The notes under the pieces: generated by a model
Seen by the model: the letters and a program-made list of their open reading frames with translations, nothing else
What the model was told of the DNA's origin: nothing
Databases searched by the model: none
Position numbers and translations under genes: made by a program
Part shown: piece after piece, positions 1 through 58,433 of the stretch
Layout of the letters: every line of letters starts with the position of its first letter
How positions within the stretch are numbered: the first letter of the stretch is position 1
Origin: Fibrobacterota bacterium
Lineage (GTDB): Bacteria > Fibrobacterota > Chitinivibrionia > Chitinivibrionales > FEN-1185
Length of the DNA stretch: 58,433 nt
Assembly: GCA_003165595.1 (NCBI GenBank)
Contig: PLWQ01000012.1
Location: 615,014-673,446 of the forward strand
Reading direction: 5' to 3'

Positions 1-66
1 ATGCGCAAACTTTGGGATTCAACTCGGGTGAGGTTCTTCAATACGGGGAGGCGGGAGCGGGCCCAA

Positions 67-690
67 TTACTTTTTGTAAAGACCATGGCGCACGATGTAG
101 CGCAGCACCCCGCCGGGCAGGAGATGCTCGCAGGAGTAGCCGCGCCTGAGATAACGCCGTATGAGCGTTGAGCTGAGCGCCCATTCGGGCGAGGGAAACG
201 TTTTGATGGCGGCACGGCCGAGCTCGGACGGAACGCGCAGGGAATGGCCGGGCCGGTGCGCGACGCAGAGGGTGACGCTCGAAAGAATCTCCCGATACCG
301 GTTCCAGGTGACAATTTCACCCAGGTTGTCGGACCCGATGATGAAATACAACTGCCTCCCGCGGTGCCTGGCCGCTATTTCCCTGATGGTGTCGACGGAG
401 TAGGAGACGCCGCCGCGTCTGATTTCACCGTCCCATACGGCAAGCAACGCGGACCCCCTCGCGGCCAGCAATGCCATCGCGAGCCGGTCCTTTGGACAGG
501 TCATTTCCGGATTGTATTTGTGCGGCGGGATTCCAGACGGGACCAGATACACCTTATGAAGCCCGAAGTAGTCGCGCGCGAGGCACGCGACCGCGCAATG
601 GCCGTTGTGTATGGGGTTGAATATACCGCCGAGGATTCCGAGCGGGGCCCGGTGCGACAATGACCGCATTGCGTGTAGCGAAGATTTCAT
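67..690 (-). CDS. nadD: Nicotinate-nucleotide adenylyltransferase
   Basis: This cytosolic enzyme adenylates nicotinate mononucleotide with ATP to make deaminated NAD, the penultimate step of NAD synthesis. The 207-residue protein has the nucleotidyltransferase signature GGIFNPIHNGH at residues 21-31, in which the HNGH part binds the ATP phosphates. It also has the C-terminal SSTLIRR motif at 173-179, which closes over ATP. Length is normal for NadD. The start is uncertain: the AGGAA stretch before the first ATG is almost in contact with it, and a second ATG seven codons in has no better ribosome site. It lies upstream of no clear partner in the window; the next gene on this strand (BamD-like) ends 139 bases away. 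Confidence 0.93.
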   Translation of the reverse strand: MKSSLHAMRSLSHRAPLGILGGIFNPIHNGHCAVACLARDYFGLHKVYLVPSGIPPHKYNPEMTCPKDRLAMALLAARGSALLAVWDGEIRRGGVSYSVDTIREIAARHRGRQLYFIIGSDNLGEIVTWNRYREILSSVTLCVAHRPGHSLRVPSELGRAAIKTFPSPEWALSSTLIRRYLRRGYSCEHLLPGGVLRYIVRHGLYKK

Positions 691-829
691 TTCCTGCTAC
701 CTTGAATGAAGATTCGTGGTTGAGCCTGTAGTCCCGGTTCCAAGGAAAGCCGGCGCCTTGGACGGTGGTCGTTACTTTGTCAACAACAATCTCTCCACGG
801 ATGCGACGTGGGAAGCCGCAGCCGCGACG

Positions 830-1585
830 TTACTTTGCCGACAGTTTCGCCTGCAAGAGCTGCGCCTTTTTGAGGATGGACTCATCCTTGGTCTGGCGCA
901 CCAGATCTTCCAGGGCCGCAGAAGCCTCCGCGGTCCTGTTCACTTTCACCAGGTCTTCGGCCGTTCCAAGGAGTGCCAGCGGAATGAACTTGCATTGCGG
1001 GTATTCGTTGACAAGCAGTTTGTAGTAGACGATGGCCGCCTCGTATTGCTCGATCTTATCGTAGAACCGGGCGTTGTCAAATTCCTTCTGTGCAAATTTC
1101 TCGTCGGCCTTGGCAATGCTTGCGCGAGCGCTGTCGGCGTACGGACTCTTGGGAAACGTCTCCACGAAATCCCGGAGCCGGGCCTGCGCTTCTTTTGTCG
1201 ACGCCTGATCGAGTTCCGTGGCGGGCGACGCAAGGAACATGGACCATCCGACAAAGTAATACGACTCCTCGTAGAACGGCGAACTGGGATAGGTTTGCAC
1301 GATTCGGTCGAATTCTGTTTTCGCCTCTTCGTATTTCTTGAGCGCAAAAAGCGATTTCGCCTGATAGTAGAGCATGGAGTCGTACGCGTTGTGCCCCGGG
1401 CATTGCGCCAGCACCTCGGTAAGGATGTTGTTGACATCGTAGTATTTCTTCTTGTTGTACTTCTCAACGGCTTTTGAAAGCTGTCCGCTGCAATCGAACA
1501 GTTTCTTCGGCTTTGCCGCAACCGATGCGGCCATTGCCGCGGCCAGCAGCAACGGCACAAAAACGCGACTCCGGGTAAAACGCAT
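830..1585 (-). CDS. BamD/YfiO-like tetratricopeptide outer-membrane assembly protein
   Basis: The 251-residue protein has an N-terminal signal peptide (hydrophobic residues about 8-24 ending in SVAA) followed by several TPR-like helical repeats, with paired motifs such as YYQAKSLFALKKYEEAKTEF and FVETFPKSPYADSARASIA. This matches BamD, which helps the Bam complex insert beta-barrel proteins in the outer membrane. Known BamD proteins are lipoproteins, but no lipobox cysteine follows this signal peptide; the first cysteine (residue 32) comes well after the AxA-type site. It may therefore be a periplasmic TPR protein of the same superfamily rather than true BamD. A Shine-Dalgarno AGGA precedes the ATG. 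It lies 152 bases downstream of the CpoB-like gene on the same strand, probably co-transcribed. Confidence 0.72.
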   Translation of the reverse strand: MRFTRSRVFVPLLLAAAMAASVAAKPKKLFDCSGQLSKAVEKYNKKKYYDVNNILTEVLAQCPGHNAYDSMLYYQAKSLFALKKYEEAKTEFDRIVQTYPSSPFYEESYYFVGWSMFLASPATELDQASTKEAQARLRDFVETFPKSPYADSARASIAKADEKFAQKEFDNARFYDKIEQYEAAIVYYKLLVNEYPQCKFIPLALLGTAEDLVKVNRTAEASAALEDLVRQTKDESILKKAQLLQAKLSAK

Positions 1586-1737
1586 CGTGGGTCCTGTTTT
1601 GTTAAGGCATGCGGGCCGGCGTCGTGGGAAAATGCGAGGCCCGGAAAACGGTATCGTCTTTCAAAATACTTTGTACGCCCGAAAGGTGGTACAACGCGGT
1701 TGTACGTGATGGAAAAAAGACATGCGGAACCGGCGGA

Positions 1738-2547
1738 CTACTTGAGCTCGGAAAGATACTTCTGGGCCCGCGGAACATATTCGCTGCCCGGATAGCGCTC
1801 CACAAGCTTTTTGAATTCCGTTCTGGCAAGGGCGATCTGGCCCATCTTCATGTAGCACATGCCGAGCTTGAGCTGGGCATCGTCGGCTTTGGTGCTGTTC
1901 TTGAAATCGAACACCTTCTGGAACAGGGTGACGGCCTTGGCCCAGTCGCCCTGCGCGTAGCTGCACTCGCCGCTCCAGTACCAGCAATTGTCGGCATAGT
2001 TACCCGTCGGGTATTGCTTGACAATATCGCCCAACAGTTTCTGGGCCTGTTCGTAATTACGGCTGTTAAAGGTCCGCAGCGCATTCTGGTATGAATCATA
2101 TTCGGAGCCGCCGCTGAGGACCGACGCCGCCGATGCCGGAGAGAACGTCGCAGGACCGGCGGCCCTGGGCGCTGAGGAGCGCACAACCGGCGCATTCTGC
2201 AAGGCGTTTACCTGGGTCTGGAGATCCTTAAACGCCTCAACGAGCAGGGCAAGCCGGTTCTCGATTTCCTCGATCTTGGCAGTGGATACGCTCGAAACAT
2301 CTTCGGACAGCGACACGAGCTTGTTGTCGATTTCGGTGAGTTTGTTGTTGAGGACCTCCACGTCCAGCTTAGTCTCCTGCGCGACCTTGAGCGCTTCCTC
2401 GGAATTCTCCTTTACCTGCACGACATCGATTTCGGGAAGAATCGCCTCGGCCTGGGTCTTGGGCGCCGTTGCCGCACAACCGGCAATCCACAATGCCGCT
2501 GCCGCGGCGCCGGCCAACAATACGCATTGTTTCGAATAAAGTTGCAT
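1738..2547 (-). CDS. CpoB/YbgF-like Tol-Pal accessory lipoprotein with coiled coil and TPRs
   Basis: The start at 2547 was chosen because an AAGGAAG ribosome site sits just before it and the protein then begins with a lipoprotein signal ending in IAGC (Cys24). The frame stays open upstream but that part looks noncoding. The 269-residue product has a coiled coil (about 40-115), an Ala/Pro-rich linker and C-terminal TPR units (about 150-269). This is the CpoB/YbgF arrangement; CpoB coordinates peptidoglycan synthesis with outer-membrane constriction through Tol-Pal. E. coli CpoB is a soluble periplasmic protein, so the lipid anchor here is a difference. No tol genes are visible nearby. Function beyond this family-level call is inference. 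Confidence 0.75.
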   Translation of the reverse strand: MQLYSKQCVLLAGAAAAALWIAGCAATAPKTQAEAILPEIDVVQVKENSEEALKVAQETKLDVEVLNNKLTEIDNKLVSLSEDVSSVSTAKIEEIENRLALLVEAFKDLQTQVNALQNAPVVRSSAPRAAGPATFSPASAASVLSGGSEYDSYQNALRTFNSRNYEQAQKLLGDIVKQYPTGNYADNCWYWSGECSYAQGDWAKAVTLFQKVFDFKNSTKADDAQLKLGMCYMKMGQIALARTEFKKLVERYPGSEYVPRAQKYLSELK

Positions 2548-2690
2548 GGTTCTTCCTTTTGGGAACGGTGTCCAAACTGCCCCGTTCCGCGCGTCGATAG
2601 CTCGGACCGGGCAAAACAATGTAGGTCCTATTCCATTGTCAAAACACGGGCCAACCTGTTTTTCTCGGGATAATCCAGTTTCGCCAATCA

Positions 2691-2718
2691 TTGAACCCGG
2701 GTATTATAAGTATATAAT
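2691..2718 (+). promoter_or_regulatory. Sigma70-type promoter for the lptFG operon
   Basis: TTGAAC and a perfect TATAAT are separated by 16 bases and point at the lptFG fusion gene. Transcription would begin near 2725, giving a leader of about 180 bases to the chosen start at 2907. An in-frame ATG at 2727 would make a nearly leaderless transcript, but the 60 extra residues do not look like an LptF N-terminus. Confidence 0.6.
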
Positions 2719-2906
2719 GCCAGCGTATGCCGGTCAACACCCTCCGCACCGGACGCTATCCTCTTGAAGTATCGGCCCGAGCGACGGATTTCTTGAAGGA
2801 TTCTCGACCGGGAGGTATTTTAGCACTATCGGCGCACGACATCGTGCCAGCAATCATATACGGCGCGGAGGCGGGCGCCTCCCCTCCGGTATCCCATAGC
2901 TCAACA

Positions 2907-5510
2907 ATGATCCTTTATCGATACGTCATCCGCGAGCATATCCTCCCGTTTCTTTATTCGCTCGGGATCCTGATCTTCATTTTCGCCATGCAACTTGCAG
3001 TGCAGCTCCTGCCGAGCATCATCGCAAAAGGACTTAACCCGGGCGTTGTGCTGGAGATATTCGTCATCAACATAGCATGGGTGGTTGCGCTCGCCATTCC
3101 CATGTCAATCCTCGTTTCAACGCTCATGGCTTTCGGCCAGATGTCGGGCGACAACGAGATCATGGCCATCAAGGCGTCGGGGCACAATCTCTCGTTTCTG
3201 CTGGCGCCGGTCTTTGCGGCCGCGTGCGTGCTCACCGTTCTCACGACGTATTTCAACAACGATATCCTGCCCGATGCGAACCATCACGCCGCGAACCTGC
3301 TCACCGACATCTCGCGCAAGAAACCGGCGGCGCTCATAGAGCCCGGCGTGCTTATCACGTCGTTCGAGAACTACGCCATCTATGTGAAAAAAGTCAACGC
3401 CCAGAGTGGCGAACTTAAGGACGTCAAGATTTTCTCCCAGGTGCCCGGCGAAGACCCGTCGACCACGGTGGCCGAGCGCGGCAACCTGACCTTGACAAAA
3501 GATGAGAAGCTGCTCAGGCTTACTTTGTACAACGGCGAAACCCACCGGCAGAGCTCCAAGAACAGGAAAGAGTACTTTGTGGGGCAATTCCACAAACAGG
3601 TATCCTTTATCAAGAACGTAGACACGGAACTGCGGCGCACCAACAGCAGTTACCGCGGCGAACGCGAAATGAGTTCCGAGATGATGCTCGGAGAGGTCGC
3701 CCAGTACAAGCAGACACGGGAAGCCTACCTCAAAAGCTACGGCTTTCTTATTGACTCCACGCTCGCCCGGATCGATTCGCTCGAACGGCTCGCCGCGCGG
3801 ATCGATTCCGTGCCGCACAGCGACTCTGCCGCCGACACGGCCCGCACGTTTGCCGCCTGGGTCTCGTCGTTTCGCACCCCCTACGCGCGGGATATGGCCG
3901 CCTCGGAAGCGCGGCGGCAGCACAGCCTCACCAGCCGGCTTGTTTCACAAGTAAAGTACGAAGAGACCAAGATCAGCCAGCTCATGGTTGAAGTGCACAA
4001 GAAATACTCCATCCCGGTCGCCTGCATCGTATTCGTTCTTATCGGCGCGCCGCTCGGGATCATGGCGAAGCGGGGCGGCCTCATGGTTGCGGCGGCCTAC
4101 AGCCTCTTTTTCTTTATTGTCTACTGGGCATTTCTCATCGGCGGGGAATCTCTGGCCGACTCCTGCGTGATTACGCCGTTTGCCGCCATGTGGACGGCAA
4201 ACATCGTGATCGGCGCGTGCGGCCTGTTCCTGCTGTTCCTCATGACCAAGGAAACGAAATTCATCTCCTTTTCTTTCTTCGGGAAGCTCTACCATTCCGT
4301 GTTCGGCAGGCGCGCAAAGGCGGTCCGGCGGACAACCCCCGGGGGCATTCTGGGCGCGTTGGGGTCGGTTGCGTCATGGTGCGTAAACCTTCCTTATCGC
4401 ATTCTCAACAAGATTATCGGCAGGTTGCCCACCTACCTTATCCAGAAATTCGTGGGGTATTTCTTCGGATTGTTCATCGTGATCGTCATTGTGTTCGTGG
4501 TGGTCGACTATGTGTCGAACCTCAAGCGATTCGAAGGCGCGTCGTTCTTCACCGTGGCCCTTTTCTACTGGTATTATCTGCCGTGGCTCTTCGGGTTCGT
4601 ATTCCCTATTGTCATTCTCCTGTCCACTATGTCGGCAATCGGCTCCATGGCCCGGCAAAACGAACTCACCGCCATCAAGGCCGCGGGCGTCAACGTTCGA
4701 CAGCTCACCGCGCCTCTCATGGCGCTCGGCGTGATACTTGCCGGCTTCGGTTTCTACGTGAGCGAGGGCATCCTGCCCAAAGCCAACACCGCGCGACGGG
4801 AGCTTACCGAGCGGATGAGCGACGACCATGCAGCGCAGGGACACGGTGCCCCACAGGCCGCGCGGCAGGAGTATCGCCGCAATTTTTATTATTTCGGCGA
4901 CAACAAGACAATCTATTTCTTCGGTGAATTCCGGACCGAACCCCTGTACACCCGCACGGTGTGGCGGGAGACGTTCGACGGCCCGGTTATCCGCTCGCGC
5001 ATCACCGCCGACGCCGCAGATTTCCGGAACGGCCGGTGGGTCTTTATAAAAGGTACAAGCCGAACGTTCCTCAAGGACTCCGTGGCGGTATTGACATTCG
5101 ACACCCTTGTCGACACAATTTTGGTGGCGCGGCCCCAGGACATGGTGGCGCAGATACGCAGCCCAGAGGAAATGAGCTACTGGGAGCTGCAGAGCTTCGT
5201 TGAAAAATCCAGGCGCCGCGGCGAAGACGTGTCGAAGTGGCGGGCGCAGCTCGACTTTAAAATAGCGCTTCCGTTCTCGATTCTTATCGTGATCCTGCTC
5301 GGCATTTCCATTTCCGCGCGCGTGGGCCGGAAGGGCGGCGCGGTGCTGTTCGGTATCGGCCTGATGCTCTGTTTTTCGTACTGGATTATTTCCCAATTTG
5401 CAATTGCCTTTGCCCAGAACGGGCAATTGCCGCCGCTTGTGGGGGCATGGTTCGGCAACCTGCTGTACCTCGCCATTGCCCTGCCGCTGTTCAGAAAGGC
5501 CTCGCAATGA
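2907..5510 (+). CDS. Fused LptF-LptG lipopolysaccharide export permease
   Basis: The 867-residue protein contains two full YjgP/YjgQ (LptF/LptG) permease modules in tandem. Module one starts at residue 1 (MILYRYVIREHILPF), with three membrane helices, a periplasmic beta-jellyroll-like section and three more helices around 365-455. After a basic linker, module two begins near residue 510 (LPTYLIQKFVGYFFG) and repeats the layout to the C-terminus. Both modules carry the family segment after helix 2 (NEIMAIKASG and NELTAIKAAG). LptF and LptG normally form a heterodimer that, with LptB, extracts LPS from the inner membrane. Here one chain would supply both halves. No lptB or lptC lies nearby. The start at 2907 matches the family N-terminus but has no clear ribosome site. 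Its stop overlaps the next start (ATGA). Confidence 0.9.
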   Translation: MILYRYVIREHILPFLYSLGILIFIFAMQLAVQLLPSIIAKGLNPGVVLEIFVINIAWVVALAIPMSILVSTLMAFGQMSGDNEIMAIKASGHNLSFLLAPVFAAACVLTVLTTYFNNDILPDANHHAANLLTDISRKKPAALIEPGVLITSFENYAIYVKKVNAQSGELKDVKIFSQVPGEDPSTTVAERGNLTLTKDEKLLRLTLYNGETHRQSSKNRKEYFVGQFHKQVSFIKNVDTELRRTNSSYRGEREMSSEMMLGEVAQYKQTREAYLKSYGFLIDSTLARIDSLERLAARIDSVPHSDSAADTARTFAAWVSSFRTPYARDMAASEARRQHSLTSRLVSQVKYEETKISQLMVEVHKKYSIPVACIVFVLIGAPLGIMAKRGGLMVAAAYSLFFFIVYWAFLIGGESLADSCVITPFAAMWTANIVIGACGLFLLFLMTKETKFISFSFFGKLYHSVFGRRAKAVRRTTPGGILGALGSVASWCVNLPYRILNKIIGRLPTYLIQKFVGYFFGLFIVIVIVFVVVDYVSNLKRFEGASFFTVALFYWYYLPWLFGFVFPIVILLSTMSAIGSMARQNELTAIKAAGVNVRQLTAPLMALGVILAGFGFYVSEGILPKANTARRELTERMSDDHAAQGHGAPQAARQEYRRNFYYFGDNKTIYFFGEFRTEPLYTRTVWRETFDGPVIRSRITADAADFRNGRWVFIKGTSRTFLKDSVAVLTFDTLVDTILVARPQDMVAQIRSPEEMSYWELQSFVEKSRRRGEDVSKWRAQLDFKIALPFSILIVILLGISISARVGRKGGAVLFGIGLMLCFSYWIISQFAIAFAQNGQLPPLVGAWFGNLLYLAIALPLFRKASQ

Positions 5511-5887
5511 CGCGTTCGGCGCGGAAAAGGATTCTCGTGGTGGACGATAACCACGACATTCTCGATCTTCTGGAAGTATTTCTGTATGGGAAGTACGACC
5601 TGAGCACGGCCCTCAACGGGTTTGAAGGTCTCAAGGCAGCCCGTGAAGTAACGCCCGAGCTCATCATCACCGACATCATGATGCCGGTAATGGATGGCAT
5701 CAAATTCTTCAACAGCCTTCGGGAGGACCAGAAGACCGCGGCCGTGCCGGTAATTGCCATCACGTCGTTCATAAAGAAGTCGAACATAAAGAGCCTCCTG
5801 TCGATGGGATTTTCTGCCGTCATCACAAAGCCGCTTGACAGGAACGCCATTCTTTCCGCGGTGGAAAAGACACTTTCAAAACCCTGA
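5507..5887 (+). CDS. Single-domain response regulator (CheY-like receiver)
   Basis: The 126-residue protein is a lone receiver domain. Visible landmarks are the acidic pair D13-D14, the phospho-acceptor D56 within TDIMMP, the switch serine or threonine in AITS and the lysine in TKP. There is no output domain, so it must act through a partner protein. The ATG overlaps the lptFG stop codon by four bases (ATGA), and the next gene, a GAF-GGDEF protein, begins four bases after its stop. This tight packing suggests that it relays a phosphorylation signal linked to the diguanylate cyclase or to envelope biogenesis. No cognate histidine kinase is present in the window. Confidence 0.9.
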   Translation: MTRSARKRILVVDDNHDILDLLEVFLYGKYDLSTALNGFEGLKAAREVTPELIITDIMMPVMDGIKFFNSLREDQKTAAVPVIAITSFIKKSNIKSLLSMGFSAVITKPLDRNAILSAVEKTLSKP

Positions 5888-5891
5888 TCGG

Positions 5892-7658
5892 ATGCGTGTG
5901 AAAACGAAGCAACGTGGCATTGTCTGGGCGCTCGCCCTCGTTCTGTCCGGGCTTGCCCTGCATTTTGCCGGCGGGACCGCGGGCACGGTCGGCGCGTCCC
6001 TCGCGCTTATCGCGGCGGCTGCCGTGCTTGCAGGCGCCCTTGTAAAGAGACGCCGCCAGCCGGTGAACTCGGCCGCGCCCGAGACCGACGGCGTGTCACC
6101 ACAGGCGCGCGGCATCGAGAAGGAAGTGAACAACGAAACCACACGGGTAAGCGTGCACGTGCTCGGCGCGCAGTATCGCAAAGAGCAATGGAAGGCCATT
6201 GAGCTCGTTGTCGACAACATGCTCGAAACCTTTCTTCGACTGATGCGCCGCAGGCTCGACGCGCACACCATCGCCGTCCTCTTTCCCACCGCCGACGGCG
6301 GGTTCAGCATCCGCAAATACGATTCCAGAAGCGATTGCATCAACGCCGACGCGGTGATCTATCCCGGCAAAGGCGTTCTGGGAAGCTTCCTCAAGGACGG
6401 CCTTAAACAGCTCAACCTGCACGATATCGTGAGCGACAGCGTCACGCTCCATTATTACAACCGCGACGCGGGAATCCGGTCGCTTATGGCAAGCCCCATC
6501 ATGGCCGACGACGGCGTCGAACGAGGCACGATTATCGTCGACAGCACCGAGCCGAAGCATTTTTCCGAGGACGATCACGCCTACCTCGGCACCGTGGCGC
6601 ACCTTGTGGGTATGTCGGTGTATTACGCCTACGTGTACAACGACCACAAGCTGGAGCACCAGCGCATCGCCGCCATGAGCACCATCGAAAAGGATTTCTT
6701 CCAGAACCTGGAAATAGACGCGATAATTGACAAAATGATAGAGATCATCCCGTTCGCAATCGCCTGCGACCGTATCTCCCTCAGCCTTCGCAATCCGGAC
6801 GCAAAGACGGCAACGGTGCGCCGCGCCTGGGGCTCGCAGGCCGATGCGTATAAAGGGCTCACATTCCCCCTCGACGGCAAATCGCTGGTGAGCCTTCTGT
6901 ATGCCAAGAACATGGCCTTCTCCCGGAATTTCGCCGACGACCGTACGGAAATCCGGTATGCCGAGGACGAACCGGCCACAAGCGGCATGCTGTCGTTTCT
7001 CGCTTTCCCCATAGGAGTTGACGAATGCAAGGGCGCCGTGCTCCTCGAATCGGCGAAGCCCGGTGCATTCTCCGACTCGAACCAAGACCTGCTCGCCCGC
7101 ATCGCCACGTCGGCCGGCTTGGCTATAGCCAAACTGCAGGTGTTTGAGCAGGCGCAGAACCTCGCCACGCACGACGGCCTTACCGGGCTCATCAACCACC
7201 GCCAGTTCCAGTCGGCGCTCAAAGACGAAATCACCCGAGCCATCCGCTACGGCGAGCCGCTGTCACTTGCGCTGTGCGACATAGATTTCTTCAAGAAGAT
7301 CAACGACACCTACGGTCATCCGTTCGGCGACGTCGTGCTCAGAGAGATCGCCTCGAAGCTCCAGACGAACATCCGCCAGGGCATCGACATTGCTGCGCGC
7401 TACGGCGGCGAGGAATTCGCTCTCATCCTTGTAAAGACCGACGGCGCCACCGCCGCCGAAACCATCGAGCGGATCCGGCAGAACCTTGCGGACTCGACGT
7501 ACACGTCGCCCCACGGAGAAGACCTGCACGTTACGATGAGTTTCGGCATCGCCGTGTACGGAACGCACGCCAAGCAGCTCGACCAGCTCATCTCGAAGGC
7601 CGACAAGGCGCTGTACCGGGCAAAGGAAAACGGCCGAAACAGGGTGGAGACGCTGTAG
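5892..7658 (+). CDS. Membrane GAF-GGDEF diguanylate cyclase
   Basis: The 588-residue protein has two N-terminal membrane helices (about 9-28 and 32-52), a cytoplasmic region with GAF-like domains (roughly 100-250 and 270-410) and a C-terminal GGDEF domain from about 425. The active-site motif is GGEEF at 505-509, a variant normally compatible with cyclase activity; DGLTGLINHRQF, the usual GGDEF opening, precedes it. The inhibitory RxxD I-site expected five residues before the motif is absent (QGID occupies that place). The likely role is making cyclic di-GMP from GTP in response to a ligand or to the neighbouring response regulator. The start at 5892 follows the previous stop by four bases. 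Catalysis itself is inferred from the motif. Confidence 0.9.
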   Translation: MRVKTKQRGIVWALALVLSGLALHFAGGTAGTVGASLALIAAAAVLAGALVKRRRQPVNSAAPETDGVSPQARGIEKEVNNETTRVSVHVLGAQYRKEQWKAIELVVDNMLETFLRLMRRRLDAHTIAVLFPTADGGFSIRKYDSRSDCINADAVIYPGKGVLGSFLKDGLKQLNLHDIVSDSVTLHYYNRDAGIRSLMASPIMADDGVERGTIIVDSTEPKHFSEDDHAYLGTVAHLVGMSVYYAYVYNDHKLEHQRIAAMSTIEKDFFQNLEIDAIIDKMIEIIPFAIACDRISLSLRNPDAKTATVRRAWGSQADAYKGLTFPLDGKSLVSLLYAKNMAFSRNFADDRTEIRYAEDEPATSGMLSFLAFPIGVDECKGAVLLESAKPGAFSDSNQDLLARIATSAGLAIAKLQVFEQAQNLATHDGLTGLINHRQFQSALKDEITRAIRYGEPLSLALCDIDFFKKINDTYGHPFGDVVLREIASKLQTNIRQGIDIAARYGGEEFALILVKTDGATAAETIERIRQNLADSTYTSPHGEDLHVTMSFGIAVYGTHAKQLDQLISKADKALYRAKENGRNRVETL

Positions 7659-7661
7659 CGC

Positions 7662-8252
7662 ATGATTGCCCTTCTGCTCAATCTCGACCATGCGCTCTTC
7701 TGCTTTATCAACTCGCACCATTCGCCGCTGTGGGACGGATTTTTCTGGACCCTTACGTGGCTGGGCAACGGGTGGATCATCACGCCCGTACTTCTGGTTG
7801 TCACGTTTCTCGCGCTTCCCCGCAAAAAGTATTGGCTGTTCCTCGCGTTTGCCGCAGGCGGGATGATCGCGTCGAGTATCGTCAACACGCAAGTAAAGGA
7901 CACCGTGCAGCGGCCGCGGCCGCTTGGGTATTTCTCGACCCACGTCTCCAGGAATGTCGCGGCTGTTAACGGCACCTACAGCGTGCACATCGTGGGCGAA
8001 CCTCTTGCGTGCCGATCGTTCCCGTCCGGTCACGCCAACACCGCGTTCTGCGCCGCTGCGGTGCTGGCGTTCTTTCTGGGCGGGTGGTACTGGCTTTCGT
8101 TTGCGCTTGCGCTGCTCGTGGGGTATTCGCGCGTGTATCTCGGCGCGCACTTTCCCCTCGACGTCGCCGCGGGCGCGGCCCTTGCCCTCGCCGTCATGTA
8201 TGGCGCCTATGCCGCCTACGCCTTCACCCTTCGCCGTTCGGAGAAACGATGA
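7662..8252 (+). CDS. PAP2-family membrane phosphatase
   Basis: This 196-residue integral membrane protein has all three PAP2 phosphatase motifs: KDTVQRPRP (motif 1), CRSFPSGHA (motif 2, with the PSGH catalytic histidine) and YSRVYLGAHFPLDV (motif 3, SRxxxxxHxxxD). About five or six hydrophobic helices are visible. Family members dephosphorylate lipid phosphates such as undecaprenyl pyrophosphate, phosphatidylglycerol phosphate or lipid A. Between a cyclase gene and a glycosyltransferase gene, recycling of an undecaprenyl carrier or another lipid phosphate is plausible but not shown. It begins three bases after the GGDEF gene and overlaps the glycosyltransferase by four bases (ATGA). Confidence 0.92.
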   Translation: MIALLLNLDHALFCFINSHHSPLWDGFFWTLTWLGNGWIITPVLLVVTFLALPRKKYWLFLAFAAGGMIASSIVNTQVKDTVQRPRPLGYFSTHVSRNVAAVNGTYSVHIVGEPLACRSFPSGHANTAFCAAAVLAFFLGGWYWLSFALALLVGYSRVYLGAHFPLDVAAGAALALAVMYGAYAAYAFTLRRSEKR

Positions 8253-9010
8253 TTCTCGGAAAGAAAGTCGTTGTGGTCCTTCCCGCTTATAACGCGGAGA
8301 AGACCCTGCGCAGCACCTACGACGAAATCCCGCAGGACGTGGTTGACGAAGTAATACTGGTTGACGACGCCAGCAGGGACAATACCGTTGCGGTCGCGCA
8401 GGCCGTCGGCATCAAACACGTCGTGCGCCACGAAAAGAATCGCGGCTACGGCGGCAACCAGAAAACATGCTATGCAAAGGCTCTCGAACTGGGTGCAGAC
8501 ATCGTGATAATGCTTCACCCGGACTACCAGTACACGCCCAAGCTCATCACCGCCATGGCGAGCATTATCGCCAACGCCTTGTATCCCGTAGTTCTCGGCT
8601 CCCGCATTCTTGGCGGCGGTGCCCGTTCCGGCGGCATGCCGCTTTACAAATACATTGCCAACCGGTTACTTACCCTGCTGCAGAATTTGCTGATGGGACA
8701 GAAACTCTCCGAATACCACACCGGATACCGTGCGTTTTCCCGCGAGGTACTGGAAAAGATAGACTGGAAGAACAATTCCGACGACTTCGTATTTGACAAC
8801 CAGATGCTGGCAGAAATTTGCTTTGCCGGCTTTCAGATCGCCGAGGTGACTTGCCCTACCAGGTACTTCAAGGAAGCGTCGTCGATAAATTTCACGCGGA
8901 GCGTGAAGTACGGGCTGGGAGTGCTGGGGGTGGCGGTGGGGTATAGGATGAGAAAATGGGGATTGGCGAGGCTGGGGATGTATAAGATGGCAAGTGCATT
9001 TCGAAGATAA
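8249..9010 (+). CDS. Family 2 glycosyltransferase (DPM1/polyprenyl-phosphate type)
   Basis: The 253-residue protein is a cytosolic GT-A fold glycosyltransferase. It begins VVVVLPAYNAEKTL, has the VDDASRDNT nucleotide-sugar segment and an NRGYGGNQKTCYAKAL stretch typical of dolichyl/polyprenyl-phosphate sugar transferases. The usual DAD metal motif is altered to LHPDYQY (MLHPDYQY); this HPD form occurs in some members of the subfamily. There is no C-terminal membrane domain. It probably transfers a sugar to a lipid carrier, which fits the adjoining PAP2 gene. The start overlaps the PAP2 stop by four bases. It is the last gene of the run that starts with lptFG and is convergent with mazF. Confidence 0.88.
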   Translation: MILGKKVVVVLPAYNAEKTLRSTYDEIPQDVVDEVILVDDASRDNTVAVAQAVGIKHVVRHEKNRGYGGNQKTCYAKALELGADIVIMLHPDYQYTPKLITAMASIIANALYPVVLGSRILGGGARSGGMPLYKYIANRLLTLLQNLLMGQKLSEYHTGYRAFSREVLEKIDWKNNSDDFVFDNQMLAEICFAGFQIAEVTCPTRYFKEASSINFTRSVKYGLGVLGVAVGYRMRKWGLARLGMYKMASAFRR

Positions 9011-9029
9011 CCCCGAGAAATCCAGATCA

Positions 9030-9365
9030 TTATTCCAAAAGGGTCAGGATCTTATTGAGCGCTTCCCTCACCGTTGCAGGCGGAGCCTTGCATGCGAATT
9101 CCGCGCAGCGTTCCTTCCAATCAAGGCTCTTGACCTGATCGGACAATATCGCGCCGCCGACCTTCAAACCTTCCGGGATTTTTACCTCAAAGGGAAACCC
9201 TTTTTCCTTGCTCGTTATCGGACAAAGGATGACAAGGCCCACTTTGCTGTTGTAAGGTTGCGGTGACAGAACCAGGGCAGGACGGCGACCCGATTGTTCA
9301 TGTCCGGCCTGGGGGTTGAAATCTATCCAAATGAGATCGCCCCGGGCGGGGCAATACCCTATCAT
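9030..9365 (-). CDS. mazF: MazF/PemK-type endoribonuclease toxin
   Basis: The 111-residue protein opens with RGDLIWIDFNPQAGHEQSGRRPALVLSP, the MazF/PemK/ChpA signature in which the arginine and nearby residues form the RNA-cleavage site. The rest (LCPITSKEKGFPFEVKIP and QVKSLDWKERCAEF) also follows the family. MazF toxins cut mRNA at short sequences and are held inactive by MazE. The start codon overlaps the mazE stop (ATGA), so the two are translationally coupled. Specificity cannot be predicted. Confidence 0.93.
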   Translation of the reverse strand: MIGYCPARGDLIWIDFNPQAGHEQSGRRPALVLSPQPYNSKVGLVILCPITSKEKGFPFEVKIPEGLKVGGAILSDQVKSLDWKERCAEFACKAPPATVREALNKILTLLE

Positions 9366-9604
9366 ACAATCTCCCTGCCGATGGGTCTGCCCGTATCGAT
9401 TTCACCGTGAAGGTTCTTTTTTGTAACACCCTTAAGCAACTCGCGAAGCGAGTACTTTTTGGCAAGCAAAGGATTGATGACGATCTTTCCCTTGTCAACA
9501 GAAATATCTACCACGGCCTTGTCGGCGAGGTTGCTTTCCCGTGCAAAAGTCCTGGGTATCCGAAGCGCGAGACTGTTCCCCCACTTATGAATTGTCGTGT
9601 GCAT
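9362..9604 (-). CDS. mazE: MazE-type antitoxin (AbrB/SpoVT fold)
   Basis: The start at 9604 is supported by a strong GGGAGG ribosome site seven bases upstream; the longer open frame begins within the promoter region. The 80-residue protein begins MHTTIHKWGNSLALRIP, the looped-hinge DNA-binding motif of MazE. Its acidic, flexible C-terminal part would neutralise MazF. MazE normally represses its own operon, and a matching inverted repeat lies over the promoter. It is four-base overlapped with mazF. Confidence 0.92.
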   Translation of the reverse strand: MHTTIHKWGNSLALRIPRTFARESNLADKAVVDISVDKGKIVINPLLAKKYSLRELLKGVTKKNLHGEIDTGRPIGREIV

Positions 9605-9617
9605 AGATCCTCCCGGT

Positions 9618-9660
9618 TTGTATCTACAATGAATATACAATTGGATGAAGGGAAATGCAA
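9618..9660 (-). promoter_or_regulatory. mazEF promoter with overlapping inverted repeat
   Basis: Read on the minus strand, TTGCAT (9655-9660) and TATATT (9632-9637) are separated by 17 bases. An inverted repeat TTGTAT-N11-ATACAA (9618-9640) covers the -10 box and the predicted start of transcription. This is where a MazE or MazEF repressor would be expected to bind. The operator assignment is inference. Confidence 0.55.
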
Positions 9661-9732
9661 TTTTGTTTTGGGACGGATCGGGGGTGACCAGGATCGCCTA
9701 CAAAGAGCATTGTGGAAGCGACGGGCGCAGAA

Positions 9733-9897
9733 GAGATGGCTCTTGAGGATTTCGATAACGACAAACGTCTCAAAAATTGCCCCCGACATGGCTCCCTCGC
9801 GAAGGGTTGCGGACGAAGACCACCCCGTGAGAAAGGAACACAAGCCGGTATCGATGAAATACAGCTTGGGCGTTTTTACAAGCCGTTTTGTAATGTT
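9733..9897 (-). pseudogene. Fragment of a DUF4143 AAA ATPase
   Basis: Minus-strand translation of this stretch gives NITKRLVKTPKLYFIDTG, then a section ending GAIFETFVVIEILKSHL. This closely resembles the DUF4143 domain of COG1373-type ATPases, where RLVKTPKLYFxDTGL and GxxFExFVVxEIxK are hallmarks. The match covers only about 55 codons. The sequence on either side in the same frame does not continue the family, and the ATPase domain is missing, so it is a decayed remnant. Such ATPases are often found in mobile or toxin-antitoxin regions, as here between two toxin-antitoxin pairs. Confidence 0.65.
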
Positions 9898-10015
9898 GCC
9901 GTGAAACAAAGTTGCCGAGGCGGGGTCAAGGAAAATCTGGAATGATGACCGATTGCCCTCGTGGACAACGGCAAAGGCGCTAGGGGTCAAGGAGGCCGCG
10001 GCCACCGAGCGCAAT

Positions 10016-10309
10016 TTAACTCCGCTTAGCCGGGTGGTCTCTTAGGCCTTTGTAAACCTCGTATTCGTTGTTAATCCGCTCCTCAATAATTTTCTTAAGC
10101 CAGCTCTGGTATCCGCGCTGCCGATGAATGCGTGCAAATATCTTTGCGCGTTGTATCGTGCGGGAGCTCAGACGAATGGACGTCGGCTTGAGCCTTGGGG
10201 TTACTTCCACTCCAGTTCCCCAAGCCGCATCATCGAGCGCCTGATTTTCAACACGTGTATCGATCGCGTTTTCTTTTTCCGACACCTTTGCATTCTTAAC
10301 TTTTTTCAT
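10016..10309 (-). CDS. BrnA/CopG-like antitoxin, probable repressor
   Basis: The 97-residue protein has a charged N-terminal half and a C-terminal segment KPTSIRLSSRTIQRAKIFAR followed by an amphipathic helix rich in Lys and Glu. The order strand (TSIRLS) then two helices is that of ribbon-helix-helix CopG/BrnA DNA-binding proteins. It starts six bases after the BrnT-like gene, the toxin-first order typical of brnTA. It most likely neutralises the upstream toxin and represses the shared promoter. The family call rests on pattern and context rather than strong identity. Confidence 0.65.
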   Translation of the reverse strand: MKKVKNAKVSEKENAIDTRVENQALDDAAWGTGVEVTPRLKPTSIRLSSRTIQRAKIFARIHRQRGYQSWLKKIIEERINNEYEVYKGLRDHPAKRS

Positions 10310-10315
10310 AAACCG

Positions 10316-10567
10316 TTAAACCTCCCAGCCTGTAATAATACGAACAACGTTGTTTCTTTTCAGCTGAAAAATGATACACAATCTCCTGCCTTCATCGGAT
10401 ATGCCAATAAGCTTGAACCGATTTTTGTAGCTCTTGTTCCGCCTGATTGCAAATCCGTTTTGAAAACACTGAACCGCCTCATCGATGGTGACGCGATGCA
10501 AATGGAGCTTGTCCCGATCATAATCATACTCATACCCTCTGGGAAAAAAAGTACTCCAGTTTGGCAT
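10316..10567 (-). CDS. BrnT-like ribonuclease toxin
   Basis: The 83-residue protein follows the BrnT layout: YDYDRDKLHLHRVTIDEAVQCF matches the family opening FxWDxxKxxxNxxKHGVSFEEA, RFKLIGISDEGRRLCIIFQL matches RFxxIGxSxxGRxLxVVxT, and RIITGWEV ends the beta sheet. BrnT is a RelE-fold ribonuclease toxin. The classic KHG segment is changed to LHR here, so activity is not certain. The ATG lies only six bases after a TATAAT box, so the transcript would be leaderless. Confidence 0.7.
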   Translation of the reverse strand: MPNWSTFFPRGYEYDYDRDKLHLHRVTIDEAVQCFQNGFAIRRNKSYKNRFKLIGISDEGRRLCIIFQLKRNNVVRIITGWEV

Positions 10568-10573
10568 GGTTCA

Positions 10574-10637
10574 ATTATACTTTTTGTAGCTACATTGAGG
10601 CAAGAATTTCTTTTGCTTGTGGTTTATTGTAGCTACG
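10574..10637 (-). promoter_or_regulatory. BrnT-like operon promoter with paired TGTAGCTAC operators
   Basis: On the minus strand, TTGCCT (10598-10603) and TATAAT (10574-10579) are 18 bases apart. The perfect palindrome TGTAGCTACA (10585-10594) lies between them. A second copy, TGTAGCTACG, lies 43 bases upstream (10628-10637). Repeated palindromes over a toxin-antitoxin promoter are the expected form of an autorepressor site. Repressor binding is inferred. Confidence 0.55.
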
Positions 10638-10679
10638 AATGCGGATCGCGATGTTGTTGTACGACCGGTTTGGGATTTG

Positions 10680-10787
10680 TCAGGTTTTGTAAGGCATCAA
10701 CGCGCTTCCAGAAATCCACTGAGATGTCTTCGCGCAGGCCAGGAGAAGGGCGTCGCAGGCGGCGGCGAAAAGACTCGGCTTTCCCAT
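10680..10787 (-). CDS. Possible 35-residue lipopeptide or gene remnant
   Basis: Just after the kelch lipoprotein gene (20 bases away, same strand) is an ATG preceded by a good GAGGAG ribosome site. The 35-residue product has a basic start, a hydrophobic stretch and a lipobox-like LLAC. An aspartate in the hydrophobic part and the abrupt end argue that it may instead be the start of a decayed third lipoprotein gene. No family was recognised. Confidence 0.3.
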   Translation of the reverse strand: MGKPSLFAAACDALLLACAKTSQWISGSALMPYKT

Positions 10788-10807
10788 TTTGGACTCCTCA
10801 AAGTTAT

Positions 10808-13267
10808 TTATTGGGGACTGAAACCGGAATACCAAACATCCGAATCTAGCGAAAGCCCGCTGCTTCCGGCTATTACCCACATCTTGTTGTCGAAAACAAG
10901 GCTGGAATGACCTCCGCGAGGAGAAAAGCCGGCAATGGCTGCAGCCTGAATCCAAGTGATGCCATCTGTTGAATACCAGACATCGCTGCTATTAACAGAT
11001 TTAGTATCCCACCCTGCGATTACCCACATCTTGTTGTCGAATACAATACTGGAATGGCCGCTGCGCGGAGAAAATCCGGCTTTGCCGATTGCCTGAGTCC
11101 ATGTCACTCCATCGGTCGAACTCCAAACATCATTCAATAGATTCCCGGAATTATCTTCCCCAGCAATTACCCACATCCTGCCGCCAAACGCAACACTGGA
11201 ATGGCCAAGGCGGGGTGAGAAATCGGCATTCGCAGTTGTCTGGACCCATGTGACGCCATCTGTTGAATACCAGACATCGCTATAACTTGTGTCGATTGTC
11301 CCATGAAAGCCGCCAATTATCCACATTCTGTTGTCGAATACAACACTCGAATGATAACTGCGTCGAGAGAATTGAGCGGCGGAGGTTGATTGGGTCCAAA
11401 TGCTACCATTTGAAGAATACCAAACGTCATTCAAAGAAGGATTCCCAGCCCCCATGCTACCACCGACCACCCACATCTTGTTGTCGAATACAATACTGGA
11501 ATGGCCGCTGCGCGGAGAAAATCCGGCTTTGCCGGTTTCCTGAGTCCATGTGACGCCATCGGCCGAACTCCAAACATCCGACTGCACACTATAACCGGTA
11601 AACGATGGGCTCCCGGCGATTACCCACATCTTGTTGTTGAACACGGCAGAAGAATGTCCGTAGCGTATGCCGAACTCTGCCGAATTCGTTGCCAACTTAA
11701 ACATGCTTACCACAGTTTTCACCGTATCCAAGACCACATTCCCATCATCATCCGTCACTCTCACCACGCAAGTATGACCCGTATCCGGCGTTCCCGGCGC
11801 AACCACAGCGGTATCAATCACGGAATCAACCCTGGCACCTGCCAAAAATTGTCCTATATTCCCCACATCCCACTCGACCTTGACAATCTTGCCATATTTT
11901 CTTGTCGCGGTGAAATGGACATGAAACGTATCGTTGACAGCAATAGTGTCCGGGGAATAAATCATCTTCACAACCGGCGCATCCTTCACAATCTCTATCC
12001 TCGCCGTGTCCTTCCACGCCGTCCCTGCCATGTCCGTCACTACGCACTCAAACCCTTTTTCCCCAAGGCTATTCCACAAATACACCAGCGAATCATTAGC
12101 CGCTTTCTTCGTCGAATCCAACGTAACGGTCCGCACCGTCTTTCCCGTAACGATATCGTTCCAAACCAGGGATTTCAGTTGTCGCGTCGGATTGCTGAGC
12201 TTCACGTTGCACCGGACCGAGTCATTGATTGACGCGCTATCCGTAAAGAACTGCTTGGCGAGATGAAAGAACGTGAACGCGAATGACGTCTTTACCTTCC
12301 CTGGCGAAGCAGCGACAATATTGACGTTTCCATACGTCGCGCCTCGCACGCTCGAACTGTTCTCTACACACACCCGATACTTGAAGTGATAATCGTTCGT
12401 ATCAGTGAATGAGAATTGCGTGGAATCCAAGCTTCGCTTGTAAACACTGTCTGCAAAGAACGTATCACTCCGCGCCGCGATCGGATTTGCCGACAAAACT
12501 ATCGAATCATACCCATCCCTGAATATCAGATAATCCTGAAAGTCCCGGTAAGAAGCCTTGTTCCATGACAGATGAACGACCCCGTTGACCGTATCATACG
12601 TCGCCGTCAATCCAGTGACCACCGGAATGCCGGTGTACAGCAGCCACAACGTATCGCCCAGCGTGTCTTTCTTCTGGCCAGCCGTTTGGATCGTCACGTA
12701 TGTCGGCGTGTAATCGGCCAGCGTGGTCACGAGCCGCAGGTTGTAGCTCCCCTTTGCAACAGGCGCAAGCGTGAACCTTCCGTTTATGTCGACATTGGAA
12801 TAAAGATCGGTGCCGAGCACTTGCACAGTCGCGGTGCGCGGATCGTGGTTCGGCTGAAGTCCGACTATGCCGGTGATTGAGCCCGGCTTCTCGAGCGTAT
12901 CCGGCCTGACAAGCACCGTGTCCGCCAATACCAGTATGGAGTCCTGGTATGCGATAAGGGAATCGTTTATTGCGAGTACCTTGGATGTGCCTCTGGCCGA
13001 ATAGGCAAACAAGTTGTACGTTCCTTTGGCCAGGGCCTTGGTGGAATAGCGGCCGCGCGCATCGGTCGTTGTCTGATAGGCAATGGTTCGTGTCGAATCC
13101 GTTGCCACGAAAAACCGGACCACTGCGCCGACAGCCGGCGTGTTGTCGGGATTGTAAATCATCGCCGTATCCGTTTCGCTTGCCGTGCCGGAGGTCTGGA
13201 CAGGTGTCTTCGTGCAAACCAGAAACATAGCTGCGCAAACGGCGGCTATCATCCATGATTTATTCAT
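10808..13267 (-). CDS. Kelch-repeat surface lipoprotein paired with a TIGR02147 regulator
   Basis: The 819-residue protein begins with a signal sequence and Cys18 in a non-canonical lipobox (FLVC). Next come two carboxypeptidase-regulatory-like beta domains (about 33-115 and 130-215), a fibronectin-like section (about 219-330), Ig/PKD-like sections (to about 525) and six kelch-type repeats. Each repeat has GHSS-VFDNKMWVIAG and DVWYSTDGVTW motifs, predicting a six-blade beta-propeller. All predicted domains are extracellular binding folds; no catalytic motif is seen. The N-terminal 330 residues are clearly related to the lipoproteins at 26671 and 32452. The ATG lies nine bases after the stop of the TIGR02147 gene, and the ribosome site (TAGGAG) includes that stop codon. 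Ligand and cellular role are unknown. Confidence 0.85.
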   Translation of the reverse strand: MNKSWMIAAVCAAMFLVCTKTPVQTSGTASETDTAMIYNPDNTPAVGAVVRFFVATDSTRTIAYQTTTDARGRYSTKALAKGTYNLFAYSARGTSKVLAINDSLIAYQDSILVLADTVLVRPDTLEKPGSITGIVGLQPNHDPRTATVQVLGTDLYSNVDINGRFTLAPVAKGSYNLRLVTTLADYTPTYVTIQTAGQKKDTLGDTLWLLYTGIPVVTGLTATYDTVNGVVHLSWNKASYRDFQDYLIFRDGYDSIVLSANPIAARSDTFFADSVYKRSLDSTQFSFTDTNDYHFKYRVCVENSSSVRGATYGNVNIVAASPGKVKTSFAFTFFHLAKQFFTDSASINDSVRCNVKLSNPTRQLKSLVWNDIVTGKTVRTVTLDSTKKAANDSLVYLWNSLGEKGFECVVTDMAGTAWKDTARIEIVKDAPVVKMIYSPDTIAVNDTFHVHFTATRKYGKIVKVEWDVGNIGQFLAGARVDSVIDTAVVAPGTPDTGHTCVVRVTDDDGNVVLDTVKTVVSMFKLATNSAEFGIRYGHSSAVFNNKMWVIAGSPSFTGYSVQSDVWSSADGVTWTQETGKAGFSPRSGHSSIVFDNKMWVVGGSMGAGNPSLNDVWYSSNGSIWTQSTSAAQFSRRSYHSSVVFDNRMWIIGGFHGTIDTSYSDVWYSTDGVTWVQTTANADFSPRLGHSSVAFGGRMWVIAGEDNSGNLLNDVWSSTDGVTWTQAIGKAGFSPRSGHSSIVFDNKMWVIAGWDTKSVNSSDVWYSTDGITWIQAAAIAGFSPRGGHSSLVFDNKMWVIAGSSGLSLDSDVWYSGFSPQ
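11023..11534 (-). repeat. 65-base exact repeat within the kelch coding region
   Basis: The bases 11023-11087 and 11470-11534 are identical, 447 bases apart, which is exactly three kelch blades. Other blades are more diverged, so this pair reflects recent duplication or gene conversion between blades. Confidence 0.85.
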
Positions 13268-13276
13268 TTTTTGCTC

Positions 13277-14107
13277 CTATTTCGACATTGGAAACAGATT
13301 CAGGTTCAGGTGAAAAACCCTTGATGCGGGCTTTTCGTCCTTGTGGACAATGGACCGGATCTCCGACTTGAACTGTTCCATGCGCTGGACTATGCGGCAG
13401 CGCGCCTCGTCCGAAAGGCTGAGCGTAAGCGTTATGGTCCGCTGCCCCAGCTCTTCTTCCGACGCAAGCACGGTCTTGCCGTGTTCAAGGCATTTCATCT
13501 GGAATTGCTTTACAAGGGCGTCCTTGATAAAATCGCCGGTGATCACGACCTTGTCGGTAGGCTTCCAAAAACCACTGCTGTTCCGCGCTACCATTCCTGT
13601 TCGTTTGAGGAGATTCATTGAATCCCGCGACTGCTTAAGCGTAATTGCGGGGTGCAGCCTGGAAGCCAGCGCCTTGTAGTCGTCCCTGAAGTCCATGATG
13701 TCCAGGAGCGCCCGGATTGCGGCATGATGCCATTCTTTGTAGTACTCGTAGGCGCCTCTGTCGACCACCCTGTGCGGCGTACTGTTGAGCCGCACGAGCT
13801 GGTCAAAGAAGAATTCTTTTTCATGCGGGCTCTTTGTCTGGTTGTAATTCACCAGCGCCCGGAAGTACTTGGCCTCGTCCGGCTTGAGTTCGAGGAGTTC
13901 GATGAACCGGTCGACAAAGGTCGACGTAATAACGGCCCTGTCCTTGATGACGTTGTTGAAGTAGCTTTTTGAATTGGTCTGGCCGAGCCGGTGGCATATG
14001 TAGGAATGGGAAAAGGCAGGGTCCCGGGATTTTCTCCCGGCGTAGTAGTCTACCAGGTATTTCTTGAAGTCTATATACTCGAAAACGACGGGCAATTGGG
14101 TTTTCAT
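13277..14107 (-). CDS. TIGR02147/DUF4423 family regulator (copy 1)
   Basis: The 276-residue protein belongs to the TIGR02147 family, known as a large paralogous set in Fibrobacter. It begins with FEYIDFKKYLVDYYAGRK, followed by a helix-turn-helix-like region (about 30-85) and the DUF4423 helical region to the end, with family words such as YEYYKEWHHAAIRALLDI. The C-terminus RVFHLNLNLFPMSK matches the ends of the copies at 25829 and 31618. A role as DNA-binding regulator of the adjacent lipoprotein gene is inferred from the fold and the invariant gene pairing. No ribosome site precedes the ATG; a -10-like box lies seven bases upstream, so the message may be leaderless. Confidence 0.88.
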   Translation of the reverse strand: MKTQLPVVFEYIDFKKYLVDYYAGRKSRDPAFSHSYICHRLGQTNSKSYFNNVIKDRAVITSTFVDRFIELLELKPDEAKYFRALVNYNQTKSPHEKEFFFDQLVRLNSTPHRVVDRGAYEYYKEWHHAAIRALLDIMDFRDDYKALASRLHPAITLKQSRDSMNLLKRTGMVARNSSGFWKPTDKVVITGDFIKDALVKQFQMKCLEHGKTVLASEEELGQRTITLTLSLSDEARCRIVQRMEQFKSEIRSIVHKDEKPASRVFHLNLNLFPMSK

Positions 14108-14114
14108 ACAGTTA

Positions 14115-14143
14115 ATAATACAAAATCAACAGCAGAATAGCAA
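14115..14143 (-). promoter_or_regulatory. Possible promoter for regulator-lipoprotein pair 1
   Basis: On the minus strand, TTGCTA (14138-14143) and TATTAT (14115-14120) are 17 bases apart. The -10 box ends only seven bases before the ATG of the TIGR02147 gene, predicting a leaderless transcript and explaining why no ribosome site is seen. Confidence 0.45.
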
Positions 14144-14200
14144 CCGGCAGCGTACTGTTTTTTATAGGACGGTGTCTGAGGGGCAGATCCGACGAAGACG

Positions 14201-14228
14201 CCGGCGGAAACAGCTTTGTTCCCGCCGG
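14201..14228 (-). terminator. Hairpin downstream of the SLOG-fold gene
   Basis: A 12-base-pair stem (one G-T pair) with an AAGC loop lies 33 bases after the stop codon of the gene at 14261-14815. The following bases contain only a weak run of T, so termination is possible rather than certain. Confidence 0.4.
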
Positions 14229-14260
14229 TCCACTTGCCGGAAGCCAATGGCGGGCTTTCG

Positions 14261-14815
14261 CTACACCGCGCCGAACGACCGTTCGAAAAGATCCTCGATG
14301 GCCTGCTTGCTCTCCTTTGTCAGTTCCCGCGTACCGAAGCCGCAGAAGGTGGCTTCAACGATCACGGGCTCGTCCTTGACCCACTGGCCGCGCCGCCAGG
14401 TGTACCAGGCGTGCCTGGCCTTATCGAATACGTGAACCGTGCGGTTGAAGAATTTCCCGAGTTCCACTCCCCAGCCGGTCCCGCCCTTCACCGTGTCGTC
14501 GTCCTGGATGGTGCCTACGGCAAAAACCTGCGATCCCTTGCTTACCATATGAAACGAGGCCTGACACACGCGGCGGATGAGTTCGGCCTTGTGGTAGCTC
14601 CGGCGCATATGCAGGGAAACAATGTCCATGCTCACGTCGCCGTGTTTGAGCTGCTCGGTCGTGAGCATTACCACGTTTCTGGCGCGTTTGATAAAGTGGC
14701 CCTTGAATGAAAAAACGACTTCCTTGACGCCCCAGCGCTCGGCGCATTCGCCGAAGAACGATTCCGCGCCGACATGACCGCCGCTGTACAGAGTGCAATT
14801 GCCTGCTTTGAGCAT
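14261..14815 (-). CDS. SLOG-fold (YpsA-related) nucleotide-binding protein
   Basis: The 184-residue protein resembles the SLOG superfamily, Rossmann-like proteins that bind nucleotide-derived ligands. Visible signatures are LYSGGHVGAESFFGECAERW near the N-terminus, KGGTGWGVELGKFFNRTVHVFD in the middle (the glycine-rich phosphate-binding turn) and FCGFGTRELTKESKQAIEDL near the C-terminus. No signal or membrane segment is present, so it is cytosolic. Related proteins occur in mobile and defence contexts and as housekeeping proteins; nothing here decides between these. A GGAAAGG ribosome site precedes the ATG. It stands alone between the TIGR02147 gene and the glycosyltransferase gene. Confidence 0.65.
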   Translation of the reverse strand: MLKAGNCTLYSGGHVGAESFFGECAERWGVKEVVFSFKGHFIKRARNVVMLTTEQLKHGDVSMDIVSLHMRRSYHKAELIRRVCQASFHMVSKGSQVFAVGTIQDDDTVKGGTGWGVELGKFFNRTVHVFDKARHAWYTWRRGQWVKDEPVIVEATFCGFGTRELTKESKQAIEDLFERSFGAV

Positions 14816-15018
14816 GGTGCATTCCTTTCCGATTCGGGATTAGTATGTCGTCACAACTTTATTGTCCGGCGAAAACGAAGGGCCTTGATTGATCCGACAG
14901 GCAGTGAAGGCAGAGGAACTGCGTTTGGCCGGGCTCAAATATAGCACATGCATGAGGTAAAGCGGGCGATGAATGTGATACAAAAGCCGCCCGCGCTTCC
15001 TCAGCCGTGAACCGGCTG

Positions 15019-16659
15019 CTACTTTGCATTCCTCACAAAATAGACAAAACCATACTCCGCCTTGAGCTCCCGCAGTTGCGGAAGCTTCCTGTACCGCGGC
15101 GCCTTGTCTATCCTGCATACGAAATACGCCGGTTTGTCTATGGGGCCGTTCAGCAGCCAGTCCTCATCGTAGTCCAAGGGATTTCCGCCCGGCTTCTTTT
15201 CAAAGTAGAAGAGATCAGCATACGTCTTGAACAGGGATCGAGCGTATAGGTTCTTGCCACGCAGGCTTTGATAGAAACTGATGGGGCCGGCGTCGGTGTA
15301 GTATTCCATTCTCGGCACGAATGCGATCATGGCGATCTGCAGGCACAGCGCGGTTGACACAATAAGCGTTGCAAACCCCGCAGCAAAGCGCTTGCGGGAC
15401 AGCAGCACAGCCGACGCGATCAGCGCCGCGCCGTACACCCCGCCGATGAGCATTTCCGCGTAGTGCCAGCGGCCGGGGTACGTGAGGCAGTCTCGCGCGA
15501 AAGGGTCGTGCACCAGCGGAATGAGCCAAGCGGTGTGCATCATGACAAGCGGGAAAGCCGCGATGGCTGCGGCAACCAGGACGCCGAATGCCACCAGCGA
15601 CACCGTGAGCCACCGGTTCCAGGCAAGCCTGCCGCTCATCACCGCGTGCATGTGATAAGCTGCCAGGAATGTTATGGGAAAATAGCACAGCGAGGAATAC
15701 AGGACCGTTTTCGTCTTTACTATGGAAAAGAGCACAAGCACCACCCAGAACAGCACCACCATCCACCGGCCGAACCGCTTCCGGTCCTCCGTATCGCCCC
15801 TGCTTGGAACGAAGGACCGTATCGCCATGAACGAGGCCGGGAAGCACCCGAACAGGAGCACGACGAAATGGAACCAGAACGGCCGGCCGTGGCCCGCTTC
15901 GCCGGAGGAAAACAGCTTCACTTGATATTTGAGGAATTCGGTGACAAACCACGGGCCGTGCGCCAGCGTTTCCACACCGTACCAGGAAAACGCCACGGCA
16001 GTGCCCGCGGCCACAGCAACGGCAACGCCCTTTATTGACAAATACGTCTTGAACCGGCCCAGCGCCCAGTACACGAGCGCGCACAGCACAGGCACAAGAA
16101 TCCCGACCGGCCCCTTGGTGAGCGTGGCGAGGCCGAGAAACGCCCCCCCGATCGCGAGCATGCCCGGCCGCGCGCTCCCGCCGCTGGTCTTTTCGCCGCG
16201 GAAGACAAAGTAAATGCCCAGAAATATGAACAGGTTGAACACCGGGTCGATAATGCCGGACTTGAAAAACAGATGCGGCAAAAACGATCCGAGAAACGCG
16301 CCGGCCCACAGGAGGCCGAACCGCCTGTCAAAGACCCGCCGTCCTATTCTGTACACAACCAGCAGTGTGATGATGCCGCACAGCGCGTCGACAAACCGCG
16401 CCGCAAATTCGTTGACACCCAGCAGCGACATGGACACCGCCTGCAGCCAGAAAAACAGCGGCGGTTTTTCCCAGAACGGCTGAAAGTTGATCTGCACCTG
16501 CAGAAAATTGTGCGAAACGAGCATTTCGCGCGCCGCTTCGGCAAAGTTGATTTCGTCCCAATCAAATAAGTGGGCAGCGCCGAGAAAGGGGAGAAAGAAG
16601 CAAATGCCCGTTGCGATGACGAGGAGCTGGAGCAGCAGTTCTTTTCTGGATTCGTTCAC
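15019..16659 (-). CDS. ArnT/PMT-like family 39 membrane glycosyltransferase
   Basis: From a GTG start at 16659 (AAGGAT ribosome site ten bases upstream) the product has 546 residues. The frame remains open upstream, but that DNA is part of a repeat element. After the first membrane helix comes FDWDEINFAEAAREML, the acidic loop that carries the catalytic aspartate in ArnT and protein mannosyltransferases. The next loop, FWEKPPLFFWLQA, is also family-typical. About ten further membrane helices follow, then a periplasmic C-terminal domain. Such enzymes move a sugar from a polyprenyl-phosphate donor to lipid A, protein or another acceptor on the periplasmic face. Donor and acceptor are unknown. 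The DPM1-like enzyme at 8249 could make a donor. Confidence 0.87.
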   Translation of the reverse strand: MNESRKELLLQLLVIATGICFFLPFLGAAHLFDWDEINFAEAAREMLVSHNFLQVQINFQPFWEKPPLFFWLQAVSMSLLGVNEFAARFVDALCGIITLLVVYRIGRRVFDRRFGLLWAGAFLGSFLPHLFFKSGIIDPVFNLFIFLGIYFVFRGEKTSGGSARPGMLAIGGAFLGLATLTKGPVGILVPVLCALVYWALGRFKTYLSIKGVAVAVAAGTAVAFSWYGVETLAHGPWFVTEFLKYQVKLFSSGEAGHGRPFWFHFVVLLFGCFPASFMAIRSFVPSRGDTEDRKRFGRWMVVLFWVVLVLFSIVKTKTVLYSSLCYFPITFLAAYHMHAVMSGRLAWNRWLTVSLVAFGVLVAAAIAAFPLVMMHTAWLIPLVHDPFARDCLTYPGRWHYAEMLIGGVYGAALIASAVLLSRKRFAAGFATLIVSTALCLQIAMIAFVPRMEYYTDAGPISFYQSLRGKNLYARSLFKTYADLFYFEKKPGGNPLDYDEDWLLNGPIDKPAYFVCRIDKAPRYRKLPQLRELKAEYGFVYFVRNAK

Positions 16660-16696
16660 TGATGATTCATCCTTAAAGCAAAAAGCCAGGAGATTC

Positions 16697-16928
16697 TTGT
16701 GGGGAAACCGATTTCGGTTTCCCCTGGGGTGCAGCTTCCTCACGCCGAAAACCGGCGTGAGGTGATCTGCACCCACACCCTTTCCAGCGGAAACGTGCGC
16801 CATGCGCAACGCTTACGCATTGCGCGCGTCACGTTTGCGCTCCGCATCCTGCTCCGCGCCCTCCGGGGCGCGGCTTGCACCGCGCCACTCTCCGGCCATC
16901 CCTGGCCTGCGATTCCGCAACGCCTTCC
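16697..16928 (-). repeat. Structured intergenic repeat B, copy 1
   Basis: This GC-rich element is the reverse-oriented relative of the one at 38811-38963. It has a terminal hairpin with 11-base arms (16701-16724), an outer stem GGGTGCAG/CTGCACCC (16727-16734 with 16767-16774) enclosing a ten-base-pair hairpin (16738-16762), and ends with a GAAGGCGTTGCGGAA-type sequence (on the minus strand). The stem bases differ from copy 2 while pairing is kept. It overlaps the upstream open frame of the glycosyltransferase gene. Confidence 0.75.
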
Positions 16929-17040
16929 TTATAGTGCGCCGCTTCGCGGCGAAAAAAATCCAACGGAAGCCGGCTGAATGTTCCTATCCCGCAAGAACAA
17001 TTGCCGGACCCTTTTAGTTCCTCGGCTGGTTATCCCCTTT

Positions 17041-17168
17041 CAACAACTCTCCGCGGGTGCCCCCCAACCGAGGGTTGCCCCTTGCCACTGCTCCATCAAG
17101 GGGTGCACCCAGGAGGGGGTAGCGAAGGACGCCGAAGGCGGCCGAAGCGAGGGGGAAACCTCCCCCAC
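17041..17168 (-). repeat. Intergenic repeat A, copy 1 (inverted)
   Basis: Read on the minus strand this starts GGGGGAGGTTTCCCCCTCGC, passes GGGTGCACCCC and ends GGGGCACCCGCGGAGAG. The same order occurs at 23050-23269 and 37608-37770. It lies just downstream of the penicillin-binding protein gene. Confidence 0.75.
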
Positions 17169-17207
17169 AAAAAAAAAGCCATTATGCTTTGACTAAATAT
17201 CAATATA

Positions 17208-19985
17208 TCAATCTTGATTCTTCGATACCGGCCCTCCTGTATCCACCTTGGGCACCACCGCCGTCTTTGTCGAATCGTTCTTCTTCTTGAACAGTGAGAA
17301 AAACTGCTGCAGTGGATTGCCGGGTTTCGGTTTCTGTACGATGCCCGCAGCGCAAGAACAGTCCATGGAATCTTTAGGCGTGGTTCGTTTCAGATAGGCC
17401 TCGTACCGAGTAAAGAACCCCTGCGGACTCTGCACGCCGGCCTTTAGCAGCAGCGCCCTGGTGAGAAACTTGTGCAGCGTTTTGCCGTCGCGCGTGCCCG
17501 TGTATTTTTCGTTGCATTCGCCGATGCACGCCACGGTGATGTCGCGAATGTCGGGCACCCCGCCTGCGCCGGGAAGCTTGGAAAGGTCGATGCGCAGCAC
17601 CGCGTTCCACACGCCGTAGTTGGTTTTCTTCCTGGTGTTCACGCGCTCGTCGAACGGCCGGATGACGTCGTCGGTGGTCCCGCTCTTGGCGAAATTCGAC
17701 GCCGTTCCCGCAAGCAGCAAAACATTCTTATCGAACGTGTCTTTCTGTTCGAGTCCGGCAGTATCGGGCGGCGCGGGAATGTCGTACATGTCGAGGGCGT
17801 CGGTCCCAACGAGTCGCTTGTGAAGGCCGAGATACGTGGGCCGCAGGTTGTTGACATCGGCAAACGGATGATACCGCTTTATGGTATCGTTCATTTGCAC
17901 CGTGTCTCCGTTGAGCACGATATTGTCGAGCACCAGCGACGGGTGATCCGCCGGCCGCTCGATGAGATCGTTGTTGTACAGCACGTTGAACAGGTGCATC
18001 TGTTCGTAGAGCGACAGCTCGAGCGTACCGAGGGCCACGGAGTACAGGCTGTCGGATATGGGCGCGCGTCGGCCGCCCGACAGGGTTGAATCCACCTCGA
18101 CGCCCACGATACGCGCAAGCTCCTTATACGCCCGGACTCCGGTTGTTGCCGTGAAATGAAGTTCGTCTTTGATCCGGTCGAATGCGCCGATGCGGTAATA
18201 GTACTGGACAAGAGGGAATGCGTCCTTGCTGACGCCGCCGTCCAGGGAAAACAGCGTCCGGTTGAGCCGGTACACGGTCTCCACGCCGAGAATGTTGTTC
18301 GAGGCGTTGAGCTGGTCGAAAATATACCGGCATCCTTCGAACTCTTCGTGGTCGTTGTGCACCTCGTACCCTCGTCCCCGCACCGCGCTATGGGCGAAGA
18401 GCACGCCCACCAACTTGCCTTTGGCATCGCGCCTGAAGGTGCGCTGCCACGGAACGTTGTCGGTAACTTCCGCGCTATCGGTCCATTTCGCGTACGGCGG
18501 AAATGTCCCGAGATCGAAATTGAGCGCGTTGAAAATCGGCTTGGCAGTGGACGAGCCGTTGGGCGTCCTGTTGCGCAGCAACCCGGACAAACGCGAACCG
18601 ATGCGGTCCCTGGAATAATATGCCAGCAGCCTTCCGTCCTTCGAATCCATAATGGCATAGGCGTAATACTGGCCGCCCACCAGAATGGGCCTGCCGCCCA
18701 TCATCACCACGGTATCGGGCCCGAAGCCCCGCGCGTTGACAAGCCGCTCGAGTTCCTTCTGCAGCGGAACGTCAAGGGAAAGCCGGATCGTAAGGTTCCC
18801 TTTCTTGCGGATAAGGGAGTTGGGGTTGACGATGTTCATCTGCTCTATCTGGGCGTCCGGCGCGCCGCTCCGTCGCAGCACCGAACACCAGTATTCGTTT
18901 GCGCAATCGACAAGCGCCCCGAAATCGGTCTGGATCTGCCGCGGCTTTTTGAAGGTCAAGTCACGGACATCGGCGAGGATCGCCCGTTGCCGCGCGGCGT
19001 TCCATCCCAGCGCCCTGCCCATGCGCGGCATGTCGAGCGCGCATTGCCGGGCGATCTTCGGTTTCACATTACGGCCCCACTTGACCATACGGGCGATGTA
19101 CACGCATTGCGCATCCGACAGGTCCTTCAGATCCTTGTCGAAGAGCGCCCGGGCGATGTCTTTACAGCCGATAAGGCCGTTGTCGCTCGTGATACAATGG
19201 TTGACATACACCTCAAGGATGTCTTCGGGCCTGTAGGCCCTGCGCAGGGCGCTGGCGAGCCGCATCTCCCTGAGTTTGCGGTCCATGGTCTTGGACACGT
19301 GCCGCTGTCCCGCTTCGTCGACGTCGGAGATGAACAGCTTGGCAACCTGCTGCGTGATGGTGGACGTGCCCCGCGGCGGACGCGGACGAAGCGACAGGAT
19401 GCTCTTGAAGACCCCGCCCACCACCGACCGGACGATGCTGCTGTATTCGACGCCGGTCGGGTTCTTCCAGAAATCCGCGTCTTCCGCGGCAACAAGCGCC
19501 TTGAGGAGCGCGGGAGGGAATTCGGAAAGCGCAGCCCGGGTGTGGTTTGTGCGGATGCGTGCAATGTCGCGCCCGGCGCGGTCGGCAATTCGTATTTCGT
19601 TTGAGTAGTTCTGGACCGCGTTGAGCCTGGCGAGGATGGACAACGACGGATAGTCGTTGACAAATACGCCGTCCACGACAAGAGCCGTGTCTCTTGCGCC
19701 GGCGGTGTCGGTCCCCAGCACGGCGCTGGCCTGGTGCTGCATGGCCTCGTCCTTGAGGACATCCTGCCACGCCGCCCCGAATTTTTTGGACAGAAGACCG
19801 CGTTTTTCCAGATTAACGAGTTTGGCGCTCCACTGGTCAAAGTACCGGTTGAAGGCAAATTGACCAACAAGATAAGCGGGGTATGCTGCAATCAGCAGGA
19901 GCGCGGCGATGCAGGCAACGGCAATGAGCAGTTTACCGATAAGCGGATTTTTGTTCTTTCGCGAAGGCTGTTTTTTCTTTGGCAT
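17208..19985 (-). CDS. Bifunctional class A penicillin-binding protein
   Basis: The 925-residue protein has one N-terminal membrane anchor (about 17-38) and a glycosyltransferase family 51 domain. That domain contains AAEDADFW, whose Glu168 is the catalytic acid, GTSTITQQVAKLF (206-218) and RKLREMRLASALRR. A transpeptidase domain follows, with the SxxK motif STAK (479-482), the SxN motif SNN (562-564) and the KSGT motif (767-770). It would polymerise and cross-link peptidoglycan in the periplasm. The transpeptidase part is divergent: GSSTAKP replaces the usual GSTFKP. The C-terminal tail is rich in Lys and Pro. The gene is divergent from the solute-binding lipoprotein gene; the repeat A copy lies after its stop. 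Confidence 0.87.
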   Translation of the reverse strand: MPKKKQPSRKNKNPLIGKLLIAVACIAALLLIAAYPAYLVGQFAFNRYFDQWSAKLVNLEKRGLLSKKFGAAWQDVLKDEAMQHQASAVLGTDTAGARDTALVVDGVFVNDYPSLSILARLNAVQNYSNEIRIADRAGRDIARIRTNHTRAALSEFPPALLKALVAAEDADFWKNPTGVEYSSIVRSVVGGVFKSILSLRPRPPRGTSTITQQVAKLFISDVDEAGQRHVSKTMDRKLREMRLASALRRAYRPEDILEVYVNHCITSDNGLIGCKDIARALFDKDLKDLSDAQCVYIARMVKWGRNVKPKIARQCALDMPRMGRALGWNAARQRAILADVRDLTFKKPRQIQTDFGALVDCANEYWCSVLRRSGAPDAQIEQMNIVNPNSLIRKKGNLTIRLSLDVPLQKELERLVNARGFGPDTVVMMGGRPILVGGQYYAYAIMDSKDGRLLAYYSRDRIGSRLSGLLRNRTPNGSSTAKPIFNALNFDLGTFPPYAKWTDSAEVTDNVPWQRTFRRDAKGKLVGVLFAHSAVRGRGYEVHNDHEEFEGCRYIFDQLNASNNILGVETVYRLNRTLFSLDGGVSKDAFPLVQYYYRIGAFDRIKDELHFTATTGVRAYKELARIVGVEVDSTLSGGRRAPISDSLYSVALGTLELSLYEQMHLFNVLYNNDLIERPADHPSLVLDNIVLNGDTVQMNDTIKRYHPFADVNNLRPTYLGLHKRLVGTDALDMYDIPAPPDTAGLEQKDTFDKNVLLLAGTASNFAKSGTTDDVIRPFDERVNTRKKTNYGVWNAVLRIDLSKLPGAGGVPDIRDITVACIGECNEKYTGTRDGKTLHKFLTRALLLKAGVQSPQGFFTRYEAYLKRTTPKDSMDCSCAAGIVQKPKPGNPLQQFFSLFKKKNDSTKTAVVPKVDTGGPVSKNQD

Positions 19986-20110
19986 GTGGGCCGCGTGCTC
20001 GTCGTGCGTTGCACGAACCTTTCTTCGCCGTCAAAAATACCTTGCGCAGAGATTTTTCCGCTACTGGAATGTATTTTAATTCCGGTTGATACCCTCACCA
20101 GGGGCTTTCT

Positions 20111-21727
20111 ATGAAACAACTCCACATCGTTCGCCTGGTCGCTGCCGGCGCCCTGCTGGTTTCCTGCGGCAAGCCTGTTGTCAAGCAGCACGAAACGCTT
20201 CAACAGGGCCACGACATCGTGAGAACGGAAAAGGGCGACACGGTGGGATACGTGATCTCGTTCCACGATTCCACCGACAGAAGAAGATTCTCGTCATCGT
20301 TCGAAAAGCTGGTCAAGGAATATCCGTTCCGGCGGGACTCCCTCGTGCAGAACCGGTTCTTCCGCCTTGAGCTTGCCTCAGCCGCCAAACCAATTGCCCC
20401 GGAAACAAAACCTGCCGCTGCCGAGACCCTGGTGCAGAAAGAACAGGCGCCTGGGCAAAAGCCGGCAGAGAAGATCAAGCCGCGGTACGGCGGAACCGTC
20501 GCCGTGTACTCGCAACGGGCATTCGTGGATCGCAATGTGTCCTCGCTTGCCGAATGCTACCCTTTTGAAAATGACGCCTGCCTTCTCACGCACGACAGGG
20601 AAACCGCGGGATATTTTCAGGTAAAGGACGTCTCCGACCGGACCATCACCCTGGTGCTCACCGACAAGGCGATCACCGCAGCGGGGAAACGCCTCACCTC
20701 TTTCGACCTCGTCAACGCATGGACCGCGTATGTCAAGACGCATCCGGCCGAGGGCTCGGCCGTCTTCCACAATGTACAGGGGCTCGGCGGCTTTGTCCGG
20801 GGCCGTGAGGCCATCATCGGCGGGTTCCAGGTAACGGATGACAAAACTATCCTGCTGCGGTTTGATCCGCCCGACCCTCACGCGCTTGCGCGTATGTGCA
20901 CGCCGCGGATCATGCCCGCATCGCTCAAGATGGGACCGTACTGGGCAAAAAGCGACAACGGCGGAGCCGTCGTTTTCGTCGCCAATCCCCATTTCCCGGG
21001 CACCAAAGCATACCTCACGTCCTGCACGGTCAAACTCGGCAAGGACGCAAATCCGATTCTGTCGTATTCTCTTAACAGATACGATATGGTTTCCCTGTTC
21101 TCCGCAAAAGACCTCGACTATGTCCGGCGCAAGGCGCCCGACCAGTCGACACTCGCGGTATTCTCCGAAGACCGGTATTTCCTTTCGTGCAGCATCGACA
21201 ATGCCGCGGTGCGCCAGGCAATTAGAAACAGTCTCAACCCGCGGGACATTCTCACGAACTTCGTGAAGGCCGAAGGAACCGTGCTGTCGGCAATCGAAAC
21301 CGACAATGCCCCAGCCATTGCGCCCGTCCCGGGCGACAAGGGGCAAAGTGTTTCGGTACCGCCGGTGCCGGTGTTGTACCGCTCCGAAGATCCGGCCTCG
21401 GCGATCATCGCCGAGAAAATCGTGGCGGATCTTACCAGAAGCGGCCTTGCCTGTTCTCTCAAGCCCGCTACCCAGGAAGAATACGAGGTAATGCTTGTGC
21501 GGCGCGACTACGGCCTGGCCGTGGGCTGGGCGCCGTCGAGCGTGCTGTTTGACGAAAGCGAAAAACTGCGGCTTGCGGCCATGTGGTTCGGCGGCGCCGA
21601 CGACGAGCGCGGCCGAATTTCCGAGAACCGCGAAATGCCGCTGTTTTCGGTGAAGGAGTACCTGCTCTGCAGGAAAAAAGTCGCTTTTGCCGGGGATGTG
21701 CTGGAAGGCCTGTTTGTCGCCGAGTAG
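20111..21727 (+). CDS. Family 5 extracellular solute-binding-like lipoprotein
   Basis: The 538-residue protein has a lipoprotein signal ending LVSC (Cys19), a Pro/Ala/Lys-rich linker (about 95-130) and a body resembling the family 5 (oligopeptide/nickel type) solute-binding fold. Examples are LTSFDLVNAWTAYVKTHP, the run ITLVLTDKAITAAGKRL and NAAVRQAIRNSLNPRDIL. This fold binds peptides or similar ligands for an ABC importer. No permease or ATPase genes are nearby, and an extra N-terminal domain of about 95 residues with a DUF-like look precedes the binding fold. It may therefore act as an orphan binding protein or sensor. The following gene starts 108 bases later on the same strand. Confidence 0.7.
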   Translation: MKQLHIVRLVAAGALLVSCGKPVVKQHETLQQGHDIVRTEKGDTVGYVISFHDSTDRRRFSSSFEKLVKEYPFRRDSLVQNRFFRLELASAAKPIAPETKPAAAETLVQKEQAPGQKPAEKIKPRYGGTVAVYSQRAFVDRNVSSLAECYPFENDACLLTHDRETAGYFQVKDVSDRTITLVLTDKAITAAGKRLTSFDLVNAWTAYVKTHPAEGSAVFHNVQGLGGFVRGREAIIGGFQVTDDKTILLRFDPPDPHALARMCTPRIMPASLKMGPYWAKSDNGGAVVFVANPHFPGTKAYLTSCTVKLGKDANPILSYSLNRYDMVSLFSAKDLDYVRRKAPDQSTLAVFSEDRYFLSCSIDNAAVRQAIRNSLNPRDILTNFVKAEGTVLSAIETDNAPAIAPVPGDKGQSVSVPPVPVLYRSEDPASAIIAEKIVADLTRSGLACSLKPATQEEYEVMLVRRDYGLAVGWAPSSVLFDESEKLRLAAMWFGGADDERGRISENREMPLFSVKEYLLCRKKVAFAGDVLEGLFVAE

Positions 21728-21834
21728 CGCGGCCAACGGTCCCGGAGAAACTCTTCGGAAACCTTGCCGTTGCCCGCAAGTCTTATACTCATAGTGTCGT
21801 GTCGGTTTCACACTCACGCCAAGGATTTTCAATC

Positions 21835-23028
21835 ATGCGTTACAGGATCAGCGGGTTTTCGGTGCTATCGTTCTCAAACGCCGCCAACATCATTCTTCTC
21901 TTTGCATCGTTTGCGTTTGCCCAGAGCGCCGCAACGGGACCACGCACCCTGCGCCTTACGTTCTTCGGATCCAGCACCTGCGGAGAATGCGCGGAAATCA
22001 AGACACAGATGCTCAAACCGCTCGAACACCAGTACGAGGGGAAGCTCACCATCACCTACCGCGACATCGAGGTCGACAAGGACCTGGCCCTGCTGACGGC
22101 GATGGAAAAGGGCTATCACATAAAGACCACCGCGCCGCAGGAGCTTTTCTTTCCGGACACCGTGCTTGTCGGATACGATGTCATCACGAAGGGCGGCAGA
22201 CAGCTGATCGAGACCTATCTTTCCCATCCCGAGAAATGGGCGTATTCCCATGCTTATGGAGACAGCACCATCGACACCGTGAGCGCAGCGTCGATGATAC
22301 GCGACAGGATGAAGACCTGGTCGTTTATCGGGCTGTTTGCAATCGGCTTTGTCGACGGCGTGAACCCCTGTGCCATCGCGTCCATGATATTCCTTATTTC
22401 TTTTCTGGGAACCCAGAACCGCAGGAGGAGCGACGTGCTCAAGATCGGGCTCGCTTTTGCGGGAACAACGTTTCTTACCTATTTCCTTCTCGGATTGGGC
22501 GCGTTTCGGGTCCTGTCGCTCATGGACAAATTCTACTGGTTCTCCCTGGCGATCCGCGTGACTGCCGTCGGCATCGCGGTATGGGTGGCTCTGCTCAGCA
22601 TCTGGGACGCAATCCATTATTACCGCACCAAGGACACCAGTGAGATGAAGGTGCAATTGCCCAAGGGCATCAAGCTGCTCATCCATTCGGTGATCCGCGG
22701 CAACATGTCGAGCAACAAGATCGTGGTGGGCGCCATCATCACCGGATTCTTTGTGACCCTGCTCGAGGGTGCGTGCACCGCAAAGATCTACCTGCCCACA
22801 ATCATGGCCATGACCCACACTTTCGGGTTCAGACTCGTAGGCTGGCTGCTCCTGGTGGTTTACAATTTTCTCTTTGTGCTTCCGTTGCTGATTGTCCTCA
22901 TGGCAACCGCGTACGGGCTTAAGTGGAAAAGGCTTTCCTCGTACCAACAAAAGCACATGGTGCTCACAAAACTTCTGCTCGCGTTGGTGATGTTCGGGCT
23001 CGCGGCGTTTATTTCGGTGGGAAGATAA
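21835..23028 (+). CDS. Thioredoxin-DsbD/CcdA fusion membrane protein
   Basis: The start at 21835 follows an AAGGA ribosome site. The 397-residue protein has a signal peptide, a thioredoxin-like domain (about 35-150) with the redox motif CGEC (Cys49 and Cys52) and then a membrane domain of about six helices from residue 160. The membrane part has GFVDGVNPCAIASMIF and LLEGACTAKIYLP, which place one cysteine in each half as in DsbD/CcdA electron carriers. It probably passes electrons across the inner membrane to periplasmic or extracytoplasmic thiols. Unlike E. coli DsbD, the thioredoxin domain is N-terminal. Partners are not apparent. Confidence 0.83.
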   Translation: MRYRISGFSVLSFSNAANIILLFASFAFAQSAATGPRTLRLTFFGSSTCGECAEIKTQMLKPLEHQYEGKLTITYRDIEVDKDLALLTAMEKGYHIKTTAPQELFFPDTVLVGYDVITKGGRQLIETYLSHPEKWAYSHAYGDSTIDTVSAASMIRDRMKTWSFIGLFAIGFVDGVNPCAIASMIFLISFLGTQNRRRSDVLKIGLAFAGTTFLTYFLLGLGAFRVLSLMDKFYWFSLAIRVTAVGIAVWVALLSIWDAIHYYRTKDTSEMKVQLPKGIKLLIHSVIRGNMSSNKIVVGAIITGFFVTLLEGACTAKIYLPTIMAMTHTFGFRLVGWLLLVVYNFLFVLPLLIVLMATAYGLKWKRLSSYQQKHMVLTKLLLALVMFGLAAFISVGR

Positions 23029-23049
23029 TTCGATATTTTTATGTTTATG

Positions 23050-23269
23050 GTGGGGGAAGTTTCCCCCTCGCTTCAGACCGCGCTGCGCGCGGTCTTCCGG
23101 CGCTTTCCGCCCTTGCTGTTGGGCGGGCGCATGCCCTCCTGGGTGCACCCCAAGTGAGTTTGCTTGCAAGAAACAGGGAAGACCTCACCCCTCCCTCTCC
23201 CAGTGGGAGAGGGAGAAAATATGGAGTGAAAATTTCCTTTAAGGGCACCCGCGGAGAGCTGTTGGAGCG
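23050..23269 (+). repeat. Intergenic repeat A, copy 2
   Basis: It begins GGGGGAAGTTTCCCCCTCGC, includes AGACCGCG/CGCGGTCT arms and GGGTGCACCCC, and ends GGGCACCCGCGGAGAGC. Over about 73 bases it is identical to copy 3 (37608-37770). It carries an additional CTCCCTCTCCCA/GGGAGAGGGAG hairpin that copy 3 lacks. Confidence 0.8.
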
Positions 23270-23581
23270 ATGTTGTAAGCTCAAAGTTGACAGTTGAAAG
23301 TAAAAGTGCCCGGAGAGTCGGCGATTTGGGCTTTGTGCCAAAGGCGGCGAGTCAAGTACATTATCCGTCTTTGCGAAAGCGGAGCTTGACAATTGTGGCA
23401 ACCATCTCCTGCCCAGCGCTAGGTGGACCGGAGGGTGCGCCAGAGCGCAGGACCGGCCGACCCGCGCCGCAGGCGCTAAGGGCGGTCCGGCACCGAGGCC
23501 TAAGGCCGAGCCCAGAGGGAGACCGACCCGGCCTGTGGCCGGGGAACGCCCTGATCATCTTCTAAAAGTGCACACAATTCG
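23270..23581. other. Intergenic stretch with GC-rich inverted repeats, no gene seen
   Basis: This stretch between repeat A copy 2 and the cyclase gene includes TCAAAGTTGACAGTT (23281-23295, repeated at 36598-36612). A very GC-rich section (about 23415-23560) follows with short inverted repeats such as CCGGCC-TGT-GGCCGG. No coding sequence was supported. Confidence 0.5.
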
Positions 23582-25600
23582 TCAATGTCTCCTCATCTCC
23601 GCCCACGTTCTTCCTGAATCGGTGAGCGACCCGGCGCTCAGGAACGCCAGCGCCTCAGTACCCACGATGTCGCCCAGCACCACGGTCCTGCAATGCGGCG
23701 TATCGGCAAGCGGTTCGTCAACCACCGTTACCACGCCGGAAAAAACGATCCGTTGCGCCAGTTCCGGAAGGTCGAAGCCGCATTCGCATTTGTCACCTGG
23801 CGCGGCTGCGGTGCACGCTTCGAGGGACAAAGCGAGGCTGCGCGCATCGTTGCGGTAGTGTGTGAGAAGCCCTGCAAGCGGTGCAGCATGTGAGGATAGC
23901 GTCACCGTCACCGGGATGGTGAGCAACATATCCCTGCCGCCGGCCTGGACTCCGCGAATGGAAAACACCTTGATGGGTTGCGACTTTCCCTTGACTGTCG
24001 CGGGCGGCAACTCCACGGCTGCGCACAGGTGCGAGGCCGGCTCGTAGGTCTGCACCGCGGCAAACACCTGCCAGCGCGACGCAAGCGACTCGATGCGCTG
24101 GGCAAGGTTCACGTTGTCGCCGATAACCGTGTATTCCATCCTGTCTTCGCCGCCGATGTTGCCGCCCGCGAATTCGCCGGTGTTGCACCCGATGCCTATG
24201 TGGATCTGCGGCTGGCCGGCGACGGCAAGCTCGCAGCCGAACTTCCAGACCGCGGCCTGCATTTCCACGCTGGCGCGCAACGCGTTCTCCTGGGCGTTGT
24301 CGTCTGCGAACATCACGTTCCAGAACGCCATGATCATGTCGCCGCCGAATTTGTGCAGCGTGCCGCGGTTGCGCGTGATGATTTCGGTGGTAACGCGAAA
24401 ATACCGGTTGAGCAGCTCCACCACCTCGAGGGCGCCCATGGTCTCCGACAGCGCGGTAAACCCCACGATGTCGCAGAAGAACACGGTACCCCGCTTTCGC
24501 TGGCCGCCCAGGGTAAGCGGAACCGAGCCGTCGAGAACGCCTTCCACCACATCGGGCGACAGATAGCGCGACAACTGGGTACGCATCTGCGTCTCTTTTT
24601 CGACCGCCGTGTACAGCTCCGCGTTCTTGATGGCGATTGCGGCCTGTCCCGCGATGCTCGTGAGCATGGAGAGATCGTCGGTACCAAAGGCGTGCCTGCT
24701 CGACATCGTATCGACGCTGATGACCCCCAAGAGCTCCTCTTTGCACACGAACGGCGCGCACATGAGGGAGCGGATTGACAAATTGACAATAGATTGTTGC
24801 GACACAAACCGGCCGTCCTTCTGCGCGTCCGACGAGAGGATCGACTGTTTGTTGTCTACCACGGTCTTGATTATAGTGCGGCTCACCGGAAATTCACCGT
24901 CGGTCTTTGCGGCGTCGCGCGTGCGGCCGAGGGCCGGGGCGAGCTCGCCCGACGCCTTGTCTCGCAGCATGATGAACGCGCGGTCGGCATGGGGGAACAT
25001 GTCGAAGATGCTGCTCATTATCTTGTCGAGCAACGCGCCGGGCTTTTCCAGGGCGCCCAGGTCCTGCGAGACCTTGACCATGGCCTGCAAACGCCGTACT
25101 GCGTCAAGTAATCCCTGATGCGAGCCCTTTTCTTCCTCGCGCACGACGAGAGACGACAGCGAAGCATCCATGGTTGCGCTCACCGAGGGCGCGCGCGTTT
25201 CCGACGTAAGGACCATGGACATGCCAGCGAGGCGCCCTTTTTTGGCAGGATCGGCGATGGTAATGGAGGGCGCCTTGTCCTTTTTCTTTGCACCGAGCGG
25301 GTCCTGTCCTTCGGACCGGAACACCAGCCGCGCCGGCCCCACAACCACCTCGTCACCTTCGTACAGCGGCTGAGGCACGTGCCGGTGCAAGCCGCGATTG
25401 TTGACAAATGTTCCATTGGATGAGCCCAGATCCACGATAACGAAGTAGGTCTCCTTTTGACGGATCACCGCGTGCTGCCGGCTCACGCTTGAGTCGGGAA
25501 TACACAGCGAGTTCTCAGCATTGCGGCCGATAACGACCTCGGAACCAAGCCGGACCGTTTTGCCCCTACCGTCGCCTTCGATGAATTCGAGATACGCCAT
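23582..25600 (-). CDS. FHA-GAF-adenylate/guanylate cyclase (class III)
   Basis: The start at 25600 follows a GGAAG ribosome site and gives 672 residues. The N-terminal FHA domain (about 1-100) has IGRNAENSLCIP, SVSRQHAVI and DLGSSNGTFVNN, a phosphothreonine-binding fold. A GAF domain follows (about 180-335). The class III cyclase domain has FFCDIVGFTALSE and KFGGDMIMAFW, which supply the two metal-binding aspartates, and GDNVNLAQRIES. It would make a cyclic nucleotide when its sensor domains permit. A C-terminal tail of about 120 residues, rich in Cys and Ala, is not recognised. The combination suggests regulation by a Ser/Thr kinase, but none is seen nearby. No membrane segment is present. 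Confidence 0.88.
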   Translation of the reverse strand: MAYLEFIEGDGRGKTVRLGSEVVIGRNAENSLCIPDSSVSRQHAVIRQKETYFVIVDLGSSNGTFVNNRGLHRHVPQPLYEGDEVVVGPARLVFRSEGQDPLGAKKKDKAPSITIADPAKKGRLAGMSMVLTSETRAPSVSATMDASLSSLVVREEEKGSHQGLLDAVRRLQAMVKVSQDLGALEKPGALLDKIMSSIFDMFPHADRAFIMLRDKASGELAPALGRTRDAAKTDGEFPVSRTIIKTVVDNKQSILSSDAQKDGRFVSQQSIVNLSIRSLMCAPFVCKEELLGVISVDTMSSRHAFGTDDLSMLTSIAGQAAIAIKNAELYTAVEKETQMRTQLSRYLSPDVVEGVLDGSVPLTLGGQRKRGTVFFCDIVGFTALSETMGALEVVELLNRYFRVTTEIITRNRGTLHKFGGDMIMAFWNVMFADDNAQENALRASVEMQAAVWKFGCELAVAGQPQIHIGIGCNTGEFAGGNIGGEDRMEYTVIGDNVNLAQRIESLASRWQVFAAVQTYEPASHLCAAVELPPATVKGKSQPIKVFSIRGVQAGGRDMLLTIPVTVTLSSHAAPLAGLLTHYRNDARSLALSLEACTAAAPGDKCECGFDLPELAQRIVFSGVVTVVDEPLADTPHCRTVVLGDIVGTEALAFLSAGSLTDSGRTWAEMRRH

Positions 25601-25649
25601 GATGCTTCCGGAAGATGTCTGCGAACCGTGATTACGGATGGAATTATAC

Positions 25650-25678
25650 ATTATACCATTTCAGACGCGATTTGTCAG
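25650..25678 (-). promoter_or_regulatory. Promoter for the FHA-GAF-cyclase gene
   Basis: On the minus strand, CTGACA (25673-25678) and TATAAT (25650-25655) are 17 bases apart, about 45 bases upstream of the gene start. A second TATAAT lies at 25643-25648. Confidence 0.55.
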
Positions 25679-25828
25679 CGGGATAGCATGGGTGCGCCCA
25701 TGCGCCGGCCGCGGCCCGCGTTCGGGGTGCCGGTGTACTACAAAAAATGTACGATTGTGCCGGGAAGTCCAATGTATAATCATAACGTCACCAGGCAGGC
25801 ACCATCATCAAACCCCTAAGGGTGTACT

Positions 25829-26662
25829 ATGAAAACGAGGGAAAAGATCCCCAGCATCTACGCCTACAACGACTTCAGACGGTTCCTTGTCGATTACCAG
25901 TCCGCCCGGCAGAAAATCGAGCCGACATTTTCCAAGAGCCAGTTCTCCCGGTCGCTTTTGCTGCCCAACACGCGAAGCTACCTCAATGATGTTCTGCGCG
26001 GCAAAAAAGTGTCGGAGACTTTTGTGGAACGGATAATCGCTTCGGTGGGATTCGACAAGCACGAGGCGCAATTCTTCAGAACGCTCGTGCGGTTCAACCA
26101 GGCAGGCAACAGCGAAGAGCGGGAGCTGTTTTTCGAACACCTTATCGCCCTCAACCGGACCCCGAAACACATTCTTGACAAAGACATCCTCGTGTACTAC
26201 AGTAAATGGTACCACAGCGTACTGCGCGCGCTGCTGGAGATTCACCGGTTCGACGGCGACTATGCCCGTCTCGCAAAACGGCTGAGCCCCCCGATTACGC
26301 CGCGGGAGGCGAAAAAGGCCGTCGATCTCATGATCAGGCTCGGCATCGTCGCGAAGAACGCATCGGGTGTGTACAAGCCGGCCGAAAAATCAATCGCGGC
26401 GCCCGAGAACATGCGTGACGACCTTCTCCGCCAGTACCAGCTCAGGTTCCTGAGCCTTGCGCAGACGGTTCTTGCGCAGCAACCGGGCACGGTTCCCTAT
26501 TCGTCGACAAATACCGTGAGCATTTCCGAGCAAGGACTTAAGCGGCTGCTTGCCCTCACCAGAAAATTCCAGGACCAGGTACGCTCGCTCGTTCACAAAG
26601 ACGAGAACCGTGCCGCGCGGGTCTTCAATATCGGCATCGTGATTTATCCACTTTCAAAATAG
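25829..26662 (+). CDS. TIGR02147/DUF4423 family regulator (copy 2)
   Basis: This 277-residue protein is a paralogue of the ones at 13277 and 31618. It begins IPSIYAYNDFRRFLVDYQSARQ and has a helix-turn-helix-like region (about 30-80), with SQFSRSLLLPNTRSYLNDVL. The DUF4423 section contains LVYYSKWYHSVLRALLEIH, and the end is RVFNIGIVIYPLSK. A TATAAT at 25775-25780 lies about 50 bases upstream but lacks a clear -35 partner. The stop codon is part of a TAGGAG ribosome site for the lipoprotein gene, eight bases before its ATG. The same junction occurs in pair 1. A regulatory role is inferred from family and pairing. Confidence 0.88.
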   Translation: MKTREKIPSIYAYNDFRRFLVDYQSARQKIEPTFSKSQFSRSLLLPNTRSYLNDVLRGKKVSETFVERIIASVGFDKHEAQFFRTLVRFNQAGNSEERELFFEHLIALNRTPKHILDKDILVYYSKWYHSVLRALLEIHRFDGDYARLAKRLSPPITPREAKKAVDLMIRLGIVAKNASGVYKPAEKSIAAPENMRDDLLRQYQLRFLSLAQTVLAQQPGTVPYSSTNTVSISEQGLKRLLALTRKFQDQVRSLVHKDENRAARVFNIGIVIYPLSK

Positions 26663-26670
26663 GAGTTCCC

Positions 26671-28710
26671 ATGTCGCACTTCCGCCCTATTCTATGCCTC
26701 GCGCTTGCGGCGGCGATGCTGTTTTCCTGCACGACAAGCAAGATCACCGGCACTACCGACGAAACCGTGATTTCGGCCAAGGTGTACAATCCCGACCATT
26801 CTCCGGCTGCTAATGCAACCATCAAGGTTTTCGCGGTCAACGACACAACCAGGATTCCCGCATTCCAGACAAACACCGACGCCTCCGGCAAATATGAAGT
26901 TACCGTGGACAACGGTATGTACAACATTCTTGCGGGGAAAGACGCGCTCGCCGCGTTTCAGGATTCGGTGGTGTTCAGAAGCACCTATACGACGCTGACA
27001 AATGACACACTTTCAAAGCCGGTGGAATTGGCCGGGCTGGTGGTAATGCAGCCCATGGATGATCCGCAGACGGTAACGGTTCAAATCCTGGGAACCAACC
27101 TGTATTCAAACGTTTCGGCCGGCGGGTCTTTTACCATCGGCGGACTGCCGCCCGGCAGATATGCGCTCAGGTCGGTCACAACTTTGACTGAATACACGGC
27201 CACGTATACCTGGCTCACCATTGGAGCCTCGGCGGCAGACACGGTGCGCGACACAATAGGAATGATCTACACGGGAATTCCCGCTGTAAAATCCATTGCC
27301 GCCACCTATGACACGCTTGCCGGAATCGTTCACCTTTCCTGGGACACCGTTGACTATCCTTCGCTGCGCGATTTCGTTATTTACCGGGATCCGGCCAATC
27401 TGCTCACCCCGTCCACCCAGCCTATCGGCACCTCGGCGGTGTGCCGCTTCGACGATCATATTGCCGACATAGCCTACGGCGGTTCCAATGCCATAGCGTA
27501 CCGCGTTGCCGTGCGTGCTAAAGACCTGAGCATCGGCAAGACATTCACCGATGTGGAGGTTACCGTGGTTCCTCCGCTTGTTGTCAACGATACGATGCGC
27601 ATGTCCACCATAACGCTGGGAACTCCGTTCACACTGCAGGCTAACGTGAGCGGCTACTCCGGACCCCGGTTGAGCTTTGCATGGGACATCGGAAATAGGG
27701 GAGTCTTTGTTCCGAGCACGAGCCCGGAGACGACGATTGTGCTGCACGATACCCTGACGCCCGACTACGAGTGCGCGATAAAAGTTCTGATCGACAACAA
27801 AACTTTTGCCGTGGACACGGCGAAATTTGCCACGCAGTTCGGGTGGCAGAAGGTTGCGGAGCCTTTCGCCGATTCGGCCATGACGCAAGAAATTTGTACG
27901 TTTGTGATGGGCGGCAAGATCTTTGCCTTTGTTCATATCATAGCCGTCATGCCGCATCAGTTCTCGCTTTGGCAAAGCTCCGACGGGCAAACTTGGGCTA
28001 AAATATCCGATACCCTTCCGGCTTCCTTTTCGATGTCTACAACCAAACCGGTTGTTTTCTTGAACAAAACCTGCCTTGTAGACGACTCCGGGTACGTTTG
28101 GACATCCGCCGATGCTGTTGCGTGGTCAAAGGCTTCCACCGCGCCCGTGTGCAACACAATTGAGTTGGCGGGAGGCGCCACCCTTCCTGCTCCGGGATCC
28201 GTCTGTCCTCCTGCGCTGTTTGTTGATGGTTCAAGAATTCTCCTGCAGCCGTTTCCGGGAACGGGCTCGCAGACCATCCTCTCGTCATCCGATCTTGTCA
28301 CATGGGACAGCACCCCGGGATATCAGATGAGGAGTTTTGTGAACGACTTTACGGGACAAAATGGAACGCTGGTCGTTACCGGTTTTGACTGGGGTACGAT
28401 GAACACCTGGTTCGCCCTCAAGAATTCAAGCGGGCTGTCCTATTCAATTCCCGGCACCGACAGCGCCGCAAGTTCCAGTCCCTACGAGTACAGCCTTGCA
28501 ACCTACAAGGGTACGGCGTTGTTCACTCATCGAGCGCTTTCACAAAACATCTGGGCGCTCGTCACAGGCCCGAGCCCGCATTGGTTTGCCTGCGCTCAAG
28601 GGCCCGCATTGGCGCCATACATGTATATAAGCTCAATTTCTTCCCTTGCCGTCCTTAACAACGTCCTGTATCTCGTGTCCACCGCTGGCATTTACAAGGC
28701 ACAATATTAA
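26671..28710 (+). CDS. Surface lipoprotein with regulatory-like beta domains and propeller-like C-terminus (pair 2)
   Basis: The 679-residue protein has a lipoprotein signal ending LFSC (Cys20). Two carboxypeptidase-regulatory-like domains follow (about 30-105 and 115-195), with NPDHSPAANATIKVFA and QILGTNLYSNVSAGGSF. Next are a fibronectin-like domain (about 205-300), an Ig/PKD-like domain (about 305-390) and a C-terminal region from about 395. That region has repeated SSDGQTW, TSADAVAW and SSDLVTW motifs, suggesting a propeller. The first 390 residues are closely related to the pair 3 lipoprotein and more distantly to the kelch protein. It is probably anchored in the outer membrane and exposed. 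No catalytic motif is visible; the ligand is unknown. Confidence 0.82.
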   Translation: MSHFRPILCLALAAAMLFSCTTSKITGTTDETVISAKVYNPDHSPAANATIKVFAVNDTTRIPAFQTNTDASGKYEVTVDNGMYNILAGKDALAAFQDSVVFRSTYTTLTNDTLSKPVELAGLVVMQPMDDPQTVTVQILGTNLYSNVSAGGSFTIGGLPPGRYALRSVTTLTEYTATYTWLTIGASAADTVRDTIGMIYTGIPAVKSIAATYDTLAGIVHLSWDTVDYPSLRDFVIYRDPANLLTPSTQPIGTSAVCRFDDHIADIAYGGSNAIAYRVAVRAKDLSIGKTFTDVEVTVVPPLVVNDTMRMSTITLGTPFTLQANVSGYSGPRLSFAWDIGNRGVFVPSTSPETTIVLHDTLTPDYECAIKVLIDNKTFAVDTAKFATQFGWQKVAEPFADSAMTQEICTFVMGGKIFAFVHIIAVMPHQFSLWQSSDGQTWAKISDTLPASFSMSTTKPVVFLNKTCLVDDSGYVWTSADAVAWSKASTAPVCNTIELAGGATLPAPGSVCPPALFVDGSRILLQPFPGTGSQTILSSSDLVTWDSTPGYQMRSFVNDFTGQNGTLVVTGFDWGTMNTWFALKNSSGLSYSIPGTDSAASSSPYEYSLATYKGTALFTHRALSQNIWALVTGPSPHWFACAQGPALAPYMYISSISSLAVLNNVLYLVSTAGIYKAQY

Positions 28711-28721
28711 GAATCATTCTT

Positions 28722-28766
28722 TTGAATGGGCTTACGGAACCCTCGCCGCTCCGCAAGCCCATTCAA
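28722..28766. other. Hairpin after pair 2 (element E, copy 1)
   Basis: A 12-base stem (TTGAATGGGCTT with AAGCCCATTCAA) extends with further pairing around a loop containing CGGAACC. It lies 12 bases after the lipoprotein stop. No T run follows, so it is not a classical terminator. The loop resembles that of the hairpin at 31117-31150 (CGGAATC, CGGCTC). Confidence 0.6.
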
Positions 28767-28967
28767 ACCGAATCCAGGCATCGTCTCAGAGGTCCTTCAC
28801 CGGAAGGTGTTTTCTGGCAGAAACCACTTTTTCCCGAAACAGCAGAAAATTGACTTACACAAGCGTATTTTGTTTCGCGTATCATCCGACAATAGCAGCC
28901 AAGCATTCGCTCATCAGCCAATGAACCAAATTCACCACTCACCAATACACTACCTAAGGAGGGAACG

Positions 28968-31085
28968 ATGAGTTCCGGTATGAAAAGAATCTCTATCGCT
29001 TTGTCCGCACTGGCAGGCATCTGCCTGTTGATGCTGTCGTCCTGTTCAAAGGACGCTCCGTTTGCCGCTCACGCAAACTCGCAGGCGTTTGCGGCCGCGT
29101 CGGGCCAGAGTCCGGTTCTCAGGATTATTTCCCCGTATAGCGGCGAGACTTTTGCCGTTGGCGACAGTGTTTTCTTTCAGGCAACAGTCGGGGATACTCT
29201 TTCTGATTCTTCCTCGGCCTGGCATGGTGCGGTTTCGTTCTATAGGAACAATGTCCTCATAGCAACCGATTCCATGCCGCCCTATGCATGCGTCTGGAAG
29301 GCATCGGCCCTCGGGCAGAACGTTCTGGTTGCAGAAGCATTTTCGGGTGGAACGGCAATCGCCAGTGACACGGTCACCGTAACCGTTCGAGACGCCTTTA
29401 TTTCCATTTCCTCGCCTTACAACGGCCAGGTGTTCCCACCGGGCGCATCCATCCAGATTCTTGCAACGCCGATCGCAACTGCCAGGCATACCGTGGCCGG
29501 CGTCGATTTCTACCGGAATGGCTCTTTTCTGGGATCAGTATGGCGCGCGCCGTACTCATATATGTGGAACAATGCGGCAAAGGGTTCCTATGTCCTGAAA
29601 GTGGTTGCTCACGACACAAAGGGCAGGCTCGACAGCGCAAAGGTAAATGTGACCGTCTTTAATGTACCACCGTCCGTTTACCTTTACAGCCCCGCAAATG
29701 GAGCCGTGTTTTTCAAGGGGGACACGGTACTGATTTCGGCATCGGCTTCCGACAGCGATGGCTCCGTTTCCAGCGTCTCGTTTTACAAAAACGGAAAGCG
29801 CCTGGGAACCGTAGCCAAACGCTCCGATTCCACGAGAACATTCAGTTTCCCGTGGTACGACACGACCCTGGGCACATTCACCCTCACGGCAAAAGCCGTT
29901 GACAACGGCGGAGACACCGGCTACTCCGATTCGGTAACCGTCACGCGCACGGACGGTTTCATCGTACTTACCGCTCCCGGCGACGGTCAGATTTTCGAGA
30001 CCGGATCCGCCATAACAGTGAGCGCGTCTGCCGTGGAGGCGAAATATCATACGGTCAAGAACGTCAAACTGTACCGGAACAACAAGCTTCTGGCCGCTTT
30101 CACCAAGGCCCCATTTCAATACATGTGGCAGAATGCCGCAAACGGCACCTACCGGATGATGGCTGTTGCTACCGACACAAAGGGCAGAGTCGACACGTCC
30201 AATGCTGCGACTGTCGTCGTCAAAGCCATGCCGCCGTCCATCTACCTCTCGGCCTCCGGCGAATCAAGCGGATCCACGGGCATTTTCCTGCAGAGCGATT
30301 CACTTGTTCTGTATCCGTACCTCCAAGACAGTACCGGCTCGGCAGTAGCATCTGTCAAATATTATGAAAACGGGAAGCTCATTGCAACAAAGACTGCTCA
30401 GCCGTTTGTGTACGCGATATCGCTCAAAACGACACCCGTCGGCACGTACTCGTTTTATGCGGTTGCGGCCACGCCAAAGGGCTCGGCAGGAACATCCAAC
30501 ACGGTCACGATAACCGTGGTTTCCAAACTGCCGCAGATTTCCCTTACGAGCCCAGCCAGCGGCTCGACGTATGCTCAAACCGACCTGATCGTTGTGAGCG
30601 CGTCGGTGAAAGACATCGACTCGGTGTCATTCGTGCGGTTTGTCATGGACTCGCAGGAGGTTCTTGCCGTCGATTCCGCGTCACCCTATTCAACCACGAT
30701 TTCGGGCCTGGCGCCCGGCTATCACTTCTTCAACGCGATTGCCGTGACAAAATCCGGTCTGTCCTTTGCAAGCGCAAGCATCTTTGTCACCGTTTCCGGA
30801 AGTCAACCGCAGGCTCCGGCGATTTCGCTCACCGGTCCGCGCGACAGCTCAACATTTCTGAGCACAGACACGATTCCGTTGCTGGCAACAGTGGCGGACA
30901 CAAGCCATTCGGTCGCACGTGTGTCTTTCTATGCCGATTCAGCGTTGCTGCGTGTGGACAGCCTGGTTCCTTATGCGTATTCGTGGATCGGGGCTGCCAA
31001 GGGCCCTCACACGCTGTGGGCCAGCGAGACGACCTTTGGCGGCAGCACTCAATCGTCACAACCGGTTCACGTTACGGTCAAGTAG
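28968..31085 (+). CDS. Lipoprotein with seven Ig-like (Big_9-type) repeats
   Basis: An AAGGAGGG ribosome site precedes the ATG. The 705-residue protein has a lipoprotein signal ending LSSC (Cys26). Seven beta-sandwich repeats of about 90-95 residues follow, each opening with a line like ISLTSPASGSTY and containing VxFYxNG and SYxWxxAxxGxYTLxAVATD. These are bacterial Ig-like domains of the kind seen in adhesins and carbohydrate-active enzymes. Only the beta domains are present, so a spacer, adhesive or scaffold role on the cell surface is most likely. It lies between regulator pairs 2 and 3 on the same strand and may belong with pair 2, although a hairpin separates them. A terminator follows. 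Confidence 0.85.
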   Translation: MSSGMKRISIALSALAGICLLMLSSCSKDAPFAAHANSQAFAAASGQSPVLRIISPYSGETFAVGDSVFFQATVGDTLSDSSSAWHGAVSFYRNNVLIATDSMPPYACVWKASALGQNVLVAEAFSGGTAIASDTVTVTVRDAFISISSPYNGQVFPPGASIQILATPIATARHTVAGVDFYRNGSFLGSVWRAPYSYMWNNAAKGSYVLKVVAHDTKGRLDSAKVNVTVFNVPPSVYLYSPANGAVFFKGDTVLISASASDSDGSVSSVSFYKNGKRLGTVAKRSDSTRTFSFPWYDTTLGTFTLTAKAVDNGGDTGYSDSVTVTRTDGFIVLTAPGDGQIFETGSAITVSASAVEAKYHTVKNVKLYRNNKLLAAFTKAPFQYMWQNAANGTYRMMAVATDTKGRVDTSNAATVVVKAMPPSIYLSASGESSGSTGIFLQSDSLVLYPYLQDSTGSAVASVKYYENGKLIATKTAQPFVYAISLKTTPVGTYSFYAVAATPKGSAGTSNTVTITVVSKLPQISLTSPASGSTYAQTDLIVVSASVKDIDSVSFVRFVMDSQEVLAVDSASPYSTTISGLAPGYHFFNAIAVTKSGLSFASASIFVTVSGSQPQAPAISLTGPRDSSTFLSTDTIPLLATVADTSHSVARVSFYADSALLRVDSLVPYAYSWIGAAKGPHTLWASETTFGGSTQSSQPVHVTVK

Positions 31086-31116
31086 TTGGCTTGCACTTCG
31101 ACATAACCTTTTTGAA

Positions 31117-31157
31117 CCCCCTTGCGGAATCACACGGCTCTGCAAGGGGGCTGTTTT
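31117..31157 (+). terminator. Rho-independent terminator after the Ig-repeat gene
   Basis: The stem CCCCCTTGC (31117-31125) pairs with GCAAGGGGG (31142-31150) and is followed by CTGTTTT. It lies 32 bases after the stop codon. Its loop resembles that of the hairpin at 28722-28766. Confidence 0.75.
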
Positions 31158-31324
31158 AGTTCGCAGGTTTCTCCCGCGCTCGTTGTGGACGGATCATGAA
31201 TCCTGCTTCGCCCTCCCTTTTCGCCGGTTCACGGACAACGATTCCGTATGGCTTTTGACTTTTCCGTCAACCAATTTCGCCATGGAATAAACGCTTTCTC
31301 GACATGAGCATTTCTGCAGCTCCC

Positions 31325-31515
31325 CTGGTGTGATGTCCCGGAAATACCTACACAAATGTCATTCCCGCGAAAGCGGGGCCGCGACTTCACCAGCATACAG
31401 CACTAATGGAGCAGAGGCTCTTGCCAATCCAGCCTTTGTTTATCACTGGATGCCCGTTTTCACGGGCATGACAGCAGCAGGATATAGGGAGGGAATTGAG
31501 GGGACATCACACCAG
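31325..31515. repeat. Nested inverted-repeat element (MITE-like)
   Basis: A perfect 15-base inverted repeat, CTGGTGTGATGTCCC (31325-31339) with GGGACATCACACCAG (31501-31515), bounds this 191-base unit. Inside it lies a second inverted repeat, TGTCATTCCCG (31357-31367) with CGGGCATGACA (31463-31473), of the type common in dispersed bacterial repeats. No protein is encoded. Confidence 0.7.
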
Positions 31516-31617
31516 ATGCCCATTATGTCGTTCCCCAAAAGGCAACCCTTCTTACACGATTCTGTTGACCATCCGTCTTTGAAGCAGTAAATTTATGGTT
31601 GAGTCAAGGAGGTTTCC

Positions 31618-32448
31618 ATGCCCGACATTTTCGCATATACCGACAGCCGCTTGTTCCTCAGGGATTACTATGACGAGCAGAAAAAGACTCATCCCTTTTT
31701 CTCCTACCAGTACTTTGCAAACAAAGCTGGGCTCAAATCAAAGACGTTTATTTACAAAGTGATCGACGGTCAGAAAGCCCTATCCCGGGCTTCGATTTTT
31801 TCCGTAGCCCAGGCGATAGGTCTCAGGAAGAAAGAAACCGACTACTTTGAAGCAATGGTACACTTCACCCAGGCAAAAACGGAGCGGGAGCGCGAGTTCT
31901 ACTTTGGACACCTGCAAGGCTTCGGTAAACATCATTCCTGCGCACAGATCCGGCAGGATCAGTTCACCTATTTTTCCAAGTGGTATTACCCGGCCCTGCG
32001 CGAAGTGCTCGCGTTTCTGGATTTCAAAAACGATTACAAAGTCCTTGCCCGAGCCCTCCACCCGCCCATCACAACGGTCCAGGCCAAAAACGCAGTTCGG
32101 CTGCTGCTCAATCTAGGTTTGATAAAATGCAATGCGGCCGGGCGGTATATGCAGACGGACAAATCCATCACAACAGGCGACATGGTTAGGTCGATCGCCG
32201 TGGCTTCCTTTCAAAAAGAGAACCTTCGCCTTGCAGCCGAGGCCATTGACCGGTTCAATCGCGAGCATCGGGACATTTCAACATTGACGGCCGGAATTTC
32301 CGCGGCAGGATTCCAGCGAATACGTGAAGAAGTTGCCGCATTCAGAAGACACCTTGCCAGCCTCATCGAAAAGGACGAACCTGCCGACCGTGTGTACCAG
32401 ATTAACTTCCAGATATTCCCCTTGTCGACATTGCCGAAGAAAGGATAA
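31618..32448 (+). CDS. TIGR02147/DUF4423 family regulator (copy 3)
   Basis: The ATG follows a strong AAGGAGG ribosome site. The 276-residue protein begins MPDIFAYTDSRLFLRDYYDEQ, has a helix-turn-helix-like region (about 30-80), and the DUF4423 section includes FTYFSKWYYPALREVLAFLD. It ends RVYQINFQIFPLSTLPKKG, slightly longer than its relatives. The lipoprotein gene starts only three bases after its stop, and the ribosome site of that gene (AAGGATAA) overlaps the stop. Sequence similarity to copies 1 and 2 is family-level throughout, so each copy probably has its own target. Confidence 0.88.
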   Translation: MPDIFAYTDSRLFLRDYYDEQKKTHPFFSYQYFANKAGLKSKTFIYKVIDGQKALSRASIFSVAQAIGLRKKETDYFEAMVHFTQAKTEREREFYFGHLQGFGKHHSCAQIRQDQFTYFSKWYYPALREVLAFLDFKNDYKVLARALHPPITTVQAKNAVRLLLNLGLIKCNAAGRYMQTDKSITTGDMVRSIAVASFQKENLRLAAEAIDRFNREHRDISTLTAGISAAGFQRIREEVAAFRRHLASLIEKDEPADRVYQINFQIFPLSTLPKKG

Positions 32449-32451
32449 CTC

Positions 32452-34464
32452 ATGTATTCCAGACTTGCCCTTGCCGCTCTCTGTCTCTGTGTTTCGTTTA
32501 TTGGCTGTGTCAAGAACATCGCCGGCGGCAGTACCGAAACAACCAACACCGCAACCCTGTACAATCCGGATCGCACCCCGGCAGCCAACGCATCGATAAA
32601 GGTATTTGCCGTGAGCGACACATCGCGGATTCCAGTGTACGAAACCACCACGGGAAGCGATGGAAAGTATAGTCTCAACGTCGGCAACGGAGTGTATAAT
32701 GTGCTTGCTGCGCGTGATACGCTTGCCGCATTTCAGGATTCGGTGATTTTCCAGACCACGTATTCCACGCTCGCCAACGACACCCTTGCGCGGGCAGTTG
32801 CACTGCAGGGGCTGCTGGTGATGCAGCCGAATCACGACCCGCGTACCGCAACGGTGCAGATACTCGGTACCGACCTTTACTCAAATGTCACAAGCAGCGG
32901 AGTATTCACAATGGCAAATCTTGCGCCCGGCAGGTACAATCTCAGATCGGTGACGACATTGCCGGATTATACGCCAACCTATACCGGGCTTACCATTCCA
33001 ACAACAGCAAAAGACACGGTGCGTGACACAATCAACATGATCTACACCGGCATCCCGGCGGTCCGATCAATCAGGGCAGACTACGACACCGTTTGGGGCA
33101 TTGTCAAGTTGACTTGGGATACAATTGACTATCCGGCATTTAATGATTTCCTGATTTACCGTGACAACGCGCCTGTGATCACTCCATCCACGATGCCGAT
33201 CGGCAATTCCGCTGATTGCAGTTATTCAGACACGATTCATGTGACCCAGGCGACTACGGTGATTTACCGGGTTGCGGTGAGGGCGAAGGATTTGAGTTAT
33301 GGGGCGACGTATGCAAATGCACAGGTAACCCTAATTCAGGGATTCAATTTTACGCCGACAAACGATACTGCCGCAATGCTGGGTGTTCCGTTTGTCCTGC
33401 ACGCAAATGTGAGCGGCTATACGGGAGCCCATGTTTCCTATGCGTGGGACATCGGGAACAAGGGAGTGTTGGTTCCGAGCGCAAATCCAGAGACGACGAT
33501 TGTGCTGCCCGACACCCTGACGCCGGACTACGAGTGCATAATAAGAGTACTGGTCGACAACAAAATGTTTGCCATTGACACGGCGAGGTTTGCCACGCGG
33601 TTCGGGTGGCAGAAGGTGGCAAATGCGTTTGCGGACTCTTCGAGCATAGGTGGCATGTGTCCCGTTCTTCTCGGCACTAAATTCATCACCTTTTGTGAAA
33701 CATATGAGCAGGTTGGCCGGAAAAATAAAATTTCCGCGTGGCAGAGTCCCGATGGACAGATGTGGTCCAAGGTAGCAGATTCTATTCCAATTCCTTCGGA
33801 TGTATATCCAAGCAATCCCGTGATCTTCAATAATCGAATATGTATGGTCGATGATTCTGGATATCTTTGGACGTCGGCGGATGCCGCTTCATGGAGCAAA
33901 GCTTCAAGCAAGCCAATATGTAACACGGTCGTTTTGTATCAAGGAGCCGCGACACCAATCCCGGGTACTTTAATGCCACCGTCGCTTTTCGTCGACGGGG
34001 CCCGCCTTCTTCTTCAACAGTACTTTTATACCTATTCGGGATCTCAAATGATACTTTCGTCAACAGATGCCGTCACATGGGACACAGCATCCAATTATCA
34101 AATGCGGGGATTCGTGATTGATTTTGCCCAGGTAGGCGATACTCTCGTAACTGCAGGAATCGATGCGTTTATGAATCTCTGGTTGGGAGTCAAGAATTCA
34201 AGCAGCGTTTCCTATTTTGACACGCCAACCTTTTCCCAATCCTATTCATCTTCCGCTTTTGGAAATACTCTTGTGCCTTGCAAGAGCAAAGTGTTTTGGC
34301 AAAGCGGTTCCAACATTACTTCTATATCCAGCCTTGCAAACCCGCGATATTATTCGTGCACCCAGGTTCCTTACCCAAATCAATCTTGCGCATCTTGTCT
34401 CATAGATGCAAGCAACAACCTGTATCTTATTTCCACTGCCGGAATTTACAAGGCCATCTTCTAA
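32452..34464 (+). CDS. Surface lipoprotein with regulatory-like beta domains and propeller-like C-terminus (pair 3)
   Basis: The 670-residue protein has a lipoprotein signal ending FIGC (Cys19). It then follows the pair 2 protein domain for domain: regulatory-like repeats with NPDRTPAANASIKVFA and QILGTDLYSNVTSSG, a fibronectin-like domain, and an Ig/PKD-like domain with YAWDIGNKGVLVPS. The C-terminal region has SPDGQMW, TSADAASW and SSTDAVTW motifs. Long stretches such as ISTAGIYKA at the end are shared with pair 2, showing recent common ancestry. The C-terminal half is visibly less GC-rich than the surrounding genes. Its role is unknown; surface binding is inferred. Confidence 0.82.
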   Translation: MYSRLALAALCLCVSFIGCVKNIAGGSTETTNTATLYNPDRTPAANASIKVFAVSDTSRIPVYETTTGSDGKYSLNVGNGVYNVLAARDTLAAFQDSVIFQTTYSTLANDTLARAVALQGLLVMQPNHDPRTATVQILGTDLYSNVTSSGVFTMANLAPGRYNLRSVTTLPDYTPTYTGLTIPTTAKDTVRDTINMIYTGIPAVRSIRADYDTVWGIVKLTWDTIDYPAFNDFLIYRDNAPVITPSTMPIGNSADCSYSDTIHVTQATTVIYRVAVRAKDLSYGATYANAQVTLIQGFNFTPTNDTAAMLGVPFVLHANVSGYTGAHVSYAWDIGNKGVLVPSANPETTIVLPDTLTPDYECIIRVLVDNKMFAIDTARFATRFGWQKVANAFADSSSIGGMCPVLLGTKFITFCETYEQVGRKNKISAWQSPDGQMWSKVADSIPIPSDVYPSNPVIFNNRICMVDDSGYLWTSADAASWSKASSKPICNTVVLYQGAATPIPGTLMPPSLFVDGARLLLQQYFYTYSGSQMILSSTDAVTWDTASNYQMRGFVIDFAQVGDTLVTAGIDAFMNLWLGVKNSSSVSYFDTPTFSQSYSSSAFGNTLVPCKSKVFWQSGSNITSISSLANPRYYSCTQVPYPNQSCASCLIDASNNLYLISTAGIYKAIF

Positions 34465-34490
34465 CCTCCGCTGTTGATGCTTCTTTCCCG

Positions 34491-34526
34491 CGCCCCCGAA
34501 ATTCTCCGGGGGCGTCTTTCTTTCTT
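34491..34526 (+). terminator. Rho-independent terminator after pair 3
   Basis: The stem CGCCCCCG (34491-34498) pairs with CGGGGGCG (34507-34514), followed by TCTTTCTTTCTT. The T-rich tail runs directly into the -35 box of the next promoter. Confidence 0.85.
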
Positions 34527-34569
34527 GACTTCCCCATCCAACTGCCCTATATTTAACCATACGGTTAAA
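34525..34569 (+). promoter_or_regulatory. Promoter and likely TetR operator
   Basis: TTGACT (34525-34530) and TATATT (34548-34553) are exactly 17 bases apart. A perfect inverted repeat TTTAACC-ATAC-GGTTAAA (34552-34569) overlaps the -10 box and start of transcription. It is positioned for autorepression by the TetR protein encoded directly downstream. Binding is inferred. Confidence 0.7.
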
Positions 34570-34573
34570 CCAC

Positions 34574-35251
34574 ATGGATAAACGTCGCTTGCCCAAATCC
34601 GCTCATGCTCCCGACCTTTCCACCGAGCAGAAGATCCTTGCCGCGGCACGGCAGGAATTCTCCGAGCGCGGCATGGACGGCGCGCGCATGCAGGCGATTG
34701 CAAACAGGGCCGGCGTCAACAAAGCTCTGCTCCATTACTATTTTCGGTCCAAAGACAAGCTGTTCGAGATTATCATCCGCGACCTGGTGAGCGCCATCTG
34801 GCGCCTGATTCACGCGGATCTCAAAGCGCAGCCGAAGGCCCCCGACCTGCGCTCGGTGGTGCGGTCCCTTGTGTCAAGCTACATTTCGATGATGTCCCAG
34901 CACCCGGAAATTCCCCTCATTCTTGTCCGGCAATTGCTCACCCGCGACAAAAACGTCCGGGTCATCGCGCGCAGCATTATCGCCGAGATAGGCGACGCGC
35001 CCGGCCGCATATTTACCGCCTTTGCCAGGGAAGCAAAATCGGGCCGGATAAAAAAGGTGGACCCGGTGCAGCTCATAATGAATATTATGGGCATGGTAAT
35101 CGTAACATTCTTGAGCCAGCCTATCGCCGAAATTGTCAAACAGGAAACAGGGTTCGGTATCACCTACGACGAGAAATTCTACAAAGCAAGAATAGATTTC
35201 ATCACCGACATGGTGTTCGACGGCATAGCCATCAAGGAGCGCGCGTCATGA
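34574..35251 (+). CDS. TetR-family transcriptional regulator of the exporter operon
   Basis: The 225-residue protein has the TetR helix-turn-helix at about 18-65 (ILAAARQEFSERGMDGARMQ, then NRAGVNKALLHYYFRSKDKL) and an all-helical ligand-binding domain. It is the first gene of a run with TolC, membrane fusion and ABC transporter genes; its stop overlaps the TolC start (ATGA). This order resembles the E. coli CecR-YbhGFSR locus, where a TetR protein controls a multidrug exporter. It most likely represses its own promoter until an exported compound binds. The ATG has no clear ribosome site and the leader would be about 14 bases. Confidence 0.9.
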   Translation: MDKRRLPKSAHAPDLSTEQKILAAARQEFSERGMDGARMQAIANRAGVNKALLHYYFRSKDKLFEIIIRDLVSAIWRLIHADLKAQPKAPDLRSVVRSLVSSYISMMSQHPEIPLILVRQLLTRDKNVRVIARSIIAEIGDAPGRIFTAFAREAKSGRIKKVDPVQLIMNIMGMVIVTFLSQPIAEIVKQETGFGITYDEKFYKARIDFITDMVFDGIAIKERAS

Positions 35252-36582
35252 AACTCTTCGGCATACCGGCCACCTGCCTGCTCATCGCGGCTCTGGTTCC
35301 GGCCCCATCGTTCGGCCTGAGCCTGAGGCAAGCGCAGGAATCGCTGCTCAACAACAACCTCGACATTGTCATGGCGTACCAGGACTATTGCAAGAAATCT
35401 TATGAGGAGGCGGAGGCAAAAGCGATATGGTACCCGTCGCTGGACGTTGTGGGAAATTACAATTACTTTACAGAAAAGAATTCGATTGAATTTCCCGCCG
35501 ATCTCCCCCCGCCTCTGTCGGCACTGGGCGGCAAGGCTCTTGCCATGGGCAACTATTACCGCGCCGAAGCCGGGCTCGACCTCTCCTATCCGCTCACCAC
35601 TGCGCTTGTCAACATTTACAACGTGCGCTACCGGCGACTGGGGCTCCGCAGCAAGGACGCCCAGACCGCCGGGCTCAAGAACCAACTGTCCTTCCGGTTG
35701 GGCGCCCTGTATTTCGCCTGGGCGCTCTCGTACAGCCAAGTGGAAGTACACCAGACCCTTGTGCAGCAGCTTACCAATCAGGCCGCGCAGGCGCGCAATC
35801 TCGCTACCGGCGGACTGGCCTCGTCATCAAAAGTGCTCGATGCGCTCGCGCGTCTGGCAAGCGAACAGGCCGACCTTGTAACCGCCCAGAACCAGTCGGA
35901 TTCCCTCAGGCTTGAGCTTGTCAATTTCACCCAGTGCAGGGACTCAGCGCTTTTGCCGGAAAGTTACTCGTTCGGCCTGGATTCCGCGGCGGCAGCGTCG
36001 CTGGATACCGTCAACCTCAACACTGCCCGTCCGGAGCTGGCGGCCACGGACCTTTTTATCTCACAGCAGGCGGCGCTCAGCGACATCATTGGCGGGCAGA
36101 AATATCCCAATCTCGTTGCCTCGGTAGGTTACCGTTATGCCAATCCCGGGCTCAAGATGGGCGGCTCCGACTTCATGGGATACGGCCAGGCGGGCCTGCA
36201 GCTCAAGTGGAGCACCACGTCTCTTTTCGGCTGGTCCGGCCCGTCCAACCAACAGAAGCAGACTTCGTATCAGATTGAAATCGCCAAATACCAGAAACAG
36301 CAGATGATCGACTCCTGGAACAATGCCATCAAGAACGCCAAGCTCCAGGTGACGCGCGCCATGCGGCAGCACGATGCCGCGCAGGCAGCGCTCACCGCGG
36401 CCGAGGCCGTCGTTGCCGACGCGAAGAACGGCCTTGCGGCCGGCACAATAACCCAGACCGATTATCTCAATGCAATCACGGCGCGGGCAAGGGCCGACCT
36501 GTCCGTGCGGCAGGCGGCTTTTATGAAGAACATGGCAATATTGCAGTTGTATTTTGCCGCGGGAAGAGAACTCAAATTCTAG
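35248..36582 (+). CDS. TolC-family outer-membrane efflux protein
   Basis: The 444-residue protein has a signal peptide (to about residue 24, ending PSFG) and two long, related coiled-coil halves typical of the OEP fold. Examples are LSLRQAQESLLNNNLDIVMA near the start and the alanine-rich helix AQAALTAAEAVVADAKNGLA before the C-terminus. TolC-like trimers form the outer-membrane duct of tripartite exporters. The four-base overlap with the TetR gene and the following fusion-protein gene place it in one exporter. Length is normal for the family. Confidence 0.9.
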   Translation: MKLFGIPATCLLIAALVPAPSFGLSLRQAQESLLNNNLDIVMAYQDYCKKSYEEAEAKAIWYPSLDVVGNYNYFTEKNSIEFPADLPPPLSALGGKALAMGNYYRAEAGLDLSYPLTTALVNIYNVRYRRLGLRSKDAQTAGLKNQLSFRLGALYFAWALSYSQVEVHQTLVQQLTNQAAQARNLATGGLASSSKVLDALARLASEQADLVTAQNQSDSLRLELVNFTQCRDSALLPESYSFGLDSAAAASLDTVNLNTARPELAATDLFISQQAALSDIIGGQKYPNLVASVGYRYANPGLKMGGSDFMGYGQAGLQLKWSTTSLFGWSGPSNQQKQTSYQIEIAKYQKQQMIDSWNNAIKNAKLQVTRAMRQHDAAQAALTAAEAVVADAKNGLAAGTITQTDYLNAITARARADLSVRQAAFMKNMAILQLYFAAGRELKF

Positions 36583-36677
36583 CGCAAGTTGAAAGTTCAA
36601 AGTTGACAGTTAAGGACGGCGGCCGTTGAATACCGGCCGCGGGACATGGTCAGACGACTTTCAGAAGAGAGGGCTTT

Positions 36678-37586
36678 ATGAAGACTAATCGAATTGCGTG
36701 CATCGCTCTGGCCGGCCTGCCGGCGCTTTTCTTTGCGTGCACCCCCACCAACAGCAAAGACTTTGTCGGCTCGGCAGTCGTTGAAGCGCAGACCTACCAG
36801 ATCTCTACAACCGCGCAAGGTACCATTGCCGCGCTGTACAAAGACGAAGGCCAGCAGGTCACCAAAGGCGAACTCGTGGCGCTTGTCGACACCGTGCCGC
36901 TCGTGCTCAAGCTCAACGAGGTCTTTTCCGCGCTCGCCGAACTAGGCAACACCATCTCCTCCAAGAAGCTCGAGATTTCCTCGCAGGAATCGGATGTGCA
37001 GGGCGTGGAGCGCGAGTACAAGCGGATCGCCACGCTCGTGTCCCAGGGGTCGGCGCCGTCACAGCAAAAAGACAATTTGGAAACCCAGGTGCAGTCCTCG
37101 TCGCTTCGCGTGAGGTCGAACCAATCTGTTTTATCAAGTTTACAGGCAAAAATCAACTCCATCAATGCCCAGAAGGCCGAACTCATGGACCAGCTGTCGC
37201 GCTGCTACGTACACGCGCCCGTGTCCGGCACCGTGCTCACCAAGTACAAGAACGTCGGCGAAGTAGCGCTCCCGGGCAATCCATTTTTTGAACTTGGCAA
37301 ATACGACACCATGCAGGTTGATTTTTACGTGACCCAACCCATGCTGCCGTCGTTCAGGCTCGGCCAGACCGTGCGCCTGCGGCTCGACAACGAAACGCCC
37401 GGCGGCAAGGAAACGCCTGTGTACTGCCCGGCAATGGTGTCGTGGATCAGCAGCGACGCGGAATTCTCGCCAAAGAACATACAAACGAGAGAAAGTAGAA
37501 ACGAGTTGGTGTTCAAGATCAGGGCTCTTGCGGCGAATCAGAATGGATTACTCAAAAGAGGGTTGCCGGTGGAAGTATGGAGATAA
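36678..37586 (+). CDS. HlyD/YbhG-type membrane fusion lipoprotein
   Basis: The 302-residue protein has a lipoprotein signal ending FFAC (Cys21) and a biotinyl-lipoyl-like half (TAQGTIAALYKDEGQQVTKGE). A coiled-coil hairpin (about 80-165) and a beta domain with RCYVHAPVSGTVLTKYKNVGE follow. This is the periplasmic adaptor that links ABC permeases to TolC. It is close to YbhG in layout. An ATG was chosen; a GAGAGGGCTTT ribosome region precedes it. A repeat A copy separates it from the first ATPase gene. Confidence 0.9.
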   Translation: MKTNRIACIALAGLPALFFACTPTNSKDFVGSAVVEAQTYQISTTAQGTIAALYKDEGQQVTKGELVALVDTVPLVLKLNEVFSALAELGNTISSKKLEISSQESDVQGVEREYKRIATLVSQGSAPSQQKDNLETQVQSSSLRVRSNQSVLSSLQAKINSINAQKAELMDQLSRCYVHAPVSGTVLTKYKNVGEVALPGNPFFELGKYDTMQVDFYVTQPMLPSFRLGQTVRLRLDNETPGGKETPVYCPAMVSWISSDAEFSPKNIQTRESRNELVFKIRALAANQNGLLKRGLPVEVWR

Positions 37587-37607
37587 CTAATACTATGTTA
37601 TTTCTTG

Positions 37608-37770
37608 TTGGGGGAAGTTTCCCCCTCGCTCCAGCCCGCGCAGACGCGCGGTCTTCCGGCGCTTTCCGCCCTTGCTGTTGGGCGGGCGCATGCCCTCCTG
37701 GGTGCACCCCAAGTGAGTCTTGCGGCGAGAAATAAGCTTCTGCTAAGGGGCACCCACGAAGAGCAGTGAA
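37608..37770 (+). repeat. Intergenic repeat A, copy 3
   Basis: It starts GGGGGAAGTTTCCCCCTCGC, has a 73-base stretch identical to copy 2, and ends GGGGCACCCACGAAGAG. It lies within the exporter operon, between the fusion-protein gene and the first ATPase gene. Confidence 0.8.
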
Positions 37771-37834
37771 ATGAAACAAAAAGAAATTGCTGGCCCGACA
37801 AAGGGGATACGTTTCCTAATTCTTAGTTGATACC

Positions 37835-38785
37835 GTGCCTGATAACATTATTATATCTGATCTTTACAAGAACTACAGTGGCGAGCACGCCTTGGCGGGC
37901 GTGTCGCTGTCCGTTCCCAAAGGCTGCCTCTACGGCCTTGTCGGCGCCGACGGCGCAGGCAAATCGACATTATTGCGGATCTGCACGACGCTTGTCTCGG
38001 CCGATAGGGGCACGGCCCGGATATGCGGCCTTGACGCGGCAAAGGATTTTCAGGCCATCCGTTCCAGAATCGGATACATGCCGCAGAAATTTTCCCTGTA
38101 CCAGGACCTGAGCGTGCGCGAAAACATGCAGTTTTTTGCCGACCTGTTCGGCGTGAAGCCCAAAGAACGCGAGGAACGCATGACCCGCCTGCTCGAATTC
38201 TCCAGGCTTGCTCCTTTTGTCAATAGGCGGGCCAGGAACCTGTCGGGCGGCATGAAGCAGAAACTCGCCCTGTCGTGCACGCTTATCCACACGCCCGAGG
38301 TTTTGTTTCTCGACGAGCCCACGACGGGCGTGGACCCGGTCTCGCGCAAGGAGTTCTGGGCGATCCTTTCGGAATTACGGGCGCAGGGGATCACGATCGT
38401 GGTCTCCACCCCGTACATGGACGAGGCTCACCTGTGCGACGAGCTGCTGTTTCTGCATCAGGGAAAGGTGGTCCGACAGGGCAGGCCCGACGCGCTGCTG
38501 GCCTCCTATCCCCTGGCATTGTATACCGTATGGAGCGACGAAAAGCTTCTCACGGTGTCGCAGAGCGTGACGCTGCCGCACGGCGTTGCGCTCCTGTACC
38601 CCGAAGGCGGGGCAATCCATGCGGCGATTGCGGGAGAAGAGCGTCCGGCCACGGAGGTATTATCGCTTGTTAAGACTGTGGTTCCCGGCGCGACCCGGGC
38701 CCAGCGAACCAAACCTAAGATTGAGGATCTGTTCATTTATTTGCTTTCGGAACAAAATGATGCGGAAAGCAGCCCAAAGCAGTGA
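37835..38785 (+). CDS. ABC transporter ATPase, first half of a YbhF-like pair
   Basis: The 316-residue ATPase starts at a GTG; no strong ribosome site is seen. It has Walker A GADGAGKST, the Q-loop YMPQKFSLYQDLSV, signature LSGGMKQKLAL, Walker B VLFLDEPTTGVDP and the H-loop position changed: VSTPYMDEAHLC has P where the switch histidine is usual. A C-terminal extension of about 90 residues follows. In YbhF the two ATPase domains are fused; here they are separate genes flanked by repeats. The altered H-loop suggests that this half is hydrolytically weak and that the partner at 38989 does most of the work. This last point is inference. Confidence 0.9.
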   Translation: MPDNIIISDLYKNYSGEHALAGVSLSVPKGCLYGLVGADGAGKSTLLRICTTLVSADRGTARICGLDAAKDFQAIRSRIGYMPQKFSLYQDLSVRENMQFFADLFGVKPKEREERMTRLLEFSRLAPFVNRRARNLSGGMKQKLALSCTLIHTPEVLFLDEPTTGVDPVSRKEFWAILSELRAQGITIVVSTPYMDEAHLCDELLFLHQGKVVRQGRPDALLASYPLALYTVWSDEKLLTVSQSVTLPHGVALLYPEGGAIHAAIAGEERPATEVLSLVKTVVPGATRAQRTKPKIEDLFIYLLSEQNDAESSPKQ

Positions 38786-38810
38786 GCTTAATTATTGCCC
38801 ACTTCCGCAT

Positions 38811-38963
38811 TGAAGGCGTTGCGGAAACACGACACACGCGTCGCGCAAGCGGCGCGTATCGTGCGTGTTTCCGCTGAGAGGGGTGTGGGTGCAGATCGCC
38901 TCTCGCTCTTTTCCGGCGGGAGGAAGCTGCACCCCAGGGGAGAGGCCGAAGGCCTTTCCCCTC
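38811..38963 (+). repeat. Structured intergenic repeat B, copy 2
   Basis: The opposite-oriented relative of 16697-16928. It starts GAAGGCGTTGCGGAA. The outer stem GGGTGCAG/CTGCACCC (38887-38894 with 38928-38935) encloses CCTCTCGC/GCGGGAGG (38899-38906 with 38916-38923), and a terminal hairpin GGGGAGAGGCC/GGCCTTTCCCC follows. It lies between the two ATPase genes. Confidence 0.75.
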
Positions 38964-38988
38964 CAGAAAATCAACGTAGATCTTTATC

Positions 38989-39720
38989 ATGAATTACAGC
39001 ATCGAAACCAACGACCTCACCAAGAAATTCGGCCCCTATACCGCGGTCGACCATATCAACGTGGGCGTGCAGGCGGGCGAAATCTTCGGGTTTCTTGGCG
39101 CAAACGGCGCCGGAAAAACGACCGCGATCCGCATGCTGTGCGGCCTGCTCACGCCCACCAGCGGCTCGGGCCACGTGGCCGGCTTCGACATCATGAAGGA
39201 GACGGCAAAGATCCGCACGCGAATCGGCTATATGTCACAGAAGTTCAGCCTCTATCCGGACCTTGTGGTGCGGGACAATCTCAAGTTGTTCGGCTCGCTC
39301 TATGGCCTTAACAAACGCGACCTTGCCGCTCGCATGGACGAGATGTCGGCATTTCTGGGCCTCACCGACCTTTTGCCGCGTATTACCGGATCGCTTCCGT
39401 GGGGATGGCAGCAGCGGCTGAGCCTGGCGTGCGCCAACCTTCACAAACCGCAAATTCTGTTTCTCGACGAGCCGACCGGTTCGGTGGACCCGGTAAGCAG
39501 GCGCAATTTCTGGGACCTTATCCAGCTGCTGTCCGCGCAGGGCACTACTATCTTCGTCACCACACATCACATGGACGAAGCGGAGTACTGCCACCGGATT
39601 TCAATCATGATAAGCGGGAAAATCGCGGCGATGGACTCGCCGCAGGCGCTCAAGAAGAAGCACAATTGCGAGACCCTGCTCGAGGCCTTCCTGGCAATTG
39701 TAGAAGGGGGCAACCGGTGA
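38989..39720 (+). CDS. ABC transporter ATPase, second half of a YbhF-like pair
   Basis: The 243-residue ATPase has Walker A GANGAGKTT, Q-loop YMSQKFSLYPDL, Walker B ILFLDEPTGSVDP and the switch histidine in VTTHHMDEAEYC. The signature is LPWGWQQRLSLA in place of LSGGQ. A similar LPLGW form occurs in the second ATPase domain of RbbA/YhiH-type proteins, so it is a subfamily trait rather than damage. It would pair with the ATPase at 37835 and power the permeases that follow. The stop lies 28 bases before the first permease start. Confidence 0.92.
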   Translation: MNYSIETNDLTKKFGPYTAVDHINVGVQAGEIFGFLGANGAGKTTAIRMLCGLLTPTSGSGHVAGFDIMKETAKIRTRIGYMSQKFSLYPDLVVRDNLKLFGSLYGLNKRDLAARMDEMSAFLGLTDLLPRITGSLPWGWQQRLSLACANLHKPQILFLDEPTGSVDPVSRRNFWDLIQLLSAQGTTIFVTTHHMDEAEYCHRISIMISGKIAAMDSPQALKKKHNCETLLEAFLAIVEGGNR

Positions 39721-39748
39721 GCCCCACAGCGAGCAGAGGCAAGCGACT

Positions 39749-40912
39749 ATGAGTATTCACAATTCCCTGGGGACGGGAGCAGCCTCGCGGCCCGGCGCGA
39801 GGTTCTCCAACCCGCGCATCAGAGCGCTTATTCGGAAAGAAGTGTGGCACATCATGCGCGACTGGCAGACGCTGCTCATCGTGCTGGCAATGCCGGTGTT
39901 CATGATGTTTCTGTACGGCTACGCGCTCGACGTGAATATCAACGACGTCGAGGTCATGGTCGAAGACCCGTCGCCCACACCGGAAACCGCCCAGCTGATC
40001 CGCGCCATCGACCACAGCAGCCTATTCAAGGTGAAGGGCGTGGTGAATTCGGTCGGGAATCCGGACGACATCTTCAAGAAGCGCCATGTCAAGGCGCTGT
40101 TTCGGCTCTCGCCTTCGTTCACCCGCGACCTTTTGCGTCCGGGCAGTCCGGCGTCGATCCAGGTCCTTATTGACGGATCGGACCAAAACCTGGGCACCGT
40201 GTTGCGCAACGTCACCGAGCCGTTTCTTCAAAAAACGACGCTTTCGCTTCTCAACGTGCCCGTTCCCGTCACCATCGACGTGCGGCAGACCATCCTGTAC
40301 AACCCGCAGCAGAAAAGCGCCCTGTACTTTGTGCCCGGCCTCATGGTGATCATTCTCATGATGATTTCCGCGCTGCTCACCTCGCTCACCATCACACGGG
40401 AAAAGGAACAGGGCTCTCTGGAGCAGATGCTGGTGTCGCCCATCCGGCCCGCCGAGATCCTTATCGGCAAGATCGCGCCTTACGTTGTTCTTGCTGCAAT
40501 CGACGGCGCGCTCATCCTACTGGTGGGATATTTTGTATTCGGCGTTTCGATATCCGGCAGCCTCACGCTTCTTTCGGTTGCGAGCCTTATCTACATCTTT
40601 GCAGCCCTGTCTCTGGGCCTGCTCATCAGTACAATTTCAAAAAAGCAGGAGCACGCCATGCTCATCGTATTGCCCGCGACGGTGCTGCCCACCGTGCTCC
40701 TGTCCGGGTTCATATTCCCCATTGCAAGCCTTCCGGTCTGGCTACAATTGTTGTCAATGGCGATCCCGGCGACGTATTTCCTCGAAATCATTCGAGGGAT
40801 AATCCTCAAGGGCGTCGGCCTTGCCGAGTTGTGGCGGCCCATGCTCGTGCTCGGAAGCATGGGACTGTTTCTCCTCGCCGTTTCGGTGCGAAAGTTCAGG
40901 GTAAAAGCGTGA
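39749..40912 (+). CDS. ABC-2 type permease (YbhS/YbhR-like), first subunit
   Basis: The 387-residue protein has one N-terminal membrane helix after RALIRKEVWHIMRDWQTLL, a large periplasmic domain (about 60-210) and five C-terminal helices starting at LYFVPGLMVIILMM. The cytoplasmic coupling stretch TREKEQGSLEQMLVSPIRPAE is typical of ABC-2 exporters. It would form a heterodimer with the next permease. The stop overlaps the following GTG start (GTGA). Confidence 0.92.
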   Translation: MSIHNSLGTGAASRPGARFSNPRIRALIRKEVWHIMRDWQTLLIVLAMPVFMMFLYGYALDVNINDVEVMVEDPSPTPETAQLIRAIDHSSLFKVKGVVNSVGNPDDIFKKRHVKALFRLSPSFTRDLLRPGSPASIQVLIDGSDQNLGTVLRNVTEPFLQKTTLSLLNVPVPVTIDVRQTILYNPQQKSALYFVPGLMVIILMMISALLTSLTITREKEQGSLEQMLVSPIRPAEILIGKIAPYVVLAAIDGALILLVGYFVFGVSISGSLTLLSVASLIYIFAALSLGLLISTISKKQEHAMLIVLPATVLPTVLLSGFIFPIASLPVWLQLLSMAIPATYFLEIIRGIILKGVGLAELWRPMLVLGSMGLFLLAVSVRKFRVKA

Positions 40913-42036
40913 ACTTCATTCGCCTTATCGTCTGGAAGGAATTCACGCAGATCCGCTCGGACCCGCTTATCATCAGGCTCATTATCTTCCCCGTGGTACT
41001 GCAGATGTTCGTGCTGGGCTACGCGCTCACCACCGAGGTGAAGAACACGACGATCACGTTTCTTGACAGAAGCAATACTCCCGAAAGTGTGTCGCTCGTG
41101 CAGGCGATCAGACGCAACCCGCTGTTCGCCTTCGCTGGTTATGCCGAGTCGGAATCGGACTGCCGCAGGCGTCTCGACAGGGGCGACGCCCGGCTGGCGC
41201 TCATCATCCCGGCGACCTTCGCGCGCGATCTTTCCGGCCCGCAGGGCGCCAATGTCTCGCTGATCATAGACGGCCAGGACGCGAATTCGTCGAACATCGC
41301 CAGCGGGTATGTCAACTCCATCATCACAGGCTGGAGCGTGTCCTTTCTCCAGAAGAAACTCGAAAGCCGCGGCCTCCGCCTGCGCAACGTGCTTCCCGTG
41401 GAAGCTCGCCCCGTTATCCTGTACAACCCCATGCTCAAGTCCACCTGGTACATGGTGCCGGCGTTGGCCGTGGTGCTCGTCACCATGATTACCGCGCTGC
41501 TCACCGGCTTCTCTATTGTCAAAGAAAAGGAGGCGGGAACGCTCGAACAGCTCATGGTGACGCCGCTGTCGCCCGTCCATGTGGTGCTCGGCAAGATAAT
41601 TCCCTACGTTGTAATCGGGCTGTTCGAGTTGAGCGCGGTGCTGGCGGCCGCCACCTTGTGGTTCGGTGTGCCGTTCAAAGGCAATTTCCTTACAGTACTT
41701 CTGTTCGGCCTCATCTATATGACCTCGTCCATCGGTATCGGCATCCTTGTGTCGACGATCGCGAGAAACGCGCAGCAGGTTTTGTTCATGCTGTGGTTCA
41801 TCCTCATTTTCTTTTTGTTCCTGTCGGGATTCTTTCTCGCGCTGGAAAACATGCCCTCGTGGGTGCAGAAACTCACGTACATCAACCCCCTTCGATACTT
41901 CATGTTCATCCTGCGGGAGATGTTCCTCAAGGGCAGCGGGTTTGCAGAGTTGTGGCCGCAGGGGCTGGCCATGCTTGCCATCGGCGGTGTGGTCTTCGGG
42001 GCGTCGTTATTGACGTTTCAGAGAAAAGTAAGCTAA
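40909..42036 (+). CDS. ABC-2 type permease (YbhS/YbhR-like), second subunit
   Basis: From a GTG overlapping the previous stop, the 375-residue protein repeats the permease layout: one N-terminal helix after LIVWKEFTQIRSDPLI, a periplasmic domain and five C-terminal helices from WYMVPALAVVLVTM. The coupling stretch KEKEAGTLEQLMVTPLSPV is conserved. It is paralogous to the first subunit. The set TetR, TolC, adaptor, two ATPases and two permeases makes a complete exporter. Substrates cannot be predicted; E. coli relatives export drugs and cations. Confidence 0.92.
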   Translation: MNFIRLIVWKEFTQIRSDPLIIRLIIFPVVLQMFVLGYALTTEVKNTTITFLDRSNTPESVSLVQAIRRNPLFAFAGYAESESDCRRRLDRGDARLALIIPATFARDLSGPQGANVSLIIDGQDANSSNIASGYVNSIITGWSVSFLQKKLESRGLRLRNVLPVEARPVILYNPMLKSTWYMVPALAVVLVTMITALLTGFSIVKEKEAGTLEQLMVTPLSPVHVVLGKIIPYVVIGLFELSAVLAAATLWFGVPFKGNFLTVLLFGLIYMTSSIGIGILVSTIARNAQQVLFMLWFILIFFLFLSGFFLALENMPSWVQKLTYINPLRYFMFILREMFLKGSGFAELWPQGLAMLAIGGVVFGASLLTFQRKVS

Positions 42037-42050
42037 GAACAAGATATTCT

Positions 42051-42193
42051 GGTGGGGGCACCGCTTCGCGTTTCCCCCTGGCCTTGTATGTAGAGGCGTA
42101 GCGCACTACGCCTCTACATACAAGGCGCACCCCCTCCTGCGAAGGGGCGCGCAAAGTCGCTCGCTTAACGCTCGCGAAGCGTCGCCCCTTCGC
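42051..42193. repeat. Palindromic intergenic repeat C
   Basis: It starts GTGGGGGCACCGCTTCGCG then TTTCCCCC, resembling the start of repeat A. A perfect 20-base-arm palindrome (42082-42101 with 42106-42125, loop CGCA) follows, then a second inverted repeat GCGAAGGGGCG (42139-42149) with CGCCCCTTCGC (42183-42193). It lies just after the exporter operon. Confidence 0.75.
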
Positions 42194-42369
42194 AACGCAA
42201 CCTCTGTGGTATGCAGCTGCGCGGCGACTAAAAAAGAATCGGGATATTTGCTCCGGGATGTGAAGGCAACCGTAAAGGCACATTTCCTTTTCCAGGAAGC
42301 CGGGCAATAAAATCGAGGCATACCCGTCTTTACATTAGAACCCATTTTGATCAACAAGGAGAACATTCC

Positions 42370-42954
42370 ATGCCCACCCAATCCGAACGCGACATCAAAC
42401 GCTTCAACGAATGGGCCAAAACCTACGACCGGTCCTTTCTGCAGCGGCTGTTCTTTGGGCCTATCCAATCGCGGATGCTTGACGTTTGCGACAAGCAAGG
42501 CTCCCCGCCCGGCGCTGTACTCGACATCGGCTGCGGCACCGGCCGGCTGCTGGCAGCAGCCAGGGCGCAATGGCCCGAGGCGAAATTCGCTGGCGTCGAT
42601 CCTGCCCCGCAGATGATTGCCGCCGCGCAGCGCCGTAACCCGCAGGCCGACTTCAAGGTCGCCATGGCCGAGTCGCTGCCGATTGACGATCAATCCGTGG
42701 ATCTGGTGTTGAGCAGCTTGTCGTTTCACCATTGGGCCGATCAGAAAAAGGCCCTTGTCGAAATCGTGAGGGTGCTGCGGCCGGAAGGAAGGTTCTGCCT
42801 TGCGGATCACACCGCGATTCTTGCCAACCTGCACGGCGAAAACGCAAAGACCGCCCGACAGTTGTCGGCGCTTTTTGCCGGCGCGGGACTCTCGATTGTC
42901 CAGCAGAAAAGAATGTGGTCGAGATTTGTGCTGATTACCGTCGGGAGGAAATAG
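42370..42954 (+). CDS. Class I SAM-dependent methyltransferase
   Basis: The ATG follows an AAGGAGAA ribosome site. The 194-residue cytosolic protein has the motif I glycine loop VLDIGCGTGRLL, an acidic strand-2 end (FAGVDPAPQMI), MAESLPIDDQSVDLVLSS as motif II and IVRVLRPEGRFCLADH as motif III. This is the UbiE/Methyltransf_11 fold. The acceptor substrate is unknown. It stands alone, convergent with the EF-hand gene across a bidirectional terminator. Confidence 0.88.
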   Translation: MPTQSERDIKRFNEWAKTYDRSFLQRLFFGPIQSRMLDVCDKQGSPPGAVLDIGCGTGRLLAAARAQWPEAKFAGVDPAPQMIAAAQRRNPQADFKVAMAESLPIDDQSVDLVLSSLSFHHWADQKKALVEIVRVLRPEGRFCLADHTAILANLHGENAKTARQLSALFAGAGLSIVQQKRMWSRFVLITVGRK

Positions 42955-42983
42955 GCAGGCGCGGTTTGGCCCGTCCCAAAACA

Positions 42984-43013
42984 AACCGCTGCCGGTTGCA
43001 ACCGGCAGCGGTT
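42984..43013. terminator. Bidirectional terminator
   Basis: A perfect palindrome with 14-base arms (AACCGCTGCCGGTT and its complement, 42984-43013) lies between the convergent methyltransferase and EF-hand genes. On the minus strand it is followed by TGTTTTG; on the plus strand by CTTTGC. Termination is better supported for the minus-strand gene. Confidence 0.7.
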
Positions 43014-43042
43014 CTTTGCAAAGCTCCGCGCAAATCACTCGA

Positions 43043-43642
43043 TCAGGCAAAGACGTTGAGCGAGGAACCCTGTGCCGAACTTGACGAAAGGCTGAGCGTT
43101 CCCTGCGGATTGTACATGGATCCGATCAAGAGGTCCGTGGCACTCTGATTGCTGTTTGCCAACTGGCTTATGTAATTTGAAAGCTCTGTCTTGCTCACGC
43201 TTCCGTCACCGTTGGTATCCATGGCGCCGAACAGGGAATTGATCTGATCGGTGCCCTGTGTCCCGCCCGTGGAATTCGATGCCTCAGAATTGGTGGCCTG
43301 GAAAAGCTCCTTCCGCACGTCGTGAAGCTCTTTCATCACCTTCTGGCGATCGGTGGCAGATAATTGCGACAGGCCGCTTTGGCTTGTGGATGTGGTTTGC
43401 GCCGTCGAAGCGGATGCCTGAGCCTGGCTCAGTGTATTCGTGATGTCGGCCAGCTCGCTTTTCATGGCCGTTGCCTGATCGCCGGTAAGGGTTCCCGCCT
43501 TTACCGCATTGTCAATTGCCGACGACATGTCGGATACCTGATCCGATATGCTCTTGCGATGATGATGGTGGTGCCCTTGGCTGCCCTGCACTCCGGAGCT
43601 CGACAAAGTCGAGCTTGCGGTTGACAGTTGTGTTAGGTCCAT
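43043..43642 (-). CDS. EF-hand protein with histidine tract
   Basis: The 199-residue protein has no signal peptide. Residues about 23-28 form HHHHH, followed by helices and a Ser/Thr/Gln-rich linker. The segment DTNGDGSVSKTEL is a canonical calcium-binding EF-hand loop (D-N-D-S-E pattern). An AAGGAG ribosome site precedes the ATG. The Ser-rich N- and C-termini resemble small bacterial EF-hand proteins of unknown role. Calcium binding is likely from the loop; metal binding by the histidines is inference. Export by a non-classical route is possible but not shown. Confidence 0.8.
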   Translation of the reverse strand: MDLTQLSTASSTLSSSGVQGSQGHHHHHRKSISDQVSDMSSAIDNAVKAGTLTGDQATAMKSELADITNTLSQAQASASTAQTTSTSQSGLSQLSATDRQKVMKELHDVRKELFQATNSEASNSTGGTQGTDQINSLFGAMDTNGDGSVSKTELSNYISQLANSNQSATDLLIGSMYNPQGTLSLSSSSAQGSSLNVFA

Positions 43643-44004
43643 ACACGAACTCCTTATTGATAGGTGTTTGAGACTTTCATTCCTTTGAGGTTCGTACTTC
43701 CTGTGGCAATAAGAACCGGACCAATTCCAGACCCATTAGGTTTGCCGGTCATACTCTGTAATCGGCCCCCCCTGAATCTTGCTTTACTTTGCTTGCCGCG
43801 GCGCAAAATACCGGGATGCACATTGTCGCGACATAGGGCGAGACATCCGGCGGGTTGCAAAAATGCGTCTCCTTGCGGCAGGCAGGCGACCCAAGCGGCA
43901 TGTTAATAAATTTATGATTCAACGACTTACAACTATATCCAAGTTTCGGCATCTCGCTCGCTGTTCATGGGTTAGGATATCAAACCTTATCAAAGAGGGT
44001 ACCC
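43643..44004. other. Divergent intergenic region with a possible small peptide
   Basis: This 362-base region lies between the divergent EF-hand and hydrolase genes. On the minus strand a 32-codon frame (43654-43752, beginning MTGKPNGSGIGPVLIATGST) ends 11 bases before the EF-hand start. Its composition looks protein-like, but it has no ribosome site and no known relative. Nothing else was supported. Confidence 0.25.
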
Positions 44005-45141
44005 ATGATTCTGGAAAAAGCGGGTCCGATTCATATGCCATCGTTGCTTATCATCCTCGCTGCATTGCTTGCCCCCGTTCTCGCCGACATCGGCTTCACG
44101 CCCGTGCCGCCCCTTGCCTCCGGCTACGGCACCCCCGGAAGGTACGTTGTCGCGATCGACAGCATACGCCACCCGGCGTTCAGAGGCGCGTTTGTCTACC
44201 TTTTTCACCCAAGAGCAGAATCCGGCGCATGGCCGGTGATCTTTTTCTGTCACGGCATAGGCGAGGCAGCCCCGGCCGCCTACGAGGCGCTTGTCGACCA
44301 CATGGTGAGCAGAGGATTCGCGGTTGTCTATTCTCCGTATCCCGCGCTTACGGCATCCGTGGCGCCAAGAAGAGCCTACGACATCCTGTGGTGCGGCATT
44401 CAGGCGTCGGTGGCCGCAGCCGCCTGGAGACCATACCTTGACACATCGAGAATCGGCTTCGTGGGCCATTCCTTCGGCGGGGGTGCCGTTCCGTCGCTTG
44501 CCTACAAGGCTCTTGTCGAACAACATTGGGGAACACGCGGAGCATTCCTGCACATCATGGCGCCATGGTATTCGTACAATATTTCGAAAAAGCAATTGGC
44601 CGCGTTCCCCCGCAGCACGTTCTTGATCGTGGAGGTGTTTGCCGACGATGCAATCAACGATCACCGGATGGCAAGAGACATTTTTTCGGGCATCGGCATC
44701 CCCGAAGCTCAGAAAACCTACGCGGTATTGTACAGCGATTCAGTAAAGGGGTTCTGCCTGAAGGCTGATCACAATGTGCCGCTCGGAAAAGCCGACGGAA
44801 CGGGCGTGAATGCCCTGGACTCATACGGCATTTACCGGATTTTTGATGCGCTCGCCGACTGCGCCCTGGAGCGCAATGAGGAGGCGCGGAGCCTGCTGCT
44901 GGAAAAGGGAGAGCGGCTGCTGCCTATGGGCACGTGGTTCGACGGCACGCCCGTATTCTGTTTGTCAACGACAAAATCGCCGGTAATATTCAGGCCGCAG
45001 TCTTTCTACAGGAATTTCTGGGCACACGCGATGAACCCGCGGGCGCGGTTCACCAGCGTGGGCGATCTGTTGGAATATGCCCTGCTGACGCCGGTAACAT
45101 TGTGGAATTACTATCAACATCTGATCGCAAAGACGTTATAG
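44005..45141 (+). CDS. Secreted alpha/beta hydrolase (chlorophyllase/PAF-hydrolase-like)
   Basis: The 378-residue protein has a hydrophobic N-terminal stretch (about 12-26) that is a likely signal peptide; a second start at residue 11 is possible. The oxyanion segment IFFCHGIGE and the nucleophile elbow GHSFGG (Ser156) are clear. The aspartate in VEVFADDAIND and the histidine in KADHNVPL could complete the triad. It most resembles chlorophyllase-like or platelet-activating-factor-hydrolase-like esterases. The substrate is unknown. A GAGGG ribosome site precedes the ATG. The first radical SAM gene starts 80 bases later on the same strand, so it could belong to the cluster, though this is not certain. 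Confidence 0.8.
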   Translation: MILEKAGPIHMPSLLIILAALLAPVLADIGFTPVPPLASGYGTPGRYVVAIDSIRHPAFRGAFVYLFHPRAESGAWPVIFFCHGIGEAAPAAYEALVDHMVSRGFAVVYSPYPALTASVAPRRAYDILWCGIQASVAAAAWRPYLDTSRIGFVGHSFGGGAVPSLAYKALVEQHWGTRGAFLHIMAPWYSYNISKKQLAAFPRSTFLIVEVFADDAINDHRMARDIFSGIGIPEAQKTYAVLYSDSVKGFCLKADHNVPLGKADGTGVNALDSYGIYRIFDALADCALERNEEARSLLLEKGERLLPMGTWFDGTPVFCLSTTKSPVIFRPQSFYRNFWAHAMNPRARFTSVGDLLEYALLTPVTLWNYYQHLIAKTL

Positions 45142-45221
45142 CGGGACAATGCCCCACTTTTCTCCGGCGTGCGCAACTGCATGCATCATTCGCCCCTTTT
45201 CCCCGTTGTATATTTCCCTTC

Positions 45222-46577
45222 ATGAAAATCACCTTCATCTATCCCAAATTCGAGAAATTCCTCGACACCTATCCCGAACTCGCCGAACTTCCGGCTGTGG
45301 CGGCAACGTGGGCGTTTCGCATGCCGCCCGCCCTGGGAATTCCCATTCTTGTCAACCTCCTGCCCGCCGACGTTTCGTGGCGGGTTGTGGACCAGAACAT
45401 CGAAGCAATCGACTATGCCGACGACGCGGACCTTATTGCAATCAGCTATTTCACTCCGCAGGCGGCATTCGCCTACAAAATCGGCGACGAATTCTTGCGC
45501 CGCGGGAAAACCGTGATCGCAGGCGGCATGCATCCGTCAACGATGCCCGAGGAAGCGGCTGCGCACTGCACCAGCCTGTGCGTGGGCGAGGCGGACACGA
45601 TCTGGCCCCGCATGGTGGCCGATTTCAAGGCCGGCAACCTCGCAAGACTGTACAAAGCGGAAACCGTGCCCGCGCCGGAGCAGATTGCCTCCGCAAAGCC
45701 GGGGATATTCGATATCGAAGACAAATACGACTGGCACGCCTCGCTCGTGTCGATCACGCGGGGCTGCCCGTTCGGATGCGAATGGTGCAACATCCCGTTG
45801 TACCAGGATTCCAGAATCCGCCTACGCCCCATGGACGCCGTGGTTGCCGAAATCGAGACGCTGCGCGGCAAGGAGTTCTATGTCACCGACGACATGGTGA
45901 TGCTCAACCGTCCGCGCATCACGCGATATATGCTTGATATGTGCGAACGAATCAAAGGCTTCGGCGTTCGCATGTTTTTGTCCTGCTCCCCGGCCATGCA
46001 CAACGATCCCGCGTTTCTCGACGGCCTTGCTTCGGCCGGGGCGGCAAGCATGTATACGGTGTTTGCGAGCGATCCGGTGAGCGTGCGGTTTTACCGTCGC
46101 GACCCGGCGATATGGCAGCGTGCGCTCGACCTTGTGCGGGCCCTCGAAGACCGAGGCATCCGGTTCTTCGGATCGTTCGGCGTGGGATTCGACACCATGG
46201 GAGACGACCAGTTCGACACGATCCTTTCCTTTTGCGAAGAAGCCAGGGTAAAGACCGCGGAGTTCTTTATTGCAACCCCGTTTCCCGGCACGCCTTTCTG
46301 GAAGCGGATCGAGGCCGAAAGCCGGTTTATCGCGCCCCGGGACTGGCGGAAGTACAACTGCGCGAACGTTGTGTTCCGGCCTAAGCTGATCTCCGAAGAC
46401 GCCTTGCGCCAGGGCTTCGTGCGGTTGTGGAAGGAGTTTTTCGCGTCCGCGGACATGGAAGAATCACTTTCCTCGTTTCGGCAGAAGGCGGAAAATATTT
46501 TGAAATCCAGGGAATATTCGCAGCAGGTGAAAGACGCGGTGGCGAGAGGGCTAAAAAAGGACAAGTTGAAGAGTTGA
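45222..46577 (+). CDS. Cobalamin-domain radical SAM enzyme (first)
   Basis: The 451-residue protein starts MKITFIYPKFEKFLDTYPEL. The N-terminal domain (about 1-145) looks like a B12-binding fold, including FTPQAAFAYKIGDEFLRRGK and GGMHPSTMPEEA. The radical SAM core has CxxxCxxC at Cys182, Cys186 and Cys189. The C-terminal part includes RFFGSFGVGFD and FFIATPFPGTPFWKR, as in the BchE/HpnJ group. Such enzymes make C-C, methyl or ring changes on lipids and other unactivated carbons; the classic DxHxxG cobalamin ligand is not apparent, so cobalamin binding is uncertain. It is a clear paralogue of the enzyme at 52779, and the two bracket the cluster. Confidence 0.88.
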   Translation: MKITFIYPKFEKFLDTYPELAELPAVAATWAFRMPPALGIPILVNLLPADVSWRVVDQNIEAIDYADDADLIAISYFTPQAAFAYKIGDEFLRRGKTVIAGGMHPSTMPEEAAAHCTSLCVGEADTIWPRMVADFKAGNLARLYKAETVPAPEQIASAKPGIFDIEDKYDWHASLVSITRGCPFGCEWCNIPLYQDSRIRLRPMDAVVAEIETLRGKEFYVTDDMVMLNRPRITRYMLDMCERIKGFGVRMFLSCSPAMHNDPAFLDGLASAGAASMYTVFASDPVSVRFYRRDPAIWQRALDLVRALEDRGIRFFGSFGVGFDTMGDDQFDTILSFCEEARVKTAEFFIATPFPGTPFWKRIEAESRFIAPRDWRKYNCANVVFRPKLISEDALRQGFVRLWKEFFASADMEESLSSFRQKAENILKSREYSQQVKDAVARGLKKDKLKS

Positions 46578-46683
46578 GAAGTTGAATGGTTGAAAGGTGA
46601 GACGCTGAAGCGTGTATGCGCGAATGCGAATGGAGTTGTGAACTCTGTGTATCCGTGGTGAATCTTTTCTAGGAGGACCGGGC

Positions 46684-47421
46684 ATGTCAGGTAAAAACAT
46701 CGTCGTCACGGGCGGGTCAAAAGGTATCGGAAAAGCCATCGTGGAAACGCTCGCGGCCGAAGGCAACCGCGTGGCATTCAGCTACAAGAGCGGCAAAGAG
46801 GCATCGATCCAGCTCGCCGACCGCCTGTCCAAGGAGGGAAGCTTCGTGTGGGCGTTTCAGGCCGACGTATCCGACGCGGCGCAGGTCGAGGAATTCATCT
46901 CGTTTGCAAAAGCGAAGCTCGGCGACATCGACGTGCTTGTCAATAATGCCGGCATTACCCGCGACAAAAGCCTGTTCATCATGCCCAAGGAAGACTGGGA
47001 CGATGTTATCGCCACAAATCTCACCGGCTACTATAACATGACCCGCGCCCTCATCGGTTACTTTATGAAGAGCAAGAAGGGGTGCGTGGTGAATATCAGC
47101 TCGGTGGGCGGATTCACCGGCGTGGGCGGCCAGACCAACTACTGCGCGTCGAAGGCCGGCATCATCGGATTTACAAAGGCGCTTGCACGGGAAGTGGCGA
47201 AGACCGGCGTTCGGGCCGTGTGCGTGGCGCCAGGGTTCATCGAGACCGACATGACCGCAAAGATGAACGAGAAACACCTCGAGGAAATCAAGCGAACGGT
47301 CCCGCTGGGCAGGCTGGGATCGGCGCGCGAGGTGGCCGATTTGGTGTCATTTCTCATATCCGACAAGGCGCGGTACATAACGGGCAGCATTTTCACCATT
47401 GACGGAGGTCTGAGCGCCTGA
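46684..47421 (+). CDS. FabG-like 3-oxoacyl-ACP reductase
   Basis: The ATG follows a strong TAGGAGG ribosome site. The 245-residue short-chain dehydrogenase has the cofactor loop TGGSKGIG, NNAGITRD, the catalytic serine in NISSVGG and the YxxxK pair in YCASKAG. It reduces ketoacyl thioesters with NADPH. The length and LGRLGSAREVADLVSFL region are typical of FabG. It lies 106 bases after the radical SAM gene and upstream of the ketosynthase, consistent with the ketoreductase step of the cluster. Confidence 0.93.
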   Translation: MSGKNIVVTGGSKGIGKAIVETLAAEGNRVAFSYKSGKEASIQLADRLSKEGSFVWAFQADVSDAAQVEEFISFAKAKLGDIDVLVNNAGITRDKSLFIMPKEDWDDVIATNLTGYYNMTRALIGYFMKSKKGCVVNISSVGGFTGVGGQTNYCASKAGIIGFTKALAREVAKTGVRAVCVAPGFIETDMTAKMNEKHLEEIKRTVPLGRLGSAREVADLVSFLISDKARYITGSIFTIDGGLSA

Positions 47422-47433
47422 TCATTCTTTGTG

Positions 47434-47462
47434 TTGAATCAGGCTGGCAATTTTACTATTTT
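47434..47462 (+). promoter_or_regulatory. Possible promoter for the ketosynthase gene
   Basis: TTGAAT (47434-47439) and TATTTT (47457-47462) are 17 bases apart in the gap between the reductase and ketosynthase genes. Confidence 0.4.
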
Positions 47463-47544
47463 ACAAGTTTAGCCTCGCGTTTTGCTTTTCTTCGGGCCCA
47501 CGCCCGTTTTTTGTCCGGTTCGACGTTCCACCAATGCGGGTTAC

Positions 47545-48774
47545 ATGAAAAAAGACAGGGTTGTCGTTACAGGACTGGGAGTCGTTTCACCTATCGGAAC
47601 CGGGGCCGATGCTTTCTGGAATGCCGCCTGCAAAGGCGTTAACGGGATCGCGCCGATCACCGCTTTCGATACGGCGGGCTTTCGCACAAGCGTGGGCGGC
47701 GAGGTCAAAGGCTTTTCTCCTGAAGCGTATTTGTCCCCGGACCAGATTTCCTCCATGGGAAGATCGAGCCAGCTCGCGGCGAGCGCTGCCAAAATGGCGC
47801 TTGCCCAGGCGGGCATCGACATCACGCAACAGGACCCGTATCGCGTCGGCGTAAGCCTGGGCACTACCATGGGAGAACCGCAAATCCTCGAACAGGGGAT
47901 CGAGATGATCTACCGCGCCCGGAATTCCGCCTCCGGGCTACCGGCAGACCTGCCCGCCAAATATCCGTGCGGCGTTATCTCGGCGAACGTGGCGCGCAGC
48001 ATCGGCGCATGCGGTCCGGTTATTATGATACCCACGGCCTGCGCAGCGGGAAATTATGCCATCGGCTATGCCTTCGACCTCATAAGCACGGGCGACGCCG
48101 ACCTTGTTGTAGCCGGCGGCAGCGATCCTATCTCGAAGATAGCGTTCACCGGGTTCAACCGCCTGCTTGCGACCGCCAAGGAATTGTGCAGGCCGTTCGA
48201 CAAGAACCGCGACGGCATGTGCGTGGGCGAAGGCGCCGGCGCGCTCGCGCTCGAATCATTGACGCATGCGACGAATCGCGGCGCGACGATCCTGGCCGAA
48301 GTGCTGGGGTACGGTCTCGGATGCGACGCGTTTAAGATGACCATTCCGGACCCCTCGGGCAGCGGCGGCATCCTCGCCCTCCAACGGGCCCTTGACAATG
48401 CGCATCTCTCGCCCGACCAGGTCGATTACATAAGCGCGCACGGGACCGGCACCGAGGAAAACGACAAGACCGAAACCCTTATTATCAAAGCCGTATTCGG
48501 CCAGAAGGCGCGGTCTATCCCGGTGTCGTCGATAAAGTCGATGATCGGCCATACAATGGGCGCCGCCTCGGCAATAGAGGCCGTTGCTTGCGTACTCATG
48601 ATCGACCGGGGAGTTATTTTGCCGACAATCAACTACACCGAACCGGACCCGGAGTGCGACCTCGACTACGTTCCAAACTCGGCTCGCAACGCGGCCATCA
48701 GCGTTGCCGTTTCGAACGCATATGCATTCGGCGGCAACAATTCCACGCTCGTTCTCGGAAAATTCGGGGGATAA
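47545..48774 (+). CDS. Beta-ketoacyl synthase (FabF/KAS II-like), catalytically complete
   Basis: The 409-residue thiolase-fold protein starts MKKDRVVVTGLGVVSPIGTG. Cys166 (in PTACAAGN), His299 (SAHGTGT) and His336 (IGHTMGA) form the full ketosynthase triad. The GFNRLLAT loop follows the fatty-acid/polyketide ketosynthase pattern. It catalyses decarboxylative condensation of malonyl-ACP with an acyl primer. Unlike housekeeping FabF, it is followed by an inactive partner with the KSalpha-KSbeta order of type II polyketide systems. Confidence 0.93.
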   Translation: MKKDRVVVTGLGVVSPIGTGADAFWNAACKGVNGIAPITAFDTAGFRTSVGGEVKGFSPEAYLSPDQISSMGRSSQLAASAAKMALAQAGIDITQQDPYRVGVSLGTTMGEPQILEQGIEMIYRARNSASGLPADLPAKYPCGVISANVARSIGACGPVIMIPTACAAGNYAIGYAFDLISTGDADLVVAGGSDPISKIAFTGFNRLLATAKELCRPFDKNRDGMCVGEGAGALALESLTHATNRGATILAEVLGYGLGCDAFKMTIPDPSGSGGILALQRALDNAHLSPDQVDYISAHGTGTEENDKTETLIIKAVFGQKARSIPVSSIKSMIGHTMGAASAIEAVACVLMIDRGVILPTINYTEPDPECDLDYVPNSARNAAISVAVSNAYAFGGNNSTLVLGKFGG

Positions 48775-48783
48775 GGCGCAATC

Positions 48784-49983
48784 GTGGACCAACCAATCGT
48801 CATAACTCATGTGAGCGCGGTAAGTTGTCTCGGGACGAACCTCGGCGAAATAGCCTCATCTCTGCTTACGCCTCCCAGAATCGGCGCGGTTCAGAACTTC
48901 GAATTTCATTCGCTTCCAGCAAGCCAACCCTGCTTCCCCGTACGCGATTTTGATCCGGAGGCGATCCTCGGGAAAAAGGGTCTTCGCACAAAAGACCGCG
49001 CCACCAAGCTGCTGCTCTCGGCGCTGGAACTCGGTTTCAAGAGCCAGTTCGAATCCGCCTCCGACGAAAGCCGTCCCGGATTGTCCATCGGCACCGCCTT
49101 CGGCAGCGTGTCGAGCATCGGCGACTTCCTGTCGGACGCAATTGTCAACGGGTCGCACAATGTCAATCCTCAGGCATTCGCCAACACGGTTATCAATTCG
49201 CCCACGTCCAATGCGAACATCCGGTACGCGTCCCGCATCTTGAGCTCAACGGTCTCCACATCGTTTAACGCCGGGCTCGACGCGCTGGCCTACGCCGTCA
49301 TGTTCCTGCGGCAGGGACATGCCCGATGTCTAATAGCGGGCGGTCTTGAGGAAATAAGTTATTACGCGTGCACCGGATTGGCCGCAACCGGGCTCTTGTC
49401 GCCTTTCGGATCACTGCTGCCTTTTAGCCGCGAAGCCGCCGGCACCCTGCCGGGCGAAGGCTGCGCGGTTTTCTGCGTGGAGACAGAGGCGTCGGCGCAG
49501 GAACGGGGAGCAACGGTTATCGCCGAGATCGCGGGCATTGCAAGCTGCTTCGATCCCAAGAGAGGTCCGTTGGGCTATGACCCCGACGGCCACGGCGCGC
49601 GCCATGCCATGAAGCAGGCCTGCGTCAATGCAGGCATTCCTCCTGAAGAAATAGGGTTTGTCGCCGCAAGCGCCAACGGCGTAGCTGCCGCAGACGACAT
49701 GGAAGCCCTTGCACTTTCCGATCTGTTCCCGAAGATCCCGATTGCCGCGTACAAATCGAAAACCGGCGAATGCATGGGAGCTTCTCCCTGTCTTTCCATG
49801 GCGTGCGCGCTTGCCGACATGAAAGCGGGCCGCATTTCCGGGCTCGGCTCTGCATATCCCCTGCGCCGTGATGTAAACCTCGTATTCGAAAGCATCCCGG
49901 TCGCTTCAAAGCAATATGCGCTCGTAAACGCCTTTTCCTGCGACGGGTATTGCGGAAGCATCGTTCTCAAAAACAGGACATAG
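48784..49983 (+). CDS. Ketosynthase-like chain-length-factor partner, catalytic triad lost
   Basis: The 399-residue protein starts at a GTG nine bases after the ketosynthase stop. It has the ketosynthase fold but not the triad: the cysteine position is Phe161 (STSFNAG), the first histidine is Asn298 (SANG) and the second is Glu329 (KTGECMGA). It resembles KSbeta/chain-length-factor subunits, which dimerise with an active ketosynthase and set chain length. The match is at fold level; identity to known chain-length factors is low. Its position next to the active enzyme supports a heterodimer. Confidence 0.8.
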   Translation: MDQPIVITHVSAVSCLGTNLGEIASSLLTPPRIGAVQNFEFHSLPASQPCFPVRDFDPEAILGKKGLRTKDRATKLLLSALELGFKSQFESASDESRPGLSIGTAFGSVSSIGDFLSDAIVNGSHNVNPQAFANTVINSPTSNANIRYASRILSSTVSTSFNAGLDALAYAVMFLRQGHARCLIAGGLEEISYYACTGLAATGLLSPFGSLLPFSREAAGTLPGEGCAVFCVETEASAQERGATVIAEIAGIASCFDPKRGPLGYDPDGHGARHAMKQACVNAGIPPEEIGFVAASANGVAAADDMEALALSDLFPKIPIAAYKSKTGECMGASPCLSMACALADMKAGRISGLGSAYPLRRDVNLVFESIPVASKQYALVNAFSCDGYCGSIVLKNRT

Positions 49984-50092
49984 GCAAGGGAACAAATTAT
50001 ATTAATAGGCCTTTAATGCTGCGGGCAACCAAGGGCGGCGGCTCGTAACGTACTTCGACATAACGAACAATTACCATGGTAAGGGAGACCTG

Positions 50093-50353
50093 ATGAATTC
50101 GGCCGATGTCAGGGCAGCAATCCGGGAACTGATCACGGAAATCGCGGAGGACATGGAAATAGACGAAACAAAGATCACCGATGATGCGCATTTCATAACC
50201 GACATGGGTCTCGATTCCATGGCGCTCCTCGAGGTTCTTGCAACTATGGAGAAGAAGTTCGGTATTGCGATCCCCGAAACCGAATTCCCGAATATCGTTA
50301 CCATAAACAAATGCACCGCTACCGTCGAGAAGTACCTGTCCCAAAAGAAGTAG
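50093..50353 (+). CDS. Acyl carrier protein
   Basis: The 86-residue protein has the phosphopantetheine attachment motif GLDSMALLE, with Ser42 as the modified residue, and the usual four-helix acidic pattern. A GGGAGACCTG ribosome region precedes the ATG. It would carry the growing acyl chain for the ketosynthase pair. No phosphopantetheinyl transferase gene is in the window, so the housekeeping enzyme must activate it. Confidence 0.93.
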   Translation: MNSADVRAAIRELITEIAEDMEIDETKITDDAHFITDMGLDSMALLEVLATMEKKFGIAIPETEFPNIVTINKCTATVEKYLSQKK

Positions 50354-50457
50354 CCTCCGCGCTTTTGCGTTCCCGAAGCGGCCCGTGCGCTCCGGGGTCA
50401 GTGTTCGGGATGCGTATCTTTTGCTTTTCCTCGTGTCTCCATGCATTTTTCTAGCCT

Positions 50458-51336
50458 ATGAGACTCTCGAATTTCCTGCAATCTCCCGATTTTCTCGCGT
50501 CCCTTTCAAGAATGAGCAAGGAAGAGCTGCGAAGCCAGATTTTCACAAAAGGCAGACAGTGGTTCGACTCGTATCCGGAAGAATCCATGGTGATCGCAAA
50601 GAACCTGCGGGCGCTTGCCGTCCCTGCAACGCCGGCTCTGATGCGCGAGATTCAGACGCATATCCTGCTTCATTATTACGAGAAAATGCTGCCGATGTGC
50701 CTGTCGCCCGAGACCTATTACCGCTACCTCGTTGACCGTGTTGCCGTGCCCCCCGAGTTTCCGACGCTTTCGGCTGCCGCCGCAGACACAAAGGGCGTCG
50801 TCCTTGCCACCTGCCATTTCGGCGCGGTGGAATGCATCGCCCCGGCTCTTGCGGCGCACGGTATATCCCTCACGGGCGCGTTGCGGTTTTCCACGCCGGA
50901 CCTTTCGGCCGCGGCGCGCGCGCAGGCCAACCGTCTGGCGGCATCCGGGCTTTTCGCGCAAATCAATTTCGTGGAAATCGGGAATGCCCGGTCGCCCGCG
51001 GCGCTGGACATGGCTGCCGTCATCAGGCGCGGCGGCGTCCTGCTCGCGGTGTTTGACGAACGAACTCAGTACAGCGTGCCCGTGACACTTCTCAAGAAGC
51101 GTGTTTGGGGCGGCGCGGGACTCGACCGTCTGATTCGCTTTGCACAGCCCGACACCTCGGTCTTCACCGTGCTGGCGGATCGCACCGACAGTGAAACCTA
51201 CAGCCTGCACCTCCACCAGCTGCATCCGCACGATCCGCAGCTTGTGCAGGCCATGTACCTCGATCTCGAGGCCATGCTTGCCGGGTCGCTGGCGCAATGG
51301 TACTTTCTCCACGAGGAAATGCCCTTTGTCAACTGA
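50458..51336 (+). CDS. LpxL/HtrB-like acyltransferase
   Basis: The 292-residue protein resembles lipid A lauroyltransferase-type enzymes. The catalytic histidine and acidic residue are seen in TCHFGAVECIAPAL (HxxxxE type). Later AAVIRRGGVLLAVFDERTQY matches the family block that in other members reads LxxGxxxxxxxDQ. The N-terminal membrane anchor of typical LpxL is absent or weak. It would move an acyl chain from ACP to a lipid acceptor, a natural end step for the cluster. No ribosome site is obvious. Its end overlaps the next gene. Confidence 0.75.
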   Translation: MRLSNFLQSPDFLASLSRMSKEELRSQIFTKGRQWFDSYPEESMVIAKNLRALAVPATPALMREIQTHILLHYYEKMLPMCLSPETYYRYLVDRVAVPPEFPTLSAAAADTKGVVLATCHFGAVECIAPALAAHGISLTGALRFSTPDLSAAARAQANRLAASGLFAQINFVEIGNARSPAALDMAAVIRRGGVLLAVFDERTQYSVPVTLLKKRVWGGAGLDRLIRFAQPDTSVFTVLADRTDSETYSLHLHQLHPHDPQLVQAMYLDLEAMLAGSLAQWYFLHEEMPFVN

Positions 51337-52765
51337 CTACGACGCAATCGTTATCGGCTCCGGCATCGGCGGGCTCACCTGCGGAGCTTTGCTTGCGCAC
51401 AAGGGACTGCGGGTTGCCGTACTGGAACGGCACGGCCGGATAGGCGGCTATGCCCAGGAGTTTTCCCGTGACAAATTCGTCTTTGACTCGTCGGTACATT
51501 CGGTTTCAATGGCAAACGACGGATTCGTGTGCGGACTTCTCAACCAGCTTGGCATTCGCGACAGGCTCGCCATTGTGCCCAACACCTGCACGGCGCTGGT
51601 TCGATCTCCCGGCTTCACGTATTCGCTTCCCGCGAATCTCGACGATCTCACCCGCTGCCTGTGCAGCGACTTTCCGCATGAGAAGGAATCCGTATGCGCG
51701 CTTCTGGACGACATGCAACGGCTCTTTCACCAGTACAAAGGAAACTTCGCAACCGGCGGCGAGACCATGTCAGGGAGATCCGGAACCATCGCCGAGGTGA
51801 CGCGCTCGTACAAAGACTACATCCGCAGTTTTGTTTCCGACGAGCGGCTCCGGTGCCTTCTGGGCTCGATATGGCCGTTCGGCGGCTCATCACCGGCGTA
51901 TGCGCCTTTCTACAACGCATTCATCTTTATCGCCCACGCACTCGAAGGCTCGCACTCAATCAAGGGCGGGTTCGCCCTTCTCGCTCGCGCGCTTGCGGAG
52001 GCGATTACTTCACGGGGCGGCGAAGTGCGCACGCGCTGGCCGGTGCGCGCATTCAGGATAGGCGACGCCGGCGTTGTCGCCGCTGCCGTCAGCGACCGGG
52101 GAGAAGAACTCACGGCCGCTACATTTGTGTCCAATGTGAGCCCCTATCTCCTTCACGGACAGCTCATTCCCGAACCCTTCCGGAACCGGCTCTGGCAAAA
52201 ACGGCTGGCCAAATTATCGCCATCGGTCTCGGCAGTGTCCGTGTACCTGGGCCTGGACGGTGATCCGGCCGCCATCGCGAAGGACAACCTCACCTTCTGG
52301 TTCGCATCCATGGATCACGACGCAATCTACCGCCGCATCCAAAGCGGCCCTTCCGGCGACATCGACCACCTGCTGGTGATGCATCCACCCGGTTCCGCCG
52401 GCGGCGGGTGCATTACCCTTATGCATTTTGTCAAACAACGGCCCGGCATCGTCTGGCGGGAGGAAAAGAAGCGCATTGCGGACGCTATGGTCAAGAAGGC
52501 CGCGTCGGTGCTCGGTGACTTTACGGCCGGCATTCGCGTTTGTGAGGTTGCCTCTCCCGACACGTTTGAGCGATACACCGGCAACACGGCCGGCGCGCTG
52601 TACGGATTCGAGAACACGCACAATCTCTACGGCCAGTCCAAGCTGCCGTTTACAACCTACCTTCCTAACCTGTTTCAGGTGGGCCACTGGACAAAGGCGG
52701 GCGGCGGCATATACAATGTGATGTCGAGCGGGTATGTTGCGGCTTCGATCATTCTTCACCAATAG
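51326..52765 (+). CDS. CrtI/phytoene-desaturase-like FAD oxidoreductase
   Basis: A TTG start at 51326 with GAGGAA seven bases before it gives 479 residues; the frame overlaps the acyltransferase gene by 11 bases. The FAD-binding segment YDAIVIGSGIGGLTCGALL is near the N-terminus, and the C-terminal GHWTKAGGGIYNVMSSGYVA matches the family end. Relatives desaturate or isomerise long polyene or fatty acyl chains (phytoene desaturase, carotenoid isomerase, retinol saturase). Within an ACP-based cluster, acting on an acyl chain is plausible. Similar enzymes were proposed for ladderane lipid synthesis. No carotenoid genes (crtB, crtE) are near. Confidence 0.82.
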   Translation: MSTDYDAIVIGSGIGGLTCGALLAHKGLRVAVLERHGRIGGYAQEFSRDKFVFDSSVHSVSMANDGFVCGLLNQLGIRDRLAIVPNTCTALVRSPGFTYSLPANLDDLTRCLCSDFPHEKESVCALLDDMQRLFHQYKGNFATGGETMSGRSGTIAEVTRSYKDYIRSFVSDERLRCLLGSIWPFGGSSPAYAPFYNAFIFIAHALEGSHSIKGGFALLARALAEAITSRGGEVRTRWPVRAFRIGDAGVVAAAVSDRGEELTAATFVSNVSPYLLHGQLIPEPFRNRLWQKRLAKLSPSVSAVSVYLGLDGDPAAIAKDNLTFWFASMDHDAIYRRIQSGPSGDIDHLLVMHPPGSAGGGCITLMHFVKQRPGIVWREEKKRIADAMVKKAASVLGDFTAGIRVCEVASPDTFERYTGNTAGALYGFENTHNLYGQSKLPFTTYLPNLFQVGHWTKAGGGIYNVMSSGYVAASIILHQ

Positions 52766-52778
52766 AAATGCGGCGCGC

Positions 52779-54059
52779 ATGAAACTCCGGCTTGTCTATC
52801 CCCGGTTCAAGAAATTCCTCGAAGACCACGCTGCGCTGCGCGACGAACTCAAAGACCATGTTATCGGTGACTACACCATGCCGCCGTCGCTGGCACTCCC
52901 CATCATTGCAGCGCTCACGCCGGAATCGGTGGAAGTCGCATTGACTGACGATAACATCTCCCGTGTCGATTTCGACGAGAAAATCGATCTCGCGGTGATA
53001 AGTTGTTTTACGCCGCAGGCGCAGCGGGCCTACGAAATCGCCGACGAATTCCGCAGGCGCGGCACCAGAACCGTCATCGGCGGGATACATCCGTCGGCCA
53101 TGCCCCAGGAAGCGCTGCTCCACGCCGATTCGGTATGCGTGGGCGAGGCCGAACTGGTGTGGGAGACCATCCTGGCCGACGCCGCCAAAGGCGCTCTCAA
53201 GAAACGCTACTGCGCCGAATCGTACTATCCTCTGTCGCGCATGCCCATTCCCAAACGGGACATATTCTCTCCCGACAATTACCGGTGGAAAGCGCATCTG
53301 GTGCAGGTGATGCGCGGGTGCCCTGCGCCGTGCGCGGGCTGCCCCGTTCCCTCCATGGGCGGCACGTTGTTCCGCCTGCGGCCCGTTGACGATATCATCG
53401 CCGACATCGCCTCTATGCCCTACCGCGAATTCTACTTTACAGACGACACCGTGATGCTTCCTGGAAAGAAGCCCGCGAAATTCCTGCTGTCCATCATGGA
53501 ACGCACCGCGGAACTCGCCGATATCAGGATCTTTCTGGCCTCGACCATGATGATGACGCCCGACCCGGAATTCTACCGAAAACTCAGGCGCGGCGGCGCG
53601 GCGTCCATTTACACCGTGTTCGGCTTCGACCGGGTTTCCGAGTCTCTGTTCGACGCACACTGCCCGCCCCAGCAATGGACCGCCGCGGTCGACCTTGTGC
53701 GGATGATAGAGGACAGCGGCATCCACTTCTTCGGCTCCTTCGGCATCGGGTTTGACAACCAGGACAAGGGCGTCGCCGAGCGGATCCTGGCATTTACGCA
53801 CGATGCGAACATCGACCTTGCCGAATTCTACATACCCACCCCGTTCCCGGGCACCCGGTTCGGCGAGCGCATGGTCGCCGAGAACAGAGTGCTTCACCGG
53901 AATTACTCCCAGTGGAACCACGCCAACGTGGTATTCAAACCGAAGCACTTTACCGAAACGGAACTGCTCGACTCGTTCTTTTTTGCCTGGCGGGAATTTT
54001 TTAAGGGCAAGGATCCGAAGAAAACGGTGAGGAGTTTTACGTTGAACGAGGGTAAGTAA
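52779..54059 (+). CDS. Cobalamin-domain radical SAM enzyme (second)
   Basis: The 426-residue protein is a paralogue of the one at 45222. It begins MKLRLVYPRFKKFLEDHAAL, has FTPQAQRAYEIADEFRRRG and GGIHPSAMPQEA in the N-terminal domain, and the CxxxCxxC cluster at Cys181, Cys185 and Cys188 (MRGCPAPCAGCPVPS). The C-terminal half shares SFGIGFD and FPGTRFGER. Two related enzymes at the two ends of one cluster suggest two similar carbon-centred steps. The chosen start is 14 bases after the FAD gene stop. Confidence 0.88.
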   Translation: MKLRLVYPRFKKFLEDHAALRDELKDHVIGDYTMPPSLALPIIAALTPESVEVALTDDNISRVDFDEKIDLAVISCFTPQAQRAYEIADEFRRRGTRTVIGGIHPSAMPQEALLHADSVCVGEAELVWETILADAAKGALKKRYCAESYYPLSRMPIPKRDIFSPDNYRWKAHLVQVMRGCPAPCAGCPVPSMGGTLFRLRPVDDIIADIASMPYREFYFTDDTVMLPGKKPAKFLLSIMERTAELADIRIFLASTMMMTPDPEFYRKLRRGGAASIYTVFGFDRVSESLFDAHCPPQQWTAAVDLVRMIEDSGIHFFGSFGIGFDNQDKGVAERILAFTHDANIDLAEFYIPTPFPGTRFGERMVAENRVLHRNYSQWNHANVVFKPKHFTETELLDSFFFAWREFFKGKDPKKTVRSFTLNEGK

Positions 54060-54570
54060 GGCCGGAGATGACTCGAAGCATCGATGTAAACGATTTGAAG
54101 GACCCCGCAGCAAGCTGCGGGGAATCCTTCCATCCCTATGGAAGAAGAAATATTTGTAATCGCTCGCTAACCCCGAAGCAAGCCTCGGGGAATGCGCTCG
54201 CTGCGGGATTCAATAATGCTGGTAGGGCCTCACGCTCAGAGCGAGATAGCGCAGCTCAATTTGAGCTAAAACCCGGCAAGGAAAGGGCAAGAGACATAAT
54301 GGAAGGTGCGAAGCACCATTACCTTGCCCTTAAGGAATGAAATGACAAAATGCTTATTGTAACAACCCCTCGCGGCGAAGCTCCGCACCCCCTTGGAAAG
54401 GGGGAAAAATTCGAGGTCCCGGTTCCCGCAGCGCACACATCAAACGCGTCATAGTTGACAATTGCGGACAACTGTGAATGCTTAAGAAAAACTCAAGACA
54501 ACGGGAGAATCGATATATGCAAGCTCAGTTTTCCCGTCGTGGAGACTTTATCGATTTTATCCATCGTTGG
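54060..54570. other. Noncoding region with GC-rich hairpins
   Basis: Between the radical SAM gene and the IS remnant there is no supported gene. It holds a hairpin (CCCCGCAGC with GCTGCGGGG, 54103-54122, with outer GAAGGA/TCCTTC arms), a related one (54171-54190), repeat element D copy 1 and CCCCCTT/AAGGGGG arms (54388-54404). Confidence 0.6.
54293..54347 (+). repeat. Small hairpin repeat D, copy 1
   Basis: The segment runs from GACATAAT through the stem GGTGC-GAA-GCACC (54305-54317) to TGACAA. A second copy at 54806-54869 keeps the flanks but has stem AGCGC-GAG-GCGCT. Confidence 0.6.
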
Positions 54571-54974
54571 CGGGTGGGTGTATAGAGAAGGTTGTTTACA
54601 AACGCTCATTTAATCCCCCGTTTTTGACTTCGAAGCGTCGCCGCCGTGCGCATCTTGACCGGCTACGGGGAAAAATATAGGTATTTACGCCTCCAATTGC
54701 CAAATCTAAAAGCTTGTGGTGAGCCCGTCGAACCATATCAGTCTCGTGGCTTCGGCTCGAAGCGTAAGAGGGGGTCGTTTTTCAGGCGCAGGTTTTCTCG
54801 ACAAACTGCAAACGACATAATAGAAAGCGCGAGGCGCTACCACCTTACATTGGGGAACGAAGTGACAACAACCCATAATCGAGCATTGGCTCACTTCGGC
54901 TGGGGCTTCTCTTTCGGCGGCATCTCCACAAAACCGCAGTGCCGCAGAAAAAGATCGATCCACAATCCCATACC
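54571..54974 (-). mobile_element. IS91-like element remnant (left copy)
   Basis: This stretch aligns along its length with 57693-57985, the downstream end of the transposase gene at the right. Shared pieces are GCGGGTGGGTGTATA at the start, TCTCGTGGCTTCGG and the sequence encoding the transposase end (FVEKTCA here, FFEKTCA on the right). About 35 C-terminal codons survive, broken between frames (RHCGF and SEPMLDYG are readable). It has two insertions relative to the right copy: about 25 bases near 54712 and repeat D copy 2. The orientation is the same as the right copy. Confidence 0.75.
54806..54869 (+). repeat. Small hairpin repeat D, copy 2, inside the IS remnant
   Basis: About 64 bases interrupt the IS remnant between CTCGACAAA and AACCCATAATCGAGC; the right IS copy runs straight through at this point. 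The inserted DNA contains GACATAAT and the stem AGCGC-GAG-GCGCT (54826-54838), matching copy 1. Confidence 0.65.
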
Positions 54975-54987
54975 CATAAAATAGTGT

Positions 54988-55830
54988 TCAATAGGTTATT
55001 GGACCTGATCCCATTGTCATTGTCGCGATCCAAGTCTCTGCTATGCGACCATTCATCGGGCCATTATAAACGTTTTCGTAGGATTCATCGGCACCATAGA
55101 TAAGTTGCCCTGAAGGAAGTTGAACTGAGGCGCCTTGAGCTGCAATATCCAAACTAAGTCCTGCTATTTGACACAACCGATATCCCGCATTTATCCAAGC
55201 AGAAGACATTGGCTGGTTAGATTGAATCCACGTAGCGAAGAAGTTGTCCCACATATGTAAGTCTTGGCAGCTCTTGCACCATACAAAAAAGCCACACATG
55301 ACACTAGTCCAGGACTGGTAATCTTTGCTGCGGAACCCAAACATACCGTGAAGACCGTGGGCGAAGCAGATATTATTTAGTCTGACATAGAAATTTGGAT
55401 CATTGAGATCATCCATTGTATTGCAAGAATTGAAGATGACCCATTTCGTATTGCCATAGAAAGGAAAGTTCAGAAAACCGGATTCTCCATCCCACACTTG
55501 AATACATTCTGCATTTCCATGACCCCAAAATGCTATTAAATCCGGAACACCATTGTCAACCAGCCTGAGCTGAGCATTCAGGCATTGTCCATCTATTCGA
55601 TCGAGAATCCTTCTCACATCAACTTTATTTGGGAAATAAGCTTGTGAATACGCTGCTAGTTGCGATGAAAAATGATCTGCGTCTGCGCCGCTGCATGGAA
55701 GTTGAGTGTTCCCCGGCGTATTATTCATTGCCCAAGTTGAAATCCACACATGGGGAGGAAAACCGACAGTTTGAGCAAAACTTGTCATACTAAATGACAA
55801 CAACAACACAATTAAAGTACTGATTTTCAT
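54988..55830 (-). CDS. Secreted protein with a caspase-like His-Gly and Ser-Cys pattern
   Basis: The start at 55830 gives a 280-residue protein with a clear signal peptide (MKISTLIVLLLSFSMTSFAQ). The mature protein has LIAFWGHGN and, after the next predicted strand, KWVIFNSCNTM. A His-Gly followed by Ser/Ala-Cys at strand ends is the catalytic pattern of clan CD cysteine peptidases (caspase/gingipain type). The overall pattern also resembles the DUF6345 family of unknown function. Many tryptophans and several more cysteines are present. The gene is AT-rich, last of three in an island between IS91-like remnants, probably acquired by transfer. Peptidase activity is inference. Confidence 0.65.
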   Translation of the reverse strand: MKISTLIVLLLSFSMTSFAQTVGFPPHVWISTWAMNNTPGNTQLPCSGADADHFSSQLAAYSQAYFPNKVDVRRILDRIDGQCLNAQLRLVDNGVPDLIAFWGHGNAECIQVWDGESGFLNFPFYGNTKWVIFNSCNTMDDLNDPNFYVRLNNICFAHGLHGMFGFRSKDYQSWTSVMCGFFVWCKSCQDLHMWDNFFATWIQSNQPMSSAWINAGYRLCQIAGLSLDIAAQGASVQLPSGQLIYGADESYENVYNGPMNGRIAETWIATMTMGSGPITY

Positions 55831-55873
55831 AATTCTTGCCTTTCTGTTTTTAACCTGATCATGAAATGGAATA

Positions 55874-56296
55874 CTAGTCTCTCTGAAGGTAGATTGAATC
55901 TCCTTCTTTGTTTGCATTTGTATCCAAAGTGGATTCTCCTTTGAGAACCACCGAGTCATTGCGATATCCCAGTTTGGAAAAAATCACTCTGCAGGAGTCC
56001 ACCTCATATGTGGTTGTCCCCCACAAATCTTTGTCTACATAGATACCTACATCTTCTGCAATGTAAAAATGGCCCGTGGAATCGCTGAGGGTATTGACAT
56101 CAGGAACGGGGTTCTTAGGATGACCCCAAAAATCTGTCAATTTGACGGATGTCCCCTTGAGAACCGTGCTGTCCTTCGCATCATACGTTATCCCGGCGAT
56201 TCCGAACAATCGGTCGGATACTGTTTCACTGCTGGAACAATCGAGAATCAGCAGAACAGCCGCACATAAAAATAGCGAAGCCTGTAGTCTTTTCAT
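55874..56296 (-). CDS. Small lipoprotein with a carboxypeptidase-regulatory-like domain
   Basis: The 140-residue protein has a signal sequence ending LILDC (Cys20). The aspartate just before the cysteine is not typical of a lipobox, so lipidation is uncertain. The rest looks like one beta-sandwich of the regulatory-like type: GIAGITYDAKDSTVLKGTSV, then DSTGHFYI, then CRVIFSKLGYRNDSVVL. It lies between the two other AT-rich island genes on the same strand, 11 bases after the upstream one. Function is unknown. Confidence 0.65.
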   Translation of the reverse strand: MKRLQASLFLCAAVLLILDCSSSETVSDRLFGIAGITYDAKDSTVLKGTSVKLTDFWGHPKNPVPDVNTLSDSTGHFYIAEDVGIYVDKDLWGTTTYEVDSCRVIFSKLGYRNDSVVLKGESTLDTNANKEGDSIYLQRD

Positions 56297-56307
56297 TTGT
56301 TATTCCT

Positions 56308-57624
56308 TTACTTAGAATAATATTTTTTCAAGACCGGAACATCAATTGTTTTCTGCCCCAAGGAGCTGTCGCTGTAAGTAACATTCGTAGAAAAACTATA
56401 ACAAGGTGTCAGAATTTCTCGAATAGGATCTACATTGGAATTGAACCAGCCCAGTGAGACTCCACTTATTTCTCCGTGGGCAAGTTTTGTCTTGGTCAAA
56501 CCTTGGACGAATTGGGTTTGCAAATTAGTATTGACGCTCTGTAAAATTGCCATTACCGAGCCTATAACTCCAACGTCAAGCTTAACAGCAAGCGATGTAT
56601 CCTGAAGACCAGATACTTTAACGAACTTCGGCCAAACAATGAATGTAGTAACGATGTTCCCAGCAAAGTCAGCCTGAATGTTTACCGATGAGGCATTGTT
56701 CCGTACAATACCCGATTTGAAAATTCTCCTATATCTAACGATAATATTGTACATCGTATCATTCTTATTCAAAATACTATAAGTATCATATTCGCAATGT
56801 TTCTTAAGCGATGGGCAAAGGGATTGGAACATTGAATCAACAGTTGTCAGTAATTGTTGAACAGTAAGCCTAACTGACTTTGTTGTCACTGTTTTGGGCG
56901 TAATTCGATATTCTTTGGTAAGAGTATCAAAAATGATTTGAAGATTTGGATGTCTTACAGCGAATCCCGAAACGATGTTCTGATCTTTGCTGTAATCGAT
57001 CATATATTCTTCGCAATTACCTTCATGCCATTTTTGATTCTGGCTTTTGAGATCATATCCAGAATCATTAAAGGCTGCGTCTCCAAAAGCTGGATCAGAA
57101 AATCTTTTCACGATAGTGTCGTTATCTAGTAGCCCCGAGCGGAAAACGGTCGTTGAATTGTTGCGATGCCTGTTTGCAAAATCCTGTACGACATTTCTCA
57201 TCACGAATATCGAGTCTAGACTTGTCTGCTTGGCTAATCTAGCAGTTTGAGCGCGTTGAACTGGTCGCAAATTGGAAATGAATTCGTTGCCGGCCTTGAT
57301 CGCTCGAATCGAAATACTTTGTGTTCCGTTGCTTAAACGAATAATATATCCGCCATTGGGAAGATTACGTCCCGCAATGGGCCTAAACGAATAATTACTA
57401 CGAGAGACAATCTTATCCAAGACTCTATCTACGTGCTTTCCGGATAACGTATAAATATCCGCCACAATATGTGTATTGTCATTCATCACATGGAAAGTGA
57501 AATTCAAACCGTCTTGCGTCAAGAAAATTGATGATGGCTGTGATTGAAACTCGGTAACCTGACCAAAGATTCTGAAAGGACCGGCTAACCAAACAAACGC
57601 TAGGAAGAAAATCAGTCTTTGCAT
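56308..57624 (-). CDS. Secreted protein with an N-terminal sorting-domain-like beta fold
   Basis: The 438-residue protein has a signal peptide (to about residue 22). Residues about 35-115 (ADIYTLSGKHVDRVL, then NLPNGGYIIRLSNGTQS) resemble the beta-sandwich seen in type IX secretion C-terminal sorting domains and FlgD-like Ig folds, but here it is N-terminal. The remaining part has no recognised family; it contains several Asn/Thr-rich stretches and four cysteines. The base composition is AT-rich compared with the backbone. It is the first of three co-directional genes between IS91-like remnants. Confidence 0.6.
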   Translation of the reverse strand: MQRLIFFLAFVWLAGPFRIFGQVTEFQSQPSSIFLTQDGLNFTFHVMNDNTHIVADIYTLSGKHVDRVLDKIVSRSNYSFRPIAGRNLPNGGYIIRLSNGTQSISIRAIKAGNEFISNLRPVQRAQTARLAKQTSLDSIFVMRNVVQDFANRHRNNSTTVFRSGLLDNDTIVKRFSDPAFGDAAFNDSGYDLKSQNQKWHEGNCEEYMIDYSKDQNIVSGFAVRHPNLQIIFDTLTKEYRITPKTVTTKSVRLTVQQLLTTVDSMFQSLCPSLKKHCEYDTYSILNKNDTMYNIIVRYRRIFKSGIVRNNASSVNIQADFAGNIVTTFIVWPKFVKVSGLQDTSLAVKLDVGVIGSVMAILQSVNTNLQTQFVQGLTKTKLAHGEISGVSLGWFNSNVDPIREILTPCYSFSTNVTYSDSSLGQKTIDVPVLKKYYSK

Positions 57625-57692
57625 GCGTCCTCCATTGTTGAAAGTTAAGAAGCCTTGGAAACATTTACTGATAGGGATTTTCTTTTTTCGTG

Positions 57693-57876
57693 AGCGGGTG
57701 GGTGTATACTGATAAAGTTTCTTTACAGGCGCTCAATTCTTCACCCGCTTTCCCGTTCCCGACGTGCGCATTTTTAACGGCCGCAAGGCAAAATATAGAC
57801 ATTGCCGGCCACAATTGTCAAATCCGGGAATACCTGTCTCGTGGCTTCGGTGAAAGCAAAAAAATAGTCGGGATTG
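57693..57876 (-). mobile_element. IS91-like element end, downstream of the transposase
   Basis: This noncoding stretch begins GCGGGTGGGTGTATA and is conserved with 54571-54781. It is the end that lies beyond the transposase stop codon, where the replication origin (oriIS) of IS91 elements is located. The exact terminus and target tetranucleotide could not be fixed. Confidence 0.6.
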
Positions 57877-58433
57877 TCAGGCGCAGGTTTTCTCGAAAAA
57901 CCCATATTCGAGCGTAGGTTCTGCGGCGACGAGCGGCAACTTATCTTCCGGCGGCGGGCGCGGCGCCTGTTCCTTCCACAGGCCGCAGTGCCTCAGAATC
58001 TTCTCAATTACCAGTTCTTGCTCGATGAACGAGACGATCCGCATCTCACCCCCGCACTTCGGACATTTGAGCGGGTCTACCTCGTAAACGCACTTTATCA
58101 AGGCCGCCCAGGTCATGCGGCATTTCCGCCTAAAAGTGGTGTCCGGCTCCGGCTGCCCTAGCGCGGCAACCTTTTTTTCCTGCATTCCTCGCTTCTTGTT
58201 AGAATACCAACCATAATACCGTATCTGGTGCTCACCTTTATTGGGAATATGCTGCGTGACCTCGGCCAGAAAATCCAGCTGGTCAAAAACCTCGAAGTTC
58301 CGTGGTATGCCCGCCATCAGCGTCTGAATCGGCGGCGTGCAGCGCTCCGGCAAAACCGGGTCGCCTGTGTGCGGGAACGGGAAGCACTTCCCCTTTGATG
58401 CGCGATACACAATCTTACCGTTGTCCATGAGCG
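57877..58433 (-). CDS. IS91-family transposase, C-terminal part (runs off the window)
   Basis: The visible 183 or so residues match the Y2 (HUH) transposase of IS91-like elements: FDQLDFLAEVTQHIPNKGEH, RYYGWYSNKKRG and the zinc-ribbon-like CPKCGGEMRIVSFIEQ. The reading frame is open to the window edge, so the N-terminal part with the catalytic tyrosines lies outside. The downstream end is duplicated at 54571-54974. The gene reads like an intact C-terminus, but its activity cannot be judged. Confidence 0.85.
   Translation of the reverse strand, partial: LMDNGKIVYRASKGKCFPFPHTGDPVLPERCTPPIQTLMAGIPRNFEVFDQLDFLAEVTQHIPNKGEHQIRYYGWYSNKKRGMQEKKVAALGQPEPDTTFRRKCRMTWAALIKCVYEVDPLKCPKCGGEMRIVSFIEQELVIEKILRHCGLWKEQAPRPPPEDKLPLVAAEPTLEYGFFEKTCA

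Follow-up and report, generated by a model that had tools for sequence, protein, structure and literature searches.

In RRNPP regulators (PrgX, PlcR, Rap, ComR), the gene of a cytoplasmic HTH receptor adjoins the gene of a secreted protein that carries a matching short sequence. FlgM and LcrQ are regulators coupled to protein export, and the lipoprotein export signal of Bacteroidota is a short motif located close past the lipidated cysteine. Few paralogue families in Fibrobacterota are as large as TIGR02147/DUF4423, which is also common in Bdellovibrionota. It is catalogued as a set of paralogues with no function attached, in agreement with the sequence-only reading, and the literature looked at held no functional description of TIGR02147/DUF4423, no role for it, and no partner motif or covariation. 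DUF4423 is no more than named in a table of a Bdellovibrio proteome (PMC12546842), and the F. succinogenes lipoproteins FSU_2817, 1088, 2134 and 0627, which are named 'Carboxypeptidase regulatory-like domain', were detected and were lower on cellulose (PMC6851124).

The window, i.e. the whole stretch of 58,433 nucleotides that was analysed, belongs to a Fibrobacterota genome of 5.39 Mb and harbors three pairs formed by a TIGR02147/DUF4423 gene and a large lipoprotein gene, with the following features:

10808..13267, minus strand: partner lipoprotein of pair 1, 819 aa, with CarboxypepD_reg-like domains and a kelch C-terminus
13166..13189, minus strand: motif GTASETDT of the pair-1 partner, residues 27-34, 9 residues past the lipobox Cys
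13277..14107, minus strand: regulator of pair 1 (W1), TIGR02147/DUF4423, 276 aa; TIGR02147 at 250 bits, with a DUF4423 match
14201..14228, minus strand: candidate operator of pair 1, CCGGCGGGAACAAAGCTGTTTCCGCCGG, 94-121 nt upstream of the W1 start
25686..25703, plus strand: inverted repeat GCATGGGTGCGCCCATGC upstream of W2, weak (p~0.12 against shuffles)
25829..26662, plus strand: regulator of pair 2 (W2), TIGR02147/DUF4423, 277 aa; TIGR02147 at 229 bits
26671..28710, plus strand: partner lipoprotein of pair 2, 679 aa
26749..26772, plus strand: motif GTTDETVI of the pair-2 partner, residues 27-34
31450..31469, plus strand: inverted repeat ATGCCCGTTTTCACGGGCAT upstream of W3 (p~0.02 against shuffles)
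31618..32448, plus strand: regulator of pair 3 (W3), TIGR02147/DUF4423, 276 aa; TIGR02147 at 302 bits
32452..34464, plus strand: partner lipoprotein of pair 3, 670 aa
32524..32547, plus strand: motif GGSTETTN of the pair-3 partner, residues 25-32

The open reading frames lie exactly where the sequence-only reading had placed them, with the regulator gene 3-9 nt before the lipoprotein gene (9, 8 and 3 nt in pairs 1, 2 and 3). The regulators are full-length members of TIGR02147 (Fsuc_second) and PF14394 DUF4423, scoring 228-302 bits and above the curated cut-offs (50 bits for TIGR02147), and DUF4423 is present in W1, W2 and W3. All three partners start with a lipoprotein-type signal peptide, the Cys being at residue 18, 20 and 19, respectively. 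The same reading had also attributed a common set of domains to them, which holds in part: CarboxypepD_reg-type domains were matched in the three proteins, near or slightly below the Pfam cut-off, and kelch is strong in the pair-1 partner (five Pfam stretches and six DNA repeats of ~150 nt), whereas for pairs 2 and 3 the profiles support the fibronectin-like, Ig-like and propeller-like parts weakly or not at all, and the partners of these pairs show, besides CarboxypepD_reg, weak Pfam matches to DUF6242, SpaA and PKD alone. The W2 and W3 lipoproteins are 54% identical overall, and those of W1 and W3 41% identical across the first ~318 aa; the three are thus close paralogues, and their common domain order comes partly from common descent. 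Other components of the window are a protein that is encoded between pairs 2 and 3 (28968-31085, plus strand) and has seven Big_7 Ig-like repeats, an FHA-GAF-guanylate cyclase protein (23582-25651, minus strand) divergent from regulator 2 and having its upstream region in common with it, and a 31-nt inverted repeat, 90% complementary, whose arms (17144-17174 and 23044-23074) flank a stretch of ~5.9 kb with a Transgly gene (17208-19985).

Pairing extends to the whole genome of the window, where 25 TIGR02147 matches were found, 23 of them full-length. Every one of these 23 shares its operon with a lipoprotein partner: in 22 cases the next gene codes for a lipoprotein bearing the motif described below, and in the remaining case it is the third gene that does so. 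The pairing is far beyond chance, and this strongly supports the core idea of the sequence-only reading, that of a cassette in which a regulator of the DNA-binding type is coupled to its own surface protein. Two partners begin ~160 nt from the regulator, and the commonest start lies 4 nt inside the regulator end, such an overlap with the regulator stop (ATGA, -4) being present at 9 of 22 loci in this genome, 62 of 129 other Fibrobacterota loci and 31 of 55 in Bdellovibrionota. A profile of the lipoprotein N-terminus gave 24 strong full-length matches in the same genome, after which scores drop to generic domain matches of 30 bits or less. Conversely, 23 of the 25 lipoproteins with the N-terminal motif belong to a regulator, a count that includes the divergent partner of locus L045. 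Two lipoproteins with a pair-type N-terminus have no recognised adjoining regulator (G000 C14:58900-59196 and C16:18483-18773; L264, L269, L276, L277), and the motif of one of them is degenerate.

The family was present in 157 of the 168 Fibrobacterota genomes searched, commonly in 14 to more than 50 copies, and 45 of 59 Bdellovibrionota genomes are above the TIGR02147 cut-off. The pairing holds in most relatives. At 58 loci from relatives and Fibrobacter, which are the best-scoring matches and not a random sample, the same partner type was found at almost all loci that are not truncated by the end of a contig, the clear misses being L068 and, doubtfully, L069. By inspection, 9 of 11 regulators in the F. 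intestinalis record (a Fibrobacter-group genome) have a motif partner, and a profile search of a named set of 85 regulators recovered a partner downstream of 49 and divergent at 8. The partnerless rest of this set belongs mostly to one Fibrobacter orthologous group, several members of which have no recognised partner nearby (L131, L132, L134, L138, L141, L165, L166, L170). Loci of Bdellovibrionota (class Oligoflexia) display the same gene order with non-homologous secreted partners: 65 of the 88 regulators with room downstream have a partner with a signal peptide, around a quarter lacking one by the criteria used, and in 55 of these 65 partners the motif scores at least 9 bits. The pairing was also found in a few genomes outside both phyla.

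The feature common to the partners is a motif of ~8 residues closely following the signal peptide, GGxSETGN in Fibrobacterota and GTEVGNGG in Bdellovibrionota, and the partners of the two phyla have little else in common. Expectation-maximization (EM) gave the consensus G-[GTN]-x-[ST]-[ED]-[TV]-[GE]-N for Fibrobacterota, at a median of 8 residues past the Cys (median score 15.8 bits vs -0.4 for shuffled sequences), and G-[TGVFS]-[EDN]-[VIT]-G-[NG]-G-[G] for Bdellovibrionota (403 nats vs 186 for shuffled sequences). The shared design had been seen in the domain order of the lipoproteins, a claim that was rejected: partners elsewhere carry LamG_3/DUF2341 lectin-like domains, kelch or no known domains, those of Bdellovibrionota are unrelated, and it is the short motif behind the signal peptide that is constant. 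DUF2341 together with a LamG_3 lectin-like domain is common to five partners (L029, L032, L034, L036, L038), suggesting binding of surface glycans, and in the partners of L044 and L045 in the window's genome a variant tag, DDFPN, replaces the usual motif.

In small partners of 67-177 aa the motif is repeated, the copies inside one protein being the same variant: GTEVGNGG twice in a 71-aa partner, GGEMGNG and GAEMGNG in one of 67 aa, G[LV]VTGN[YF] four times in one of 157 aa, and GFETGHA and GTEIGHA in one of 177 aa. Codon use in the motif equals the background and repeated copies differ in codons, so the motif acts at the protein level, which rules out a DNA or RNA element such as an operator within the partner gene. 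The motif is nearly exclusive to regulator partners. In 800 kb of the window's genome away from regulators, 2 spurious loose matches were found among 70 lipoprotein-like ORFs, compared with 16 of 22 partners, and in 400 kb of one Bdellovibrionota genome none of 180 ORFs with a signal-peptide-like start reached 12 bits, two of the top four belonging to regulators. This near-absence from other exported proteins in the two genomes led us to reject a general lipoprotein sorting signal.

Variation of the motif follows the regulator. In a partial Mantel analysis of 86 non-redundant Fibrobacterota pairs, the motif correlates with the regulator given the body of the partner (r=0.377, p=0.0005), and not with the body given the regulator (r=0.009); in the window's genome alone (22 pairs) the corresponding values are r=0.422 (p=0.0005) and -0.045. 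Segments flanking the motif on either side fail to follow the regulator, among them the signal peptide (-0.004) and Cys+1..+6 (-0.087), which are nearer to the regulator gene than the motif is; the flanks are variable and make an imperfect control. Eight residue couplings between motif and regulator exceed the permuted 95% level, and none does for any of five flanking segments. These couplings point mainly to the C-terminal half of the regulator, most of them involving E129, Q179, S183, V190, Q199 and D219 (W3 numbering). A replicate with 53 Bdellovibrionota pairs again gave the best correlation for the motif (r=0.289; flanks 0.13-0.18), and the top joint couplings coincide in both phyla (motif5-F198/Q199, motif3-P125, motif7-D219/I220), the aligned register being the best of 11 tried (p=0.0025-0.005); across all positions the correlation of the coupling maps is weak (r=0.063, p=0.036). 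When distant comparisons only are retained, the motif-regulator correlation drops to 0.15-0.20, and to r=0.11 (p=0.07) in the set that excludes the window's genome. The partner bodies of W2 and W3 are 64% identical and their regulators 35%, and the motif of the W3 partner, GGSTETTN, is closer to GNGSETTN of L026 than to GTTDETVI of W2. Recombination leaving the motif with the regulator could be the source of part of the covariation. Since the motif varies with the regulator and not with the remainder of the partner protein, direct recognition of each partner by its own regulator is suggested, probably through the C-terminal half of the latter as far as the sequence couplings indicate.

An AF2 model of W3 (pLDDT 84.5, pTM 0.65) contains an XRE-like HTH (~7-90), a MarR-like winged helix (~117-186) and a C-terminal domain (~190-276). 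In structure alignments (VIA-align) of this model, the XRE/HigA-like part reached Z up to 8.6 and the MarR-like winged helix Z 7.7 (rmsd 1.9 over 63 residues); a PDB search matched only the HTH and winged-helix parts and barely probed the C-terminal part. A weak sequence match to C.BclI (E=0.055) was also obtained, and a PHROGs search of the regulators gave no match. When, in a search for docking, the regulator was modeled with AF2 as a fusion to the partner N-terminus by stop read-through, the motif had a pLDDT below 50, which speaks neither for nor against docking.

Inverted repeats are richer upstream of regulators than in shuffled or coding controls (6.3 vs 5.2). The clearest case is CGTTGTTTCTAGACAACG, which is kept before one orthologous Fibrobacter regulator in all 14 aligned species although the surrounding DNA is unalignable, and occurs as one exact site per genome; in 8 species in which the partner is not found downstream of this regulator, its gene runs divergently from the other side of the site. 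Ten loci of the Fibrobacter orthologous group retain the palindrome in the 14-species footprint even without a visible partner (e.g. L131, L132, L134, L138). The palindrome cores of pair 1 and of L039 occur once each in the window's genome. Unique conserved palindromes at some regulator promoters, which are candidate operators, fit private local control; together with the modeled anatomy, they are consistent with DNA binding. An operator common to all paralogues was considered and rejected, since no strong shared motif was found; palindromic EM scored above shuffles, yet the operators look regulator-specific. Repeated GTGTTCC boxes upstream of the regulator at L083-L092, conserved across species, constitute a different operator type.

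We propose that each pair would be a self-contained regulatory unit. The upstream gene would code for a cytoplasmic one-component regulator acting locally at its own promoter, and the downstream gene, usually overlapping it (ATGA), for an exported protein whose first residues past the signal peptide serve as recognition motif. The C-terminal half of the regulator would bind the motif of its own partner directly. As the motif lies beside the signal peptide and leaves the cytoplasm on export, its most likely use is the sensing of unexported precursor: when the partner is backed up or in excess, its motif would bind the regulator and reset transcription of the operon, in a direction that the model leaves free, and each surface protein would be matched to export capacity. 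We hold with moderate confidence that every operon is under the control of its own regulator, and that this regulator directly recognizes the N-terminal motif of its partner, most likely in the unexported precursor.

The main rival to precursor sensing is a peptide signal of the RRNPP type, in which the exported partner would be clipped and the motif peptide re-imported by the same or neighbouring cells to bind the regulator. The tiny partners of 67, 71 and 157 aa, little else than a signal peptide and a repeated motif, resemble peptide precursors and favour it, as does the gene order, since RRNPP loci likewise place the gene of an HTH receptor immediately ahead of that of its secreted ligand. 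Most partners, however, are large surface proteins with a single N-terminal motif, located beside the membrane anchor in lipoproteins, and neither a dedicated protease nor an importer adjoins the genes at the loci examined. While the repeat-bearing partners speak for the peptide, the fixed place of the motif and the overlap of the two genes are arguments for the unexported precursor, and we regard the peptide signal as unlikely, if the most serious competitor. Alternatively, the motif might be an export, anchoring or processing signal in an operon that the regulator merely controls, its covariation reflecting co-inheritance of neighbouring DNA. The motif does stand at the position of a lipoprotein sorting signal, and bodies are shuffled among cassettes, as W2 and W3 illustrate, so that physical linkage could carry the motif along. 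This explanation has to face the near-absence of the motif from other exported proteins, the presence of a lipobox in only 10 of the 55 Bdellovibrionota motif partners, the lack of covariation in the segments nearer to the regulator gene, and couplings that hit corresponding regulator residues in both phyla; we consider it improbable.

The sequence-only reading had further suggested that the cassettes switch among displayed surface proteins. Many paralogous surface proteins are indeed encoded, several of them lectin- or kelch-like, but no invertible segment or long near-identical tract was found between cassettes in the window, and the two palindromes tested in its genome each occur once, at their own regulator, so no cross-control is visible. 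Alternation of displayed proteins thus appears very improbable, and precursor sensing remains our preferred reading.

The results provide a ligand hypothesis that names residues in both regulator and motif, as well as a tag that identifies partners across phyla. If true, they would reveal a new way to match surface-protein production to export or, should the peptide reading prevail, a Gram-negative route of peptide signalling. More tentatively, the pairs might represent a new class of one-component regulators that read an N-terminal identity tag on their own exported protein, with many insulated copies per genome, each having a private operator and tag variant, so that every surface protein would report its export state to its own promoter.

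Regarding described systems, the regulators are TIGR02147/DUF4423 members by score, and the partner motif and its covariation represent an anatomy that we did not find described for this family. As with the Bacteroidota export signal, the motif is close past the Cys in lipoprotein partners; it differs from that signal in extending to proteins that are not lipoproteins and in being nearly confined to regulator partners. The likeness to RRNPP regulators consists of an XRE-type HTH at the N-terminus, a fold taken from the model, and of an adjoining gene coding for a secreted partner with a cognate motif, as known here from gene order and motif. ComR was a weak whole-chain Foldseek match to the regulator model (E 0.8). 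By contrast, the C-terminal sensor domain of the W3 model was not recognised as TPR in the PDB search, the second winged helix (117-186) being followed by an unmatched C-terminal part, the hosts are Gram-negative phyla, and the short sequence is usually N-terminal on a full-size surface protein. By analogy, the pairs may work like cytoplasmic receptors with cognate secreted ligands, with no evidence of RRNPP membership. As in the case of FlgM and LcrQ, an exported protein that is present in the cytoplasm would inform transcription of the state of export; here, that protein would act as ligand for a dedicated DNA-binding protein, carry a Sec signal peptide, and belong to a system of which a genome has 2 to more than 50 parallel copies.
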